DNA of 64,000 nt from Pedobacter sp. MC2016-05 (GTDB lineage: Bacteria > Bacteroidota > Bacteroidia > Sphingobacteriales > Sphingobacteriaceae), in contig NZ_JAPIVT010000016.1 of the NCBI RefSeq assembly GCF_026239735.1, positions 62,001 through 126,000 on the forward strand, read 5' to 3'. Both the position numbers and the translations under genes were made by a program. This document shows, one piece after another, positions 1 through 64,000 of the stretch; position 1 is the first letter of the stretch, and each line of letters starts with the position of its first letter. The notes under the pieces were generated by a model. It ran no database searches, had not been told where the DNA came from, and saw nothing but the letters and a program-made list of their open reading frames with translations.

Positions 1-301
1 AGATATCTCCTTCCAATTCATTGTTCTTATCGGTTGATACATTAATATAAGTAGCCTGGCTACCTGGATACATTTGTAATAGTTTGGCCACCGGTTCGGG
101 ATATTTATCGGCCCCCGAACCTTCGCGGTAATAATAATTCATACCACCTTTATCATTGGCTTCCCCTTTTTCTGCTTCGTTATCCTCAAATGAATTTATA
201 GCCCAGGCTGATAAAAGTAGAATTGGCATACCAATAGCAATGCATTTAAGCAAGAATTTTAATCGCTCCTTATTGGTTAAAAAGAATGTAACGTTTGACA
301 T
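1..301 (-). CDS. Partial unknown membrane-anchored protein (N-terminal 100 residues)
   Basis: An open frame on the minus strand starts with ATG at 299-301 and runs off the left edge of the window without a stop. The visible N-terminus has a basic stretch (KERLKF) followed by one hydrophobic segment at about residues 16-35 (CIAIGMPILLLSAWAI), then an acidic hydrophilic region with DNEAEKGEAND and a YYYREGSG stretch. This fits a single-pass membrane protein with an extracytoplasmic domain. No family is recognised. It lies 36 bases downstream of the zinc-ribbon membrane protein on the same strand, so the two are probably co-transcribed. Confidence 0.6.
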   Translation of the reverse strand, partial: MSNVTFFLTNKERLKFLLKCIAIGMPILLLSAWAINSFEDNEAEKGEANDKGGMNYYYREGSGADKYPEPVAKLLQMYPGSQATYINVSTDKNNELEGDI

Positions 302-337
302 CGTTCTTGATTTTTATTTATAAAATGATTTCAACAA

Positions 338-949
338 TTATTTTTCAGCTTTTTCAACATCGATCAGTTTTCGATCGCTAATCATCTGCTCTAATTCACT
401 CTTTGTAAATTTGGTTTCATTCTTTGAATAATTATCAGCTTCATTCTTCATTAATTGATCAAGCTGACTTGGCTTACGTGCAACTTCATTGTGCTTTACA
501 ACAGTAACCGTATCGCCGTTTACGGCAATTACTTTATACAAAGCATAGTTTCTATTTCCGTCTTTTACTTGATAAACATCATTAACAATGGGTGTTTTAA
601 TATCAGCTTTGCTAGCCCCACCAAAAACAACAACGCCAATAACGAATGCCATAAACAAACCAATTAAAATTAAGCCGGTGCGGTATACCCATGGTGTTTT
701 TGCTTGGGACTTTTCTTGCTCGTAAACCGTTTTCAATCCATCAGGCATTTCGTTATTATATAAAACCTGTTTGCAATGGCTGCACTGGCTCGCCCCAACT
801 TTGCTATATGGAAACATGGGAATCCAAAAGATGTGAAAATATTTAACCGCAAAAACTAAGCTCACAGTTTGCGTAGATCCACAATTGTGGCAATTCGCCT
901 TGGCTCCACTACCTGTTAAAATTTTTGATCTTGTTCCGAAGATTATCAT
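338..949 (-). CDS. Zinc-ribbon membrane protein
   Basis: This 203-residue protein has two CxxC pairs near the N-terminus (C20/C23 and C56/C59), the layout of a zinc-ribbon that binds one zinc ion. Between the pairs lies the hydrophobic stretch FHIFWIPMFPYSK, which resembles the zinc-ribbon domain proteins of Bacteroidota. One transmembrane helix follows at about residues 91-111. The rest is a charged C-terminal domain of about 90 residues with a lysine- and glutamate-rich end. The start ATG is at 947-949. It is the first gene of a probable two-gene unit with the partial membrane protein at the window edge. The cellular role is unknown. Confidence 0.75.
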   Translation of the reverse strand: MIIFGTRSKILTGSGAKANCHNCGSTQTVSLVFAVKYFHIFWIPMFPYSKVGASQCSHCKQVLYNNEMPDGLKTVYEQEKSQAKTPWVYRTGLILIGLFMAFVIGVVVFGGASKADIKTPIVNDVYQVKDGNRNYALYKVIAVNGDTVTVVKHNEVARKPSQLDQLMKNEADNYSKNETKFTKSELEQMISDRKLIDVEKAEK

Positions 950-1195
950 ATCCTATTATGTAAAATGATTGAATAGTTTAAGGATTAAACATATCCATAA
1001 TCTGCTGTTTTAACTAGCGCCAATTATAATTCGCTGGGTTTCGATTACAATTCGTAGTCATTTGATTGTTTTTTAAAATCCATTGTTGAACATTAATGCT
1101 TACAAATGACCCGTTATAATTAATCTTCATGCCTCAAATTTGATTTTCTAATTTGCTTTGCATAAATTGAGAACAGTCTTAAAGTATTATAACCC

Positions 1196-1972
1196 ATGAA
1201 AAGATTTCTGCTAATCATTTTTTTAGCCAGCACATTATCCTTGCAGGCACAAACCATCATGAACAATTATAAATATATCATTGTGCCTGAAAGGTTTAGC
1301 TTCTTAAAAAAGGTTAATCAATACAATTTAAATACACTTACGAAAAGCTTGTTCGAAGAACGAGGTTTCACCGTTTATTACGATAATTTAGAATTACCAA
1401 CTGAAATTGCCAGCGATAAATGCAAGGCTTTAACTGTTGATATTGAAGAGAATAACAGCATGTTCTCTACCAACCTCACCCTTTTACTAAAAGATTGTAA
1501 AGGCGCTTTAGTATTAAAAAGTAAGCAAGGAAAAAGCAGAGAAAAAGATTACCAGGCTTCTTACAATGAAGCGCTGAATGCAGCTTTTGCATCGCTCCCT
1601 GATTTTAGCAAAACGCCAATAACTGAGGCAAAACCCATTGCCACAGCACCTCAAACCGAACCTGTAAAAGCAGCGGTAATAACGGAACCTGTAAAGGCAG
1701 TAAAACAGGAAGCCTCGCCAGCTACAGCCAAAGAAAACAAACCGTCGGCGGCCACGCTAATTCCTCAAGCCAATGCGCTTGGCTTCGATTTATTAGATGC
1801 CACATCAAAAAAAATATTTACCCTATTAAAAACTTCTTTAACAGATGTTTTTATTGCCAATACAATTAATAAAACGGGCATTGTTTTCAAGAAAAAAGGA
1901 AATTGGTTTTACGAATATTATAAAGATGGGGCCGTAACGACAGAACAGCTTTCTATTAACCTCGACAAATAA
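1196..1972 (+). CDS. Secreted protein of unknown function
   Basis: The 258-residue product begins with a clear signal peptide (MKRFLLIIFLASTLSLQA, cleavage expected before QT), so it is exported to the periplasm or outer membrane. Residues 20-125 form a mixed-fold domain, 135-190 are a low-complexity linker rich in Pro, Ala, Lys and Thr with the unit TEPVKA occurring twice, and the last 65 residues form a second small domain. The linker suggests two folded parts joined by a flexible tether. I do not recognise a family. It is transcribed alone, divergent from the zinc-ribbon gene and convergent with the ABC-F gene. Confidence 0.7.
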   Translation: MKRFLLIIFLASTLSLQAQTIMNNYKYIIVPERFSFLKKVNQYNLNTLTKSLFEERGFTVYYDNLELPTEIASDKCKALTVDIEENNSMFSTNLTLLLKDCKGALVLKSKQGKSREKDYQASYNEALNAAFASLPDFSKTPITEAKPIATAPQTEPVKAAVITEPVKAVKQEASPATAKENKPSAATLIPQANALGFDLLDATSKKIFTLLKTSLTDVFIANTINKTGIVFKKKGNWFYEYYKDGAVTTEQLSINLDK

Positions 1973-2021
1973 GGCGGAAGGATCTGAGCAGCGAAAATAC
2001 GATGGTGAGGTTTTAAAGAGA

Positions 2022-2059
2022 GGATCCAATAGGTTTGAGAAATTTGACCCATTGGATCC
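2022..2059. terminator. Inverted repeat between convergent genes
   Basis: Perfect 9-base arms GGATCCAAT (2022-2030) and ATTGGATCC (2051-2059) surround a 20-base loop, with two further GG/CC pairs inside after one mismatch. It sits in the 96-base gap between two genes that face each other. That position suits a bidirectional transcription stop, but there is no strong T-run on either side, so the terminator reading is tentative. Confidence 0.4.
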
Positions 2060-2068
2060 GACTTATGT

Positions 2069-3703
2069 TTAGCGTTGCTCAATTTCTTTTAAGCTACTCA
2101 TCTTTTTGTTGGCTAAAAATCCTTTGATATCTTCGAAATGCTCTCTTACCCGCTTATTTCCGAATTCGAAAACTTTTGTCGCCAATCCGTCTAAGAAATC
2201 ACGATCATGGGAAACTAAGATTAAAGTGCCATCAAAATCTTTCAAAGCATCTTTAATAATGTCTTTTGTTTTCATATCCAAATGATTGGTAGGCTCATCC
2301 AGAATTAATACATTTACAGGCTCGAGCAATAACTTAATCATGGCTAAACGTGTTTTCTCCCCACCACTAAGCACTTTTACTTTTTTAGTGGTATCATCTC
2401 CGCTAAACATAAATGCGCCTAATAAATCTTTAATTTTAATGGTTCCATCCGTTAGCGGAATCTGGTCAATGGTTTCAAAAACAGTTAAGCTTTCATCAAG
2501 CAAAGCGGCCTGGTTTTGAGCGAAGTAACCGATTTTGGCATTGTGCCCAACTTTTAAAGAACCTTCAAAGTCAATTTCGCCCATAATTGCTTTAATCATC
2601 GTGGATTTACCTTCGCCGTTCTTTCCTACAAAAGCTACCTTTTCACCTCTTTCAATCACCATCGATGCTTTTTCAAACACCACATGATCACCATATTTCT
2701 TAGTCAGCTCTTCTACCATTACAGGGTATTGGCCCGAACGCGGTGAAGGTGGAAACTTCAATCGCAAAGCTGATGTATCTACTTCATCAATTTCAATAAC
2801 ATCCAGTTTTTCGAGCATTTTAACCCTTGACTGAACTTGGAGCGTTTTCGAATAGGTGCCTCTAAACCGATCAATAAATTCCTGATTATCTGCAATAAAA
2901 CGCTGCTGTTCTTCATGAGCTTTCAACTGATGAATCCTTCTATCAGCCCTTAATTGGAGATAGTGACTATATTTAGCTTTATAATCATAAATCCTGCCCA
3001 TGGTTACTTCGATGGTGCGATTGGCAATGTTATCTACAAAGGCCCTATCGTGCGAAATAACCATTACCGCTTTGGCCGAATTGATTAAAAAATCTTCCAA
3101 CCATTGAATACTTTCTATATCCATGTGGTTGGTAGGCTCATCAAGCAAAATCAAATCTGGCTTCTTCAAAAGTATTTTCGCCAGTTCGATCCGCATGCGC
3201 CAGCCTCCAGAAAATTCCGAAGTTTGCCGCGTAAAATCCTTACGCTCAAAGCCCAATCCTTTTAAAACTTTCTCTACTTCTGCATCATAATTAACCTCTT
3301 CAATGGAATAGAATTTTTCGCTTAATTCTGATACCCTTTCAATAAGCTTCATGTAATCATCGCTCTCATAATCGGTGCGAATAGTGAGTTGCTCGTTTAA
3401 CTCGTCCAATTCTTTTTGCATCTGATTTACCTCTTGAAAGGCTTTCATTGTTTCTTCAAAAACAGTTACCTTATCTTGTGTAAGCAAATGTTGAGGTAAA
3501 TAGGCGATTACCGCTTCTTTCGGACCAGTCACATTGCCAGTGGTAGGTTTAGAAACATCTGCAATGATTTTTAAAATGGTCGATTTACCTGCGCCATTTT
3601 TACCCATTAGGGCAATTTTATCGTTTTCGTTGATGGAAAAAGTAACGTCGCTAAAAAGAGTTGTTCCGCCAAAGGAAACGGAAATGTTATTTACATTAAT
3701 CAC
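2069..3703 (-). CDS. ABC-F family ATPase (translation-associated)
   Basis: The 544-residue protein carries two ABC ATPase domains in one chain and no membrane segment, the definition of the ABC-F class that acts on ribosomes rather than in transport. Domain 1 has Walker A GKNGAGKST at 34-42, signature FSGGW at 164-168 and Walker B with LLDEPTNHMD at about 186-195. Domain 2 has Walker A GKNGEGKST at 360-368, signature LSGGE at 445-449 and LILDEPTNHLD at about 466-476. The charged linker between them at about 240-320 is the part that reaches into the ribosomal E site in known members. Length and linker look most like the YheS/YdiF group; the exact subfamily is not certain. A good promoter match lies just upstream. 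Confidence 0.93.
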   Translation of the reverse strand: MINVNNISVSFGGTTLFSDVTFSINENDKIALMGKNGAGKSTILKIIADVSKPTTGNVTGPKEAVIAYLPQHLLTQDKVTVFEETMKAFQEVNQMQKELDELNEQLTIRTDYESDDYMKLIERVSELSEKFYSIEEVNYDAEVEKVLKGLGFERKDFTRQTSEFSGGWRMRIELAKILLKKPDLILLDEPTNHMDIESIQWLEDFLINSAKAVMVISHDRAFVDNIANRTIEVTMGRIYDYKAKYSHYLQLRADRRIHQLKAHEEQQRFIADNQEFIDRFRGTYSKTLQVQSRVKMLEKLDVIEIDEVDTSALRLKFPPSPRSGQYPVMVEELTKKYGDHVVFEKASMVIERGEKVAFVGKNGEGKSTMIKAIMGEIDFEGSLKVGHNAKIGYFAQNQAALLDESLTVFETIDQIPLTDGTIKIKDLLGAFMFSGDDTTKKVKVLSGGEKTRLAMIKLLLEPVNVLILDEPTNHLDMKTKDIIKDALKDFDGTLILVSHDRDFLDGLATKVFEFGNKRVREHFEDIKGFLANKKMSSLKEIEQR

Positions 3704-3726
3704 AATTATAATTTTAAATGATTTTG

Positions 3727-3755
3727 CAAATATAAACGAAAGCAGATAAATGCAA
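3727..3755 (-). promoter_or_regulatory. Candidate Bacteroidota promoter of the ABC-F gene
   Basis: On the minus strand the -7 element reads TATATTTG (3734-3727), matching the TAnnTTTG consensus. A TTG for the -33 element lies at 3755-3753 with an 18-base spacer. This would start transcription about 17 bases before the ATG at 3703. Confidence 0.5.
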
Positions 3756-3860
3756 CCTTTTTATTGAAAGATCACGTTTTACACTTTCGATCTTAGGCAA
3801 TCGACTAACAGCCCGAAATGAGCTTTGGCTATGAATAGAATTGACCCAGATATCAATTCC

Positions 3861-5579
3861 CTATCGTTCTGTCTTCAACCACAGCTGAGCATAAGGAGTG
3901 AGTTGAATTTTGTCTTTGTTGACCACCTTTAATTTACCAATCAATGCCTTTTCATTGCCTTGCAATGGAAAAGAAGCGGTTGTTGGCTTGTTACTAAAAT
4001 TATGCAAAACAATGATTTCTTTTTTCGGAGTAACATATTTTATGCCGAGTACCGAATTGTTTTTTGCTTCCAACAGTTCCCAATCGGCAGTGCCAGTTTC
4101 GGGTAGCGAACGCCTTAACGTGATTAGTTTTCTAATGAAGTTTAAAAGCGAGTTTGGGTCTTTAGATTGATCTTCGACATTTACCTTTTGAAAGGCATAA
4201 TCTCCATAGGAAATTACCTGTCTTATTGTTTTCGATGCGGTGCTAAATCCTGAATTTTTCGCTCTGTTCCATTGCATAGGTGTTCTAACCGAAAGGCGCT
4301 CGGCAAGGGTAAGATCATCGCCCATGCCTATCTCCTCTCCCGAGCGGATAACTGGCGCCCCCGGAAGCGAGTACAATACACTATATGCCATTTTTATTTG
4401 TTCTGGCTTGCCTAACATCGGCGCCAGTCGTCGCCTGATGCCTCTGTTATAAAGCTGCATATTGGGTTCGGGCCCGAATTTTTCATATACTTTGTTCCGT
4501 TCCGCTTTACTTAATCTGCCCAAGTCAATTTCATCATGATTACGAAGAAAATAAGCCCATTGTGAAGGCTCGGGCTTTATGCGGGTTTCATGTAAGGCAT
4601 CTTTAAACGTCGAAACATTTTCATCGGCCATTGCATAAAACAAATGTTGGTTGGCATAAAAATGAAACATCATTTGTAAACGGTCGCCTTTCTCACCGAA
4701 ATATTCAATGTTTTCTTTAGGCGAAACATTCGCCTCACCTAATAATACAGTTTCCTTGTCTATAGATTTTGCAGCTGTTACAATCGAATCTAATACACCA
4801 AACATTTTTGCTGGCTTTGCGGCACCAGATTCAGGTACGTCGATTAAAGGGGACGGCATCTAACCTGAAACCCTTTATGCCTTTTGCCGACCAATAACGA
4901 AGAATTTTAATTGCTTCTTGTTGAACCTGCTTATTTTGATAGTTTAAATCTGGTTGAAAATCATAAAAACGATGGAAGTAGTACTTTTTTGCAATCTCAT
5001 CATAAGTCCAGGTTTGAGATTGAAACCTTCGAACACCATATCCTTGTCAAAGTCTTTGGGCTTGGTTGCAGACCATACATATCTAGATTGAAAATTACCT
5101 GTGCTATCGGTGCGGGCTTTTATATACCAGGGATGTTCAATTGAGGTATGATTCAAGACCATATCCATCACGATTTTGATATTGCGTTGCTTGGCGGCAA
5201 CCATAAAAGCTTCGAAATCGGCCATGGTTCCGAGTCTCGGGTCAATTCCATAATAATCTGTAACGTCGTAGCCATCATCATGATCCGGAGTAGGCTGAAA
5301 TGGCGAAAGCCAGATGACTTCTACTCCTAAAGAATCGAGATAAGGCAATTTTTGTGTGAGGCCTTTGAAATCTCCAATACCATCCCCATCACTATCTTTA
5401 AAAATATCTATATCCAGATTGTAAATGATACTGTTTCTGTACCATGCTGGTGCTACTTTAGCTGAGATTTTTTTGGGATCTTGTTTACAGGCGCCCAAGA
5501 GCAAAATAATAGCCCAGACGAACGACGTGAATTTTAGTAAGATAAGGTGCTTAAGATGTTTTCCTCCACTCATCAGCAT
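3861..5579 (-). pseudogene. GH13 alpha-amylase-type lipoprotein, doubly frameshifted
   Basis: The reading frame starts at 5579 with a lipoprotein signal (IILLLGAC, lipobox LGAC) and GH13 regions: IYNLDIDIFKDSDGDGIGD, the DGYDVTDYYGIDPRLGT segment and region I MDMVLNHTS. Near 5020-5025 one base seems lost (a TTCAA where TTCCAA would keep frame). The protein then continues in another frame to about 4846-4853, including region II with GFRLDAVPF, which holds the catalytic nucleophile Asp (codon 4858-4860). A second shift at a run of four C restores the first frame, which carries the acid/base LLGEANVSP, region IV RNHDEIDL and the C-terminal beta domain to the stop at 3861. As written the product stops at 4944 and is inactive. 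Sequencing error or a recent real mutation are both possible. Intact, it would be a roughly 570-residue surface or periplasmic glucosidase. Confidence 0.85.
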
Positions 5580-5839
5580 TAATTTTTAATAGGACGTTTT
5601 TTAGTTGAATCTTTTTTGGCCACTTTACGTTTCAAAGAGTCCTGCCGTTTATCTATTGCTTTTAAGCTGTCGCGTTTTGGCCACTTCGTCGCTTTGGGAT
5701 TATACTTACCTGCTTTAGGCACAGGTTTCTTTATCAAAGTATCATTCGTGCTTCGTTGCCTGGTTCCTGTAGGTACCTGCGCCAGTAAAGTGAAATGTAC
5801 CGATGTGATTAATGTAAAAATGAGTATGACTTGTTTCAT
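5579..5839 (-). CDS. Small basic secreted protein
   Basis: The 86-residue product has a signal peptide (MKQVILIFTLITSVHFTLLA, cleaved before QV). The mature part of about 65 residues is very basic and has repeated KRDSLK / KRQDSLKRK / KKDSTKKR units. No family is recognised. Its stop overlaps the start of the GH13 gene by one base (TAATG), so the two are translationally coupled and probably belong to one transcript. It could be a helper or an unrelated small exported protein. Confidence 0.6.
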   Translation of the reverse strand: MKQVILIFTLITSVHFTLLAQVPTGTRQRSTNDTLIKKPVPKAGKYNPKATKWPKRDSLKAIDKRQDSLKRKVAKKDSTKKRPIKN

Positions 5840-6057
5840 AAAATGATCTTCTTTAGCTGAGGTGTTTCATCAATTCTACTTAAAAACAACCCTCCTATTT
5901 TAGAGAATGTTTTAGCTAATTCATTTTTGCGATAGCAGATATGATGTCATCCCATGCAAAAAACGGCTAAAGGTTGAGTGCCAAAAAATTCAATAATTTT
6001 AAAAAAACAAAACAAAATTTTAACCAATAGGATTTTATAAAGACAACTTATACGACT

Positions 6058-6240
6058 ATGAAAACGAAAATAAAATCGACAGTAGCTTTGTGTTTAGTAG
6101 CAATATTAACAGCCTGCACGAACTACAAGCCTGAGAAAGGAAATCACTATAAAGATACAGAGGATACGGTTAAGAAAGATTCGGTTCAAAAGCCTACCAA
6201 TTTAGATAATCGTGATTCTGTAAGAAATACTAATTTTTAA
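6058..6240 (+). CDS. Small lipoprotein
   Basis: This is a 60-residue protein with a lipoprotein signal (ALCLVAILTAC, lipobox LTAC with Cys20). The short hydrophilic mature part is rich in Asp, Lys and Thr. Such very short lipoproteins are common in Bacteroidota and rarely have assigned functions. It lies 27 bases upstream of the CinA-like gene on the same strand and may share its transcript. Confidence 0.65.
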   Translation: MKTKIKSTVALCLVAILTACTNYKPEKGNHYKDTEDTVKKDSVQKPTNLDNRDSVRNTNF

Positions 6241-6267
6241 TTTGGAAGAATATTTTCAGACTTAAAA

Positions 6268-6762
6268 ATGGACAATAAAAATTTATACGAGAAGATTGGC
6301 GAACTGTTAATAGCGCATGATTTTACCATTGCATTTGCTGAAAGCGCCACTGCCGGAAGATTATCAGCTGATTTTTCTCTAATTGAAGATGCTGGAAAAT
6401 TTTTAAAAGGTGGTGTAGTTTGTTATGACGCCTGCATTAAAGAAGACATGCTTCACGTTGACCATGAACTTATTGAAAAGTATACACCAGAAAGTATGGA
6501 GGTTACGGAAGCGATAACCTTTGGCTTAAGTAAAATTATCAAAGCCGACATTCATATTGGGGTAACAGGACTAACTTGTCCTGGTGGTAGCGAAAGTGAA
6601 AGTAAACCGGTAGGCACGATGTTTATATATGGCAGCTTTCAGGGTGCGCCTATCTTTGCAGAGCGAATAAAATTCGACGGCAATAAATCAGAAATCGTCG
6701 CTGCAACAGTGAGCCATTGTGCCACGCTTCTCTATCGGTACTTACAATCTATTAGTCGGTAA
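6268..6762 (+). CDS. CinA-like C-terminal domain protein (PncC-type amidohydrolase)
   Basis: The 164-residue cytoplasmic protein consists only of the CinA C-terminal domain. Enzymes of this family hydrolyse nicotinamide mononucleotide to nicotinic acid mononucleotide and ammonia in pyridine-nucleotide salvage. The conserved active-site segment is AESATAGRLS at 24-33, where most family members read AESCTGG. The later motif GVTGLTCPGG also departs from the usual GITGIAGPGG. Length matches stand-alone PncC. The substitutions leave open a changed or weakened activity. The gene overlaps the 3' end of the convergent glycosyltransferase by 11 bases. Confidence 0.8.
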   Translation: MDNKNLYEKIGELLIAHDFTIAFAESATAGRLSADFSLIEDAGKFLKGGVVCYDACIKEDMLHVDHELIEKYTPESMEVTEAITFGLSKIIKADIHIGVTGLTCPGGSESESKPVGTMFIYGSFQGAPIFAERIKFDGNKSEIVAATVSHCATLLYRYLQSISR

Positions 6763-8464
6763 ACCAATTGTTAACCGTAAACCAAAAACCAAGGTTGGGC
6801 TTATAGAGGCTTGTACTTTTTCCAGCTGCATAAGGATAAAATTGATTTCTTTTCAGCTGGTAAACTTCATTAAAATTTTCGTTTACACGAGTTAAAACGT
6901 AAATATTAACTCCTTTCAAATGTGAATTCTCCACATCCAAAGCTTCTATGAAACTAACCCCTTGGGCCATTTTCTCCACTTTTGAAATGGGTTCTTTAGA
7001 AAGGTAAATCAACGAAGTGCCAACCAACTCGGGTGGAGATTCTAAAATGAAGCTATTGCTAGCCGAGATAATCTGCAAGTTATTGATCTTTACATATCTT
7101 TTTAGGGCGCCTGCAATAGCATAATCATCAGTCAAAATATATTTGGCAGGTTGATTTTCGATTTCATTTACGGCTAAACCAACTTTATTTGCAGCGATTT
7201 CCCAGCCAGACATATCAGCAAAAAACTGTGGTATCGAGCCCTGAGAACCATCTTCCCAAGTCATAGGCCGAGAAAAACTGGTTAATGCCACCATTTGCCT
7301 GATATATGTTCGGCAATTCCCCATCGATAATATCGGAATGACCAAAGGCAAACTTAATATTCCAAATAATGAGATCATCAACAGAAAGATGGTCTTCTTC
7401 ACTCGGCTCAACCTGGTTAGCATGATTTCCCAGCAATATCCACCCGCAGCAAATAGAAAAGGAAACATGCCTAAGCCATAATACAGTTTGCCTTTCAACA
7501 AGGCCAAAACCACCACCAAAAGCAACGTTGATATAGGCCAGATTAATAAATACCGGCCACCCTTTTTGGATAGCAACAAGTATAGAAAACCCGCCATCCA
7601 CACAGAAACGCCGGCACCATGAAAAAATACGAGCTGAAATAAATAATCGGGGATGTTTAAAACAAAAGCTTGTTGACCAACTAAACCTAAAAAATTAAAA
7701 ACAGGAAAACCATGTTGTGCCTGCCATAAAATGTTGGGCATCATCATTACTAGGAAAAGGATCGTCGCACCACTCAGAGCAGGAAACCCCACCTTTAAAC
7801 GTCCTTTAAAGACGATAAGCGAGGCCAAGCCAAGCGTCACTAAATACATGAAGATGGTGTACTTATTTAACATCCCAATGCCAAGTACCGCACCAGAGAG
7901 CAATAAGTAAGTCGGTTTTTGAGTTTGAAAAGAACGTAATAGCACAAACGCAAAAAGCGTCCACAAAAATTCATCAAAAACTACGGGTTGTAACAGATAA
8001 GAGGTTGCTAAAAAAGACGGCGACCAGATTATTGCCAAACAAGCGATAATGATCCCTAACCTTTTAGCACCTAAATAATGTGCTATTAAACCAGTGAGCA
8101 CTACCGTGAAACTAGAAAACAACGTGGGAATAATGCGCAATGCCGCAACACTATCGCCAAATAATTTTGCCGATAGGCCCGCTACCCAGGTGACCAATGG
8201 CGAAATATCTGGGAATCCCCATTGAAAATCTTTCCCTAAATGGATGTAGTACAACTCATCGGCATGTAATCCGTACCGCGGAAGAAAGAATACATGAAGC
8301 GTAAATTTTAGTAAGCCAAAAAAAACCAATAATCCAACCGTGGCTTTGGTGAGTTTAAGATTATTGGTGTTTGATTTTAGAGCAGTATTGACGGATGTTT
8401 CCCAATTTGGATTCGAATCTGCTTTCTCCAACTGATAAATAGGCGAATCAATTAACATGCGCAT
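6752..8464 (-). CDS. Glycosyltransferase family 39 membrane protein
   Basis: The 570-residue product is a polytopic membrane protein with about 10-12 hydrophobic segments between residues 40 and 380 and a soluble C-terminal domain of about 170 residues. The first outer loop carries LHADELYYIHLGKDFQ, the acidic motif typical of the PMT/ArnT-like GT39 family. These enzymes move sugars from polyprenyl-phosphate donors onto lipid, glycan or protein acceptors on the outer face of the inner membrane. Acceptor and sugar cannot be told from sequence. It starts 9 bases after the small upstream gene. The neighbouring glyco cluster on the other strand may use the same lipid-linked sugar pool, which is inference. 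Confidence 0.85.
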   Translation of the reverse strand: MRMLIDSPIYQLEKADSNPNWETSVNTALKSNTNNLKLTKATVGLLVFFGLLKFTLHVFFLPRYGLHADELYYIHLGKDFQWGFPDISPLVTWVAGLSAKLFGDSVAALRIIPTLFSSFTVVLTGLIAHYLGAKRLGIIIACLAIIWSPSFLATSYLLQPVVFDEFLWTLFAFVLLRSFQTQKPTYLLLSGAVLGIGMLNKYTIFMYLVTLGLASLIVFKGRLKVGFPALSGATILFLVMMMPNILWQAQHGFPVFNFLGLVGQQAFVLNIPDYLFQLVFFHGAGVSVWMAGFLYLLLSKKGGRYLLIWPISTLLLVVVLALLKGKLYYGLGMFPFLFAAGGYCWEIMLTRLSRVKKTIFLLMISLFGILSLPLVIPILSMGNCRTYIRQMVALTSFSRPMTWEDGSQGSIPQFFADMSGWEIAANKVGLAVNEIENQPAKYILTDDYAIAGALKRYVKINNLQIISASNSFILESPPELVGTSLIYLSKEPISKVEKMAQGVSFIEALDVENSHLKGVNIYVLTRVNENFNEVYQLKRNQFYPYAAGKSTSLYKPNLGFWFTVNNWFTD

Positions 8465-8473
8465 TCTTCTCCC

Positions 8474-8809
8474 CTAAAAATAAGTGGTTTTGGGAAGATA
8501 AGTATCGAAATCATAAACCGAATCACCAAAATTATTAATTGAAAACTGAAAACGAAAAACCTCCGCCTGGTAAATAGCGAAAGTAAAGTTATTTGTTGCC
8601 TTCAACTGCATGTCGAAGACATTTTTTTTTATTCGCTCATCAACTCCTTGTGCTATCAGGAATCTGAAATGGAGCGAAATAAGGTTAGGCAATTGAAACC
8701 GGATGGAATTGATTTCCCCTCCATATTGATAAAAAAGCTCTTCCAGTATAGCTAAGCCTGGTTGAAATTGCAAATTGCGGTTATTTTGCGAAATCATCGG
8801 GTTCATCAT
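8474..8809 (-). CDS. Small protein of unknown function
   Basis: An open frame of about 112 residues precedes the GT39 gene by 9 bases on the same strand. I chose the ATG pair at 8804-8809 (MMNPMISQNNR). The frame is open further upstream to 8854, but that extension looks unlike coding sequence. The protein has no signal or membrane segment and contains alternating hydrophobic stretches (INSIRFQLPNLISLHFRFLI, FTFAIYQAEVFRFQFSI) that suggest a beta-rich fold. No family is recognised. The tight spacing to GT39 is the main support for it being real. Confidence 0.5.
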   Translation of the reverse strand: MMNPMISQNNRNLQFQPGLAILEELFYQYGGEINSIRFQLPNLISLHFRFLIAQGVDERIKKNVFDMQLKATNNFTFAIYQAEVFRFQFSINNFGDSVYDFDTYLPKTTYF

Positions 8810-8991
8810 AGCGTTATAACATCGTTTATGGCCAAATTGATTTGCAGTTAGCAAAATACACCATAATTATTGCAAACAAGCAATTTCAAATATTCCTTAA
8901 ATGTTTGTACCGAAGATATTGTGGCAAATGGAAAACTTTCTTCTTTTATTCATGTAGTCTTTATACAAAACATTAACTGTGTCCTGTATTT

Positions 8992-10083
8992 ATGAAAATT
9001 GGAATCATAGCGCATCTCAAGCATCCTATTGTTGCGCCCTTTGCTGGCGGCCTTGAAGTTTTCACTCATCAGGTTACTAAAAGCTTGCAAGCCCTGGGGC
9101 ACGAAGTTATACTTTTTGCCAGCGATGCATCAGATCAAACCTTGCCTTTAGAACCCATCTATTCTGATGAACATTACGATAAAAAAACTAAGGTTAGAAA
9201 AAAGCAAAAGGATCTTCCATCAGAATATATAGCAGAGCACCATGCTTATTTTAACCTGATGATGCATATTGATGATTATGAACTCGACGTTATTTTTAAT
9301 AATAGCCTCCACTACATTCCCATCACCATGGCTGCTACGCTGGAAACGCCGATGATAACGGTATTACACACGCCACCTTTTTACGAACTTAAAATGGCAA
9401 TCGAAGCAGAGCGCCGCCAGCCAGTAATTGACTACATCACCGTATCGCAGCAAAATGCCCGAAACTGGAGTGATGTAGTATCAGACTGTGCCGTCATATT
9501 AAACGGAATTAAGTTAGCTGAGTGGCCTTTTAATCCGAGCACCACTATAGCAAAACATGCACTTTGGTTCGGAAGAATTCATCCTGATAAAGGATTGCAC
9601 CTAGCTATTGCAGCGGCGAGAACTGCCGGAATACCATTACATGTTGCAGGCGGCATCGCCGATCAAAAATACTTCGACAAAGAAATTAAACCGCTTTTAG
9701 GTGATGATATCAAATTGCTTGGGCTATTGAATCATGAGCAATTAAGTAAAGAAATTTGCCAGGCCAGCGCTTGCCTGATTACGCCATGTTGGGAAGAACC
9801 CTTTGGTTTTGTAGTTGCAGAAGCGATGGCCTGTGGTACTCCTATTTCCGGTTTTAAAATGGGCGCATTGCCTGAGTTGGTTGCTCCAGAAACGGGCATC
9901 TTGGTCGATTTTGGCGATACTGAGGGATTAGGTGAAGCCCTAAAAAACGTGACGAAGCTAGATAGAAAATACATTCATGAGTATGCCAATGAAAAATTTA
10001 GTTTCGATAAAATGATAGCAAATTATGTGTGCTTTATGGAAGAAGTAGCCGAAAAAAGGAAAAACCTAAAATACGCCGGATGA
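8992..10083 (+). CDS. GT4-type glycosyltransferase
   Basis: The 363-residue protein has the GT-B fold of family 4: an N-terminal domain with the donor/acceptor glycine loop FAGGLEVFTHQV near residue 20 and a C-terminal nucleotide-sugar domain beginning near ALWFGRIHPDKG. The EX7E motif is visible as EPFGFVVAE (E269 and E277), followed by AMACGTPISG. It has no membrane segment and should act in the cytoplasm. Its TGA overlaps the start of the acyl-CoA-dehydrogenase-like gene (ATGA at 10080), and the next two genes also overlap, so it heads a four-gene operon. Sugar and acceptor are unknown. Confidence 0.9.
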   Translation: MKIGIIAHLKHPIVAPFAGGLEVFTHQVTKSLQALGHEVILFASDASDQTLPLEPIYSDEHYDKKTKVRKKQKDLPSEYIAEHHAYFNLMMHIDDYELDVIFNNSLHYIPITMAATLETPMITVLHTPPFYELKMAIEAERRQPVIDYITVSQQNARNWSDVVSDCAVILNGIKLAEWPFNPSTTIAKHALWFGRIHPDKGLHLAIAAARTAGIPLHVAGGIADQKYFDKEIKPLLGDDIKLLGLLNHEQLSKEICQASACLITPCWEEPFGFVVAEAMACGTPISGFKMGALPELVAPETGILVDFGDTEGLGEALKNVTKLDRKYIHEYANEKFSFDKMIANYVCFMEEVAEKRKNLKYAG

Positions 10084-11225
10084 AACTTGAGAATGATACC
10101 CTAGCAGAACCTACAACTTTTGATTGGTTTCGGTTTAGACAAGTTCTCATCGAAATTGAAGCCATGGCGGCTGAAACTGAAAATGACCCCAACGGCCCTG
10201 TAAAAGAATTTGAATTGTTACATAACTGCGGTGCACTGGAGCTGGTTTTACCAGATCATGCCCTGGATTTCAGCCGTCCAAATACGCCAGCCTTATTGCA
10301 ACTGCTAAAGGATATTGGCAAAGCAAACCTTTCCGTAGGTCGAATTTTTGAGGGTCATATCAATACCTTGTACCTTATTCATTTATATGCAACTCCTCAT
10401 CAACGCCATAAATGGTACAATGGGGTAATAGAAAACGGCGATATTTTTGGCATTTGGAATACGCAAAATCAGAATGGAATCCAGTACACAGAAACAAGTA
10501 GCCAGCTGGAAATAGCCGGGAGTAAGACATTTTGTTCCGGTGCAATGCTGGTTAATAAAGCACTTATTACCGGCAACATTAAGACTGTTGAAAGAGATGG
10601 TTGGCAGATGGCTATTATTGATATGGATCGAATTTCCAAGGATCAGATAGATAAAGAGAGTTGGAAACCCCTTGGAATGAAGGCTTCTGGGAGTTATACC
10701 GTAGATTTTAGTGGATACCAGTTAGATGATTCGGAACTATTGGGCGAACCTGGTATCTATTTAAAACAGCCTTATTTTAATGGAGGAGCTATTCGTTTTG
10801 CTGCCGTACAACTTGGTGGAGCAGAAGCCATCGCGGAACATACCGCTAATTACCTCAAAGAGTTAAATCGAACCGACGATCCTTTCCAGCAATTGCGGCT
10901 GTCGTGTATCATGTCGGCGGTAATGTCAGGTCGTTTGTGGCTGGAGCAGGCTGGTAAATATTTCGATAGTTGGGTAAACGAAGGTAATCATGATGAAGAC
11001 CTGATTGCCTTTGCCAATATGACAAGGGTAAATATTGAGGAAATTTGCCTCACCGTGATGGATAACAGCAACAGATGTGTTGGGGCAAGGGGGTTGATGG
11101 AAACTGGAAATCTGGGTCGAATTTTCCGCGACCTGACCTTTTATTTAAGGCAGCCAGCACCAGATGCAACCCGACTTAATGTTGCAAAATTTTTTATCAA
11201 TAATCCATCAGCTTTTCATGAATAA
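10080..11225 (+). CDS. Acyl-CoA-dehydrogenase-fold flavoprotein
   Basis: The 381-residue product has the order of an acyl-CoA dehydrogenase: an alpha N-terminal domain, a central beta domain (GIWNTQNQNG ... FCSGAMLVNKALIT ... WKPLGMKASGSYTVDF) and a C-terminal helical domain. The start is taken at the ATGA overlap with the upstream gene. At the place where beta-oxidation enzymes usually carry the catalytic glutamate (YEGT-like motif), this protein reads FYLRQPAPDATR, so the usual base is missing. That fits relatives that act as flavin monooxygenases or work on carrier-bound or sugar-linked substrates. Being inside a glycosyltransferase/deacetylase operon, it probably modifies a biosynthetic intermediate rather than degrading fatty acids. 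That is inference. Confidence 0.85.
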   Translation: MKLENDTLAEPTTFDWFRFRQVLIEIEAMAAETENDPNGPVKEFELLHNCGALELVLPDHALDFSRPNTPALLQLLKDIGKANLSVGRIFEGHINTLYLIHLYATPHQRHKWYNGVIENGDIFGIWNTQNQNGIQYTETSSQLEIAGSKTFCSGAMLVNKALITGNIKTVERDGWQMAIIDMDRISKDQIDKESWKPLGMKASGSYTVDFSGYQLDDSELLGEPGIYLKQPYFNGGAIRFAAVQLGGAEAIAEHTANYLKELNRTDDPFQQLRLSCIMSAVMSGRLWLEQAGKYFDSWVNEGNHDEDLIAFANMTRVNIEEICLTVMDNSNRCVGARGLMETGNLGRIFRDLTFYLRQPAPDATRLNVAKFFINNPSAFHE

Positions 11226-12549
11226 TCCTTTCGATAAACAAAAATTTTGGAAAACTGCCATTTCCGTAGCCCCACAAGATTTAAAAAAATATAGCACTTG
11301 CCTGGTCATGGTCCCTCATCCCGATGATGAATCTTTGGCTTGTGCCGGACTTATTGCTACCTTGATTAGCCTGAATGTGGAAGTTTTTATTATTCTCACC
11401 ACAGATGGAAGCAAATCTCATCCAAATTCGCGAAAATATCCAGCAGAAAAACTGGCTGAACTTAGGTTATCAGAGCTTAAAAATGCCTTAAATTTATTGG
11501 GTACAAAAGAAGAAAACTGGCGATTTTATGGTGCTGAAGATGCAGCAATGCCCGGAAAAGGAACGCCAGGATTTATAGAATTAGTTGATCGGCTATGTGC
11601 AGATTTGACACAAATTAAACCCGACCTGATCCTGGTCCCCTATGAGTTGGATCCACATTGTGATCATAGAGCAACGCATCAACTGCTTATTTCTGCGCTT
11701 GAACAATCGAAAATTGGTCGCCCCAAAATCTGGGAATATCCCATTTGGCTTTATGAAAATGCCATAGAAGAAGATATACCGAAGCTCGATGAAGAGGAAT
11801 TGTTAGCGCTTGAGGTGAGCAATTATTTACCGCTTAAGGTAAAATGTATTAATGCGCACCAATCGCAGGTAAGCCACTTAATCGATGATGATACAAATGG
11901 TTTTATCTTGTTACCAGATGTAATTGACAATTTTTTAACGGAGCGAGAGTATTTCATGGAGCGAAAAAAAATCAATCCGGAGGCCACCTTATCCGAAAAT
12001 TATTTTGAAGAGATGTATTCGAAAAATCGGGATCCATGGAATTTTGAAACAAGTAAATATGAAGAAGAAAAATATAATGCTACCATTGCAGCTATCCCAG
12101 CCGGCAGTTATAATAAAGCATTAGAAATTGGCTGCTCTATTGGCGTTTTAACCGAGAAGATTGCAACACTTTCCGACCATCTTGTGGCAATTGATATCAG
12201 CAATACGGCTTTAACTCAAGCAAAAGAACGCCTTAAATCTGCTTCGAATGTCGAATTTCGATTGGGCGGCATTCCTACAGCTTTTCCAGAAGGGAATTTC
12301 GATCTAATCTTAATGAGTGAGGTAGGTTATTATCTCTCTAAGGAGGATCTTCTCTTGACAAGAGCAAAAATATCAAATGCCCTAAATCAGAATGGGATCC
12401 TGGTTTTGGTCCACTGGACCCATTTTGTGGCCGACTATCCCTTAACTGGAGATGAAGTACACAATTGCTTTACAGATCAGGGGTTTTCTCGCCTACACCA
12501 CAGCGCCACTACAGACTATCGATTAGACGTGTTACAAAAATTAAACTGA
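11218..12549 (+). CDS. PIG-L deacetylase fused to NodS-like SAM methyltransferase
   Basis: The 443-residue protein joins two enzymes. Residues 25-235 are a PIG-L/LmbE zinc deacetylase with the metal motif HPDDE (34-38) and the distal histidines of DPHCDHRATH (H147, H150, H154). Such enzymes remove acetyl groups from N-acetylglucosamine-type amino sugars. Residues 262-443 are a class I methyltransferase with the NodS-type lead MYSKNRDPWNFETSKYEE, motif I LEIGCSIG (302-309) and acidic VAIDIS. NodS N-methylates a deacetylated amino sugar during Nod factor synthesis, so deacetylation followed by N-methylation of the freed amine is a natural reading. The start is the ATG at 11218, overlapping the upstream gene by 8 bases. 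The downstream glycosyltransferase overlaps by one base. Confidence 0.9.
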   Translation: MNNPFDKQKFWKTAISVAPQDLKKYSTCLVMVPHPDDESLACAGLIATLISLNVEVFIILTTDGSKSHPNSRKYPAEKLAELRLSELKNALNLLGTKEENWRFYGAEDAAMPGKGTPGFIELVDRLCADLTQIKPDLILVPYELDPHCDHRATHQLLISALEQSKIGRPKIWEYPIWLYENAIEEDIPKLDEEELLALEVSNYLPLKVKCINAHQSQVSHLIDDDTNGFILLPDVIDNFLTEREYFMERKKINPEATLSENYFEEMYSKNRDPWNFETSKYEEEKYNATIAAIPAGSYNKALEIGCSIGVLTEKIATLSDHLVAIDISNTALTQAKERLKSASNVEFRLGGIPTAFPEGNFDLILMSEVGYYLSKEDLLLTRAKISNALNQNGILVLVHWTHFVADYPLTGDEVHNCFTDQGFSRLHHSATTDYRLDVLQKLN

Positions 12550-13598
12550 TGCCTTTCACCATCGCATTTTATGTTCACCATCATGGCTCAGGCCATTGGA
12601 TGCGCACCATACAAATAGTAAAAGCACTTCCTGATTATAAAATCATTTTGTTTGGAAGCGCTCTACAAACGGTAGATCTTGCTAGTTTACCAAATGTAAC
12701 ACTCATTCATTTACCGCTAGATTTCGATGATGCAAGTCTTGACGAAGGGCCAAACGATACACTTCCCGGAACCTTTCACTATGCGCCACTGAATGTACCT
12801 GGCATAAGAAATAGAATGGCAATAATGTCCAACGTTTTTAAGAAAGAATCATCGATGATTTTAGTGGTGGATGTTTCAGTAGAAATTACTTTATTCGCCC
12901 GTTTGTGCGGCATCCCTACCATCGTAATGGCGCAGCATGGAAAGCGAAATGATTTGCCACACTTAATGGCATTTCAAAGTGCAGGGTTGATCCTCGCACC
13001 ATTTTCTGAATCACTTTATGTTGGCGAGCGCAATTGGGTATACGATAAAACATTTTTCACTGGCGGATTTTCCAGGTTCATTCCTGATGGAAGACATGAA
13101 GTGAAGGAAAATGAAATCGCCATTCTCATCGGTGCTGGCGGCACTTCTATAAATGCCAGTTTAATCAAACACATTGCTCAACAATCTCCGACTCTTATTT
13201 TCCATGTTATTGGGGAGGAGATAAAAGATGATGAAAACGCCAACATTTTCTGGCATGGAAGAGTTGATCATCCGCAAGCGTTATTGGAATCTGTCAGTAT
13301 TATTATTGGCAATACCGGTCACAACACTGTGATGGAAGTGGCTACCTTAAATAAACGGTTTATCGGCATTCCTGAATCGAGGCCTTTTGCCGAACAAGAA
13401 CAAAAAGCAGAAGCAGTAGCCGGGCGGCGAGGAATTTATATTGTTAGTATAGATGACTTGTGGCGTACCAAATGGCAAGATATTTTTGATCAAATTATTC
13501 GAGAGGAACCAGATTGGAGCGATGTAATTTTACCAAACGCCATCGATAATATGGCCAAAGCCATTGTGAACACCGGCAACAAATTCTTTAAATCTTAA
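12549..13598 (+). CDS. MurG-like glycosyltransferase
   Basis: The 349-residue product starts at the TGATG overlap (ATG 12549). The N-terminus HHHGSGHWMRT resembles the glycine-rich acceptor loop of GT-B enzymes related to MurG and family 28. The C-terminal domain holds LIGAGGTSIN, FWHGRVDHPQALLES and GNTGHNTVMEVATLN, followed by IPESRPFAEQEQKAEAV, the usual donor-binding segment. It is a soluble, probably membrane-peripheral enzyme that would transfer a sugar from a nucleotide donor. It is the last gene of the four-gene operon and its 3' end overlaps the convergent GT2 gene by 4 bases. Confidence 0.88.
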   Translation: MPFTIAFYVHHHGSGHWMRTIQIVKALPDYKIILFGSALQTVDLASLPNVTLIHLPLDFDDASLDEGPNDTLPGTFHYAPLNVPGIRNRMAIMSNVFKKESSMILVVDVSVEITLFARLCGIPTIVMAQHGKRNDLPHLMAFQSAGLILAPFSESLYVGERNWVYDKTFFTGGFSRFIPDGRHEVKENEIAILIGAGGTSINASLIKHIAQQSPTLIFHVIGEEIKDDENANIFWHGRVDHPQALLESVSIIIGNTGHNTVMEVATLNKRFIGIPESRPFAEQEQKAEAVAGRRGIYIVSIDDLWRTKWQDIFDQIIREEPDWSDVILPNAIDNMAKAIVNTGNKFFKS

Positions 13599-14410
13599 AC
13601 TTTTCTGGCTTTTAATATTTCTTGTTGATTAGGCTTTCTGAGGATACGAAGTTGATCGTTATCCCAGGTGATAAGACCCAAATTAACAAAGCTTTTCAAC
13701 CACCCTTCCATGGGCCATTTTTTCCATTTTTTGAAAAATACTTTGGCATTACGTACGATATCATCGAAATGATTAAGCGGTGGTTTGTACTGCTCGTGAT
13801 ATTGGTGATAGGCTACTGCAGCTATTAATTTCATACCGACTGCCTGTTCCCTGGCGGTAAAGGCGAAGTCAGTATCTTCTGCTCCATAACCTGCAAACAT
13901 TTCATCAAAACCTTCAATTTTCCTGTAATCTTCTGCAAAACATCCAAAATTAAGCGACCAAAATAGTTCGTGTGGTAGTGTTGTCATTCCAAACCTGATG
14001 GGGTCTGGTTCACTGCTTGCCTCCAGCTCCGAAAACCAATCTGCATGTCTATCAAAGCCAATTTGTAGATAACGAACTTCACCATTTACTAAAAAGCCCA
14101 CTTGAAAATTATTGAGATACGTTTCTACGAGGAGCGATGAGGGAATGCAATCCACATCCAAAAAAATCAACCTATCTCCTGCTGCATTTTTAGCCGCAAA
14201 ATTTCTGGCCGCGGCCAATGGCAAATCTTCACGATGTGAAAAAGAAAACTGCTTAATAATAAACGGCGTATCTGGAAGGTTACGCTCAGGCTCATTCATA
14301 AATACAACAACAAGCTCGTCAGGCAAAATAGTATTCGCAGCCAAGGCTTTAATTAAATTGTTCAAGGCACCGGCTCGACCTTTTACTATGGTTAAAACAG
14401 ATATGCTCAT
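13595..14410 (-). CDS. GT2-type glycosyltransferase with C-terminal galactosyltransferase-like motif
   Basis: The 271-residue protein is a GT-A glycosyltransferase. It has the N-terminal beta strand SVLTIVKGR, the metal-binding DxD as FLDVDC (D85, D87), and a C-terminal segment EGFDEMFAGYGAEDTDF (ED at 178-179), the signature seen in galactosyltransferase-type C-terminal domains. No membrane segment is seen. It follows the other GT2 gene by one base on the minus strand and faces the four-gene glyco operon. Convergent arrangement and shared theme suggest the two operons serve one pathway. Confidence 0.87.
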   Translation of the reverse strand: MSISVLTIVKGRAGALNNLIKALAANTILPDELVVVFMNEPERNLPDTPFIIKQFSFSHREDLPLAAARNFAAKNAAGDRLIFLDVDCIPSSLLVETYLNNFQVGFLVNGEVRYLQIGFDRHADWFSELEASSEPDPIRFGMTTLPHELFWSLNFGCFAEDYRKIEGFDEMFAGYGAEDTDFAFTAREQAVGMKLIAAVAYHQYHEQYKPPLNHFDDIVRNAKVFFKKWKKWPMEGWLKSFVNLGLITWDNDQLRILRKPNQQEILKARKV

Positions 14411-14411
14411 T

Positions 14412-15602
14412 TTAAACTGCCATGGCTATATCATTCAATTCAGTTTCCTCGCTATCAACAGTCGTTTGTGCTGCAAAATAATTTCTGAAATCTGCTATTG
14501 CTTCTGATATCGGGATCAACACTAATAAATCGGGAAAATTTTCGGTTAAATGCTGTTCCATTAGCTCCCAGAGTGATTCGAAATATTGATGTTCATTAAT
14601 CAATGCCAGTAATGCGTCGCTATCGAAATGAAGTTTAAAAGCCATTAAATTAATATCACGAATAACCTGCCTATCCGCTTTGGCACTTTCCCACAATTGC
14701 CTTAATTCCTTTTTGAAGGAGAACTTAGTCATAACCGTTTCCAACGATTCTACCATTTGTTCTTCTCTTTTCAAACTCATATTTTCCCATTGCTGAAGCT
14801 GAACGGAAAACCCAAAATCTACTCTCCCTTGCAAGCGTGAAGAAGTATAAACGCGAACCTTTGGCGAATGGCGCATAATGGCATCTACCCTTTTAAGTGC
14901 CTTTCTAAACTCTTCATCTTCCAAAAAAGGAATAGCCGGAATTCTGCCAGCCCTTTCATAAATATCGCAGGTAACGGCCAGGCTCGGACCATAACACTGG
15001 AAGTGCCTTGGCCAGGGATTTTTCACACAAGGATCAGTTTCTGACTCCATCCTCGTTTTCAAAAACCGATAGGTTACATCTCTCAAGTGATGAATTTTTG
15101 ATAAGTTGGGTGTATCGCTTGGAATAATTCGTCCTCCTACAACATCTACTCCTTGCTCCATTTCGGTCAGGATATGATGTATCCAGCAGCCGTCAACTTC
15201 ACTATCGGCATCAGTTGATACGATGATGCCTTTATTTCCGGCAACCTGGTTCAAACGAGAAAATGCAGCATCCATCAGGAGCCGTCTGGCCGTACCAATA
15301 TGAGCTACATCCTTATTCAATTTTAAACATTGAACATATAAGTTAAACCCTGGAAATTCCTGCTGATAACTTTTGCAAATCTCGAATGTTTCGTCACTGC
15401 AATTATTAGCCAACACTAAAACTTCATAAAGCTGATGCGAAACAGGATTTCCAAAATCGTCGAATTGTTTTCGAAGCGCATGAAGCGTCGAGACAATAAA
15501 CTGTGCTTCGTTTTTTGCCGGAACGATTACGGATAATCGCAAAAACGGGTTTGGAGATTCGGGAAAGCAGAGTTCGGACTTTAGATGAAGTGTGGAATCC
15601 AT
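14412..15602 (-). CDS. GT2-type glycosyltransferase
   Basis: The 396-residue product has a GT-A domain with LSVIVPAKNEAQFI at 23-35, ANNCSDET near 65-72 and the DxD motif TDADSE (D131, D133). The C-terminal 150 residues are helical and not typical of well-known GT2 enzymes. It is soluble. It is first in a two-gene unit with the following GT2 gene (one-base gap). It belongs with the neighbouring glyco cluster; donor and acceptor are unknown. Confidence 0.87.
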   Translation of the reverse strand: MDSTLHLKSELCFPESPNPFLRLSVIVPAKNEAQFIVSTLHALRKQFDDFGNPVSHQLYEVLVLANNCSDETFEICKSYQQEFPGFNLYVQCLKLNKDVAHIGTARRLLMDAAFSRLNQVAGNKGIIVSTDADSEVDGCWIHHILTEMEQGVDVVGGRIIPSDTPNLSKIHHLRDVTYRFLKTRMESETDPCVKNPWPRHFQCYGPSLAVTCDIYERAGRIPAIPFLEDEEFRKALKRVDAIMRHSPKVRVYTSSRLQGRVDFGFSVQLQQWENMSLKREEQMVESLETVMTKFSFKKELRQLWESAKADRQVIRDINLMAFKLHFDSDALLALINEHQYFESLWELMEQHLTENFPDLLVLIPISEAIADFRNYFAAQTTVDSEETELNDIAMAV

Positions 15603-15725
15603 AAAGGGTGTAAATTCTTAGTATCAGATTTACAACATGATGGAAACAATAAAGTTCTGCGTATTTCTATCCTGATTAATACGGTTCCCTACTCTAAATG
15701 ATGATGATGCATCTATCAACAATAT

Positions 15726-16802
15726 CTAAGGAACAATGGTATAAAATAAATAGGAAGCAAAGATTACCAAAAGCACTACACCCTGCTGGGCATTGGTTTT
15801 GCCGGTAGCCAACGAAAACATAATGGTAATCATGGCCAGTAAAAGCAATACCGTCGAACTCATGTCGATACCGAGGGTAATGGGCATGCCGAATACAATA
15901 GAAACGGTAGCTACTGCAGGGATGGTCAAGCCAATACTTGCCAAAGCAGATCCCAAAGCGAGGTTTAAACTGGTTTGCAAACGATCAGATTTTACTGCCC
16001 GATAAGCAGCCATTCCTTCTGGCAAAAGCACAATTGCCGCAATAATTACGCCCACGACCGATTGAGGAGCACCTAAACTAATCACCATCACTTCTATATC
16101 TTTCGATAGATATTTAGCCAGCAACACAACGGCGACCAGACTTATCACCAGTAAAACCATACTGCTACCTGAAGTGATCCCATTGGGCGCTTCCACATGC
16201 TCGTCTTCCGAGCTGGTATCTTTGGGTAAAAAATAATCCCGATGTCTCACGGTTTGCATAAAAATAAAACCGCCGTATAAAACGAGCGAAACAATGGAAA
16301 CAAACACGAGCTGACTTACCGTATATTCTCCTACTGCACCACTAATGGTATAATTTGGAAGAATTAAAGTAAGCACTAAAATAGCCGCCAGCGTAATTAA
16401 AGCAGCATTTACACCCTGTAATTTATAAAGTTGTTCTTTGAATTTGATTCCTCCCCGCAGTAAGCAGATGCCCACGATAGCGGTAAGGATAATCATTACG
16501 GCGGCAAAAACGGTATCTCTCGCTAAAGAGCGGGTTTGTTCGCCACCGGCAAGCATTAAAGAAACAATTAAGCCAACCTCAATGGTAGTAATGGCCAGGG
16601 CAAGTATGATGGTACCAAAGGGCTCGCCAACTTTATGGGCGATTACTTCTGCATGATGAACTGATGCTAAAACACTACCTATTAACAATGCGGCCAAAGC
16701 AACTTTTAGATAGACACTTGAATCGTTACCGCTAAATAAATATACGATGACACTAATTATTGGGAGCGCAATTGTCCATTTGGGTAGGTCGATTTTCTTC
16801 AT
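15726..16802 (-). CDS. chaA: ChaA-type calcium/sodium:proton antiporter
   Basis: From the ATG at 16800-16802 (MKKIDLPKW) the protein has 358 residues, close to E. coli ChaA. The frame is open further upstream to 16943, but that extension is hydrophilic, unlike the family. It has about eleven hydrophobic segments and the two CaCA repeat motifs: AEVIAHKVGEPFGTIILALAITTIEVGL in the first half and LLPEGMAAYRAVKSDRLQTSLNLALGSALASIGL in the second. The glutamates in both repeats bind the cation. The protein exchanges Ca2+ or Na+ for protons across the inner membrane. It is transcribed alone. Confidence 0.88.
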   Translation of the reverse strand: MKKIDLPKWTIALPIISVIVYLFSGNDSSVYLKVALAALLIGSVLASVHHAEVIAHKVGEPFGTIILALAITTIEVGLIVSLMLAGGEQTRSLARDTVFAAVMIILTAIVGICLLRGGIKFKEQLYKLQGVNAALITLAAILVLTLILPNYTISGAVGEYTVSQLVFVSIVSLVLYGGFIFMQTVRHRDYFLPKDTSSEDEHVEAPNGITSGSSMVLLVISLVAVVLLAKYLSKDIEVMVISLGAPQSVVGVIIAAIVLLPEGMAAYRAVKSDRLQTSLNLALGSALASIGLTIPAVATVSIVFGMPITLGIDMSSTVLLLLAMITIMFSLATGKTNAQQGVVLLVIFASYLFYTIVP

Positions 16803-17086
16803 AAGTAATTTTGGTAACAAACAAATAAGACCTTCTATGGTTTGCGTAAAAATTATCATTAACGTTAAATCAGGCTGCCCCAACTCTTCAATGAACAACG
16901 TTAATCTGAATCTGCAAATGGATAAAAGCTTCCTATACTCCAACCAAGAATGAATTACAGCCTCATTTATAAAACCTTTTTCAATTGGTCGGTGTCATTA
17001 ATGTAAGATCCATTGCAATGAGATTTTAAAAATCAAGTGTACAGAAATCTATTTGAAAACATAAACATCTACCTAAAATATATCAC

Positions 17087-18088
17087 ATGAAAAACGAATT
17101 AATAACAAGGCGGCAGGCGGTAACAGGCCTCGGCGTTGGGTTAGCGGGACTGGCCGTTTCGCCAGTTTTCGGTGCCGATGAGGTGCCTTTAACAGGCACT
17201 GCAGCAGCTGCACTTCAAGATCCGACAACAAAGTATCCGCGTCCGCCTTTTAAACCGCAACAGCAACCTTTTCCAGGTTTAGCCAGCAAAATGGATCCAA
17301 GGCCAGATCATGGCGAGGAATCATACAAAGGTTCAGGACGTTTAGCTGGAAGAAAAGCACTCATTACCGGTGGCGATTCGGGGATGGGTAGAGCCGCAGC
17401 CATTGCTTTTGCCCGCGAGGGTGCAGATATAGTGATTAATTATTTGCCCGCAGAGGAAGAAGATGCTAAAGAGGTAATTGCGCTGATCACCAAAGCTGGC
17501 AGAAAAGGATTTGCCATTCCTGGCGATTTAAGAGAAGAATCTTTCTGTAAAAAGTTGGTGGATGACAGTGTAAAACGCTTAGGCGGATTAGACATTGTAG
17601 TAAGTAACGCCGCCCGACAGCAAACAAAACCATCAATCCTGGATATTAGCACCGAAGATTTTGATGCCACAATGAAAACAAATATTTATGGTCCTTTCTG
17701 GTTGCTTAAGGCTTCAATTCCACATCTTAAACCCGGATCGAGCATTATCGTTACTACTTCAGAACAGGCAAATGATCCGTCACCAGAATTATTTGACTAT
17801 GCTCAAACCAAAGCAGCAAACACCAGTACAGTACGTTCATTAGCAAAATTTTTAACTCCAAAAGGCGTGCGGGTAAATGGTGTAGCACCCGGACCAATAT
17901 GGACACCATTACAGGTTGGAGGCGGCGCCACCAACGAAAAATTAAAGGAATTTGGAAAAGCAACCCCAATGGGCAGACCTGGGCAACCGGCGGAGCTTGC
18001 TTCAATTTATGTTCAGTTGGCTGATAATAGCGCAAGTTATTCGACAGGCCAAATTTATGGCGCTATGGGCGGCGGAGGACAACCTTAA
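17087..18088 (+). CDS. SDR oxidoreductase with Tat signal peptide
   Basis: The 333-residue protein begins with a twin-arginine signal: TRRQAVTG at 7-14, then GLGVGLAGLAVSPVFGA. It should be exported folded across the inner membrane. After a proline-rich linker (residues 45-70) comes a classical short-chain dehydrogenase: cofactor loop TGGDSGMGRA, SNAARQQ (the NAG-like motif) and the catalytic YAQTK pair. The body resembles the usually cytoplasmic YghA/YhdF-type SDRs. A Tat-exported NAD(P)-dependent SDR is unusual because free nicotinamide cofactor is scarce in the periplasm; the cofactor would have to travel bound. The substrate is unknown. A strong terminator follows. Confidence 0.85.
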   Translation: MKNELITRRQAVTGLGVGLAGLAVSPVFGADEVPLTGTAAAALQDPTTKYPRPPFKPQQQPFPGLASKMDPRPDHGEESYKGSGRLAGRKALITGGDSGMGRAAAIAFAREGADIVINYLPAEEEDAKEVIALITKAGRKGFAIPGDLREESFCKKLVDDSVKRLGGLDIVVSNAARQQTKPSILDISTEDFDATMKTNIYGPFWLLKASIPHLKPGSSIIVTTSEQANDPSPELFDYAQTKAANTSTVRSLAKFLTPKGVRVNGVAPGPIWTPLQVGGGATNEKLKEFGKATPMGRPGQPAELASIYVQLADNSASYSTGQIYGAMGGGGQP

Positions 18089-18112
18089 GCCCAATAAAAT
18101 TTTTAAGTTTCG

Positions 18113-18163
18113 AACCTCTTCTTGCAACCGTTAAATTTAAGGTTGTGAGAAGAGGTTTTTTTG
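18113..18163 (+). terminator. Rho-independent terminator after the Tat-SDR gene
   Basis: Long arms AACCTCTTCTTGCAACC and GGTTGTGAGAAGAGGTT pair around a short A/T loop and run directly into seven or more T. This is a strong intrinsic terminator 25 bases after the stop codon. Confidence 0.85.
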
Positions 18164-18428
18164 AGTTGTTATAAAGTAATCCGGAAAGAATAAAACCTGA
18201 CTTCATTCCGTTATGGCGTTGAATCATTCTATTGTATCGCTTGCTTATTATCAGCATTTCCCACCATCGCTAATTACTTCACAGGATGAGTCATCAACAT
18301 GACTTCAGCCTTAAGAGTATTGAACATTTTTTATCGGAAGTAAAACCATAATCCAACACTGCTGTTTAAACTTCATTGGTGTTGTCTAATAAACGCTATA
18401 TCAACTGTTTCAACATGAAAACAGCAAC
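18164..18428 (+). other. Intergenic region upstream of the molybdenum hydroxylase genes
   Basis: With the terminator just before it, this makes a 340-base gap without a gene. It must hold the promoter of the following operon, but I see no clean TAnnTTTG/TTG pair. A small inverted repeat, AGTCAT (18289-18294) and ATGACT (18299-18304) with a 4-base spacer, is the only structure noted and might be an operator. Confidence 0.4.
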
Positions 18429-19211
18429 ATGAAAAACAACAAAACAAAGCTAACCCCCGAAGAGCACCGACTTTTTGGCGACCTCATGCCCGAAGAGTTA
18501 GAAGATGTACTTCACTCCGGATTTAACCGCCGTCACTTTGTAAAACTAATGGGCCTGGCCACTGCTGGTTTATTGGCAAGTTATGCCCTCGGAGCCGAAC
18601 AACTTTTTGCCAGGGCTGTAGAAATGGAAGATATTCCTAACTTGATACCCGAAGCAATTGAAAATGGCGTTACGGTAAATTTCAAGGTAAACTCCACTCC
18701 CCGCAATGTACTTGTCGATTCGCGAATGACCTTGCTGGATACACTTCGGGAAAGAATAGGTTTAACCGGCTCAAAAAAAGGCTGCGATCATGGCCAGTGT
18801 GGTGCATGTACGGTAATTGTAGATGGCCACCGCGTTTTATCGTGCCTCACTTTAGCTGCAACCTGCCAGGGAAAATCCGTAATTACCATTGAAGGCCTTG
18901 CAAAAGATAACGAACTCAACCCCATGCAAGCGGCCTTTCTTAAACACGATGGTTTTCAATGTGGCTTTTGTACACCAGGACAAATTTGCTCTGCAGTAGC
19001 ATTGATGAAAGAAGCTAAAGAAGGACAGGCAAGCTTTGCAACAAAAAAATTAAGTACTGATCCAAAATCTATTATACTCTCCGAGGAAGAAATTGCAGAG
19101 CGTATGTCGGGGAATATTTGCCGATGTGGTGCTTATCCAAACATTGTTGCCGCAATAAAGGAAGCACAAACAGGCAAGAATGTTCCGCAAAACTGGCTAT
19201 TTACCGATTAA
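18429..19211 (+). CDS. Tat-exported [2Fe-2S] subunit of a PaoABC-like aldehyde oxidoreductase
   Basis: The 260-residue protein carries a Tat motif NRRHFVKLMG (RR at 34-35) followed by a hydrophobic stretch ending near residue 60. Next comes a plant-type ferredoxin domain (C119, C124, C127, C139) and a helical domain binding the second [2Fe-2S] cluster (C178, C181, C231, C233). It passes electrons between the molybdenum site and FAD in xanthine-oxidase-family enzymes. In E. coli PaoA the same kind of signal sends the whole PaoABC complex to the periplasm. An extra stretch of about 20 residues lies at 197-217. It is first of three co-directional genes (12-base gap to the FAD subunit). Confidence 0.92.
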   Translation: MKNNKTKLTPEEHRLFGDLMPEELEDVLHSGFNRRHFVKLMGLATAGLLASYALGAEQLFARAVEMEDIPNLIPEAIENGVTVNFKVNSTPRNVLVDSRMTLLDTLRERIGLTGSKKGCDHGQCGACTVIVDGHRVLSCLTLAATCQGKSVITIEGLAKDNELNPMQAAFLKHDGFQCGFCTPGQICSAVALMKEAKEGQASFATKKLSTDPKSIILSEEEIAERMSGNICRCGAYPNIVAAIKEAQTGKNVPQNWLFTD

Positions 19212-19223
19212 CCCGACGCAGTT

Positions 19224-20210
19224 ATGAAACCATTTAAATTTAGTGCAGTAAATAACCCAGCTGAGGCAATTACCTTAATCAACAAAAATACCGATGCTGC
19301 TTTTTTGGGTGGAGGAACCAATCTGCTCGATTTAATGAAAGAGCATGTTGCCCTTCCAAATGAAATTATTGATATTGGAAACCTCTCGCTAAAAGAGATT
19401 AAAGCAACCGCTTCAGGCATTTCTTTGGGTGCTTTAGCCAAAAATACCGAAACAGCAAACCATCCGCTTATCCGTAAAAACTTTCCCGTGCTTAGTAAGG
19501 CGATACTTGCTGGTGCTTCTGCCCAAATTAGAAATATGGCTACGAATGGTGGGAATCTATTACAAAGAACCCGCTGCAGCTATTTTTATGATATCGCTAT
19601 GCCATGTAACAAGAGGAATCCAGGAAGCGGCTGTGCTGCACTTGAGGGATTTAACAGGATGCATGCCATTTTTGGCTGGACACGAGATTGTGTAGCAGTC
19701 TATCCCTCAGATATGGCCATTGCCCTTTCCGCTTTAAACGCCAGTGTTAAAGTGCTAAGCAGTGAAAGGGAACGCATTATTCCTTTCAGAGATTTCCATA
19801 TCCTTCCAGGGGCCCACCCCGAAAAAGACAATAGCCTCCAACATGGTGAACTGATTACAGCTATTGAAGTGCCGAAGAATGATTTCGCAGAACACTCTGC
19901 TTACGTTAAAATACGTGATCGAAATTCATATGCTTTTGCTTTGGTTTCCGTTGCTGCAGGTTTAACGTTAAACGGAAATACCATTCAAACAGCAAGTATT
20001 GCAATGGGTGGCGTAGCACATAAACCCTGGAGAGCACTAAATGCTGAAGCCTATTTAAAAGACAAAGCTGCAACTGCCGCCAACTTTGCAAAAGCTGCCG
20101 AAGCCGAAATGGCATTGGCACAGCCTTTAGCACACAACAAGTTTAAAATAGAAATGGGTAAAAAAGCTTTGATCAATGCGCTGGAAACAGCTTTCAAAGG
20201 AAATATTTAA
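19224..20210 (+). CDS. FAD-binding subunit of the first molybdenum hydroxylase
   Basis: This 328-residue subunit has the FAD-binding loops FLGGGTNLLDLM (28-38) and GASAQIRNMATNGGN (97-111). Four cysteines, C118, C128, C137 and C156, lie in the segment QRTRCSYFYD...PCNKRNPGSGC, the region that holds an extra [4Fe-4S] cluster in E. coli PaoB. It accepts electrons from the [2Fe-2S] subunit. Having no signal of its own, it would be carried out by the Tat-tagged partner. The gap to the next gene is 9 bases. Confidence 0.92.
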   Translation: MKPFKFSAVNNPAEAITLINKNTDAAFLGGGTNLLDLMKEHVALPNEIIDIGNLSLKEIKATASGISLGALAKNTETANHPLIRKNFPVLSKAILAGASAQIRNMATNGGNLLQRTRCSYFYDIAMPCNKRNPGSGCAALEGFNRMHAIFGWTRDCVAVYPSDMAIALSALNASVKVLSSERERIIPFRDFHILPGAHPEKDNSLQHGELITAIEVPKNDFAEHSAYVKIRDRNSYAFALVSVAAGLTLNGNTIQTASIAMGGVAHKPWRALNAEAYLKDKAATAANFAKAAEAEMALAQPLAHNKFKIEMGKKALINALETAFKGNI

Positions 20211-20219
20211 TTGTAGAAT

Positions 20220-22346
20220 ATGGAAGACAGCAACAAATCCATTGGCAAAGGGATAAACCGCATCGACGGGATTTTGAAAATTACAGGTAAAGCCACTTAT
20301 GCCACAGATTATCCCGCAAAAAATATGGCCTACGCGGTATTGTTTAAAAGCACCATTGCTGCAGGCAAAATAAAAAGTATCGAGAGTACAGAGGCGCAGA
20401 AATATCCTGGCGTGATCAAAATAATTACCCATGAGAATATTCTGCCCTTAAATACCAAAGGAGGTTTGCGGGGCGGTGCGCTGTTGCAGAGTCCAGAAGT
20501 TACTTTTCATGGCCAGCACATTGGAATAGTGGTAGCCGAAACTTTTGAACAGGCTACTGCAGCTGCTCATTTAATTACAGTAGAATACAATCAGAAAGAA
20601 GAAAAAATCGACTTTGACAACCTCGCCAAAACACCTGAAATGCCTAAGGGAAAGGAATTGGCCGATTTAGTACGGGGGGCAGGAAAATCAGCACTTGCAG
20701 ATGCCGAAGTCAAAATAGAGGCAAGCTACGAAACGCCAATTGAACACCACCATCCAATGGAGCCACATGCTACAGTAGCGGTATGGGAAGGCGACCAACT
20801 AACACTATACAATGGATCACAAATTATAAATGGTGCCCAAACCGCTGCGGCAGCTACATTAAATATCAAACCAGAACAGGTCAGAATCATTTCTCCATTT
20901 ATTGGTGGCGGCTTTGGATCGAAAGGCGGACAGTGGGCAAACTTAGTGCTGACAGCTGTAGCCGCTAAAATGGTTGGCCGACCAGTAAAATTGGCACTTA
21001 CCAGGCAACAAATGTTCAATTCGGTAGGTTTACGCCAAAGAAACATACAACAACTAAGCATAGGCGCAACCAAAGAAGGCAAGCTGCTCACGCTCGCCCA
21101 CGAAACAATTTCGCACACTGCGGTAGATAGTGAATATATCGAGCCCTGCGGAGATTGTACAAAAGTGATGTATGAAGTTCCGAACAGCTTAATCAGTTAC
21201 CGCGTGGTTCCCATGAACCTCATCTTGCCTACTTATACCCGTGGCCCGGGAAAATCGACAGGAAGTTTTGCGCTCGAATCGGCAATGGACGAATTGGCGT
21301 ACACGTTAAAGATGGATCCCATTGAATTGAGAATAAAAAATGAACCCGCAAAAGATACTTCCAACGGAAAACCATGGTCATCCAGAACAACCGTTAAATG
21401 TTTGCAGGAAGGTGCAAAAGCTTTTGGATGGGCGAAAAGAAAACCTGAACCAGGTACAAATAAAATTGGCGATGATTTGATCGGTTATGGCGTAGCCTGT
21501 GGCACCTACCCGGCCAGGCAAAGGGATAGCTCAGCCGTAATCAAACTCAGTTTAAAAAATAAAGTAGTGTATGCAACCATAGAAATTGCCGCCTCAGATT
21601 TAGGAACCGGAACCAATACCATATTGGCACAAACCGCCGCCGATGGATTGGGTTTGCCGGTAAAGCAGATCAATGTTAAACTTGGTGATTCTGATTTGCC
21701 ACCCGCAGCAGGCTCAGTAGGTTCTGTAGGAGCATCGAGTTTTGCAAACGCTGTTAACGATGCCTGCATTAAAATTACCGATGAATTATTGGCGAAATCT
21801 GGCAAACAGTTTTTTGTAAGACCGACAGCAGCACAGCTGATGATTTCAGAATATATAGCCGATTTCCAAACCCGGTCAGACTCTAAAGCACCAGCCGAAG
21901 CAGAGAAATATTCTGCACATAGCTTTAATGCCAACTTCGCAGAGGTAAGGGTAAACAGCGTGACTGGGATGGTGAAGGTTACGCGTTTCTTAGCCGTAAC
22001 GGGTGCTGGAAAAATCCTGAACCCTAAAACTGCCCGATCGCAAATTATAGGCGGTATTGTTTGGGGTATTGGTATGGCATTAACTGAAGAATCCATTATC
22101 GATCCACGATATGGGAATTTTGCAACACGTTCTTTTGCCGATTACCACGTGCCTACTAACCTCGATATTGGTGATCTCGACGCTATGTTTATCAATGAGA
22201 AGGATTTCATTCCAAATAAAATGGGCGTAAAAGGAATTGGCGAAGTAGGGATTGTGGGGGTAGCCGCCGCAGTAGCAAATGCTGTTTTTAATGCCACTGG
22301 CAAACGAGTTCGTTCACTTCCGATTACTCCAGATAAATTGCTTTAG
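20220..22346 (+). CDS. Molybdopterin-binding catalytic subunit of the first molybdenum hydroxylase
   Basis: The 708-residue large subunit of the xanthine oxidase family binds molybdopterin cytosine dinucleotide or a related cofactor and oxidises aldehydes or heterocycles. Visible motifs are the substrate/cofactor loop IGGGFGSKGGQW, the RGPGKSTGSFALE segment, GSVGSVGASS and the catalytic glutamate in GVKGIGEVGIVG (E675). Length is close to PaoC. The genes for the dedicated XdhC/PaoD-type cofactor chaperone are not in the window. A second complete set of three genes begins 152 bases downstream. Confidence 0.92.
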   Translation: MEDSNKSIGKGINRIDGILKITGKATYATDYPAKNMAYAVLFKSTIAAGKIKSIESTEAQKYPGVIKIITHENILPLNTKGGLRGGALLQSPEVTFHGQHIGIVVAETFEQATAAAHLITVEYNQKEEKIDFDNLAKTPEMPKGKELADLVRGAGKSALADAEVKIEASYETPIEHHHPMEPHATVAVWEGDQLTLYNGSQIINGAQTAAAATLNIKPEQVRIISPFIGGGFGSKGGQWANLVLTAVAAKMVGRPVKLALTRQQMFNSVGLRQRNIQQLSIGATKEGKLLTLAHETISHTAVDSEYIEPCGDCTKVMYEVPNSLISYRVVPMNLILPTYTRGPGKSTGSFALESAMDELAYTLKMDPIELRIKNEPAKDTSNGKPWSSRTTVKCLQEGAKAFGWAKRKPEPGTNKIGDDLIGYGVACGTYPARQRDSSAVIKLSLKNKVVYATIEIAASDLGTGTNTILAQTAADGLGLPVKQINVKLGDSDLPPAAGSVGSVGASSFANAVNDACIKITDELLAKSGKQFFVRPTAAQLMISEYIADFQTRSDSKAPAEAEKYSAHSFNANFAEVRVNSVTGMVKVTRFLAVTGAGKILNPKTARSQIIGGIVWGIGMALTEESIIDPRYGNFATRSFADYHVPTNLDIGDLDAMFINEKDFIPNKMGVKGIGEVGIVGVAAAVANAVFNATGKRVRSLPITPDKLL

Positions 22347-22498
22347 ACAATCTTTACGTCTGCAGAATTTACCTGGTACTGCTCAAATTAATCGAAAAAA
22401 GATTTGCAAGGATAAAATTGTTAAAGAAACTTAAAAAGCTCAAACTTATCCGCGTTTTTGAATGTTAGCAAATGAGTACCTACCACTAACAATTCAGC

Positions 22499-23014
22499 AT
22501 GATGCGAAGCGAAACGCAAAACCTCAACCATTTAAAGCAGGGCGACTGTACGGTAAACCTGACCGTAAACGGTGAACAAAAAATTCTTCAGGTGCAACCT
22601 TGGGTTAGCCTTTTGGATGGTTTACGAGACCATTTAAATTTAACAGGGACTAAAAAAGGTTGCGATCACGGCCAATGCGGGGCATGTACAATTATATGCG
22701 ATGATAAGCGAATCTTAAGCTGCCTCACTCTCGCTGTAATGAAAAACGGCTCCGAGATTACTACTGTGGAAGGCATCGCCCATGGCAACGAATTGCATCC
22801 GATACAACAGGCATTTATCGATCATGATGCTTTTCAATGTGGTTACTGTACTCCCGGCCAACTTTGCAGTGCTATTGGACTAATTAAAGAAGGAAAAGCG
22901 CAAACCAGAGAGGAAGTAAAAGAGCTGATGAGTGGAAATCTCTGTCGCTGTGGCGCTAACATTGGCATCATCGATGCCATTATGGAGGTAAAAGCAGGAG
23001 GCGGCCATGAATAA
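22499..23014 (+). CDS. [2Fe-2S] subunit of the second molybdenum hydroxylase (no Tat signal)
   Basis: The 171-residue protein has the same two-cluster layout as its upstream paralogue (C55, C60, C63, C75 and C114, C117, C149, C151) but lacks any N-terminal Tat or Sec signal, so this enzyme should stay in the cytoplasm. It also lacks the 20-residue insertion of the first copy. Its end overlaps the next gene by 8 bases. The high similarity in gene order and motifs points to an old tandem duplication. Confidence 0.92.
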   Translation: MMRSETQNLNHLKQGDCTVNLTVNGEQKILQVQPWVSLLDGLRDHLNLTGTKKGCDHGQCGACTIICDDKRILSCLTLAVMKNGSEITTVEGIAHGNELHPIQQAFIDHDAFQCGYCTPGQLCSAIGLIKEGKAQTREEVKELMSGNLCRCGANIGIIDAIMEVKAGGGHE

Positions 23015-24026
23015 CTTCGAATACAAGCAAGCTGAAGATATTGCTACAGCCATTAACCTCATCAGTGAACAAGATAACACAAAGTTTTTAGCTGGTGGTA
23101 CCAATTTACTAGACCTTTGGAAATATAACCTCACCAACCCAAGCGGACTGGTAGACATCAACCGCATTCACGGTCTCGCAGAGATTAAAGAACTGTCGAA
23201 TGGAGGAGTTAGACTTGGCGCCAATTTCAAAAATGCCGATACTGCCTATCATCCCATTATTGAGAACAAGTATCCCCTACTCTCTAAAGCCATTCTTGCC
23301 GGCGCATCTGCTCAGATCAGAAACATGGCAAGTAATGGTGGCAACTTATTGCAACGCACCCGTTGTTACTATTTTTACGATCCTGATGTGCCTTGTAACA
23401 AAAGAAATCCGGGTTCGGGCTGCCCGGCCAAAGAGGGATACAACAGAATCCATGCAATATTAGGAACGAGTGATCATTGTATTGCGGTTTTCCCATCGGA
23501 TATGTGTGTGGCGCTGGCCGCCTTAAATGCGCTGGTTAATGTAGAAGGGGCCGAAGGAAAAAGAACCATTGCTTTCGCAGATTTCCATCGCCTGCCAGGT
23601 GATCGGCCGGATTTGGATAATAATCTTAAACCTGGCGAACTCATCACATCAATAGATCTCCCAGATAAAGGTTTCGCCCAAAACTATTCTTACCTCAAAC
23701 TTCGCGACAGACATTCTTATGCCTTTGCACTCGTTTCAGTTGCTACTGCATTAGAATTGGATGGAGAAATGATAAAAGACGCAAGAATCGCACTTGGTGG
23801 TGTAGCACATAAACCCTGGCGTTCAACAGAAGCAGAAAATTTCCTGAGGGGTAAAAGTGCAAATGAATCCAATTTTGCCGCCGCGGCTGATATTATTTTA
23901 CAAGATGCAAAAGGTTATGGCCATAACGACTTTAAAATCGCCCTCGCTAAAAAAGCGATTATTCGCAATGGCCTCATGGCGTTAAACCCTCAATCGCAGC
24001 TTCCGGGAGCGAAACCATCTGCTTAA
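23007..24026 (+). CDS. FAD-binding subunit of the second molybdenum hydroxylase
   Basis: The 339-residue subunit has FLAGGTNLLDLW (28-38), GASAQIRNMASNGGN and the four-cysteine [4Fe-4S] region (C120, C130, C139, C158) like the first copy. Residues 80-160 are nearly the same in both copies while the rest has diverged. It lies between the small and large subunit genes, with an overlap on the left and a 17-base gap on the right, so the three genes form one unit. Confidence 0.92.
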   Translation: MNNFEYKQAEDIATAINLISEQDNTKFLAGGTNLLDLWKYNLTNPSGLVDINRIHGLAEIKELSNGGVRLGANFKNADTAYHPIIENKYPLLSKAILAGASAQIRNMASNGGNLLQRTRCYYFYDPDVPCNKRNPGSGCPAKEGYNRIHAILGTSDHCIAVFPSDMCVALAALNALVNVEGAEGKRTIAFADFHRLPGDRPDLDNNLKPGELITSIDLPDKGFAQNYSYLKLRDRHSYAFALVSVATALELDGEMIKDARIALGGVAHKPWRSTEAENFLRGKSANESNFAAAADIILQDAKGYGHNDFKIALAKKAIIRNGLMALNPQSQLPGAKPSA

Positions 24027-24043
24027 ACTACAAATGAACAAAA

Positions 24044-26284
24044 ATGGATTTTAACAAAAATGTTGGTCAACCCGTTAGCCGCTTAGAAGGAAAGCTAAAA
24101 GTAACAGGTCAGGCAAAATATGCCGCAGAATATGAAGCAGATAACTTGCTTCATGGTTATGTAGTGAGCAGCCCGATAACCAAAGGGAAAATTATCAATA
24201 TCAATATTGCTCAAGCAATGGCTATCCCTGGGGTGGTAGATGTGCTTTCACATAAAAACCGTACAAAACTGGCCTGGTTCGATTTACAATATACCGATAT
24301 GGATGCGCCGCCAGGAACGGTTTTTAAGCCATTGGCCGATGAAAATATTCTTTACAACGGGCAACCCATCGCCCTGGTAGTAGCCGAGAGCTACGAAACG
24401 GCTAGATACGCCGCCACGCAAGTTATTTTTGAGTATGAGCAGGAAACTTTCCAAACCGATCTGGAAAGCAACATTCCAAATGGCCGTTCCGCAAAAAAAG
24501 GATTTGCCACAGCTTTGAAACCGCCTCCACCCCCACCAACAGGCGATTTCCTGAATTCTTTTGAACAGGCACCTGTAAAAGTTGCTGCAACCTTCCAGCA
24601 TGGTACAGAGCACCACAACCCCATCGAACTGTTTGCCACAACAACGATATACGAAGGAAAAGGGAAATTAACGATCTACGATAAAACACAAGGTACCATT
24701 AATAACCAGCTCTATGTGGCCAACATTTTCGGTTTACACTATAAAGACGTAAGGGTATTGGCTCCGTTCGTTGGTGGTGGTTTTGGTTCTGGCCTCCGTC
24801 CGCAATACCAGCTCTTCCTCTGTGTGATGGCTGCTCTTCACCTTAAAAGAAATGTTCGTGTGGTATTAGAGCGTAAACAAATGTTCTTTTTTAGCCATCG
24901 CCCCCCGGTGAAACAAAACCTGCGCTTCGCCAGTGATGTAGAAGGTAACGTTACCGCCCTGGGCCATAGCGTTTTTTCTGAAACTTCCAATTTTGAAGAC
25001 TATACAGAAGCGATTGCCAACTGGAGCCATAAACTTTACCCTGCTCCAAATACGCTTTTCAATCATAAAGTGGTTCCCCTTGACGTGTATACGCCGCTTG
25101 ACATGCGGGCACCGGGTGGAAGCACAGGCATGCATGCCATTGAATGCACTATGGACGAACTGGCCCACAAGCTTAAAATTGATCCTTTAGAACTTCGCCT
25201 GATTAATTATTCGGAGATCGATCCATCGAGCAACAAACCATACACCAGCAAAGCCCTTCGCAATTGTTATCTTCAGGCCGCAGATAAATTTGGATGGAGC
25301 AACCGAAATCCTGAACCTCGATCTACGAAGCGTGGAAATAAATGGGTAGGTTACGGGATGGCTACAGGAATCTGGGATGCCTTTCAGTTTCCTGCACGGG
25401 TGGAAGCCATGATTACCAAAGACGGACGGATGGTATTAAACAACGCCACAACCGATATTGGTACAGGTACACTAACTGTGATGACTCAGATTGCAGCAGA
25501 CGAGCTTGGTCTTTCGCTCGAAGAGGTAGATTTCAACTATGGCGACAGCAAAAAGCCGTTCTCCATGTTTCAGGGCGGTTCGTCCATTACTTCATCTACC
25601 GGAGTAGCCATCGTGGTAGCGGCAAAAGCACTGCGTAAAAAACTATTGAAAAAAGCGGCAAAAATGCCAGATTCTCCGTTTAAAAATTCGGAAGATGCGG
25701 AGGTATTTTTCAGCGCGGGAAACATGCATTTAAAAGATCAGCCCAATGTGTTCGTGTCCCTAAAAAACATTATCGCCTCTAACAATGGCAAACCCATCAA
25801 GACCACCAATATGGGCAAACCGCACATGTTAAAACTTCGAAAATACAGTTTGGCTACCCACAGTGCTTCTTTTGTCGAGGTAGAGGTAGATCAGGATCTT
25901 GGCACCGTTATGGTCACCAGAGCGGTAACCGCAGTAGCCGCTGGAAAAATAATTAACCCTAAAACTGCTGCCGGTCAAATTTCTGGATCAATGATTTGGG
26001 GCATTAGTAAAGCACTGCACGAAGAAACCTTTATGGACCATAATCTCGGCAAGTATATGAACACCAATCTCGGCGAATACCATATTCCTGTACATGCCGA
26101 TATCGGCCAGTTGGAGGTTATTTTCGTAGAAGAAAAAGACGAATTAATTAACGAAATCGGTACTAAGGGTGTGGGTGAGATTGGTCTGGTGGGAATGCCC
26201 GCAGCCATTTCGAATGCAATTTTTAATGCAACTGGCAAAAGAATCTATAAGTTACCCATTCACTTTGATGAATTAATGCAATAG
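24044..26284 (+). CDS. Molybdopterin-binding catalytic subunit of the second molybdenum hydroxylase
   Basis: The 746-residue paralogue of the first large subunit keeps the motifs VGGGFGSGLRPQ, RAPGGSTGMHA, GGSSITSSTG and the catalytic glutamate in GTKGVGEIGLVG (E712). Substrate-pocket segments differ strongly from the first copy: an insertion with a run of prolines (KPPPPPPTG) near residue 165 and different residues around the 345-365 loop. Different substrates are therefore likely. A terminator follows 40 bases after the stop. Confidence 0.92.
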   Translation: MDFNKNVGQPVSRLEGKLKVTGQAKYAAEYEADNLLHGYVVSSPITKGKIININIAQAMAIPGVVDVLSHKNRTKLAWFDLQYTDMDAPPGTVFKPLADENILYNGQPIALVVAESYETARYAATQVIFEYEQETFQTDLESNIPNGRSAKKGFATALKPPPPPPTGDFLNSFEQAPVKVAATFQHGTEHHNPIELFATTTIYEGKGKLTIYDKTQGTINNQLYVANIFGLHYKDVRVLAPFVGGGFGSGLRPQYQLFLCVMAALHLKRNVRVVLERKQMFFFSHRPPVKQNLRFASDVEGNVTALGHSVFSETSNFEDYTEAIANWSHKLYPAPNTLFNHKVVPLDVYTPLDMRAPGGSTGMHAIECTMDELAHKLKIDPLELRLINYSEIDPSSNKPYTSKALRNCYLQAADKFGWSNRNPEPRSTKRGNKWVGYGMATGIWDAFQFPARVEAMITKDGRMVLNNATTDIGTGTLTVMTQIAADELGLSLEEVDFNYGDSKKPFSMFQGGSSITSSTGVAIVVAAKALRKKLLKKAAKMPDSPFKNSEDAEVFFSAGNMHLKDQPNVFVSLKNIIASNNGKPIKTTNMGKPHMLKLRKYSLATHSASFVEVEVDQDLGTVMVTRAVTAVAAGKIINPKTAAGQISGSMIWGISKALHEETFMDHNLGKYMNTNLGEYHIPVHADIGQLEVIFVEEKDELINEIGTKGVGEIGLVGMPAAISNAIFNATGKRIYKLPIHFDELMQ

Positions 26285-26325
26285 GTTTTGCTTAAAAGAC
26301 TGATTACCAACATATTTTCAACCAG

Positions 26326-26363
26326 TAAAAGCTTCTCCAAAAGGACGAAGCTTTTGCTTTTTG
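26326..26363 (+). terminator. Terminator after the molybdenum hydroxylase genes
   Basis: Arms AAAAGCTTC (26327-26335) and GAAGCTTTT (26347-26355) form a 9-base stem followed by GCTTTTTG. It lies shortly after the last large-subunit gene. Confidence 0.7.
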
Positions 26364-26382
26364 CAGTAATTAATCTCACACA

Positions 26383-26643
26383 TTATTCGCTTCTATTTTC
26401 GCTCTGGCTAATTTTGATGCGGACAGGGCCCTTGATATGATCCACATCAACAGGTATTCCTTTCTGTGTAATCACTACCTTACCTTCCCGATGCAAACCA
26501 ATGGCCACGTCACGCACCTTTCCCATCTCCTTTCGCCACTTATCACCAAAAAGCATCCGGGCAATTTCCGAAGGACAGGTACTTTTATCTAGTCCACGTT
26601 TATCCGCCTCAGCTAAGATGGTTTTCGATATTTCTGATAGCAT
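26383..26643 (-). CDS. DUF3253 family protein
   Basis: From the ATG at 26641-26643 the product has 86 residues (MLSEISKTILAEADKRG). The conserved core ICP-like TCPSEIARMLFGDKWRKEM ... VRDVAIGLHREGKVVITQKGIPVD ... GPVRI matches my knowledge of the DUF3253 family, a small winged-helix-like domain without a settled function. The frame is open upstream to 26712, but a -7-like element TACATTTG lies at 26667-26660, which would place that extension outside the transcript. The gene is transcribed alone. Confidence 0.7.
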   Translation of the reverse strand: MLSEISKTILAEADKRGLDKSTCPSEIARMLFGDKWRKEMGKVRDVAIGLHREGKVVITQKGIPVDVDHIKGPVRIKISQSENRSE

Positions 26644-26829
26644 CACCATAAATGGATAACAAATGTATGAGGCTATTGCTTTGGAATACACACAATATTT
26701 CCTGAACTCCAAATAGACTAAGCTAATTTCCCCTCATCAGAAGCTTTCAATTGAACAAAGTAGTTTTGCTTTTTGATGCCGTAGCAGCCATTTTCTAAAC
26801 AATTTATATTGGCCACTGGTTGTAATGAT

Positions 26830-27798
26830 ATGACCGATAAAAAAAGAACTGTTGTCATTACCGGCGCATCAAGTGGTGTGGGAAGAGCCATTGCACTTGC
26901 TTTCGCGGCGAATGGCGATCAACTCATCCTGGCTTCGAGAAATATGGCTGCCTTACAAGAGCTTGCCCAAGAATGTGAAACTCTTGGGGCGGAAGTTAAC
27001 TGTATCCAAACTGATACCGCTCAATATCATGAAGTGATTAATCTGGCAGCGGCAGCGGCCGATTTTGGAAATACGATCGACGTATGGATCAATAATGCAG
27101 GCGTGCTTGCGGTGGGCGAATTCGACAAAACACCCATGGAAGTAACCGAGCAGGTGATAAAAACAAACTTGTTAGGCTACATGAATGGCGCACATGCCAT
27201 CCTCCCTTACTTCAAAAAACAAGGCTACGGCATCTTGATCAATAATATATCCATAGGTGGGTTTTTACCCGTTCCTTTTGGGGTGGGTTACTCTGCCAGT
27301 AAATTCGGCCTGCGTGGATTTAGCGCCGCACTCAAAGCGGAACTTTCTGCTTTCAAAAACATCCACATATGTGATGCCTTCCCTGCCTTTCTTGATACTC
27401 CAGGCATCCAGCATGCCGCAAATTATACAGGCAAACAGCTTAAACCCGCACCACCAGTGTACGATCCCAACCGGATTGCTGCAGACATTTTAAAAATTTC
27501 ACGCCACCCGAAACCTTCAACAATGATGGGCAGTACAGCCGTTTTTTTGCGTTATGCCTACGCACTCGCCCCAGGCTTAACAAGGGGAATAGCTGGTTAT
27601 GTAATATCAGGATATTTAAAAAATGCGGCTGAGCTTCCCGCTACTAATGGAAATATTTTCAATACCGTAAAATATGGCAACGCTGTACATGGCGGCTGGG
27701 GAATACCTGGTAAACCACGAGCCCATCATAAATTTCTCTCTCTCGGTGTACTGGCCCTTGCTGCCGGAATTATGCTACTGAATAAATCTAAACGTTAA
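26830..27798 (+). CDS. SDR oxidoreductase with C-terminal membrane anchor
   Basis: The 322-residue protein is a short-chain dehydrogenase. It has the cofactor motif TGASSGVGRA near the N-terminus, NNAGVLAVGEF, the serine in NNISIGG and the catalytic YSASK. Unlike typical 250-residue SDRs it has a C-terminal extension ending in one hydrophobic segment (FLSLGVLALAAGIMLL) followed by KSKR, so it is probably anchored to the inner membrane by its tail. The start ATG at 26830 was chosen over an in-frame ATG 21 bases earlier because it directly precedes TDKKRTVVITG. It is followed by the esterase after 3 bases. Confidence 0.87.
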   Translation: MTDKKRTVVITGASSGVGRAIALAFAANGDQLILASRNMAALQELAQECETLGAEVNCIQTDTAQYHEVINLAAAAADFGNTIDVWINNAGVLAVGEFDKTPMEVTEQVIKTNLLGYMNGAHAILPYFKKQGYGILINNISIGGFLPVPFGVGYSASKFGLRGFSAALKAELSAFKNIHICDAFPAFLDTPGIQHAANYTGKQLKPAPPVYDPNRIAADILKISRHPKPSTMMGSTAVFLRYAYALAPGLTRGIAGYVISGYLKNAAELPATNGNIFNTVKYGNAVHGGWGIPGKPRAHHKFLSLGVLALAAGIMLLNKSKR

Positions 27799-27801
27799 AC
27801 A

Positions 27802-28383
27802 ATGCCTATAATTTTATTTTTTGGCGATAGCTTAACTGCTGGATACGGCTTGAAAGATCCGCTGCGGGAATCTTTACCCGCACGGATCAGCGAGAAAATT
27901 GCCGCAGAGAACTGGAACTTTCAGGTCATCAATGCCGGACTGAGTGGCGATACCTCCACCACTGGTTTAAACCGGATTGATGCCGCATTGAATCAGGAAA
28001 TCGACATTTTTGTATTAGAGCTTGGCGCTAACGATTTACTCAGAGGTCACCAGGCCAATATCCTGAAAACCAATATGCAGCAAATCTTAACTAAAGTAAA
28101 AACTAAATATCCCAAAGCAGATGTTTTAATTTTAGGCATGAGGCTTCCTGTATGGATTCCAGAGAACCGTGCTCCAGGTTACCGCACCATCTACCAGGAG
28201 CTTGCCCAAGAAAATAACTGCGAGCTGGTCCCATTTTTATTGGAAGGAGTAGAAGGGAAAAAGCACCTGAATATGTTTGATGGAGTTCATCCATTGGCAG
28301 CGGGTTATCAAATCATAGCAGATAACATTTGGCCAAAACTAAAATCAATGATTGTCAGACACCATGTGGTTAAAACATTATAG
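27802..28383 (+). CDS. GDSL/SGNH-family esterase
   Basis: The 193-residue hydrolase has all SGNH blocks: FFGDSLTAGYG with the nucleophile serine, the glycine of block II in NAGLSGDT, block III GANDLLRG and block V DGVHP with the catalytic Asp-His pair. It resembles TesA/arylesterase proteins, which hydrolyse short acyl esters and lysophospholipids. No signal peptide is visible (the protein starts directly with the first beta strand), so it should be cytoplasmic, whereas E. coli TesA is periplasmic. The gene is probably co-transcribed with the SDR before it. Confidence 0.9.
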   Translation: MPIILFFGDSLTAGYGLKDPLRESLPARISEKIAAENWNFQVINAGLSGDTSTTGLNRIDAALNQEIDIFVLELGANDLLRGHQANILKTNMQQILTKVKTKYPKADVLILGMRLPVWIPENRAPGYRTIYQELAQENNCELVPFLLEGVEGKKHLNMFDGVHPLAAGYQIIADNIWPKLKSMIVRHHVVKTL

Positions 28384-28544
28384 GTTTATTTCACATTTCT
28401 TCTGAGTTACGGGTTTAAATCACATTTCAAATTAAGTGTTACTCCAAGTTTTACCGATCGATGCTACCGACATTGATCTCCACAAAAAAACCGATAAAAC
28501 TTTTTTTTATTTCACCATGTTGAAATAATACCAACAATTGAGAC

Positions 28545-29345
28545 ATGGAAAACATAAAACTTTTCACACTAATTACCGGAGCCAGTAGCGGCATCGGTTT
28601 AGAATTGGCAAAACTATTCGCTCAGGATAGCCACAACTTGATTATCGTAGCAAGAGAGGAAGAAAAATTAGCAGAAGCTGAAAGCCTGCTAAAACAAAAT
28701 GGTATCGAAGTCTGGAGCATCAGTAAAGATTTTTTTCAGCCAGATGCAGCGAGTAATCTATACGAAGAAATTAAACAAAAAGGATATGAGGTGGATGTAT
28801 TGGTCAATGATGCCGGCCAGGGAGTTTATGGAAAGTTCATTGAGAATGATCTGGAACGTGAATTGGACATTGTCCAGCTCAACATTTCATCGCTGGTTAC
28901 CCTAACCAAATATTATGCAAAAGACATGGTTGCTCGTGGGACTGGCAAAATCCTGAATGTAGCCTCCATTGCAAGTAAAGCACCTGGACCATATCAAGCG
29001 GTTTATCATGGTACAAAAGCATTTGTCCACTCCTTTAGTGAATCTATAAGAAGAGAATTAAAAGACACTGGAGTAACAGTAACCTCGCTACTCCCTGGCC
29101 CAACCGATACAGATTTCTTTAATAAAGCCGACATGCTTGAATCAAAAATTGTGCAAGAAAGCAATCTAGATGATGCTGCAAAAGTGGCAAAAGATGGTTA
29201 CGAAGCTTTACTTGCAGGTGAGGATATGGTGGTTTCAGGTTTAAAAAACAAAATGACAGTAGCCATGGGTAATATTACTCCCGACAGTATTCAAGCGGCG
29301 CAAATGGAAAAAATGCAGGAACCTGTAGAGCAGAAGAAAGATTAA
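28545..29345 (+). CDS. SDR family oxidoreductase
   Basis: The 266-residue protein is a classical short-chain dehydrogenase. It has the NADP-binding loop TGASSGIGLE, the NDAGQGVYG motif (the usual NNAG reads NDAG), serine in VASIAS and the active-site YHGTK. It belongs to the DltE-like group often annotated as general SDRs. No signal or membrane segment is seen. The substrate cannot be predicted. It stands alone, with a terminator about 130 bases downstream. Confidence 0.87.
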   Translation: MENIKLFTLITGASSGIGLELAKLFAQDSHNLIIVAREEEKLAEAESLLKQNGIEVWSISKDFFQPDAASNLYEEIKQKGYEVDVLVNDAGQGVYGKFIENDLERELDIVQLNISSLVTLTKYYAKDMVARGTGKILNVASIASKAPGPYQAVYHGTKAFVHSFSESIRRELKDTGVTVTSLLPGPTDTDFFNKADMLESKIVQESNLDDAAKVAKDGYEALLAGEDMVVSGLKNKMTVAMGNITPDSIQAAQMEKMQEPVEQKKD

Positions 29346-29478
29346 ATGATAATGGGCAACACAAACGCCATAAACAACGAAACAGTTTAGGTCAAAGAGT
29401 TATCAGTTGTATAGCTAATAATACCTGTAAATTATACTATTTTAGGTGTCATTAGTAAAAAGTTCATCCCGCCTCAAT

Positions 29479-29513
29479 TAAAAGCTTTATCTAATAGGAT
29501 AAGGCTTTTTTAT
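29479..29513 (+). terminator. Terminator after the SDR gene
   Basis: AAAGCTTTATC pairs with GATAAGGCTTT (one G-T pair) around a 5-base loop and ends in six T. It lies about 130 bases after the SDR stop codon. Confidence 0.7.
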
Positions 29514-29838
29514 TAACACGCTATAGACAAAGTACAACCACTTTCTGAACCGAACAGATGGAAAAGAGTATAAAAAACTGTTTATAATCTTACCTATCAG
29601 TGGTTGTAATTGAAATTAAATCGTTCCCATCAAATTGTTAAAATATAGCTATCTATTGTCAATTATCATTAACCCGTTTACTCAGAAACAAATTATTTTA
29701 GTGTAGTGAAACTACAGGCTCACTTAAGCCAATCGCATAGCATTTTAAAATGAAAATAACGTGCAGTGTCATAGGCATGTTGTCAGAAACCAGCAATATT
29801 AATAGTCTTACCGATTAGATAAAACTACCTAACTAATA
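29514..29838 (+). promoter_or_regulatory. Probable control region upstream of GH127
   Basis: This is part of a 493-base gap without a gene (29346-29838). It holds a perfect 10-base inverted repeat, TACAACCACT (29533-29542) and AGTGGTTGTA (29599-29608), and a tight palindrome TGTAGT-GAA-ACTACA (29702-29716), which has the form of an operator for a dimeric regulator. I found no convincing -7/-33 pair. Confidence 0.4.
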
Positions 29839-32241
29839 ATGAAAAAAAAACCGGAAAAAGCAATTATCACCCTGTTATTCATTCTTTTAATGGGATTAAA
29901 TCTTTCTGCTCAGAGAAAAGATTATCCTATACAACCTGTAGCGTTTACAAAAGTTCACGTACATGATCATTTTTGGCAACCAAAAATGGAGGTAAATGCT
30001 AATGTTACCATTCCTTATGTAATTGCGCAATGCAGGGCAAATGGCCGTATGGATAATTTTTTAAGGGCAGGAAAAAAGTTAAGCGGGGATAGAATGAGTG
30101 AATTTCCGTTTGATGATACTGATGTTTACAAAGCAATTGAAGGTGCGTCATATGCGATACAGAATAAACCTAACCCTAAACTAGAAGCCTATATTGATAC
30201 CCTAATTACCATTATCGGTGAAGCACAAGAACCAGATGGATATTTATTCACCTTCAGAACTGTAAATGCCAAGAAACCGCATGAATGGATCGGTGCTAAA
30301 CGTTGGGAGAAGGAAGAAATTTTAAGCCACGAACTTTATAATGCCGGGCATTTATATGAAGCTGCAGTGGCCCATTATCAGGCAACCGGAAAAAAGAATT
30401 TCTTAAATATTGCCATAAAAAATGCTGATTTATTGGTTAAAACCTTTGGCAAAGGCAAAATTGCAGCTTATTCAGGTCACCAAATTGTGGAGATTGGTTT
30501 ATCAAAGATGTATCGGATCACCAATAATCAAAAATATCTGGAACTGGCTAAATTCTTTCTTGATATAAGGGGGCCAAAAGGCGATCCATATAATCAGGCA
30601 CATAAGAAGGTTATTGAGCAACACGAAGCTGTTGGCCATGCCGTAAGAGCTGCTTATATGTACACAGGAATGGCTGATATAGCAGCCTTGACCGGCGACA
30701 CTCAATATCTTTCTGCTATTGATGACATTTGGGGAGATGTAGTTAACAAAAAACTCTACATTACAGGTGGTATTGGTGCTACTGGCGCTGGCGAAGCTTT
30801 CGGCGAAGCATACCAATTGCCAAACATGTCTGCCTATGCAGAAACATGCGCAGCCATTGGCAATGTTTATTGGAACGAACGGATGTTCCTGTTGCACGGT
30901 GATTCAAAATATATTGATGTATTAGAAAAAACGCTTTATAATGGTCTTTTATCAGGCGTTTCCTTAAGTGGCGATCGTTTCTTTTATCCCAATCCGCTGG
31001 CATCTATGTTTCAACATCAGCGTAGTGCATGGATTAGTTGTGCCTGTTGCATTAGCAACATGGCAAGATTTTTACCCTCATTACCTGGTTATGTATATGC
31101 ACAAAACAAGAATGAACTTTATGTAAACCTTTACATGGGAAATACCAGTAAAATTGGACTTGAGTCAACTGATGTGGAAGTTGTTCAAGAAACAGATTAT
31201 CCCTGGAAAGGCAATGTTGACTTAACGATTAACCCGGAAAAAACGGCTGATTTTACCTTAAGGTTAAGATTACCCGGATGGGCGAATCGAGAGGCCGCTC
31301 CTGGTGATCTATATTCATTTTTAGATAAAAAGGATACACCTATAACCATAGCGCTTAACGGTAAATCAATTACTTTCATCGCTGAGAAAGGTTATGCCAT
31401 CATCAGCAGAAAATGGAAAAAAGGAGACCGCATTTCTTTGGTTCTTCCTATGGAGACTAATAAAGTGGTTGCCAACCGAAATGTTAAAGATGATGCCTCG
31501 CGATTTGTGTTGCAACGTGGCCCGATTGTTTACTGTCTTGAAGGGCCTGATAACAGGGATAGTGTGGTGCAAAATATTATGATCGATAAAAATGCAGTAG
31601 CTACTACAGCATACCAGGCAAACCTTTTAAACGGTGTTGATGTGATTAGTATTCCGGGGCAAAGCACTAAAAGACAGCTCAACAGTGATCGTTTGCTGAT
31701 TTCAAATCAAAATGTGAATGCCATACCCTATTATGCCTGGGCAAACCGAGGCCCAAGTGAGATGACCGTTTGGATTCCTTATGAACAATCGGCCGCAAAA
31801 CCAAAACCTGCACCAACTGTGGCAAGCATGAGTAAAGTGTCATCATCAGTTAAAAACAGCAGAATGTTCGCTGCAATTAAGGATCAGTATGAGCCGGCAG
31901 ATTCAAAAGATACCAATTATCCTTACCTGCATTGGTGGCCTGCAAAAAATACCAAAGAGTTTATCCAATACGATTTTGCTTCAACACAAAATGTCAGCGA
32001 ATCAAAAATATATTGGTATGATGATAGTCCGTGGGGCGGATGCAGAATTCCAGCATCTTATAAACTGTTTTACAAAAATGGAGATCAATGGATTCCAGTA
32101 GAAATGATTTCCCCTCTAGAAATTAGTAAAGATAAATTTAATATCGCAAAATTTAAACCTGTGAATACAACTGCTTTGAGGATGGAGATACAACTGCCGG
32201 CAGAGCATGCAGCTGGTGTCCACGAGTGGGCAGTTAAATAG
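29839..32241 (+). CDS. GH127 family glycoside hydrolase (beta-L-arabinofuranosidase type)
   Basis: The 800-residue exported enzyme has a signal peptide ending LNLSAQ. Its all-alpha barrel (about 30-430) carries the full zinc-cysteine site known from Bifidobacterium HypBA1: acid/base E319 (GAGEAF), zinc ligands E335 and C337 (AETC), nucleophile C403 and partner C404 (CACC). HypBA1 cleaves beta-1,2-linked L-arabinofuranose from the short arabinans attached to hydroxyproline in plant extensins; other GH127 members attack pectin RG-II sugars. A beta-sandwich follows, and the last 110 residues form an added jelly-roll-like module. The SusC/SusD pair follows after a terminator. Exact linkage is not proven by sequence, but a hydroxyproline operon in the same window favours arabinosylated hydroxyproline as substrate. 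Confidence 0.92.
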   Translation: MKKKPEKAIITLLFILLMGLNLSAQRKDYPIQPVAFTKVHVHDHFWQPKMEVNANVTIPYVIAQCRANGRMDNFLRAGKKLSGDRMSEFPFDDTDVYKAIEGASYAIQNKPNPKLEAYIDTLITIIGEAQEPDGYLFTFRTVNAKKPHEWIGAKRWEKEEILSHELYNAGHLYEAAVAHYQATGKKNFLNIAIKNADLLVKTFGKGKIAAYSGHQIVEIGLSKMYRITNNQKYLELAKFFLDIRGPKGDPYNQAHKKVIEQHEAVGHAVRAAYMYTGMADIAALTGDTQYLSAIDDIWGDVVNKKLYITGGIGATGAGEAFGEAYQLPNMSAYAETCAAIGNVYWNERMFLLHGDSKYIDVLEKTLYNGLLSGVSLSGDRFFYPNPLASMFQHQRSAWISCACCISNMARFLPSLPGYVYAQNKNELYVNLYMGNTSKIGLESTDVEVVQETDYPWKGNVDLTINPEKTADFTLRLRLPGWANREAAPGDLYSFLDKKDTPITIALNGKSITFIAEKGYAIISRKWKKGDRISLVLPMETNKVVANRNVKDDASRFVLQRGPIVYCLEGPDNRDSVVQNIMIDKNAVATTAYQANLLNGVDVISIPGQSTKRQLNSDRLLISNQNVNAIPYYAWANRGPSEMTVWIPYEQSAAKPKPAPTVASMSKVSSSVKNSRMFAAIKDQYEPADSKDTNYPYLHWWPAKNTKEFIQYDFASTQNVSESKIYWYDDSPWGGCRIPASYKLFYKNGDQWIPVEMISPLEISKDKFNIAKFKPVNTTALRMEIQLPAEHAAGVHEWAVK

Positions 32242-32262
32242 TGTTGTTTAAATCTCATTTCT

Positions 32263-32298
32263 AACTCCCTGTTTCTTATATAAGGCAGGGAGTTTTTT
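32263..32298 (+). terminator. Terminator after GH127
   Basis: AACTCCCTG (32263-32271) pairs with CAGGGAGTT (32286-32294) and runs into six T. GH127 can thus be transcribed separately from the SusC/SusD genes. The following stretch to 32535 shows no other structure. Confidence 0.8.
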
Positions 32299-32535
32299 GG
32301 TTCTTGTAGTATTGGTTAATACTTATCTGATAATATTAATCCTTCACCCGCTAAAGGGCTTCTAAAGATAACTACCGAAACCCCACTACTTATCTTTCCT
32401 TATAAGTAATTCATACAAAAGACATTAGAAAGGTTAAAAAACGATTTGAATCAGGTAAAATATTCGAAATTTCCACTGCTTTACAACGGTAAATTTATAA
32501 ACGTTAAACTAACATTTAAACTAACCGATAAGCTA

Positions 32536-35500
32536 ATGAAATTAAAATTTACTTTGAGCCGAAGTAGGTTATTGGGTATCATCATTTTTCTGCTGATACC
32601 TTTTCTCACCTTCGCGCAAACCAAAATTACCGGTACGGTAACTGATGGCAACAAGCAAGCCATACCAGGCGCTTCCATCAAACAAAAGGGCACAACCAAC
32701 GGAACATCCTCTAATAACAAGGGCAATTTCTCCCTTACTTTGAGAGAGGGATCGCCCCTTCTGGTTATTTCCATTGTGGGTTATAAACCCAGAGAAGTTT
32801 CTACTACAGGTAAAACGAGTATTAACATTGAACTTGCGGAAGATGATAACTCCCTACAGGAGGTGGTAGCCATTGGTTACCAGAATATTCAGCGGAAAAA
32901 CACAGCGGGAGCCATTTCTTCAGTAAAAGGTAAAGATTTTGAAAACACTCCTTATTCTACGTTCGATGCCATGCTTCAGGGGAGAGTAGCGGGATTAACA
33001 GTATTAAGTACCTCAGGCGAACCTGGCGGAAATAATATTGTAAATATCAGGGGGGCCAGTAATGTAAACCTGGGACAAACCAGCTCTCCGCTATATGTTA
33101 TTGATGGCGTAATTTATGATGTAAACGATATTAGTTCAGCTTATGGCAGCAGTCCGCTTCAGGCCATCAACCCCAATGATATCGAATCGGTTGATGTACT
33201 TAAAGATGCTTCAGCTTCTGCTGTTTATGGCGCAAGGGCTGCAAATGGAGTTATTATCGTTAAAACCAAACGTGCTGTTGTAGGGGCACCCCCCCAAATC
33301 AGGCTTTCCAGTTATTTTGGTATTGCGAATAAGCCTGCATTAAAACCGATCCAAACGGGTGCCGCAGAAAGACAACTTAAAATGGATTTGCTATATGGCG
33401 GCAACGGCAGTTACGACAGGTTAAAAAACCTGAACATGATGCTTACCGATAGTTTAAACAGCGCATTTAACAACAACACCGATTGGCAAGGTCTGTTTCT
33501 TCAGACCGGAAACATCAGTAACATTGATGCAAGTGTGGCTGGAGCAACCGATAAATATCAATATAGATTCTCATTTAACCGCTACTATGAAGAAGGCGTA
33601 ATGAAAGGTTATGATATTACCAGAATCACTCCGAGTTTATTCTTTCAGGTATCGCCTACTAAAAATTTATTGGTACAAACCAATTTGTTTGTGGGGCTTA
33701 CTAAAGCTAAACACGGCCAGGGTGATGGAACGAAATATCCTTTTACTACCTGGGGATTCCCTTCTTCATTCTGGAGCATTGGAGAAGTAGAACAGGCATT
33801 ATATTCAGGCCGGTACGATGAACTTCGGGATGATGATCGAACGACAAGTTTAAATGGAAATACAATGGCACAATACACCATTTTACCTGGCCTCAATTTA
33901 AAAAGTACAATTTCCTACAATGTGATTAACAATACCAGAAGCTATTTTACACCAAGTTTGTTGAGCGGAAGCGGCCAGAACGAGGCTTCTGGAGCGATAG
34001 AGCAAACCAACAGGTGGGAATTGGAAAACACGCTTAATTATTCCAAATCGTTAAAAAGCGGTCATAATTTCAACGCAATCCTGCTTCAGGGTATGGAGCG
34101 CAATGTGGCCAACAGTACATTTAGCAGAAGTATAGGAAACCCTGATGCGGTAAAAACAGTAACAGGTATTGCTGCTGGCCCTAATTTATCTGTAAGCAAT
34201 GTGGTACAGCAACGCTCTCGCCTATCGTGGATGGGAAGTTTTGTTTATGACTACAAAGGTCGCTACCTGTTTCAGGCGGTTTATCGTGCCGATGCTTCCT
34301 CACGGTATAGCGAAAATAACAGATGGGGTTCTTTTCCATCGGTATCAGCCGGATGGAATGCCTCTGAAGAAAGTTTTTTCAGCCCTGCAAAAGACATTGT
34401 TTCCTACTTAAAGTTGAGGGCTAGTTACGGTATTACAGGTAACGATCCCGGTGCTTATTATGCCCAGTATCAATCGTTAATTTCAAATGCCAACTACGGC
34501 ACCTCGGTGCTTGGCAATGGCGTCTTCGGCGCTCAAACTACCTATAATGGTACTCAGGTTTTATATCCCGATTATTACGGAGCAGCTTCTGCCACTTCCA
34601 TTAGCTGGGAAAGAAGTCCCCAGTTTAATGCAGGTATTGATCTTGGATTTTTTAAAGATCGGATTAGTTTAACTGCTGATTACTACATCAGAGATTCTAA
34701 AAGTAAGGTTTTCGATGTTGGAGTTCCCTTAACTACTGGCTATTCTTTAATTTCCAATAACTACGTAGATCTGAGAAACACAGGGATAGAATTTACTTTA
34801 ACAACCAGAAATTTAGGACCCAGATCTAAACTACAATGGACCACTAATTTTAATATTGCTTACAATGATAATTACATTATAAAGCTACCAAATGGAGGCA
34901 GAGATTTTACTTTCGGTCCGCCTTGGTTACAACAAACCTTAAGCGTAGGAGAACCACTTTTTACCTATAAAGTTTGGGATGTGAATGGTATTTATTCCCG
35001 AGATTCGGATGTTCCTGTAGATCCAAAAACCGGAAGAAGAGTTACGCAATTTGGTGGCGCACAATTTAGTGCCGGAGATCCTGCAAGAGTTGATCAGAAT
35101 GGAGATTATAATATCGATTATCTGGATTATGTTTCTTACGGAAACCCAAATCCCGATATCACCGGAGGGATGAACAACTCATTCTCCTATAAGGGATTCT
35201 CTTTAGATGTGCTGGTTACCTTTATTTCAGGCAGAAGCCTGCGTAACGGTTACCTGTCGGATAAATTTCAGGATGCAGGCACTTCAGACCCCTACTTTCT
35301 TTGGGGCCCACGTTCAGGTCCAGCTTCTAACTTTAATGTAAGCGATTTCTGGAACAAACCAGGCGATGTAGCCAAATATCCAGGTTTGATTACCAACAAT
35401 GTCGATAAATGGCACATTGGCCAGAGCATGTTTATTGAGGATGCTAGTTTTCTTCGCATCAAAAATATCAGGTTAGGTTACGCTTTACCTCAAAAACTGA

Positions 35501-35673
35501 CTAAAAAGCTTGGACTGAATATGGTGAGGTTTTATGGGGTGATGGATAACGTTAAAGTTTGGTCTAAATCTACTGTCCCAGATCCGGAAGCGGTAGGTGC
35601 CGATGGATATTCCGGAGGAAATGATTATCCAATTCCTAAAAAGTACACATTTGGTATCGATTTAACTTTCTAA
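32536..35673 (+). CDS. SusC/RagA-type TonB-linked outer-membrane transporter
   Basis: From the ATG at 32536 the protein has 1045 residues, with a signal peptide ending LTFAQ. The order is: a carboxypeptidase-regulatory-like domain (TGTVTDGNKQAIPGASI), the plug domain opening with LQEVVAIGYQ and containing ADASASAVYGARAANGVIIV-like SusC signature residues, and a 22-strand barrel ending in aromatic LTF. There is no N-terminal STN domain, so it is not wired to an ECF sigma/anti-sigma pair. It takes up oligomers bound by SusD through the outer membrane using TonB energy. The SusD gene follows after 10 bases. An in-frame start 90 bases upstream was rejected because it would precede the signal peptide. 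Confidence 0.93.
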   Translation: MKLKFTLSRSRLLGIIIFLLIPFLTFAQTKITGTVTDGNKQAIPGASIKQKGTTNGTSSNNKGNFSLTLREGSPLLVISIVGYKPREVSTTGKTSINIELAEDDNSLQEVVAIGYQNIQRKNTAGAISSVKGKDFENTPYSTFDAMLQGRVAGLTVLSTSGEPGGNNIVNIRGASNVNLGQTSSPLYVIDGVIYDVNDISSAYGSSPLQAINPNDIESVDVLKDASASAVYGARAANGVIIVKTKRAVVGAPPQIRLSSYFGIANKPALKPIQTGAAERQLKMDLLYGGNGSYDRLKNLNMMLTDSLNSAFNNNTDWQGLFLQTGNISNIDASVAGATDKYQYRFSFNRYYEEGVMKGYDITRITPSLFFQVSPTKNLLVQTNLFVGLTKAKHGQGDGTKYPFTTWGFPSSFWSIGEVEQALYSGRYDELRDDDRTTSLNGNTMAQYTILPGLNLKSTISYNVINNTRSYFTPSLLSGSGQNEASGAIEQTNRWELENTLNYSKSLKSGHNFNAILLQGMERNVANSTFSRSIGNPDAVKTVTGIAAGPNLSVSNVVQQRSRLSWMGSFVYDYKGRYLFQAVYRADASSRYSENNRWGSFPSVSAGWNASEESFFSPAKDIVSYLKLRASYGITGNDPGAYYAQYQSLISNANYGTSVLGNGVFGAQTTYNGTQVLYPDYYGAASATSISWERSPQFNAGIDLGFFKDRISLTADYYIRDSKSKVFDVGVPLTTGYSLISNNYVDLRNTGIEFTLTTRNLGPRSKLQWTTNFNIAYNDNYIIKLPNGGRDFTFGPPWLQQTLSVGEPLFTYKVWDVNGIYSRDSDVPVDPKTGRRVTQFGGAQFSAGDPARVDQNGDYNIDYLDYVSYGNPNPDITGGMNNSFSYKGFSLDVLVTFISGRSLRNGYLSDKFQDAGTSDPYFLWGPRSGPASNFNVSDFWNKPGDVAKYPGLITNNVDKWHIGQSMFIEDASFLRIKNIRLGYALPQKLTKKLGLNMVRFYGVMDNVKVWSKSTVPDPEAVGADGYSGGNDYPIPKKYTFGIDLTF

Positions 35674-35683
35674 TTCTACAACA

Positions 35684-37153
35684 ATGAAAAAATTAACTAT
35701 ATATATATGCTGTGTAATCGGATTGACCACGGCAAGCTCCTGCCAAAAGTTTTTGGATGAAAAGCCCATCAGTGTATCCACCGATCTTACCTTTTGGAAA
35801 AATGAGGCAGATGCCGATAAAGGGGTGGCAGCAGGTTATGCCTTATTAAGAAAAACATTAAATAAAGCAGATGGAAATGCTTTCTATGCGTACGGCGATT
35901 TTCCAACTGATGAATTTTCGGCAATAGGCTCGTACCGATTTGATAACATAATGAGAATGGAATTGGGCATTTCCGTTCCGGCAGCCGATGTAAATGATAG
36001 AATGCAGGTAATGAGACGGTATGATACTTTCTACAGTGCAATTGACCAGGCCAACCGTTGTATCAAATTCATCCCTACTATTCCTGATAATAAATTTGCA
36101 TCAACGAATATTAAAAATAACCTGCTGGGCGAAGCTTATTTTTTAAGGGCTTTCAATTATTTTTACATGACCAGAATCTGGGGTGATATCCCTGTAATAA
36201 CCGAAACAGGGGCCATTGCAGATGCGGTAGATCTTCCACGAACAAAAGCAGCTGATGTACAAGCGCAATGTTTAGCTGATGTTAATCAGGCTATCTCGCT
36301 CTTAAGCTGGGATTATGCCAACTCCTCAAACCGTGCTGTCAGGGCAAATAAAGGATCAGCTTATGCGCTACTTGCCCACCTGTATGCCTGGCAGGGAGAT
36401 TATCAAAATGCCAACCTTACTACAGATAAAATTATCAGTCAAAATTTTTATCAATATGTTAACAGGGATAATTATTTAAATATCTACAAAGGCAAATCAA
36501 CTGAAGGCATTTTTGAAATTGCTCAAAGTGATGAAAATGAAGGCTATATAGATGGAATTACATTACTTACTTTGAAAAGCCCTTACATTACAAGTGTAAC
36601 AGGCACTTCTATCGCTCAGCTTAATGCCACTACTTTGGCAAGCCTTTACAATACTCCAAATGATAAGCGTTACTCGAACGCATTTGCACTTACCAATACC
36701 ACCAACCCCTTATGCATCAAGTACTCGAACATTACGTTCGTTACGGGACAAAACGTTGTCAGATCGGTAGCGCACAATAACATCATCATTTTCCGATTGG
36801 CAGACATTAAATTGCTAAAAGCAGAATCGCTCGCAGCTCTCAATCAGTTTTCGCAGGCTAGAACTGTACTTAACGAGGTTCGTAGCCAGGCCGGTATAGG
36901 CGACTGGGTAGGAACTGATGCCAACTTATTTGAAGGAATTATTGATGAACGTGGAAGAGAACTCTTTTTAGAAGGACAGCGGTTTTATGATTTGGTAAGA
37001 TTGGGAAGAAAGACCGGCATCATGAAGTTTGGTGCAGAAAAAATGACCAAAAGCGATTTCGATGCCGGTAAATATTATTGGCCTCTTGATCCTGCATTGA
37101 TGAATATTAACAAGAAACTCACCCAGACACCATTTTGGAGTTCAAAGATATAA
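35684..37153 (+). CDS. SusD/RagB-type nutrient-binding lipoprotein
   Basis: The 489-residue outer-membrane lipoprotein has a lipobox at TASSC (Cys20). It has the SusD N-terminal lead KFLDEKP, TPR-like helices (GEAYFLRAFNYFYMTRIWGDIPV) and the conserved C-terminal RGRELFLEGQRFYDLVRLG. It sits as a lid on the SusC barrel and captures glycan or glycopeptide ligands. The next gene begins 5 bases after its stop. Confidence 0.93.
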   Translation: MKKLTIYICCVIGLTTASSCQKFLDEKPISVSTDLTFWKNEADADKGVAAGYALLRKTLNKADGNAFYAYGDFPTDEFSAIGSYRFDNIMRMELGISVPAADVNDRMQVMRRYDTFYSAIDQANRCIKFIPTIPDNKFASTNIKNNLLGEAYFLRAFNYFYMTRIWGDIPVITETGAIADAVDLPRTKAADVQAQCLADVNQAISLLSWDYANSSNRAVRANKGSAYALLAHLYAWQGDYQNANLTTDKIISQNFYQYVNRDNYLNIYKGKSTEGIFEIAQSDENEGYIDGITLLTLKSPYITSVTGTSIAQLNATTLASLYNTPNDKRYSNAFALTNTTNPLCIKYSNITFVTGQNVVRSVAHNNIIIFRLADIKLLKAESLAALNQFSQARTVLNEVRSQAGIGDWVGTDANLFEGIIDERGRELFLEGQRFYDLVRLGRKTGIMKFGAEKMTKSDFDAGKYYWPLDPALMNINKKLTQTPFWSSKI

Positions 37154-37158
37154 GCACC

Positions 37159-37827
37159 ATGAAAAATAAAATTTTGTGTTTTATAATATGCAGCCTGGGG
37201 CTGGCATATTTTGCAAGCTGTAAAAAGAGTGATTACCTGACTGATGGAGGTTTGAGCCAGGCTAAGTCGCCTTTAACTACTTATGAATACCTCAAACAGC
37301 ATAAATATCATTTGTTTGATACCTTGATTATGGTGATTGATCATTATAACATGAAGGATGAGGTAAATGGAGCTGCAACTTTTTTCGCACCCACCAACCA
37401 CTCCATTAATAACTATTTAAAAATAAAAAGAGATTCCGTAAGGCGAATCAACGAAAACAATACCTATACGCTTAGCGATATGTATCAACAGATCAATGCA
37501 GATTCGTTGCGTATTTACTTATCAAAATCGCGTATTGAGTTAACCTCAACCCCGCTTACACCTACTATTTTAGCCAATAATGCGAATACCAAAACTGCTG
37601 TTCAACGTATTTTGCAGCCAAAACCTGTCGAATCCTGGTCGTCGGCACCGATTTACTATCTGTTTTTTATTAAGGTAAGAGGTGATCTGGATCCGCCGAA
37701 TTCAACTATTCAGCCTAATGATCCGAATACAGATTTAAAAGCACAGTGTCAAACTACAGGCATTGAGCCTTCATCGGGAGGAATGCTCCATGTGCTTAGT
37801 AATACCCATACGTTCATCAGATTCTAG
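37159..37827 (+). CDS. Fasciclin-like surface lipoprotein
   Basis: From ATG 37159 the product has 222 residues with lipobox FASC (Cys21). The segment SPLTTYEYLKQHKYHLFDTLIMVIDHYN and AATFFAPTNHSINNYL resembles the first half of a fasciclin (FAS1) domain, found beside many Pedobacter SusC/SusD pairs. A role as accessory surface binding protein of the uptake complex is likely from context; the ligand is unknown. Similarity to FAS1 is by eye only. Confidence 0.65.
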   Translation: MKNKILCFIICSLGLAYFASCKKSDYLTDGGLSQAKSPLTTYEYLKQHKYHLFDTLIMVIDHYNMKDEVNGAATFFAPTNHSINNYLKIKRDSVRRINENNTYTLSDMYQQINADSLRIYLSKSRIELTSTPLTPTILANNANTKTAVQRILQPKPVESWSSAPIYYLFFIKVRGDLDPPNSTIQPNDPNTDLKAQCQTTGIEPSSGGMLHVLSNTHTFIRF

Positions 37828-37851
37828 TTTGGAATCGCAACAGCAAAAATC

Positions 37852-38805
37852 ATGAATAAAAGATGTATAATCACGTCACTTTCTGCCCTGCTTTTGGCAG
37901 GCTGTTTATCCGGGTGCAAGAAGATAGAAAAGGGCTTCATTAGCGACTTTATGTATTACAGTCCTAATCCGCTTATTGCCACACAGGGAAACGTAACCAA
38001 CTCCAAAGCCATCGAACTTGATGGAACCACTGGCCCCGTTACCGTTAAACTGCTGGCAGTAAGAAACTCTGATACGGGGCAGCCAGCACCCGATATGCTT
38101 AAAGAATTTAGCATTAAACAATTTCTAGCTCAGGTTACCAGTGCCGATTCTACAGTGGCTTTGGTAAATAAAAAAATTGTAATGAAACCCGCCTTTCCGC
38201 TCGAAGTGAGTGAAATTGGTGGCAGAATTTCACTTTCTCAGGCTACAGCCTTTGTACCTACAGGAAATTACGTAATTGATGTGCAGGTATCAAATATAAA
38301 AGGCACACGCGAAATTTTGAATGCTTGCAAAATCCAGTTGTTACCAAAAACACATTTCACACTTGATTCTGGCCCGTTTTTCACCACTTCTGATGCGACA
38401 GCAGAAACCGGTTTTAGCGGACAAGCGCCCCTACCTATTACCATCACCTACGATAACAAAGGCCCTAATAAAATCCGTTTTGTCTTCTTAGATAAAAACG
38501 GAACTGCATTCGATCCATCGGCGGGCCAGGTAACGACCAGGGGTGATAGAGGAAACTTTTCACAAATGAATCCTTACTACCCATTGGTAAGAACAAGTAC
38601 TGCTTTGGAATGGGAATTTATTGATTTACCAAATGGGTTTCCAATAAAAGATGGTGCCAATGGAACAGGCAATTATTATAGAATTCCGGCAAGGTTTACC
38701 GAAGAAAATAGAAATGCAAACCCTGTTTTTTTCGGCTTTAAAGCATTGTCGCCAGGAAGTTATACAGTAACGATCCAAATCCCTGCTATAACAAAAAAAC
38801 TTTAA
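37852..38805 (+). CDS. Surface lipoprotein, DUF5007-like
   Basis: The 317-residue protein has a lipoprotein signal with two candidate cysteines (LLAGC18, LSGC22). Its start GFISDFMYYSPNPL resembles the DUF5007 proteins that I know as neighbours of SusD and fasciclin genes in Sphingobacteriaceae. The body is beta-rich and Ig-like. It closes the susC-susD-fasciclin unit (24-base gap) and is probably a surface glycan-binding protein. The family name is from memory and moderately sure. Confidence 0.6.
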   Translation: MNKRCIITSLSALLLAGCLSGCKKIEKGFISDFMYYSPNPLIATQGNVTNSKAIELDGTTGPVTVKLLAVRNSDTGQPAPDMLKEFSIKQFLAQVTSADSTVALVNKKIVMKPAFPLEVSEIGGRISLSQATAFVPTGNYVIDVQVSNIKGTREILNACKIQLLPKTHFTLDSGPFFTTSDATAETGFSGQAPLPITITYDNKGPNKIRFVFLDKNGTAFDPSAGQVTTRGDRGNFSQMNPYYPLVRTSTALEWEFIDLPNGFPIKDGANGTGNYYRIPARFTEENRNANPVFFGFKALSPGSYTVTIQIPAITKKL

Positions 38806-38822
38806 TAACTCACTCAACGGTT

Positions 38823-38857
38823 AAACCCAGGTCGGATAATAACGATTCTGGGTTTTA
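38823..38857 (+). terminator. Terminator after the SusC/SusD unit
   Basis: AAACCCAG (38823-38830) pairs with CTGGGTTT (38848-38855), ending in a short T-run. It separates the four-gene uptake unit from the metalloprotease-like gene. Confidence 0.6.
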
Positions 38858-38903
38858 TATTCACGCTAAACGCAATCTATAAGCTTCACATTAACAATCT
38901 CTT

Positions 38904-40325
38904 ATGTACCACACCTCGTCCTTCGCGTTCCGAATAAAACCATTTTTAGCTAAACTAAAAACCAACCTTCAAGTGTTAAGCATATTCCTGACAAGCTTTA
39001 CAGTTAATCAAAAAGTATTAAGCCAGCAAGTTAAACCGCAGCCATATAAAGTTGATTTTAAAAAGCAGCGATATATTCCAGCCAAAGTATGGATGGTTCC
39101 TAAAGGGAATGATTTTAATAATGAAGAAAGTGAATTTAGTTACAAAAGAATGGCTGAATCTGATGATATTGCTATTTTCTGGTCAAAGGAATTTGGATCG
39201 GATCTATCCAAAAACCCCGATTCTTCACTCCGTTTAGACATCAATCAGATTTTAAGGGAATGCGATCGATTTTATAATTTTTATGTAGATAGTTTGAGTT
39301 TTGTGAATAAGGGAAAATCGGTAACTGATAGATATAAACTGTTGATTTTTGTTTTTAAGGGAAAAGAAGGTACCGCTTTCGGTGGCGGTGAGGATAAGAA
39401 AGTGGGCATTGCCTGGACTCCCCTTTCGAGGATCAGCAAAGCGCCGTTTGGAGCACTGGCTCATGAAATTGGGCACTCTTTTCAATATCTGGTGCACGGC
39501 GATGGTGCCTGGGCATTTACTTCATCACCGAAAGGCAGCCAAGGCCAGTCCATTTTTGAAATGACATCGCAATTTATGCTTTGGCATGTTTATCCCGAAT
39601 GGAGAACCTTTGAAAACTACCATTTAGAGGCTTACCTTAAAAAAACACACTATGCTTTTTTGCATGAAACCAATCAATATCATTCTCCTTATGTGTTGGA
39701 ATACTGGGCAAACAAACATAGCGTTAAGTTCATTGGTAAATTGTGGCAAAATGCGCTAAAAGGTGAAGATGCTGTAATGGCTTATAAGCGACTAACAAAT
39801 ATCAGTCAGTCGAAATTTAATAATGAAATGCATGAAGCAGCAACAAAATTTCTTACCTGGGATTTGGATCAGGCTAAAAAATCAACTCAATCGTACACCA
39901 ATCAACATAAAACGGTTTTAGATTCTCTACCGAATAAATGGCTCAGAATATCGCCTGTTAATTGTCCACAAAATTACGGCTTCAATGGTATACCGCTAAG
40001 TATTCCGGCAAAAGGCACACAAATTAAGCTTAATTTTCAAGGAATAGCCGGAGCAGATGGTTTTAGAAAGATCAATACCGAAAATGCTGGTTGGCGATAT
40101 AGTTTCGTTGCTTTGAAAAAAGATGGAACCCCTGTTTATGGAAAAACCCATGAAGATACAAAAGGTTCGATAAACTTTACTATTCCAGATCAAACACAAT
40201 TTTTATGGCTGGTAGTAAGCGGAGCGCCAACCAAACATTGGGAGCATATTACCGACGGTAAAGATGAAAATGATGAACAATGGCCATATCAGATTAAACT
40301 AAGGGGTACCACCCTTTTAAAATAA
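38904..40325 (+). CDS. DUF6055-like exported zinc-metalloprotease-like protein
   Basis: The 473-residue protein contains AHEIGHSFQYL, the HExxH zinc-protease motif (H187, E188, H191). Residues 1-40 are a longish hydrophobic leader (LQVLSIFLTSFTVNQKVLSQ) that probably acts as signal. The N-terminal half with VPKGNDFNNEESEFSYKR and EHIGHSFQ-like core reminds me of the DUF6055 family, found near plant-glycan loci of Bacteroidota; the C-terminal 130 residues form a beta domain. A peptidase acting on glycoproteins would fit the locus, but activity of this family is not established to my knowledge. Confidence 0.7.
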   Translation: MYHTSSFAFRIKPFLAKLKTNLQVLSIFLTSFTVNQKVLSQQVKPQPYKVDFKKQRYIPAKVWMVPKGNDFNNEESEFSYKRMAESDDIAIFWSKEFGSDLSKNPDSSLRLDINQILRECDRFYNFYVDSLSFVNKGKSVTDRYKLLIFVFKGKEGTAFGGGEDKKVGIAWTPLSRISKAPFGALAHEIGHSFQYLVHGDGAWAFTSSPKGSQGQSIFEMTSQFMLWHVYPEWRTFENYHLEAYLKKTHYAFLHETNQYHSPYVLEYWANKHSVKFIGKLWQNALKGEDAVMAYKRLTNISQSKFNNEMHEAATKFLTWDLDQAKKSTQSYTNQHKTVLDSLPNKWLRISPVNCPQNYGFNGIPLSIPAKGTQIKLNFQGIAGADGFRKINTENAGWRYSFVALKKDGTPVYGKTHEDTKGSINFTIPDQTQFLWLVVSGAPTKHWEHITDGKDENDEQWPYQIKLRGTTLLK

Positions 40326-40381
40326 GTTTTAAAAAATTACGGGGATTTTTTTCTCTATCATTATACCGGATGAACGGATCA

Positions 40382-42154
40382 TTAAATCGCTTTACACTTT
40401 CCAGCTAACCAAGTCAATTCATCAGCATTCAGGTATGATTTCAATCCATCATAAACTTTTTGATTATACCGATTAAGCCATTCAATTTGCTGAGGAAGAA
40501 GCAAATGAGATAATACAATTGAAGTATCTATATAACAGAGTGTAGCGGTATCAAATTGTAAAAAATCACCGAAATCGGTGCTTTCAGCAGGAACAGTAAT
40601 CACTAAATTTTCTATTCTAACACCGTGCTTTCCTGGCCGGTAAATACCGGGTTCTATTGAAGTGAGCATCCCTAAATCAACCGAAAATGCGGCATTTGAT
40701 GGACCAATGTTTTGAGGACCTTCATGAACATTCAGGTAATAACCAACGCCATGACCAGTGCCATGACCATAATTAATGCCCTGCTGCCACATCTGCTGCC
40801 GAACAATGCCATCAAGTTGGTATCCTCTGGTTCCCTGCGGAAATTTAGCCGCTGAACCAAATATCATTGCCGAGAGCACAAGCGTATAATCCCGCTGTTC
40901 TTCTGCTGTTGTTTTGCCCAGTGGCACCGTTCTGGTTACATCAGTTGTGCCATAAAAATAATGCCCGCCAGAATCCAGCAGAAAAAGACCCTCAGGCTTG
41001 AGTTCAATATCGCTATCTTCATTGGGGCAATAATGTGGCAAAGCAGCATGCAAACCATAACCCGCAATGGAGGCAAAACTTAAACCTGCAAAACCTTCTC
41101 CACTTTCCCTAAAAGCCTTTATCTTTTCTGAAGCAGATATTTCTGTGATCTTAATTTTTCCGATATTTTCTTCCAGCCACTTAAAAAAACGCGTTAAGGC
41201 TACGCCATCCTGAATCATGGCAAGTTTGATGTTTTCAATTTCTACACTATTTTTCACTGATTTCAAATACACCGTTGGATTGATGCTTTTAATCACATTA
41301 ACTGAAGACGAAAAAATTGATAAAAACTGGTAACAAGTCCTTTTTTCATCAATGAGTACTGAGCAATTGCTCAGTGTGGATAAATCGGTTTTGATCTCGT
41401 GATAGCTTTTGATTTCCACACCTCTGTTTTGTAATATCTTTAAATCGGTTAATGATAATTTATTTTCGTCAATATAGAGGGTTATCTCATTAGGTGTGAT
41501 TAAGGCATAACACAGCACCACTGGATTGTAATTTACATCATTTCCGCGAAGATTGAAAAGCCAGGCGAGGTCATCCAGACTGGAAATGATATGAACATCT
41601 GAACGTTGTTTGACCAATACTGTTCTTATATCCGAAAGTTTGCTTTCGAAGCTTTGTCCGCAATCCTTTTCAGGCAATAAAAATGCCTTTTTCTGCGGTA
41701 ATGCGGGTCTGTCAGTCCAAATCTCATCAATAATATCCAAATCTCTAACAGCAATCCGGCTGATGGCCAAGGCGTTTTCAATCTCCTCTCCTAATGCTGC
41801 AGACATCAACTGATAATCGAAACCTACCTGAGCGCCGGCTGGCAACACGTCTATTAACCAATCAATATATTCTGGCGTGTGCTGAACTTTTAACTTAACT
41901 AAATCGTACCCGCTGCCATTAAGCTGCGCTTCGGCCTGTTCGAAATAGCGAAAATCAGCCCACAGGCCTGCAAAATCCGCAGTAATTACCAAGGTACCTG
42001 CAGAGCCGGTAAAGCCCGATGCGAAATGGATACATTTGTACCGGTCTGGCACGTATTCGCTCATGTGTGGGTCGGAAGATGGGATGATGTAGGCATCGAC
42101 ATTCGCTTCTAGCATTTTTGCCCTTATGGCATTCAATTGATCTTGATAAGTCAT
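40382..42154 (-). CDS. Xaa-Pro aminopeptidase (long eukaryotic-type, M24)
   Basis: The 590-residue cytoplasmic metallopeptidase has two creatinase-like N-terminal domains and a C-terminal pita-bread domain. The metal ligands are visible in LLDSGGHYFYGTTDVTR (two Asp), GHGTGHGVGY (His) and SIEPGIYRPGKHGVRIEN (two Glu). It removes N-terminal residues that precede proline, which ordinary aminopeptidases cannot. No signal peptide is present. It follows the second Xaa-Pro aminopeptidase gene by 3 bases in one operon. The length matches APP1-type enzymes rather than E. coli PepP. Confidence 0.93.
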   Translation of the reverse strand: MTYQDQLNAIRAKMLEANVDAYIIPSSDPHMSEYVPDRYKCIHFASGFTGSAGTLVITADFAGLWADFRYFEQAEAQLNGSGYDLVKLKVQHTPEYIDWLIDVLPAGAQVGFDYQLMSAALGEEIENALAISRIAVRDLDIIDEIWTDRPALPQKKAFLLPEKDCGQSFESKLSDIRTVLVKQRSDVHIISSLDDLAWLFNLRGNDVNYNPVVLCYALITPNEITLYIDENKLSLTDLKILQNRGVEIKSYHEIKTDLSTLSNCSVLIDEKRTCYQFLSIFSSSVNVIKSINPTVYLKSVKNSVEIENIKLAMIQDGVALTRFFKWLEENIGKIKITEISASEKIKAFRESGEGFAGLSFASIAGYGLHAALPHYCPNEDSDIELKPEGLFLLDSGGHYFYGTTDVTRTVPLGKTTAEEQRDYTLVLSAMIFGSAAKFPQGTRGYQLDGIVRQQMWQQGINYGHGTGHGVGYYLNVHEGPQNIGPSNAAFSVDLGMLTSIEPGIYRPGKHGVRIENLVITVPAESTDFGDFLQFDTATLCYIDTSIVLSHLLLPQQIEWLNRYNQKVYDGLKSYLNADELTWLAGKCKAI

Positions 42155-42157
42155 AAA

Positions 42158-43555
42158 TTAATAGGCATTGTTTCTAATTTCTTCTACATCTTTTTGATCA
42201 ATAGCCAGCGGCTTACCTAAAAGCTGATAACCATCGTTCGTCATTGTATAATTATTTTCCAATCTGATCCCGGTAAAGTCTTTGAATTTTTCGACCGCTG
42301 AATAATTGATAAAATCCCCAAATCGATTTTCAGATTTCCATAAATCAATTAACTCAGGAATCAAATAAATACCTGGTTCAATTGTAAATACATACCCTGG
42401 CTGAAGTGATTTACCCAGGCGAAGTGATTTTAAACCAAAAAGAGCAGTTTCTTTTTTCAAGTCATCATCATAACCAACATATTGTTCGCCTAAATCCTCC
42501 ATATCGTGCACGTCAAGCCCCATCATGTGTCCGGTACCACATTGAAAAAAAAGTGCATGTGCACCTGCAGCTACTGCCTCATCGATATCACCTTTCATCA
42601 ATCCCAATGCTTTCATTCCTTCGGCAAGGGTTTTGCAAGCTTCAAAATGTACATCAATAAAACGCCTGCCAGGGCTAAGTATCCCTTCTGCACGATTTAA
42701 GGCATTTTGTACAACATTGTAAATTTCACTTTGCCTGGTATCAAATTTTTTTCCAACAGGAAATGTGCGTGTTAAATCGCCGCAATAACCCATCTCCGTT
42801 TCCATACCCGAATCGTTCAATACCATCTGCCCATCGTTCATGGTATTGCCGTGAAAATGATTGTGTAAAATTTCTCCCTGAACCGTGAGTATGATAGGAT
42901 AAGCAATATTGCCTCCGGTTTTTAAAGCTGCACCATGTATTACGGCTGCAATTTCTGCTTCCTTCATTCCCGGCCTTGTACTATGCATGGCCAGCAAATG
43001 CATATCTACACTTCGGTTAACAGCTTTCTCAATTTCACTAATCTCCAAATTAGATTTTACAGCACGCTGTGCAACAACGGCTTTAATCAAATTAACCGAT
43101 GCCCTGTCTTGTAGTTCATTTACGCTTAAATTTAGCAGTTCGGCCAATAATAGTTTATTTTCGCTGCGATAGGGAGGCAGGAAATGAATCATTCGTTTCA
43201 GATTGTTAGCAACCTTACAATAGTTTTCCGAAGCATTAAAAGGTTGAAGATTTTCCACACCAATTTCTAAAGCCTTATCACGAAGAGTTTGTTGCCTACC
43301 CATCCAAACGATATCATCTATACTCATCTCATTACCAAAGATGGTCTCTGTACCCTGATCAACATCTATAATGGCAGCCAGGCCAGGTGCAGCTATGCCA
43401 AAGTAATACAAAAAAGTACTATCCTGCCTAAAGCTGTAGGTATTATCAGCATAATTCATCGGACTTTCTGCATTGCCTAAAAAAAGCAGCACACCAGATT
43501 TCAACTGTTTAGCTAACGCTGCTCTTCTTGCTACATAAACATGGGTAGGAAACAT
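42158..43555 (-). CDS. pepP: Xaa-Pro aminopeptidase (PepP type, M24)
   Basis: The 465-residue enzyme has the PepP layout: an N-terminal AMP_N domain (MFPTHVYVARRAALAKQL ... YADNTYSFRQDSTFLYYFG) and an M24 catalytic domain with LNDSGMETEMGYCGDLTR, FFQCGTGHMMGLDVHD, FTIEPGIYLIPE and GIRLENN supplying the metal ligands. It is cytoplasmic. It is a distant paralogue of the following gene and first of the two-gene operon. Two such enzymes side by side, divergent from a peptide transporter, point to use of proline-rich peptides. Confidence 0.93.
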   Translation of the reverse strand: MFPTHVYVARRAALAKQLKSGVLLFLGNAESPMNYADNTYSFRQDSTFLYYFGIAAPGLAAIIDVDQGTETIFGNEMSIDDIVWMGRQQTLRDKALEIGVENLQPFNASENYCKVANNLKRMIHFLPPYRSENKLLLAELLNLSVNELQDRASVNLIKAVVAQRAVKSNLEISEIEKAVNRSVDMHLLAMHSTRPGMKEAEIAAVIHGAALKTGGNIAYPIILTVQGEILHNHFHGNTMNDGQMVLNDSGMETEMGYCGDLTRTFPVGKKFDTRQSEIYNVVQNALNRAEGILSPGRRFIDVHFEACKTLAEGMKALGLMKGDIDEAVAAGAHALFFQCGTGHMMGLDVHDMEDLGEQYVGYDDDLKKETALFGLKSLRLGKSLQPGYVFTIEPGIYLIPELIDLWKSENRFGDFINYSAVEKFKDFTGIRLENNYTMTNDGYQLLGKPLAIDQKDVEEIRNNAY

Positions 43556-43592
43556 TTTTAAGTATTTTATATTGATGATAATTATAATTATC

Positions 43593-43600
43593 CAAAAGTA
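43593..43600 (-). promoter_or_regulatory. Candidate -7 element of the aminopeptidase P operon
   Basis: The minus strand reads TACTTTTG (43600-43593), matching TAnnTTTG, 38 bases before the start codon. No TTG is found at the ideal -33 distance, so support is partial. Confidence 0.3.
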
Positions 43601-43707
43601 GTAAAAGCGATAAAAAACGAGGTGATAATATCAAATTGGATAAAATACTGCATTAGAGGGGGAATATTCGTAAAGATTGATCGCACCATTTAAGGCAACT
43701 TTATAAA

Positions 43708-45123
43708 ATGCAAAGAACAGATACAAAATCAAGTAGCTATCCGAAAAGCATTGGATATATCATTGCAAACGAAGGCGCAGAACGATTTAGTTTCTACGGA
43801 ATGCGTTCAATACTAGCCACATTTTTAGTGGTGCATTTTTTTAATCCCACCTTAAACCCGGCTTTACAAATTACCGCTGAAGCTAAAGCGAACGAAACCA
43901 CACATTTTTTTGTATCACTGGCTTATGCTATGCCCTTTGTGGGCGGCCTGCTAGCCGATTGGTTTTTCGGGAAATTCAGGGTGATTTTATATGTATCGCT
44001 GGTGTATTGCATTGGCCATCTGTGCCTGGCAATTTTTGATGATGATCTGGAGAAATTCACCTATGGATTAATCCTGATTGCTGTGGGTGCAGGATGCATT
44101 AAATCCTGCGTTTCGGCCAACCTTGGTGATCAGTTTACAGAAAAAAATAGTCATTTAATGTCGAAAGTATATGGCTGGTTTTATTTTAGCATTAACGCCG
44201 GTTCTGTACTGGCAACCATTCTAATTCCGCTGATTTATGATCGTTATGGCGCAAAATGGGCATTTGGTATTCCGGGAATATTGATGGCACTTGCAACCTT
44301 TATATTTGTTGCTGGCAGAAAAACATATGTTAATGTTCCTCCTTCTGGTGTAAATAAGAATAATTTTGTCTTTATTTCTGTGTATGCCCTGATTAATTGG
44401 CGAAAGAAACAAAAAAACGAATCGCTATTGGATGTAGCCAAGGCGAAATTCGATCATCAAAAGGTTGATGATGTAAAATCGGTTTATAATGTTTTGGCTG
44501 TATTTGCTTTTATCCCTATTTTCTGGGCACTCTGGGATCAAAGCCTTTCTGAATGGATATTACAGGCCACAAAAATGGATCGGCATATTCTTGGCATTAA
44601 TCTCTTACCCGAGCAAATCCAGACTGTTAACCCGTTCTTTTTGCTTGTTTGCATCCCGATTTTCAACTATTGGCTATATCCTTTTCTGGATAAAAAAGGA
44701 CTGAAAACCACGCCTTTAAGAAGAATTGGTGCAGGACTCATTCTGCTGGCCGTATCCTTCGTCATCATTGCGTTCATTCAAACCCGTATTGATGCTGGAG
44801 CACAGCCAACAATATGGTGGCAAATTCTGGCTTACGCCATTCTTGCTGCAGCTGAGGTGCTGGTTTCTATCACGGGGCTGGAATATGCTTACAGGCAGGC
44901 TAGCAAATCGATGAAAAGTACCATGATTGCCATTTGGCTACTCACTACGGCTATTGGTAATTTATTCACTGCACTGGTAAACAGAAGCATATCTAATGGT
45001 GGTTTTTTTGCACAATTCAAAGGAGCAGATTATTATTGGTTCTTTATTGGCTTGCTCTCGCTATTTATTTTGGTTTACCTATTTGTATCACCTAAAATAA
45101 AACAGCGACAGGTTTTGATTTAA
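43708..45123 (+). CDS. POT-family proton-coupled di-/tripeptide transporter
   Basis: The 471-residue inner-membrane protein belongs to the PTR2/POT branch of the MFS. Diagnostic parts are the helix-1 motif ERFSFYGMRSILATFLV (ExxERFxYYG type), GGLLADWFFGKFRVILY, the long mid-chain cytoplasmic loop rich in Lys, and a C-terminal helix bundle with LEYAYRQASKSMKS (the conserved glutamate region). It imports di- and tripeptides with protons. It is divergent from the two Xaa-Pro aminopeptidases, which would cleave the imported prolyl peptides. Confidence 0.93.
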   Translation: MQRTDTKSSSYPKSIGYIIANEGAERFSFYGMRSILATFLVVHFFNPTLNPALQITAEAKANETTHFFVSLAYAMPFVGGLLADWFFGKFRVILYVSLVYCIGHLCLAIFDDDLEKFTYGLILIAVGAGCIKSCVSANLGDQFTEKNSHLMSKVYGWFYFSINAGSVLATILIPLIYDRYGAKWAFGIPGILMALATFIFVAGRKTYVNVPPSGVNKNNFVFISVYALINWRKKQKNESLLDVAKAKFDHQKVDDVKSVYNVLAVFAFIPIFWALWDQSLSEWILQATKMDRHILGINLLPEQIQTVNPFFLLVCIPIFNYWLYPFLDKKGLKTTPLRRIGAGLILLAVSFVIIAFIQTRIDAGAQPTIWWQILAYAILAAAEVLVSITGLEYAYRQASKSMKSTMIAIWLLTTAIGNLFTALVNRSISNGGFFAQFKGADYYWFFIGLLSLFILVYLFVSPKIKQRQVLI

Positions 45124-45138
45124 CACGACTAAACATTG

Positions 45139-45161
45139 TTATCGATATAACTTATCGATAA
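45139..45161. terminator. Hairpin between convergent genes
   Basis: A perfect inverted repeat, TTATCGATA (45139-45147) and TATCGATAA (45153-45161), has a 5-base loop. It sits between the converging POT and GH43 genes and may stop transcription from both sides, although no long T-run is present. Confidence 0.4.
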
Positions 45162-45201
45162 TTCTGGTCAAAGAGAGCATTTCAATGGCCTAAAACTTCT
45201 G

Positions 45202-48200
45202 CTACTTCCTTTGGATAATTTTAAAATCGCTAAACGCTGCATAACCTGAAATGTCTCCGTAAGTGGCATGATAAACGCCAACTTGTACTGCATCTTGAAA
45301 ATCGGCCCGTTGAACAGGACTACCTGGCAGATTCTTCCAATCTTTTCCTTCTGCGCTTCCCCTTAAAAAAAAAGTATTTCCAATTCGTTGCAATTGAAGG
45401 TATTGATAAAAACCCCATCCCGAAAGATTATTGGTCTGTTTACGACCTCTGGAATTAAGGTCGGTAACGATATTACCTATTCCCCAGCCCGGCATAATGC
45501 CATTCTGAATAATTCTTTTGCCATTTTGCATGTCCTTGATCATTATACCTGCTTCGTTGGCTCCATAAGCTTTCTTTTGGTTCAGTCCCAGCATATCCGA
45601 AAGTTTTACTTCTGCGGTAAAATCGCCCTTAACTTTAAAATAAGCAAAAGGCCCCGTAGAATCAGATCCATCCCAAAAAGTATTATGTGAAATCATTTTC
45701 AATACTCCCGATTGCTGTACCAAGGTATCTACAGTACCCAAGAAACCATCCCAGGATGTTCCAGACAAGTTATGCGTTGGGTTTGAGATCGAGTAAGAGG
45801 ATCCCGATTGTTTCCTGATGAGAAAAAGTGAGGTATCAGTTTTAGCTAAAACGGGTACACATGCTAACGTTACATTTCCGAAATTATCTTTAACCTTTAC
45901 CTGATAACTGTATTCGCTTTCTTGTTTGGCAAAAAAATCAATGTAAGCTGCAGATTTTGACCATTTGGCTTTCAATTGCTGATCAACCCTGGAGAAAAGA
46001 TATTCCAGATTGGTTCCAGGTAACTCAGGTTTATCAGCTACCATATAAATCATTTCTGGAGTTAATGCCAATGGTTTTGTAGTAAAAAATGCTTTTAATT
46101 GACTAGTAATTGTGTTTCTTTTCCAGAAATCAAATTCATCTAAACATGCTTTTTCGCTTAGGCCGTAATTATAAATTGAAATGTTTGATATGGCTGTATA
46201 TTTTATCGTTGTTTCGCCAGCATTCTGCATTAAAAGATTTGGTTCTGCCTGTTGATGGGGAACCAATACATGATTCATCTGTTTCCCATTGATGTAAATA
46301 TTCAGTTTTCCCTGGCGATAAGCGCAAATTACCTGTTGCCATTTGCCGTTACCATCAATTTTAACTGTTTGAAGATTTTTACCAAAAAATAACCTGGTTT
46401 GTGCACCCAATGTTGGTTGAATGGAAAAAATAGCTGTAAATGGTTTCGAAAAATTTAAGTTTTTTTGCAATCTTTCATCTAATAAAACTTCACCGTCGTT
46501 GGCGAGGATTACAGCAATTTTACCGTTCACATCTTCCACTTTCCCATTGATTTTAAATTCACCCAAGGCGGCGCCATTATTCGCCCAGCTCTTGAGCTTG
46601 CCATATTCAAGGTTTTTTGCATCGGCGTAAGCCAAAGTGTTATTTTTAATTCCTTCTGCAAAAGCCGATTTTATGGTTTCCTCATCTAAAGGAATATCAT
46701 AAATCTTCAGCGATGCCAAAGCCCCCGTAAATCCTGCACTGCCATCTGAATTTCCCCCGATAACGAAACGGCTGAGGTTTTTGATAAAAAGCATTCTTCG
46801 TTCTGCCCGATCCAATTTTCCATCAACATAAATCCGCTCCATTGTACCATCAAAAACCATCACAATGTGATGCCATTGGTTTGCTTTTGGCAACTGTTTA
46901 TAGCCTAAATCTGCCCAACCTAAATGGCTGGCAGCACCAGCGTTTTTATGGTTACCATAACCCACAGCAACATGAGTTAGATTGTCTCCACTTTTAGCTG
47001 TCCACGAAACGATGGTTTCTTCTTTCTCAATATCAGGATTTAAAACCCACATACTTACACTATAACTGCTGTTCCCAAGCAAGGATGAAGGTGCCACATG
47101 AGTTGATAACAGCCGTTCATCACCAGAAAAAACCAGTACTTTTTTGCCATCAATGATCGATGTAACGGGTTTATTTGCATCAATAGGGCTAAATACACCA
47201 CCTAACTTTCCTTTATTCGGAACCTGATTAACTATTGCACCAATGCGGAGGCTATCCAGATCCAAATTGACAACCAGACCTTTTGATTCAAACCGTTGCA
47301 ATGATTCCCAAGGCTTTATTTTTGTATTCATCACAGGCTTATAGGCATCATTGCTATAAACTTTGATATTCCAAATTGCTTTGTTTAAACCGGGATATTC
47401 AGTGCGTAAAATTGTAGTACGGAGGTATTTTGCCTTTACATTCCCAAAATCAACCATCGGGCTACCATGCTGGGTGTTCTTACTGCGGTCGGCGTATAAT
47501 TTCCACAATTTACCGTCGGTAGAATATTCGATTTTATATTGATAGTACCAGGTGGCATATTCAAATTGCGTATGCACACTTTTTATAGCTTGAATCTGGC
47601 CTAAATCCACCTGTAACCATGCCGAACCAATATTGTTCTTAGCTTTCCAAAGCGTTCCGTTATTGTCATCAACGGCATAATCTGCTTTAAAATCATCATC
47701 ATAGAACGACGAAGCTGTTGTGGCTTTTGCTAAAGCTAAATTTGGATAAGGATTGACATTTTTTGCCAGATAACCAACGCCCGTATGTGTGGGCACAAGC
47801 TTGAGGATGTTTCCCTGCTCATCAAAAACAATCTTATCGGCAGCAACCTGTCTGTGGTAACCGCCATCGTTATGCGGATTGTTGTGTCGGTGATAAATCA
47901 AATAAAAATCATCGCCCTGCTGTAAAACCGATTGATGGCCGGGGCCATGTACGGTGCCATCTTCATTTGTAGCCAGAATTGGATTTTGGCTAGCATATTT
48001 AAATGGTCCCATGGGATGGTTTGATGTGGCATATTGCACCCTGTAGGTTCCATCCTCACAATATCCGGATGAATAAGTTAGGTGATAGATACCTTTTCTT
48101 TTAAACACAAAAGGTGCTTCAAAAAAATCTTTCGCATCAGTATTAGGAATTTGTGCAAGCTTAGAAAACGATTTCATATCATCGTTTAATAAACCTACGC

Positions 48201-48735
48201 CGCAACCATGATTGGGATAAATACCCCAGGTTCCCCAGTACATGTAATTTTTGTCATCGTCATCTTTGAAAGTTTGTCCATCGAGGGTAATCACATTAGG
48301 CACCAAAAAGTTAGGAACAATGGGCTTTCCGGGTGGCAACAGTGGCATCCACGGGCCTACTGGTGAGTTTGAAGATGCACCAAATATTTCGACCGGCTGG
48401 CAGTAATATAAATAATATTTGCCATCGGCACCCTGCATGGCATCTGGCGCCCAGTAATGATGAGTGGTTGGCCAATTCATATCTTGCATGGTCCAATTCA
48501 CAAAATCTTTTGAGCTCCATACTTGCGAAGGACCAAAACCACCTCCATTTCCATCGGTGGTGGCGTAAATGTAATACGTATCACCAAATTTTTTCACTGT
48601 CGGATCTGCGAAATAACCAGGAATAATCGGGTTGCCCTGCGATTTACTTAAATGTGCTTTTTGCGCATGAAGCATTTCACAAAGACAGCAAAACATCAAC
48701 AATAGTGAAAGCTTTAAATGGAGGTTATTTATCAT
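45202..48735 (-). CDS. Multidomain GH43 glycoside hydrolase
   Basis: The 1177-residue exported enzyme has a signal peptide ending MLHAQ. The GH43 five-blade propeller spans about 30-325, with the three acidic residues seen at D44 (ADPT), D152 (LDGQTF) and E206 (FFEAPF). Then come an F5/8 (discoidin) domain (about 335-475), two LamG-like folds (about 490-700 and 720-870), an Ig-like segment and a third concanavalin-like domain at the C-terminus. GH43 enzymes remove alpha-L-arabinofuranose, beta-xylose or exo-beta-1,3-galactose. The subfamily is not certain. The many binding modules suit a large insoluble or glycoprotein substrate. It follows the DPP-IV gene on the same strand. Confidence 0.9.
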   Translation of the reverse strand: MINNLHLKLSLLLMFCCLCEMLHAQKAHLSKSQGNPIIPGYFADPTVKKFGDTYYIYATTDGNGGGFGPSQVWSSKDFVNWTMQDMNWPTTHHYWAPDAMQGADGKYYLYYCQPVEIFGASSNSPVGPWMPLLPPGKPIVPNFLVPNVITLDGQTFKDDDDKNYMYWGTWGIYPNHGCGVGLLNDDMKSFSKLAQIPNTDAKDFFEAPFVFKRKGIYHLTYSSGYCEDGTYRVQYATSNHPMGPFKYASQNPILATNEDGTVHGPGHQSVLQQGDDFYLIYHRHNNPHNDGGYHRQVAADKIVFDEQGNILKLVPTHTGVGYLAKNVNPYPNLALAKATTASSFYDDDFKADYAVDDNNGTLWKAKNNIGSAWLQVDLGQIQAIKSVHTQFEYATWYYQYKIEYSTDGKLWKLYADRSKNTQHGSPMVDFGNVKAKYLRTTILRTEYPGLNKAIWNIKVYSNDAYKPVMNTKIKPWESLQRFESKGLVVNLDLDSLRIGAIVNQVPNKGKLGGVFSPIDANKPVTSIIDGKKVLVFSGDERLLSTHVAPSSLLGNSSYSVSMWVLNPDIEKEETIVSWTAKSGDNLTHVAVGYGNHKNAGAASHLGWADLGYKQLPKANQWHHIVMVFDGTMERIYVDGKLDRAERRMLFIKNLSRFVIGGNSDGSAGFTGALASLKIYDIPLDEETIKSAFAEGIKNNTLAYADAKNLEYGKLKSWANNGAALGEFKINGKVEDVNGKIAVILANDGEVLLDERLQKNLNFSKPFTAIFSIQPTLGAQTRLFFGKNLQTVKIDGNGKWQQVICAYRQGKLNIYINGKQMNHVLVPHQQAEPNLLMQNAGETTIKYTAISNISIYNYGLSEKACLDEFDFWKRNTITSQLKAFFTTKPLALTPEMIYMVADKPELPGTNLEYLFSRVDQQLKAKWSKSAAYIDFFAKQESEYSYQVKVKDNFGNVTLACVPVLAKTDTSLFLIRKQSGSSYSISNPTHNLSGTSWDGFLGTVDTLVQQSGVLKMISHNTFWDGSDSTGPFAYFKVKGDFTAEVKLSDMLGLNQKKAYGANEAGIMIKDMQNGKRIIQNGIMPGWGIGNIVTDLNSRGRKQTNNLSGWGFYQYLQLQRIGNTFFLRGSAEGKDWKNLPGSPVQRADFQDAVQVGVYHATYGDISGYAAFSDFKIIQRK

Positions 48736-48884
48736 AAATTTTGCTATTTCTAATTTTGATCCTGTAATGCTCAGGATTTCCTGTTGCGAGATGCCGCTTA
48801 CTTATCAATTGAAGCAAACTGATTCAAAAAAAACAATGCCTCTGTGCGGAAATTCCGTTTCAATAACGAATACGTTAGAGTAAT

Positions 48885-51176
48885 TTACTTTACCTGAGTA
48901 ACCGAGTTGACGTTTGGAGGCTCGGCATTTAAGAGATGTTTAACAAAAAAATCTCTTTTTCGGCGGCGGCCATAAATGCCTCCATCGCTATGTCCCATCC
49001 CTGGAATACTCAGAATATCAAAATCTTTATTGGCTTTAATCAGTGCATCGGCCAGGCGATAGGTAGATTCTGGTGGAACGTTTTCATCGGCCTCACCAAC
49101 AATTAAAAATAAATTCCCCTGCAGTTTGGCTGCGTTGGTAATGTTGGATTGTTCTCCATAGTGTGGTCCAACGGGATATCCCATCCATTGCTCATTCCAC
49201 CATTGTTTATCAATTCGATTATCATGGCATCCACATGCAGAAACTGCAGCTTTATAAAATTCGGGGTGAAAGAGCAACGCTCCTGTAGAATTTTGCCCAC
49301 CAGCTGAAGTTCCATAGATCCCAACCTTATCAAGGTCGGCATTCTGATATTTTGCGGCCATTGCTTTCATCCACAAAATACGATCAGCAAAACCAGCGTC
49401 GGCCAGATTTTGCCAGCAAACATCATGAAAGGCTTTTGATCGGTTGGCTGTGCCCATGCCATCCATTTGTACTACAATAAAACCCAATTCTGCCATACTT
49501 TGCATTTCGCTAAATGGCAGGAAGTTTTTCGGCACAAAACTATCCTGCGGACCGGCATAAATATATTCGATAACCGGGTAGGATTTACTGGAATCGATCT
49601 TGGATGGCAGACATACCAGCCCCCATATGTCCGTTTTTCCATCTCTGCCCTTCGCCACAAAAACCTCCGGCAATTTCACACCAGTGTTTAAGAAAACCTG
49701 AACATCTCCGTGTTCAATTTCCTGCAACGCCTTGGTACTAGCCGTTAATTTCAATTTTGTTATCGGCGCAACATTAACCTGCGAATAAGTATCAAGATAA
49801 TACTTCCTGTCGGGTGAGAAAGTTAACGCATGATTTCCAATTTCCGGGGTTAAATTGATTAGTCCTTTCCCATCAAAACCAATCCGGTAGTAGTGGATAA
49901 AGTATGGATCTTCACCAGGATTCATTCCGCTCGCTTTGAACCATACCTGTCGTTTCACCACATCAACGCTATCAATATCACGTACAACATAGTTTCCCCT
50001 GGTAATTAATTGTTGTTTTTTGGTGATTTCATTTACCAAATACAGGTGTTGCCAACCATCCTGCTCACTGCTCCAAAGTATTTCATTTGTTTTTGGCAGA
50101 TAACGGGTGTAAATCCTGCTTTCATAAATAAATGTTTTTGTTTTTTCATCAATAACATTTCTGATTTTACCTGTTTGCACATCAACCTCAATCACCCGAA
50201 ACCGCTGATGGCCACGATCTGCTTTTTCGTAAGTATAATATCGGCTACTGTTATTTCGCCAGTGCAAAGGCTGCGGACCAAAAAAATCAGTGGGTTCCAC
50301 ATCAACTTTTATAACTGTTTTAGTGGCTACATTAAAAATATAAGGCTGATAAGTGGTAAAATCATCGCCTGGCTGTGCATATTCACGAGATTTTAATTCT
50401 CCTCTTGTTGTTCCTGGCACCGAACTCAACACGTAGTAAACTTTTTTGGTTTCCTTTGGATCAATTTTATAAGCGATAATATTTTTCCCGTCAGGCGACC
50501 ACTCAAAGTTACCGTAAGGCTTTTCAACCGAGCCATCGGTACTTAATGTGGTTTCCACCTTCGAATCCAGGTTTTTAACCACGATGTTTCCACCAACAAT
50601 CTGAATTTCATTCTTACCATCAGGAGATTTACTGATAGACCGGTTCCACTCCCAGCGTGAGCGTTTTTGCTGCAATGGCCGCTTAGCATTATATTTAAAA
50701 GTAGCGGTATCAGTAGCATTGATGAGGCCATAATCATTTAAATTCACCCCATACCATTTGTTCGAAACTTTAACTTTAATATTGTTTTGGTCTATAAAAT
50801 ATAAATCACTAAGCTGCAAACGGGCAGAACTTTGCTTTTTACCCGTGGTTTTCTCAATGCTTTCAGCAAGCTTTACAGCATCAAAAGCAGGCTTTCTCTG
50901 ACCGGAAAGAAGGTCTACGTAAATATATTCCCAGTTTTTGTTTGGAAGATTTTTCTTATACCAGAAAGCTGACCCATCTTTTTTCCAGAAAGGGATAATT
51001 TCATTATTAGTGGGAATGTTGCGTAAAGTGCTATCTAAGTCACTGGCTTTTTTATAGGCATTTACAACCTGCAACTGATTAGGTGCATAAGGCACTTTTT
51101 GTGCATTTACTACAGAAAAGGATACAGATAAAAAGGTAAGGGCAATTGCCTTTTGAAACAGGGAATTAGTTTTCAT
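48885..51176 (-). CDS. Dipeptidyl-peptidase-IV-type S9 serine peptidase
   Basis: The 763-residue exported enzyme has a signal ending SVVNAQ, an N-terminal beta-propeller (DPPIV_N) and a C-terminal alpha/beta hydrolase. The catalytic triad is S624 (GTSAGG), D697 (GEADENV) and H729 (GMGHSDG). S9B enzymes clip X-Pro or X-Ala dipeptides from peptide N-termini in the periplasm or at the surface. The dipeptides formed would be substrates for the POT transporter and X-Pro aminopeptidases nearby. It lies between the APC permease and GH43 genes on one strand. Confidence 0.92.
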   Translation of the reverse strand: MKTNSLFQKAIALTFLSVSFSVVNAQKVPYAPNQLQVVNAYKKASDLDSTLRNIPTNNEIIPFWKKDGSAFWYKKNLPNKNWEYIYVDLLSGQRKPAFDAVKLAESIEKTTGKKQSSARLQLSDLYFIDQNNIKVKVSNKWYGVNLNDYGLINATDTATFKYNAKRPLQQKRSRWEWNRSISKSPDGKNEIQIVGGNIVVKNLDSKVETTLSTDGSVEKPYGNFEWSPDGKNIIAYKIDPKETKKVYYVLSSVPGTTRGELKSREYAQPGDDFTTYQPYIFNVATKTVIKVDVEPTDFFGPQPLHWRNNSSRYYTYEKADRGHQRFRVIEVDVQTGKIRNVIDEKTKTFIYESRIYTRYLPKTNEILWSSEQDGWQHLYLVNEITKKQQLITRGNYVVRDIDSVDVVKRQVWFKASGMNPGEDPYFIHYYRIGFDGKGLINLTPEIGNHALTFSPDRKYYLDTYSQVNVAPITKLKLTASTKALQEIEHGDVQVFLNTGVKLPEVFVAKGRDGKTDIWGLVCLPSKIDSSKSYPVIEYIYAGPQDSFVPKNFLPFSEMQSMAELGFIVVQMDGMGTANRSKAFHDVCWQNLADAGFADRILWMKAMAAKYQNADLDKVGIYGTSAGGQNSTGALLFHPEFYKAAVSACGCHDNRIDKQWWNEQWMGYPVGPHYGEQSNITNAAKLQGNLFLIVGEADENVPPESTYRLADALIKANKDFDILSIPGMGHSDGGIYGRRRKRDFFVKHLLNAEPPNVNSVTQVK

Positions 51177-51290
51177 TACAGCTATATTAAGTTGTAAATA
51201 TAACAGATACGCTAAAGCGATTACCTTTAGATATTGATATATAACATGAATATTTTAACCAACCTGTTCTAATCATTACCATCAAAAAAT

Positions 51291-52700
51291 TTATCGCTGC
51301 ACGTTGATGCGTTTGATTAAATAATATACCGGAATTCCAACCAGTGTAATAATCAATCCTGGCCAGGTGAATTTTGGCTTGAAAATAATCAGCAGAATGC
51401 AAAAAGCAAGTCCCATTAAAATATAAATAACTGGCAATACCGGATAGCCAAAAGCCTTGTATGGGCGGGCAGCATTGGGGCGTTTTCTGCGCAGTATAAA
51501 AATTCCAAAGATGGTTAACATATAAAAGCCAACCACAACAAAAGATATCATATCGAGCAGATCGCCATATTTGCCGCTAAGACACCATAAACAGGCAAAA
51601 ACACATTGAATCCAAAGTCCAAAACCTGGCACTGCATTTTTATTTAACTCCGCAACTTTTTTAAAAAACAAACCGTCTTTCCCCATTGAGTAATAAACCC
51701 GGGCTCCGGCCATAATCAAGCCATTGTTGCAACCGAACGTTGAAACCATAATCATTACAGCGATAGTAATGGTACCGGCGGTGCCGAAAATATGGTTTGC
51801 GGCAGATACTGCTACCCGATCTTTGTCGGCGTAGGCAATATCATGCAAAGTTAAAACTCCGGTATACATCATATTAGTCAATACATAAAGTTCTGTAACA
51901 ATGATGGTTCCAAGGACTAAGCTCAATCCGATGTTACGGGCAGGGTTTTTAATTTCTCCTGCAATAAAAGTTACATTGTGCCATGAATCGCTACTAAATA
52001 TAGAGCCCACCATCGCAGCTGCAATTGCACCAAAAGCTGCAAGTGTGGTGTATGAGCTAATGTTTCCATCGGCAAATAATGCACCTAAAGTCCACAAATT
52101 ATCCCAGTTTTGTTTCCAAATTGTTTTATCAAGGAAAAATAACCCAAAAACGATCAAACCAAATAAACTGAGCAGTTTGGCCACTGTAAAAGTAGTTTGA
52201 ATGGCTTTACCTGCACTAACCCCCCTGCTGTTGATGTAGGTGAGCAACACGATAATTCCAATGGCAAGTAGCTGAGCCGGGGAAATAGTAATGAATCCTA
52301 AATCTAACGCAACTAAATCTTCGCTCAGTGCGGGAATTAAATAAGCAGTAAATTTGGCAAAGGCAACCCCCACTGCGGCAATTGTTGCCGTTTGGATGAC
52401 AGTAAAAAAACTCCATCCATACAAAAAGCTAACCAAAGGATTATATGCCTCTTTTAGATAGATATACTGACCGCCGGCTTTTGGAAACATAGAACTAAGC
52501 TCGCCATAACTTAAAGCAGCAGTTAAAGTCATAAAACCCGTAATCAGCCAAACCACTAACAACCAACCAGAACTGCCTACATTTCGGGTAATATCTGCAC
52601 TTACAATAAAAATCCCCGATCCAATCATGCTCCCTGCAACAAGCATTGTCGCATCCATTAATGTTAACGTGGGCTTAAATTCCGTGGCTTCTTCTTTCAT
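51291..52700 (-). CDS. APC-family amino acid permease
   Basis: From the ATG at 52698-52700 (MKEEATEFKP) the protein has 469 residues and about twelve transmembrane helices. The family signature is visible in helix 1 (MLVAGSMIGSGIFIVSADI), with the unwound GSGIF core that binds the amino acid backbone, and in LSYGELSSMFPKAGGQYIYLKEAY. It resembles the LAT/serine-threonine exchanger-like branch. Because it lies 45 bases after the DUF885 peptidase and near the hydroxyproline operon, proline or hydroxyproline is a plausible cargo, which is inference from position only. Confidence 0.9.
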   Translation of the reverse strand: MKEEATEFKPTLTLMDATMLVAGSMIGSGIFIVSADITRNVGSSGWLLVVWLITGFMTLTAALSYGELSSMFPKAGGQYIYLKEAYNPLVSFLYGWSFFTVIQTATIAAVGVAFAKFTAYLIPALSEDLVALDLGFITISPAQLLAIGIIVLLTYINSRGVSAGKAIQTTFTVAKLLSLFGLIVFGLFFLDKTIWKQNWDNLWTLGALFADGNISSYTTLAAFGAIAAAMVGSIFSSDSWHNVTFIAGEIKNPARNIGLSLVLGTIIVTELYVLTNMMYTGVLTLHDIAYADKDRVAVSAANHIFGTAGTITIAVMIMVSTFGCNNGLIMAGARVYYSMGKDGLFFKKVAELNKNAVPGFGLWIQCVFACLWCLSGKYGDLLDMISFVVVGFYMLTIFGIFILRRKRPNAARPYKAFGYPVLPVIYILMGLAFCILLIIFKPKFTWPGLIITLVGIPVYYLIKRINVQR

Positions 52701-52745
52701 CAGTTGTTGGTTTAGGTTACAGTTTAGCAATTAAGGTATGTTCAT

Positions 52746-54527
52746 TTAACGCAGCGTTTCATAAAATTTCCAGCTGGTGGTGAAATCCCTGGTAATGGTC
52801 TGGTTAGTTAAAGTGGCCCGGATTAATTCAACAGGAATCAGGTTTTGTTTAATAATTTGATCATGAAAATCTTTAAAAGTCATCTTACCACTATCAACCA
52901 GTTGTGCTTTTAAAGCATAAAGCTGTAGTCCTCCGGTTAAATAGGCTACCTGGTATAGCGGACTATAATCTCCTTTGAAAGATCGCCTTACTTCGCCTTC
53001 AGCATTTGCCCGTTCATGCCCAACCCGATCAACTAAAAAGTCAACACATTTTTGTGGGTTCCATTTCCCAAGGTGAAAATTGAGCGAGAAGAGAATCCTG
53101 GCGCATCGGTGCATTCTCCAAAACAACATGCCCATCTTCTCTTCAGGTGTTTTGGCAAAACCTTTTTCATAAAGCAGAAGTTCCCAATATAATGGCCAAC
53201 CTTCTACACTAAATGGCGTTTTAAAAATGTTACGGTAACTTTTGTACCGGCTATTAATGTAATATTGATAGTGGTGGCCAGGCAGTAACTCATGCTGTAC
53301 CGTTCCCCGGGAAAAGTAAGGATTATTACCCCGCATGCTCATAAGCTTATCTTCCTCCTGCATATTGCTTGTAGGGTAACTGATGCTGATTTCTCTGCCA
53401 CCGGTAAAAAATGGATTAACCAGTTGCCTTTCTTCCGACATCATTACCATGCCCCAGGTTTCTTCTGCCAGGGGTGGAATATCAATTAAGTTATTGGCTT
53501 TGATGAAACGAAGCGCATCATCCTGTAGTTTCACTATTAATTCTGCCTGCCTACCCAATGGCACGTAACTGTTCTTGATTTTCTCTTGTGCAGCTTTCCA
53601 GTTTTTTCCAAATCCCATTTCTGCTGATGCTTTTAAAAGCTCCTGATCGCAGTATGCGAATTCTTCTTCAGCCAGCTGGATAAGTTGTTCAGGCGTGTAA
53701 GGGATAAACTCTTCCTTAAGTTGCCTGATTAATTCTGCTCTTCCAATTGGATCGCCTTTGATGTTAAGCTTATCAACTTTAACATTTGCATTGGAGTCTA
53801 TTTTTGAGGTAAACAGATTTTGATAACTTGTTAGCAACGAGTCAGCTCGTTGATAGGGTTTTGGAACCCACCAGCTAAAACCAGGTTCGTAACCATTGTA
53901 AAACTGATAGAAACTGGCTAATCTGGCTTTTAATCCTGAGCTCACCATGGCTGCAGTTTTAAGCTGACCGGCATTTACAATTCCATTCTTTTTGAGTGAT
54001 ATTGTTGCCGTATCAATTTGTTTGCAAAGTACATTAATTTGTGATGCGAGTAGCGATCCTTCCTGATAGATCCCCCGCTTTCTTCCTTTCTCCAGGCCAT
54101 ATATCACATCAGCAAAGGGAAAATACTTTTGTATAGTTTTATATTCTTCTTCCTCCTCGTTAAGCTTGAAAATAGAACTTTCAATTTCCTTCTTTAATAA
54201 AATGTAATCTACCTTTCCATAAATGCTATATGAATCAAACTTAGCTAACACAAGTTTTGCTAAATACTCTTTATTAACTTCGAGCAAACGCTTGCGTTGG
54301 TCAGGGCTGTTATAAGTTTTGCTCGGCCTGGCATAATAGCCACTCTGGGCATAAGGAAAATAGTAATCATTTAATGCATTGATATCTTGTTGATAACCAA
54401 TTATTAGCGTACCCATTTCACTGGTTTGCTCAAACATTTCTGGTGTTACAGTCTGGGATTTGGCATCAACAAAAAAGGAGCATAAACAGATCAGAAAAAA
54501 GATTAATTTTTGGGTTACGCTGAACAT
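52746..54527 (-). CDS. DUF885 family exported metallopeptidase-like protein
   Basis: From the ATG at 54525-54527 the protein has 593 residues with a signal peptide (LIFFLICLCSFFVDAKSQ). The DUF885 family is a group of helical metallopeptidase-like proteins; the zinc motif is HELLPGHHYQY (HExxxxH type, as found in this family), preceded by YFSRGTVQ. C-terminal features MTFKDFHDQIIKQNLIPVELIRATL are typical. It is probably periplasmic and degrades oligopeptides. The frame is open further upstream to 54584, but that would bury the signal peptide. It follows the AraC gene by 85 bases. Confidence 0.85.
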   Translation of the reverse strand: MFSVTQKLIFFLICLCSFFVDAKSQTVTPEMFEQTSEMGTLIIGYQQDINALNDYYFPYAQSGYYARPSKTYNSPDQRKRLLEVNKEYLAKLVLAKFDSYSIYGKVDYILLKKEIESSIFKLNEEEEEYKTIQKYFPFADVIYGLEKGRKRGIYQEGSLLASQINVLCKQIDTATISLKKNGIVNAGQLKTAAMVSSGLKARLASFYQFYNGYEPGFSWWVPKPYQRADSLLTSYQNLFTSKIDSNANVKVDKLNIKGDPIGRAELIRQLKEEFIPYTPEQLIQLAEEEFAYCDQELLKASAEMGFGKNWKAAQEKIKNSYVPLGRQAELIVKLQDDALRFIKANNLIDIPPLAEETWGMVMMSEERQLVNPFFTGGREISISYPTSNMQEEDKLMSMRGNNPYFSRGTVQHELLPGHHYQYYINSRYKSYRNIFKTPFSVEGWPLYWELLLYEKGFAKTPEEKMGMLFWRMHRCARILFSLNFHLGKWNPQKCVDFLVDRVGHERANAEGEVRRSFKGDYSPLYQVAYLTGGLQLYALKAQLVDSGKMTFKDFHDQIIKQNLIPVELIRATLTNQTITRDFTTSWKFYETLR

Positions 54528-54612
54528 AATTATTAAAAAAAAGATATAGCAAATGCCTCCATCAAAAAAAGATAGCCATAGCATTCAATAAAAAATTGAC
54601 GTTTATTTTGTT

Positions 54613-55512
54613 TTAAGCACTAACGTAAGTAACTCTGCTCACGCTGTTGTATGTATCAATGTAAGCCCTTGGAGACTGGCCGATTATGCTCTTAAATACC
54701 CTGTTAAAGTTGGTAATACTATTAAAACCAGCTTTGTACGCCACACCAGAAATACAATCTGCTTTCTGACCAGAAAGAAGACTTTTACACGCGTCATTAA
54801 TCCTTACTTCGTTGAGGAACGATACAAAAGTATGACCTGTGTGTTTTTTGAAATACCTGCAAAATGCCTGTGGAGTCATAAAAGCTGCATTTGCCACATC
54901 TTCCAGGCTGATTTGATTATTGTAATTTTCAGTAATAAAATTGATGATTTTACTTAACCTCATCCCTTCGTTTTCAGAAACATTTGAAGAGTAAAGATCC
55001 GAACACAGTGGTTCTATATTTTCTCCCAGATCCTGAAGGCCTGTAATCAGATTTAGAAAAGCAAAGAGTGTATCAGAACCTGAAGCGTGATGTACATCGA
55101 ACATCTTTTGTGATATTTTTTTGGTGTAACCGGCAGAAATTTTAAACCCATGCTTATTTTTGGATAGATAAGCGCTGGCCAGTTTCATTTCAGGAAGATC
55201 AAATAAAGAGGCTAGAATCCCGGTAGGATTAAAATAAACAGAACAGGCAGCGACTGATATATCCTGGTTGGTAAAATATTCAGGGTTACTTTTGAAGAGA
55301 TGGGGCAACTTTGCGCCGATTACAAACACATCTCCCGGCATAAAAGTATGCATATCATTGCCGGCAATTAGGGTTCCCTCTCCTTTTTCGATGAAAGTGA
55401 TTTGCCATTCATCATGCCTGTGAAGATATTGATAAAAATGAGGTATGCAAATGTGCTCCGAAATCACACTCTTGTCATCAGGGACAAGCATAGTAAATGG
55501 TAATACTTTCAT
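54613..55512 (-). CDS. AraC-family transcriptional regulator
   Basis: The 299-residue regulator has an N-terminal cupin sensor domain (CIPHFYQYLHRHDEWQITFIEKGEG ... MPGDVFVIGAKLPHLF) and a C-terminal double helix-turn-helix at about 200-295 (SLEDVANAAFMTPQAFCRYFKKHTG; GVAYKAGFNSITNFNRVFKSIIGQSPRAY). This layout is that of sugar- or metabolite-responsive AraC activators. It is the only transcription regulator recognised in the window and lies between the hydroxyproline operon and the peptidase/permease genes, so it is the obvious candidate to control one or both; the ligand may be hydroxyproline or a breakdown product. Confidence 0.92.
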   Translation of the reverse strand: MKVLPFTMLVPDDKSVISEHICIPHFYQYLHRHDEWQITFIEKGEGTLIAGNDMHTFMPGDVFVIGAKLPHLFKSNPEYFTNQDISVAACSVYFNPTGILASLFDLPEMKLASAYLSKNKHGFKISAGYTKKISQKMFDVHHASGSDTLFAFLNLITGLQDLGENIEPLCSDLYSSNVSENEGMRLSKIINFITENYNNQISLEDVANAAFMTPQAFCRYFKKHTGHTFVSFLNEVRINDACKSLLSGQKADCISGVAYKAGFNSITNFNRVFKSIIGQSPRAYIDTYNSVSRVTYVSA

Positions 55513-55938
55513 TTGTTTAGTTGGTTGGTTGACAATATGAATATAAGGATATTAACTTAAAAAACCGAGTAAAATCTAAATACGGTTAAAATCCTGCTAC
55601 TATTCGCTAATATTCTACAAAACGCAAAAAAAATGTAGTTTTTTTGATTTAGGTTTAACTTGAAAAGATCAAAATAAAGATGCCGTTTTAGTTTAGAGTC
55701 ATTACTTTAACAATAATGTTTAACGGAACCTTTAATCGTTTACTGCCAGAATTGATATCTTATCTTCTGCAGAAGGGATTTTTTAGCAATAAAAAACCTC
55801 AATCGAATGTTTTTTAATCGAGTGAGGTTGATTTGATAGTCTTCAAAGGATGGTTCGTCGTAATTACGACCGGCATAAAACGGGTTGAAATTGATTTTAT
55901 GCGATAGATTGGGTACTTAAATTATGGTTTAGCAAGTA
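55513..55938 (-). other. Gap between the AraC gene and the hydroxyproline operon
   Basis: This 426-base stretch contains no gene. It holds the operon's terminator (55789-55829), a perfect 14-base palindrome GTCGTAATTACGAC (55857-55870), and must hold the AraC promoter in its lower-coordinate half. The near-start region has a TTGGTTGGTTG repeat around 55520-55531. No clean -7 element is visible. Confidence 0.5.
55789..55829 (-). terminator. Terminator of the hydroxyproline operon
   Basis: On the minus strand AACCTCACTCGA pairs with TCGATTGAGGTT (one mismatch) around an 11-base loop and runs into six T. It lies about 110 bases after the last gene of the operon. Confidence 0.75.
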
Positions 55939-57183
55939 TTAACTGCGTTCAGCGACAAAAGCCTTGATGTCCATTTCAGGTTTTTCCTCAGCAATAATCT
56001 GGCTCACCAATAAACCTGTTGCCGGACCTAAGCTCAAACCCATCATCCCGTGGCCAGTTGCGATAATCAAATTCTTCCTTTTAACACTGCGACTAATATA
56101 AGGTAAGCCATCGGGCGATGAAGGCCGGAAGCCATACCAGATATCCTTTTCATCAGGAACCGCAGGGTTTAAATCAGGAAAATATTTGGGAATAGATTCG
56201 ACAATCCCCTTTACTCGCTGCATATTTATTCTGGTATTAATTTTATCGAGTTCCATCGTTCCGCCATAACGGATGCTTCCGTTCATCGGCGTAATTGCTA
56301 CTCTGGCCTCGCACAATAAGGCAGGAATGGTCAGGCGGTTTTGAGGTTCCTTTTCCATAAATGAATAACCCTTGCCGGGCATTAAGGACACTTTTAAATC
56401 GGCCATTCTAGCTACTGCAGGCGACCACGAACCTGTGGCAAGCACGAATTGATCTGCTTCCCAAAAGGTTTCTCCTGAAAATACTTTTGTGATCTGATCT
56501 CCATTGCATTCGATCTTGTCTACTTCCTTGCCACGAATAATATCTACACCATTTTTATTAAGATAATCCAGCAACGCGTTCATCAATTTGGCGGGATATA
56601 AATGTGCATCGCAACGGTAATGCACAGCACCCAAAACGTCTAAATTTAGATCGGGTTGTAATATTTTACATTCCTGTGCCGATAAAACGCCCATATCCAA
56701 ACCCAGTGTTTTTGCCTTTTCGGCCAAATGGGCTTCCTCCTCGCCTGCTTTCTCTGTTTTGTAAAAAGCAAGAATTCCTTTATTGGTTAGCTCGAAACTA
56801 AAATCAGACGCTTTAGCTAAATCTTCATATAACTTTTTGCTGAGTAAAGATAAATCACGCAGCGGTTCTGCAGATTTAGCAAGATGCTTTTCATTGGCAT
56901 GTTTCATAAAGGTTAAACCCCAGCCAATAAGGCTTGCATTTAATGAGGGACGAACATAAAAAGGGCTTTTACTGTTAAACATCCACCGTATTCCCTGGCT
57001 AATCATGCCCGGAGCAGCCAGGGGAACAAAATGACTTGGCACAATCATCCCGGCATTGCCGAAAGAACAATTATCTGTAATATCACCCTTATCAATAACC
57101 GTTACCTGAAAACCTTTTTTTTGAAGATAATATGCTGAGCTTAGTCCAACGATTCCTCCACCTATTATTAATACTTTCGACAT
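55939..57183 (-). CDS. FAD-dependent D-amino acid oxidoreductase (D-hydroxyproline dehydrogenase candidate)
   Basis: The 414-residue flavoprotein belongs to the DAO/DadA family. It has the N-terminal Rossmann motif GGGIVGLSSAYYL (8-20), NAGMIVPSHFVPLAAPGM typical of DadA, and C-terminal WYGFRPSSPDGLPYI ... GHGMMGLSLGPATG closing the FAD site. In the hydroxyproline pathway it oxidises cis-4-hydroxy-D-proline to 1-pyrroline-4-hydroxy-2-carboxylate, giving electrons to the respiratory chain. It is the last gene of the four-gene operon, 31 bases after the epimerase. General D-amino acid dehydrogenase activity is the alternative; the operon makes the hydroxyproline role much more likely. Confidence 0.88.
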   Translation of the reverse strand: MSKVLIIGGGIVGLSSAYYLQKKGFQVTVIDKGDITDNCSFGNAGMIVPSHFVPLAAPGMISQGIRWMFNSKSPFYVRPSLNASLIGWGLTFMKHANEKHLAKSAEPLRDLSLLSKKLYEDLAKASDFSFELTNKGILAFYKTEKAGEEEAHLAEKAKTLGLDMGVLSAQECKILQPDLNLDVLGAVHYRCDAHLYPAKLMNALLDYLNKNGVDIIRGKEVDKIECNGDQITKVFSGETFWEADQFVLATGSWSPAVARMADLKVSLMPGKGYSFMEKEPQNRLTIPALLCEARVAITPMNGSIRYGGTMELDKINTRINMQRVKGIVESIPKYFPDLNPAVPDEKDIWYGFRPSSPDGLPYISRSVKRKNLIIATGHGMMGLSLGPATGLLVSQIIAEEKPEMDIKAFVAERS

Positions 57184-57214
57184 TATTTTTCGTTTTAAAC
57201 TAAAAAGCCCCTGA

Positions 57215-58216
57215 TTAAATTACTTGAAATCCATGTGCATACGGATCATCTTCAGCATCTATTTTTATGGTGTTGTAACCAAAAACTTTTGCCCATCCTT
57301 CTACACTTGGTATAATAGCTTTAAAGCCAGCTAAGTCAACTTCTTCTTCTACTCTTCCCGTAAATTTGCTGCCGATGAAACTTTCATGGATAAAATCTTC
57401 ACCTAATTTAAGTTTTCCTTTGGCATACCATTGTGCCATACGGGCCGATGTACCTGTGCCGCAAGGTGATCTGTCGATTGCTTTATCTCCGTAGAAAACA
57501 GCATTTCTGGCTGTCGATGTAGGATCTAACGTTTTACCTGTCCACAATATATGGCTGCATCCATTGATGGTTTCATCTTGCGGATGTATAAATGTATATT
57601 GCTCATTGATTCGTTTGCGAATGATCTGGCTCCAGGTAATTAACTGCGAAGCCGTATAATTTTCGAGCCCTGGGAAATTTGTTTGTGGATCAATGATCGC
57701 ATAAAAGTTACCGCCGTAGGCAACATCGAATGTTAAAACACCAAGATCGGGGCATTCAATTTTGAGATTTTCTGCCGCCAGATAAGAAGCTACATTTTTG
57801 AGCTTAACTGATTTTACCTTTTTTCCTTCTTGCAGGTAAGCAATTTGCACCAATCCTGCAGGTGCTTCCATACGGATGATGCCTGGAATTTTCGGCTGAA
57901 TCAATCCTTCTTCAATGGCGATAGTGATGGTTCCGATTGTACCATGGCCGCACATGGGTAAACAACCACTGGTTTCGATAAACAGTACGGCAACATCGTT
58001 TTCAGGATCGTGAGGCGGATAAAGAATGCTGCCAGACATCATGTCGTGTCCACGTGGTTCAAACATTAAACCCGTTCTTATCCAATCAAATTCCTTTAAA
58101 AAGTGTTGTCGTTTTTCGCTCATGTTGGCGCCCGCTAATTGCGGGCCGCCCCCAGCTACTAATCTCACCGGATTTCCGCATGTATGTGCATCTACACAAA
58201 AAAAAGTTTTACTCAT
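57215..58216 (-). CDS. 4-hydroxyproline 2-epimerase
   Basis: The 333-residue enzyme of the proline racemase superfamily converts trans-4-hydroxy-L-proline to cis-4-hydroxy-D-proline, the first catabolic step. Both catalytic cysteines are present: C89 in LPMCGHGTIG and C252 in DRSPCGTGTSARM. Two cysteines indicate an epimerase, whereas the 3-hydroxyproline dehydratase branch has Thr at the second site. The enzyme is cytoplasmic and needs no cofactor. It overlaps the aldehyde dehydrogenase gene by 4 bases (ATGA). Proline racemase is unlikely given the companion pathway genes. Confidence 0.93.
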   Translation of the reverse strand: MSKTFFCVDAHTCGNPVRLVAGGGPQLAGANMSEKRQHFLKEFDWIRTGLMFEPRGHDMMSGSILYPPHDPENDVAVLFIETSGCLPMCGHGTIGTITIAIEEGLIQPKIPGIIRMEAPAGLVQIAYLQEGKKVKSVKLKNVASYLAAENLKIECPDLGVLTFDVAYGGNFYAIIDPQTNFPGLENYTASQLITWSQIIRKRINEQYTFIHPQDETINGCSHILWTGKTLDPTSTARNAVFYGDKAIDRSPCGTGTSARMAQWYAKGKLKLGEDFIHESFIGSKFTGRVEEEVDLAGFKAIIPSVEGWAKVFGYNTIKIDAEDDPYAHGFQVI

Positions 58217-59796
58217 ATGTCTTTTGTAAGTAGCTGGTTTACCATTCTAAAAATTCCAAAAGGATTGTCATCTTTTAACTCATCCGGTAAAAGTTCCTGC
58301 TCCCAATCCTGGTAGGCAAGCGGACGGACAAAGCGATAAATTGCAGATGAACCAACCGAAGTAAACCGACTATCGTTTGTGGCAGGGAAAGGCCCTCCAT
58401 GTTGCATGGCGGCACAAACCTCTACACCTGTAGGCACACCATTTAAAATGATTCGCCCAGTTTTATCTGTAAGTTGATGAACAAGCGACTGGTATTGTTG
58501 AAGCTCATTTGAATCGGCCATAATGGTAACGGTTAATTGACCTTCCAGTACAGCGATTACTTTTTTAAGCTCGGCTATATCTTTTGATACCACTAAGAGC
58601 GAATAGGGTCCAAAAATTTCTTCATGAAGTTTTGGATTTTGAATAAACTTAGCCGCATCTACATACGCGATTCTGGCCTCAGATTGATTTTGTAGCGATT
58701 CGTTTTTTACCGCTGATGCCGCGATCAGTTCAACACCATCTTCCGCGGTGATTTCTGTAGAAAGCTTTGCATAATTCTTTGCTATTCCTTCAGTAAGCAT
58801 TGTTGCTGATGGAACTTTCGAAATTTCATCAGTCAATACCTGCTTAAATGTTTCCAGTTCTGCTGAAGATATGGCCAACATTAAACCTGGATTGGTGCAA
58901 AACTGTCCGGCCCCTAAAGTGATAGATGCAGCATACTTCTTGGCCAGTTCCTCGGCTTTGTTTTTTATGGCATTGGGCAGCAAAACAATTGGGTTAATGC
59001 TTCCCATTTCGACAAAAACCGGAATCGGCTGTTTACGTTCTTGTGCCAGTTTAACCAAGGCCATACCACCATGATAAGAACCGGTAAAGGTTACTGCTTT
59101 GGTTTGAGGATGCAACACCAGTGCTGATCCGATTGAATAACCATCATCAAATAATAAAGAAAATACACCTTTTGGCATGCCCGTTTTTTCTACCGCTTTA
59201 ACGATAGCTTCTCCTACCAGGGCACTGGTACCATAATGTGCCGGGTGTGCCTTTACTATTACCGGACAACCAGAAGCTAAAGCCGAAGCGGTATCGCCAC
59301 CGGCTACGGAAAACGCCAATGGAAAATTACTTGCCCCGAAAACTACCACGGGACCGATGGGCACAAGCATTTTACGAATATCGGGCCGGGGCAGCGGTTG
59401 CCTTTCCGGCATGGCGGTATCAATAACTGCATCAACCCACGAGCCTTCAGCAACAAGATTTGCAAATAACCGCAGTTGTCCTGTTGTTCTGCCCAGCTCT
59501 CCCTGTAATCTGGCCAATGGCAAGCCGCTCTCCGCAGATGCCCGTGAAACCAAAACTTCACCTATATTCGTAATTTCATCAGCAATTGCGTTTAAAAAAG
59601 CTGCCTTTTTATCTTTATGAAGTACACGATAATTTTTAAACGCAATTGTCGCAGCCATCAAAGCATCGTTAACCGCTGTTTCGCTTGCTTTAACAAAATC
59701 GCCATCCAGCAACAAACCCGTTGCCGGATTTATTGCTCTCAGATTAGCTTCATTACCCGCTACAAACTCACTGGCAACTATATTTCTTCCGTTCAT
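58213..59796 (-). CDS. Alpha-ketoglutaric semialdehyde (2,5-dioxovalerate) dehydrogenase
   Basis: The 527-residue aldehyde dehydrogenase has its catalytic cysteine C300 in GAGQFCTNPG and general base E263 in FVEMGSINP. Length, the NFPLAFSVAGGDTASALASGCPV segment and GVPTGVEVCAAMQHGGPFPAT are typical of the NADP-type alpha-ketoglutaric semialdehyde dehydrogenases. It oxidises the semialdehyde from hydroxyproline to alpha-ketoglutarate, which enters the TCA cycle. The enzyme also ends L-arabinose and glucarate pathways, so it could serve arabinose oxidation too. It lies 9 bases after the deaminase gene. Confidence 0.92.
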   Translation of the reverse strand: MNGRNIVASEFVAGNEANLRAINPATGLLLDGDFVKASETAVNDALMAATIAFKNYRVLHKDKKAAFLNAIADEITNIGEVLVSRASAESGLPLARLQGELGRTTGQLRLFANLVAEGSWVDAVIDTAMPERQPLPRPDIRKMLVPIGPVVVFGASNFPLAFSVAGGDTASALASGCPVIVKAHPAHYGTSALVGEAIVKAVEKTGMPKGVFSLLFDDGYSIGSALVLHPQTKAVTFTGSYHGGMALVKLAQERKQPIPVFVEMGSINPIVLLPNAIKNKAEELAKKYAASITLGAGQFCTNPGLMLAISSAELETFKQVLTDEISKVPSATMLTEGIAKNYAKLSTEITAEDGVELIAASAVKNESLQNQSEARIAYVDAAKFIQNPKLHEEIFGPYSLLVVSKDIAELKKVIAVLEGQLTVTIMADSNELQQYQSLVHQLTDKTGRIILNGVPTGVEVCAAMQHGGPFPATNDSRFTSVGSSAIYRFVRPLAYQDWEQELLPDELKDDNPFGIFRMVNQLLTKDI

Positions 59797-59805
59797 AAGT
59801 AATAT

Positions 59806-60723
59806 TTATTTGCCCCAGCTTCCAGCCGGAAGCTCCGGACGAACAGCTAGTGCATCATTTATAATCTTCAACACTTTAATTCTTTCTTCTCCTTCAATTG
59901 GTAAACGCGGCGCTCTTACTGCTTCAGTACCTAACCCGGTCGCCACTTCAGCCAGCTTGATATACTGAACAAGTTTTGGATGAATGTCCAGTTCCAATAC
60001 TGGTAAAAACCAGCGGTAAATAGTTAGAGCTTCACTAATTCTATTCTCTTTGATGAGATTAAAAATCGCTACAGTTTCTTTAGGAAAGGCATCAACTAAC
60101 CCTGCTACCCATCCATGTGCCCCCATTACAATACTTTCCATTGCCAGAGGATCAACTCCGGTAAAGATTTTAAAACGGTCACCAAATCGGTTAATCAATC
60201 TAGTTACGTTGGAAACATCCCTTGTAGATTCTTTAATGGCCTGAATATTTGGATATTTCGTCAACTCCTCGAACATATCCAGCGTCACTTCAATTTTATA
60301 ATCAACAGGATTGTTATAAATCATAATGGGCAAATCTGTTGATTCTGCAATTGCGCCAAAAAACACCAAAGTTTCAGCTGAAGAAGCATAATAGCGCATA
60401 GGCGGTAATAACATCAAACCCTGTGCTCCAAGAGATTCGGCCTTTTTAGCAACTTCGATTGCTTTTTTGGTGGTTGCCTCAGCAATATTTAATAAAACCG
60501 GAACCCTACCATTAACCAATGCTAATGTATGAGATAACAAGCCAAACTTTTCATCATCAGTAAGTACGCTGGCTTCTCCAAGTGATCCGCCAAGAATAAT
60601 TCCATTAGCTCCAGCTTCTAATTGCGCTTCGATATTTAAATCAAATGCTGCAAAATCCAATTCGTCATTTGCTGTAAATTTTGTAGTTACAGCCGGGAAA
60701 ACCCCAGTCCAGTTTATTGCCAT
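59806..60723 (-). CDS. DapA-family 1-pyrroline-4-hydroxy-2-carboxylate deaminase
   Basis: The 305-residue TIM-barrel protein of the dihydrodipicolinate synthase family has the Schiff-base lysine K164 (QAIKEST) and the tyrosine Y136 (MIYNNPV). In hydroxyproline operons this family member deaminates 1-pyrroline-4-hydroxy-2-carboxylate to alpha-ketoglutaric semialdehyde. The related L-2-keto-3-deoxyarabonate dehydratase also belongs here; the adjacent epimerase and D-amino acid oxidoreductase decide for the deaminase. It is first in the operon, 194 bases after the M1 peptidase gene, with its own candidate -7 element. Confidence 0.9.
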   Translation of the reverse strand: MAINWTGVFPAVTTKFTANDELDFAAFDLNIEAQLEAGANGIILGGSLGEASVLTDDEKFGLLSHTLALVNGRVPVLLNIAEATTKKAIEVAKKAESLGAQGLMLLPPMRYYASSAETLVFFGAIAESTDLPIMIYNNPVDYKIEVTLDMFEELTKYPNIQAIKESTRDVSNVTRLINRFGDRFKIFTGVDPLAMESIVMGAHGWVAGLVDAFPKETVAIFNLIKENRISEALTIYRWFLPVLELDIHPKLVQYIKLAEVATGLGTEAVRAPRLPIEGEERIKVLKIINDALAVRPELPAGSWGK

Positions 60724-60838
60724 TTTTAAAATTTTTATTGATAATAATTTCTTTTTGAATGTGATGATGTTTTTAGGCGGTTTGCCATACCATCATTGAA
60801 TAAATGATAAGGTAAAAGTCGTTTTAAAAACATTCTTT

Positions 60839-60846
60839 CAAAGTTA
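60839..60846 (-). promoter_or_regulatory. Candidate -7 element of the hydroxyproline operon
   Basis: The minus strand reads TAACTTTG (60846-60839), a full TAnnTTTG match about 115 bases before the first gene. No TTG stands at the -33 distance, which would fit an activator-dependent promoter. A 6-base hairpin (60792-60808) lies in the leader. Confidence 0.4.
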
Positions 60847-60917
60847 AGGTATAGCTTTAGGGTAGATTTATTGTATTTTAACCGATATCAACTATAAATA
60901 CACCATTTAACTTTTCG

Positions 60918-62591
60918 TTATTTAGGTTGCTTAACCTGGATATAATACATTGATTCTATTGCTGATTTATCGAATAATGCTGCCTGGCCAGCGGCAATTT
61001 TCATCTGATTCCATTTACTTAAAGGGAAAATTTTTAAAGTTGGAACCCCTGCTTTTTTTAATATCAGTGGTAGGTTAAAGCCTTCAACACAATTGCTATA
61101 TCGATAATTCACTACACCATCTTTTATAAAATATTCCAACACGGGAATTTGAGTAGTTTTTAAATACTGATCAAAAACTTTTGTAAAAGAGTAACCAGCT
61201 TTTTTCGAGAAATAAGTTTCGATCTGGGCGCTCGTTACTGTTTTATGGTAAAATGTTTTGTTTAGCCCTCTGAGGATTGATCTGAAAAGCCCGTCGTTGT
61301 CCAGACTGTGCCGAATTGAATGCAGCATGTTTCCTGCTTTTGGATACATATCGCCACTGCCCTGAGCATTTACACCATAAGCGGGAATAATCGGACGATC
61401 ATTTTTAATTCCTTTTCTAATGCCAAAATTATATTCATTTCCAGCCTTTTCTCCAAAATTGTAATCTATAAAAAGTGTTTCGCTATAATTTGTAAAGCCT
61501 TCGTGCACCCACATATCTGCCAAATCGTTTGTGGTAATGTTGTTGCCAAACCATTCATGGCCACTTTCGTGGATAATGATGAAATCATATTTCAATCCCC
61601 AACCATTGCCCGACATGTCTCTGCCTAAATAACCAAATTTGTATTTATTTCCATAAGATACAGCCGACTGGTGCTCCATCCCGGTATGTGAGGCATCGAT
61701 GAGTTGATAACCATCTTCATAAAATGGATAAGGCCCAAACCAGTACTCAAAGCTTTTCAGCATTTTGTGAACCTGATCTGGCATATAATTTTTAGCCTTT
61801 TTAAGGTTATAATCCAACACCCAATAGTTTAAGTTGAGTTTGCCTTTTTCTCCGGGGTAACTTTCTGTAAATTTTACATATTTACCAATGTATGGAATGA
61901 TGCAATAGTTGCTGATCGGATTAACCACGTTGTATTTATAGGTTACAGTGCCATCATTGTTATTTTTCTTAAAAACCAACTTTCCGTTGCCTACCCCAAC
62001 AAGGGTATCGGGAACGGTCATCGTTAAGGATGCCCCCAGATCGGGTTCATCACTTTGATGGTCTTTATTTGGATACCATACAGATGCGCCCAAACCCTGG
62101 CAGGCAACGGTCATCCATGGTCGCGATAATGAATCCACTTTAAAAATAAACCCACCATCCCAAGGGGCACGTTTAGCCTGATGCACCTGCCCATGATAAA
62201 AAATTTTTACCCGATTATTCATCCCTATTTTTTGGGGTGGAACCTGGGCATACCAAACACTTCCAACATGATCAAACTTCAGCTTTGATTGATTATTGTA
62301 CTGAATGCTATCGATAACCAATGGTTCCTGGAGATCGATTTGCATGTTAATCTTTCCGTCATTCTGCTGCACTACCTTGTACACAATTTCATTAGCACCC
62401 GAAATACTTTTGTGAGTATAATCGGGGTTAAAAGCAAGTTCGTAACGCTGAACATCCCACCACGTGCGCTCGGGTGTTAAACTTCCGCGAAGTGTATCGG
62501 CTCGCGTGTAGCGGTTAGTATCCTGCGCAAACAACATGGTATTTGAAAGCATGAGCAATAACAAAATCGGGACACAAATAAAATTTTTCAT
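60918..62591 (-). CDS. M1 family metallopeptidase (gluzincin aminopeptidase)
   Basis: The 557-residue exported enzyme has a signal ending NTMLFAQ, the M1 N-terminal saddle domain and the thermolysin-like catalytic domain. The zinc site HESGHEWFGNN with the third ligand in WVHEGFTNYSE is complete, and HTGMEHQS stands in place of the GAMEN exopeptidase motif. It cleaves N-terminal amino acids from peptides in the periplasm. It lacks the long C-terminal ERAP-like domain of PepN. It lies 26 bases after the SusD gene, so peptide uptake and cleavage are linked. Confidence 0.92.
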   Translation of the reverse strand: MKNFICVPILLLLMLSNTMLFAQDTNRYTRADTLRGSLTPERTWWDVQRYELAFNPDYTHKSISGANEIVYKVVQQNDGKINMQIDLQEPLVIDSIQYNNQSKLKFDHVGSVWYAQVPPQKIGMNNRVKIFYHGQVHQAKRAPWDGGFIFKVDSLSRPWMTVACQGLGASVWYPNKDHQSDEPDLGASLTMTVPDTLVGVGNGKLVFKKNNNDGTVTYKYNVVNPISNYCIIPYIGKYVKFTESYPGEKGKLNLNYWVLDYNLKKAKNYMPDQVHKMLKSFEYWFGPYPFYEDGYQLIDASHTGMEHQSAVSYGNKYKFGYLGRDMSGNGWGLKYDFIIIHESGHEWFGNNITTNDLADMWVHEGFTNYSETLFIDYNFGEKAGNEYNFGIRKGIKNDRPIIPAYGVNAQGSGDMYPKAGNMLHSIRHSLDNDGLFRSILRGLNKTFYHKTVTSAQIETYFSKKAGYSFTKVFDQYLKTTQIPVLEYFIKDGVVNYRYSNCVEGFNLPLILKKAGVPTLKIFPLSKWNQMKIAAGQAALFDKSAIESMYYIQVKQPK

Positions 62592-62617
62592 CTTGCTTGA
62601 CAGGATTTAAGTCGTGA

Positions 62618-64000
62618 TTAATTAACATCCCACCATAAACGATCGGTTGTTTTTGCTTTTTGCTGTGGTTGCGGATTAGCCGTTATTTCAGAATTTGGAT
62701 ATAACACCCTTCTTGGGATTTCGGATAAGGCATTTCTAACTTTTGTTAATGCCGGAAAACCGGTTCTACGCCAATCGGTAAAATTCTCTGCGTTTAAAAA
62801 GTTTGCTATAAATTTCTCCTCGATAATGAATCGCAATGCATTTGTCGCGGTTAGTGTTCCTCTTGCCGATAAATAAGCATTAATATCTGTTGTAGCTACG
62901 CCAACTTTTTCCATGTGTTTCCGAATTCCATCCTGATAAATGGGCTGAGCTGCCGTTGCGCCAGAAATAATGTTAGTGGCTTCAGCTTTTAAAAATAGTG
63001 CTTCAGTATAATTTACCAAATAATTATTGGCATTTGCCCCGGCATAAAAAGATGCTGGAATAGAGTAAGACTCTAAACTTCCAATATCATCGAGGCCAAT
63101 TTGTCTACCGGTGAACAAACCAGTTTGAACAGCAGGAGCAATCATTTTAGTTAACCGAGGATCGTTTCGGGTTTTAAATCCATCAACAAAAGTATTGGCT
63201 AGCACAAGCGTACTGGCAGGTAAAAAGTTTTGTTGCCATGGATTTTCAGCTCCTGCCGCACCACTGAAGGCAACTTTACAGTCATCAGCATTGCTTTGCA
63301 TTCCGTTATTCAAGGCGGTAAGGGCAAGTTGTGCCTGTGCTGCAGCGGTAAAACCTGGTGCTTTAATTAAATGCATATAGTAACGGGCTTTAAGGGTATA
63401 GGCTAATTTTTTCCATTTTGCCATATCACCCGCATACATAAAATCATCACCACCCGGACTTAAACCCGCATTTTTGTTGGCATCTTCAATCCCCTGATCT
63501 AATAACTGTTGTATCTGAACATAAATTTGCTGCTGTGTATCATAAGCAGGCTTAGTATTTTCCGATCCTTTGAAAGCCTGGCTGTATGGAATATCGCCCC
63601 AGGCATCGGTAGCATAACCTAAACAATAAGCGGTTAGAATTTTTGCAATTGCGGCATATTTAAAATTGCCATTGGCTGTTGCTTTCGTATTCAATAAGCT
63701 TAAATTGTTCAACGTTCTTACATAAACATTGTTCCAATCTCCGTCCATGTCAATATTATACATTAAATAGGTACCTTGGTTCGGCGCCACCTGGTTTAAG
63801 GCAATTACCTGAACATACTGCTGTAAAACAATGCTTAAACTTGCATCACCAGAGGCATTAATGTTTTGAGATATCAGCATTTGAACCGGTGGTAAAATCA
63901 ACGATTCCTTTACATCAATCGGCCTGTTGGGATCGGTATTCACATCTAAATATTTTTTACACGAAGTAAGTGATACCAGGTATAAAACCGCGATAACAAA
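62618..64000 (-). CDS. SusD/RagB-family lipoprotein, partial at the window edge
   Basis: The open frame reaches position 64000 without an ATG, so the start lies outside the window. The visible N-terminus VLYLVSLTSC-KKYLD is the end of a lipoprotein signal with the lipobox LTSC. The body matches the SusD-like class of nutrient-binding lipoproteins: LNTKATANGNFKYAAIAKILTAYCLGYATDAWGDIPYSQA and late NYLVNYTEALFLKAEA. About 460 residues are seen, nearly the whole gene. Its SusC partner is expected just outside the window. With an M1 peptidase behind it, it may belong to a RagAB-like peptide importer. Confidence 0.9.
   Translation of the reverse strand, partial: FVIAVLYLVSLTSCKKYLDVNTDPNRPIDVKESLILPPVQMLISQNINASGDASLSIVLQQYVQVIALNQVAPNQGTYLMYNIDMDGDWNNVYVRTLNNLSLLNTKATANGNFKYAAIAKILTAYCLGYATDAWGDIPYSQAFKGSENTKPAYDTQQQIYVQIQQLLDQGIEDANKNAGLSPGGDDFMYAGDMAKWKKLAYTLKARYYMHLIKAPGFTAAAQAQLALTALNNGMQSNADDCKVAFSGAAGAENPWQQNFLPASTLVLANTFVDGFKTRNDPRLTKMIAPAVQTGLFTGRQIGLDDIGSLESYSIPASFYAGANANNYLVNYTEALFLKAEATNIISGATAAQPIYQDGIRKHMEKVGVATTDINAYLSARGTLTATNALRFIIEEKFIANFLNAENFTDWRRTGFPALTKVRNALSEIPRRVLYPNSEITANPQPQQKAKTTDRLWWDVN

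Follow-up and report, generated by a model that had tools for sequence, protein, structure and literature searches.

Genes of the locus and their predicted products

The sequence studied here, referred to as the window, is a stretch of 64,000 nucleotides of Pedobacter sp. MC2016-05 (contig NZ_JAPIVT010000016.1, positions 62,001-126,000, forward strand). Gene families were called by Pfam and NCBIfam profile searches of the window proteins, and signal peptides were judged from the N-termini by eye only. The forward-strand genes at 29839-40325 form a co-directional string with a SusC-SusD pair and a glycosidase, the arrangement of a PUL. The string starts with a GH127 gene (29839-32241; PF07944, 2e-110; signal peptide by eye, weak C-terminal F5/8C-like match), followed by a SusC-type TonB-dependent transporter (32446-35673; Plug, 2.6e-20, and CarbopepD_reg_2), a SusD-type lipoprotein (35684-37153; SusD_RagB, 5e-26; lipoprotein-like N-terminus) and two lipoproteins that have no Pfam match and accompany SusCD in relatives, one fasciclin-like by eye only (37135-37827) and the other a possible surface binding protein (37852-38805). 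It closes with a predicted gluzincin-type metallopeptidase of family DUF6055 (38904-40325; PF19527, 9e-144). The same gene order recurs in Pedobacter petrophilus (locus L144).

Two Xaa-Pro aminopeptidases lie next on the reverse strand, one of the three-domain creatinase type (40382-42154; PF16189, PF00557, PF16188) and an AMP_N-type aminopeptidase/prolidase (42158-43555; PF05195, PF00557), and are followed by a forward-strand POT-family oligopeptide transporter (43708-45123; PF00854, 2e-89). From there to the window edge the genes are on the reverse strand: a GH43 with F5/8C and LamG domains (45202-48735; PF04616, 1e-44), whose specificity, likely that of an alpha-L-arabinofuranosidase, we infer; a DPP-IV/S9 dipeptidyl peptidase (48885-51176; PF00326, PF00930; signal peptide by eye); an amino-acid permease (51291-52730; PF13520, 5e-54); a DUF885 protein with a HELLPGH motif, which we take to be metallopeptidase-like (52746-54584; PF05960, 1e-38); an AraC-family regulator (54613-55512; PF12833, 2e-18); the hydroxyproline genes; an M1-type aminopeptidase with a HESGH motif (60918-62591; PF01433, 2.6e-13; signal peptide by eye); and a second SusD-type protein, SusD-like_2 (62618-64000; PF12771, 6e-72). 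The last crosses the window edge; its ORF was listed as 62618-63943 and reaches 64015 in the extended locus (L087), where its SusC partner and a forward-strand GH97 gene (67296-69281 on the window scale) lie beyond the right edge. A GH146-type enzyme and a DUF5695 protein of the same genome are encoded on another contig, which perhaps adjoins the locus. Because the GH127 and hydroxyproline halves are split by genes on both strands, they belong to several transcripts and not to one operon. No upstream motif common to the locus genes was found.

The 4-hydroxyproline catabolic pathway consists of HypE, DAO, a DHDPS-family enzyme and ALDH. The corresponding window genes are co-directional (55939-60723) and encode DAO, a D-hydroxyproline oxidase/dehydrogenase candidate (55939-57183; PF01266, 5e-68), the 4-hydroxyproline epimerase HypE (57215-58216), ALDH, an alpha-ketoglutarate semialdehyde dehydrogenase candidate (58213-59796; PF00171, 1e-40), and a DHDPS-family 1-pyrroline-4-hydroxy-2-carboxylate deaminase candidate (59806-60723; PF00701, 1e-55). 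HypE matches NCBIfam PRK13971 at 595 bits (cut-off 376) and has both catalytic cysteine motifs (MCGHGT and SPCGTGT). The best NCBIfam match of ALDH, AlphKGSA_gudD, scores 105 bits, well under its 770-bit cut-off. The four-gene hydroxyproline operon proposed in an earlier sequence-only reading is borne out in gene content by these assignments. Every gene which that reading had listed was found, but it had missed DUF6055 and, beyond the edge, GH97.

The catalytic, middle and C-terminal domains of GH127 (PF07944, PF20736, PF20737) all score above cut-off. Alignment with 6ex6 and 4qjy shows E319, E335, C337, C403 and C404 in place, so the full zinc-cysteine site claimed earlier is present; we take these to be the acid/base and Zn/cysteine residues, with roles from B. 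longum HypBA1. The product is predicted to be a beta-L-arabinofuranosidase-type enzyme, and its closest solved structure is 6ex6 (736 bits). Its sole NCBIfam match, aceric acid hydrolase (NF049879), was rejected at 484 bits against a cut-off of 950. For GH43 the closest solved structures are 5msx and 3qz4. GH97 matches the alpha-galactosidase 3a24 at 583 bits and its best alpha-glucosidase, 5hq4, at 235 bits, and has an Asp aligned with a residue that is Gly in 5e1q, presumably the nucleophile position of retaining alpha-galactosidases. It is nearest to the alpha-galactosidases, which would fit the Ser-alpha-galactose of extensin.

In DUF6055 the gluzincin motif HEXXHX(8,28)E is present, and H187, E188, H191 and E219 are invariant in alignments of 21 and 51 sequences. 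A confident structure model (pLDDT 89.9; fold neighbours lugdulysin, Z 17, and M1 peptidases, Z about 12) gives a predicted gluzincin peptidase fold with a CBM-like C-terminal beta-sandwich. The protein (473 aa) is a distant relative of Svx/AvrXca (NF040510; 3e-13, 49 bits against a cut-off of 625). The match goes no further than position 420 of the 601 in the profile, so the C-terminal acyltransferase-like domain of Svx appears to be missing from DUF6055. The family is not confined to hydroxyproline/HRGP-type loci: the neighbours of the two paralogues in the same genome are NAGLU, sulfatase or M60 genes, and no hydroxyproline genes were present in the fetched flanks of 77 of the 80 named DUF6055 loci.

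Conservation of the neighbourhood

The neighbourhood was followed in 151 genomes of the host's family, 52 of which, our genome included, carry HypE. The DHDPS and DAO families occur at all 52 HypE loci and ALDH at 48. The statistics ignore phylogeny, with P-values that treat genomes as independent. Of the 46 genomes with both HypE and a GH127-type gene, 15 have the two no more than 10 kb apart (0.39 expected; our genome is outside the 15); for HypE and DUF5695 the count within 20 kb is 20 of 33 (0.27 expected), and for HypE and DUF6055 within 30 kb it is 6 of 21 (0.32 expected; our genome is among the 6). The controls gave none: GH28 within 30 kb of HypE in 0 of 32 genomes, GH92 within 20 kb in 0 of 51. 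Clustering of HypE with GH127-type genes therefore exceeds chance. All 21 family genomes bearing DUF6055 also have HypE, and all 22 GH43 orthologues are in HypE-bearing genomes (our genome counted in both). Of 21 GH43 orthologues, 16 have HypE, DUF6055 or DUF5695 no farther than 31 kb away. Alpha-galactosidase-type genes are rare at HypE loci (GH27 in 4 of 52; GH97 in 2 of 52, one of them the present locus).

The two halves are physically joined in several relatives, where the genes are co-directional: homologues of SusC, SusD and the two lipoproteins precede DHDPS-ALDH-HypE-DAO in L041, DUF6055 precedes the same four genes in L038 and GH127 does so in L052, and L165 reads GH127/146-type-DUF6055-DHDPS-ALDH-HypE. 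Co-directional arrangements are also found in L064 and L151. Outside the family, the phylum sample contained four genomes with DUF6055 and HypE, from one other family and two of them matching Flavobacterium; all four hold both genes and a GH127-Pfam gene in less than 30 kb. In Bacteroides ihuae an operon-like string (L200) reads GH127-SusC-555 aa ORF-DUF6055-GH97-GH43-GH127-DPP. Conservation in related genomes had been set beforehand as a test of the sequence-only reading, and it supports that reading's joined sugar-peptide-hydroxyproline locus.

Substrate and proposed pathway

The gene content suggests that the region is probably a utilisation locus for extensin-type hydroxyproline-rich plant cell-wall glycoproteins. 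We infer the choice of extensin over arabinogalactan-protein and every enzyme activity named here, and the steps of the pathway follow from gene families and gene neighbourhoods. Enzymes at the outer membrane and those secreted would act first. GH43 would take off terminal alpha-linked arabinofuranose, GH127, together with the GH146-type enzyme and DUF5695 from the other contig, would trim beta-arabinofuranose down to hydroxyproline, and the GH97 alpha-galactosidase would remove Ser-linked galactose. Cutting of the backbone could fall to DUF6055, a predicted peptidase that carries a CBM-like domain, and the two SusCD systems would import the fragments. Proline/hydroxyproline-rich peptides would be converted to amino acids by DPP-IV, DUF885, M1 and the Xaa-Pro aminopeptidases, with POT and the amino-acid permease, and 4-hydroxyproline to alpha-ketoglutarate by HypE, DAO, the DHDPS-family deaminase and ALDH. 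The AraC protein would be the local regulator. Points against this reading are the division into several transcripts, the occurrence of DUF6055 in other settings and its apparent lack of the domain that Svx requires, the scarcity of alpha-galactosidase-type genes at HypE loci, and the 22 of 52 HypE loci at which none of seven HRGP-type families was seen in the 20 kb around HypE. The earlier claim of a candidate gene for each step is overstated for one of them, the freeing of arabinobiose from Ara3-Hyp by GH121, to which no gene was assigned here.

The main competing substrate, which we consider unlikely, is an arabinogalactan-protein (AGP) of the gum-arabic type, whose arabinose side chains GH127 and GH43 would trim and whose backbone the peptide and hydroxyproline genes would serve. 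AGP also contains hydroxyproline, and 6ex6, 5msx and 3qz4, the closest solved relatives of the two enzymes, are Bacteroides thetaiotaomicron proteins near BT3662-BT3675, an arabinogalactan-responsive region. Arabinogalactan is also given as the primary substrate of BT3674-87 in excerpts of PMC3243724. However, no beta-galactanase or uronate/rhamnose enzymes turned up in the set of 20 proteins encoded at 29839-63943, GH16, GH30, GH78 and GH105 are not in the 25 commonest of 119 Pfam families (57 unannotated ORFs, related loci), and GH97 and the DUF6055 peptidase are better suited to the Ser-alpha-Gal motifs of extensin.

It is improbable that two independent systems, a plant-polysaccharide PUL (GH127-SusCD) and a peptide/hydroxyproline locus for collagen or gelatin, merely adjoin. 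Their separate transcripts would suit such an arrangement, as would the close GH127 orthologue, which lies more than 31 kb from HypE in 6 of 11 genomes, and the 22 of 52 HypE loci where none of seven HRGP-type families occurs within the 20 kb taken around HypE, 14 of them with peptidase-type genes only. Against this, GH127, DUF6055, GH43, DUF5695 or SusCD1 recur with HypE in varied order across genera and in another family, with no comparable association for GH28 and GH92, which are unrelated. That the GH127 PUL is aimed at pectin (RG-II or arabinan), like other GH127/146/142 loci, seems highly improbable. The aceric acid hydrolase match would point that way, but it is far under cut-off, 5mqo (which we take to be the aceric acid hydrolase BT1003) scores 325 bits, far below 6ex6, GH127 is linked to peptidases and HypE, and GH28 pectinases are not near HypE.

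Extending the extensin reading, we tentatively propose, with rather more doubt than for the locus itself, that Bacteroidota hold a dedicated extensin-degrading system. Two families so far uncharacterised would be HRGP-specific: DUF6055, in these loci, would be a glycopeptidase that cuts the backbone, and DUF5695 would represent a new family of glycosidases, with Hyp-linked arabinan or Ser-galactose as substrate and perhaps in place of GH121. In Sphingobacteriaceae-type and Flavobacterium-type species the system would couple the stripping of glycans to the degradation of prolyl peptides and the oxidation of hydroxyproline, and the Bacteroides version without hydroxyproline genes would be a PUL through which dietary extensin is used. 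Extensins carry heavy cross-linking and are important for plant defence. If right, the proposal gives DUF6055 and DUF5695 testable functions, suggests why 52 of 151 family genomes have hydroxyproline catabolism and implies that extensin is food for some Bacteroides.

Comparison with known systems

Parts of this scheme are already known, namely Hyp-arabinoside removal in Bifidobacterium and Xanthomonas and backbone cutting by Svx, of which the Pba protein binds sugar through W136, G137 and N171. Svx of Pectobacterium and Dickeya is, in the portions of PMC13164431, PMC9266454 and PMC10815107 consulted, a secreted gluzincin metallopeptidase with the HEXXH..E motif, as predicted for DUF6055. By excerpts of PMC13164431, carrot extensin is cut by Pba Svx, which does not cleave mucin or concanavalin A and requires its acyltransferase-like domain to act on extensin. 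The window protein differs in its spacing from HEXXH to E (X27 versus X22 in Pba Svx), its CBM-like C-terminal domain, the apparent absence of the acyltransferase-like domain and its setting in a nutrient locus.

HypBA1, HypBA2 and HypAA of Bifidobacterium longum likewise apply GH127/GH146 and GH43 enzymes to extensin-type Hyp-arabinofuranosides (excerpts of PMC6085000 and PMC10850190; see also PMC7263609). There the sugars are served by GH121 and an ABC transporter. In the window, uptake would be through SusCD, to which the locus joins DUF6055, prolyl peptidases and the genes to break down hydroxyproline. A three-step Hyp-arabinoside removal by XeHypAA, XeHypBA2 and XeHypBA1 is described for Xanthomonas euvesicatoria in the main text of PMC6085000, from which the term epimerase is absent and by which deletion mutants of these genes are still pathogenic. 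For Latescibacteria, excerpts of PMC4454575 predict extensin use in silico from GH127 and generic peptidases and transporters in single-cell genomes; this is a whole-genome inventory, and the excerpts name no joined locus, Svx-like peptidase or hydroxyproline catabolism. The 4-hydroxyproline clusters of eLife 2014 (PMC4113996) resemble the window, with HypE accompanied by DAO, ALDH and a DHDPS-family gene. In that paper the terms glycoside hydrolase, arabino and extensin do not occur, and the single match for peptidase concerns Bacilli. As the sequence-only reading had supposed, no described system in which a single locus combines deglycosylation with proteolysis and the use of hydroxyproline was found in open-licence PMC papers, among the matches listed. 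Bacteroidota PULs such as the arabinogalactan PUL BT3674-87 share with the window SusCD and glycosidases in one string, but the window would also cover the protein backbone and the catabolism of the glycosylated amino acid.

Gene content and layout of the locus

All of the genes named in the sequence-only reading, which had proposed a joined sugar-peptide-hydroxyproline pathway at 29839-64000, were found in the window by Pfam and NCBIfam profile searches. The genome (5.57 Mb in 58 contigs; the window is C8:62001-126000) carries on its plus strand, at 29839-40325, genes for GH127 (PF07944), SusC, SusD, two lipoproteins without a family and DUF6055 (PF19527), in that order. Two Xaa-Pro aminopeptidase genes (minus strand) and a POT transporter gene (plus strand) follow. 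The minus-strand string reads SusD2, M1, DHDPS, ALDH, HypE (4-hydroxyproline epimerase, PF05544), DAO, AraC, DUF885, amino-acid permease, DPP-IV and GH43, with the hydroxyproline genes at 55939-60723. Just beyond the window edge, the fetched locus L087 has the SusC gene that pairs with SusD2, and a GH97 gene. Upstream of the locus, at 18429-26284, are genes of two molybdenum hydroxylases of the aldehyde/xanthine dehydrogenase type, with SDR and GDSL-lipase genes in between.

The nearest named locus, L144 of Pedobacter petrophilus, has the gene order of the window plus three additional ORFs, and protein identities of 57-87 percent over the common genes. Its SusC homologue (L144:3457-6726) is split into two ORFs with a 36 bp gap, a frameshift or sequencing error. 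Seven intergenic regions yielded no convincing signal of co-regulation, having six exact 10-mers in common versus a shuffle mean of 9.7; nor was the word CGGTTAAAATAT a convincing shared regulatory motif, with 18 matches versus 12.3 expected, a number equalled by 5 of 100 shuffles.

Linkage of the sugar and hydroxyproline genes

Co-directional strings (ARRANGEMENTS) unite the two halves of the locus, the GH127 string and the hydroxyproline genes, in L041, L038, L064, L052, L068, L151 and L165. L041 reads SusC1-SusD1-two lipoproteins-DHDPS-ALDH-HypE-DAO, with 31 bp from the last lipoprotein ORF to the DHDPS ORF, and L052 reads GH127-DHDPS-ALDH-HypE-DAO. DUF6055 takes part in L038 (DUF6055-DHDPS-ALDH-HypE-DAO-DUF5695), L064 (DHDPS-ALDH-HypE-DAO-DUF885-permease-DPP-DUF6055-GH43), L151 (SusC-SusD-DUF6055-DHDPS-ALDH-HypE-M61 peptidase-DAO) and L165 (GH127/146-type-DUF6055-DHDPS-ALDH-HypE), while in L068 a SusC-SusD2-DHDPS-HypE-DAO string adjoins two GH127-type genes.

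The 151 genomes of the family, own genome included, served for all three profile searches (PF19527, PF07944 and PF05544). HypE occurs in 52 of them, GH127-type genes in at least 75 and DUF6055 in 21, the DUF6055 matches under the Pfam cut-off (34 of 61) being left out; the GH127 and GH92 counts cover the matches listed plus one own-genome GH127, and those for GH127 are lower bounds. The sequence-only reading had called for a search for GH127 next to HypE, and the outcome supports its joined pathway: of the 46 genomes with both, at least 15 have HypE no more than 10 kb from a listed GH127-type gene (0.39 expected) and at least 19 no more than 30 kb (1.16 expected; own genome included), where the Poisson-binomial and Fisher values presuppose independent genomes and uniform placement. 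The links within 10 kb come from 4 of the 10 HypE-bearing genera, mostly from one genus (g14). Of 21 genomes, 6 have HypE and DUF6055 no more than 30 kb apart (0.32 expected) and at least 5 have DUF6055 and GH127 no more than 10 kb apart (0.24 expected), the own genome counted in both. The GH28 control gave no genome of 32 within 30 kb of HypE (1.44 expected) and two within 60 kb, which is chance level (2.8 expected); the listed GH92 matches gave none of 51 within 20 kb and two within 45 kb, again chance (2.7 expected).

Sixteen of the 21 orthologues of the window GH43 are no more than 31 kb away from HypE, DUF6055 or DUF5695 (PF18951), as are 6 of the 11 close orthologues of the GH127 (64-77 percent identity) and 8 of the 19 that share 51-55 percent. 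HypE is present in every DUF6055 genome (21/21) and every GH43-orthologue genome (22/22), versus 52 of 151 overall. When 20 kb was taken at the 52 family HypE loci, one HypE-like locus (L086, 34 percent identity) being left out, 30 had at least one of GH127, GH43, GH97, GH27, GH36, DUF6055 and DUF5695, 35 a peptidase relative, 21 both classes and 8 neither; "peptidase" and "GH127" here also count proteins that are only weakly related (22-27 percent identity; GH146 and other S9 enzymes). The sugar-peptide-hydroxyproline link is shown in terms of gene neighbourhood and co-occurrence. Several loci (L043:1791-2735, L161, L186) also have a gene for an ornithine cyclodeaminase/mu-crystallin close to HypE, GH43 or DUF6055; its product could process another proline derivative, e.g. 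3-hydroxyproline.

Of the 12 genomes with DUF6055 in a sample of 395 from the phylum, nine lie outside the family. HypE is present in four of these, which belong to a single genus (two match Flavobacterium), and each of the four has HypE, a GH127-Pfam gene and DUF6055 on one contig in less than 30 kb; the other five, Bacteroides ihuae included, are without HypE. Among 80 named DUF6055 loci (the best 80 of 486), with at most 10 kb of flank retrieved, GH127/146-type genes occur in 29, GH97, GH36 or GH27 in 28, GH43 in 20 and a prolyl-type peptidase relative in 19; 15 have at least three of these four classes. Genes for hydroxyproline use occur in three, two of which (L151 and L165) have HypE. 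The B. ihuae locus L200 reads GH127-SusC-555 aa ORF (SusD by position)-DUF6055-GH97-GH43-GH127-DPP; L198 and L202 resemble it, L221 is without GH97 and L223 without GH43. These five Bacteroides/Parabacteroides loci have GH127, SusC, a DUF6055-type gene, GH43 and/or GH97, and Xaa-Pro aminopeptidase or DPP, with no hydroxyproline genes within the fetched flanks, and are candidate PULs for dietary extensin.

DUF6055, GH97 and DUF5695

The DUF6055 gene (38904-40325, plus strand), overlooked in the sequence-only reading, is the last of the GH127 operon. The match of its product to the Svx/AvrXca model is weak (49 bits against a cut-off of 625) and covers profile positions 60-420 of 601. Two alignments, one of 21 and one of 51 relatives, show no variation in the gluzincin residues H187, E188, H191 and E219. 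The AlphaFold model of the protein (pLDDT 89.9) superposes on the M30 peptidase lugdulysin (Z 17.0, rmsd 4.5, 277 aligned residues) and on M1 aminopeptidases (Z about 12), which are also the top Foldseek matches (E 1.7e-7, TM-score only 0.35); the C-terminal beta-sandwich matched carbohydrate-binding modules. A sequence search of the PDB gave just two matches, at chance level. According to PMC13164431, Pectobacterium Svx cuts extensin from carrot, whereas it does not cut mucin or concanavalin A; the extensin cleavage depends on its acyltransferase-like domain. The window protein, unlike Svx, appears to be without such a domain and is therefore not classed as Svx, although it may act in the same manner. 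Because own-genome paralogues on contigs C18 (L107) and C23 (L108) occur with NAGLU, sulfatase, GH36, GH95 or M60 genes, DUF6055 proteins are likely to be glycoprotein peptidases of broader scope. The C18 copy lies near NAGLU and sulfatase genes and the C23 copy near an M60 peptidase gene, GH36 genes being found as well; these paralogues perhaps have a different glycoprotein target.

The GH97 gene, at 67296-69281 on the window scale (L087:17296-19281, plus strand), was likewise overlooked. Its product is closest to retaining alpha-galactosidase structures (3a24, 583 bits; 5e1q, 580 bits; best alpha-glucosidase 235 bits). GH27 and GH36, families that include alpha-galactosidases, occur in related loci (GH27 in the cluster of L039, L042, L054 and L056; GH36 in the cluster of L107, L127 and L128). 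Extensin serine bears alpha-galactose, as stated in PMC9266454. Within 20 kb of HypE, however, alpha-galactosidase-type genes are rare (GH27 in 4 of 52 loci, GH97 in 2, one being the own locus), which slightly lowered our confidence in both extensin readings considered below.

DUF5695, an uncharacterised family of about 900 aa (L038:11860-14616 and 21 other loci), is the commonest unassigned neighbour, 15 of its 22 loci being HypE loci. Among 33 genomes, 20 have DUF5695 no more than 20 kb from HypE (0.27 expected) and 29 have it no more than 45 kb from HypE or DUF6055 (1.04 expected). A structure model from four close sequences reached a pLDDT of 44. One of the four genomes that lack the 45-kb link is the own genome, whose DUF5695 copy is on contig C29. 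C8 ends shortly past GH97 (plus strand), and C29 (L111) opens with DUF5695 (minus strand) and then a GH146-like gene; since DUF5695 and GH97 are tail-to-tail neighbours in L038 and L106, the two contigs are probably chromosomal neighbours, which would make the cluster larger than assembled. A second GH127-like gene (L036 copy tested) and a 1029-aa type with LamG and Ig domains (own L111 copy tested) are both closest to 5opj (530 bits for the former), which we take to be the GH146 enzyme BT0349. GH146 enzymes removing the final arabinose from hydroxyproline are described in PMC10850190. For the window GH43, a role as AGP exo-galactanase was considered but finds no support among the 57 PDB matches listed, none of which is a chain named galactanase.

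Extensin or arabinogalactan-protein as the probable target

The distant relation of DUF6055 to Svx, the GH97 match to alpha-galactosidases and a GH127/146/43 set of the Hyp-arabinoside type together argue that the locus probably serves utilisation of extensin-type hydroxyproline-rich glycoproteins (HRGPs). Judged from the gene families, the substrate would be deglycosylated, cut, imported and trimmed, and its hydroxyproline then oxidised. The chief rival is that the glycan target is arabinogalactan-protein (AGP). It keeps this standing because the solved relatives of the window GH127 and GH43 point to an arabinogalactan-responsive Bacteroides region; on the other side, AGP hallmark families are not among the 25 commonest of the 119 Pfam families found in 57 of the 86 listed unannotated ORFs of related loci.

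Within the extensin assignment, we more tentatively raise the possibility of a dedicated Bacteroidota extensin system, in which DUF6055 would be the backbone glycopeptidase and DUF5695 a new family of HRGP glycosidases. Compared with known systems, what is new here is a Bacteroidota utilisation locus extended as far as the glycosylated amino acid itself.
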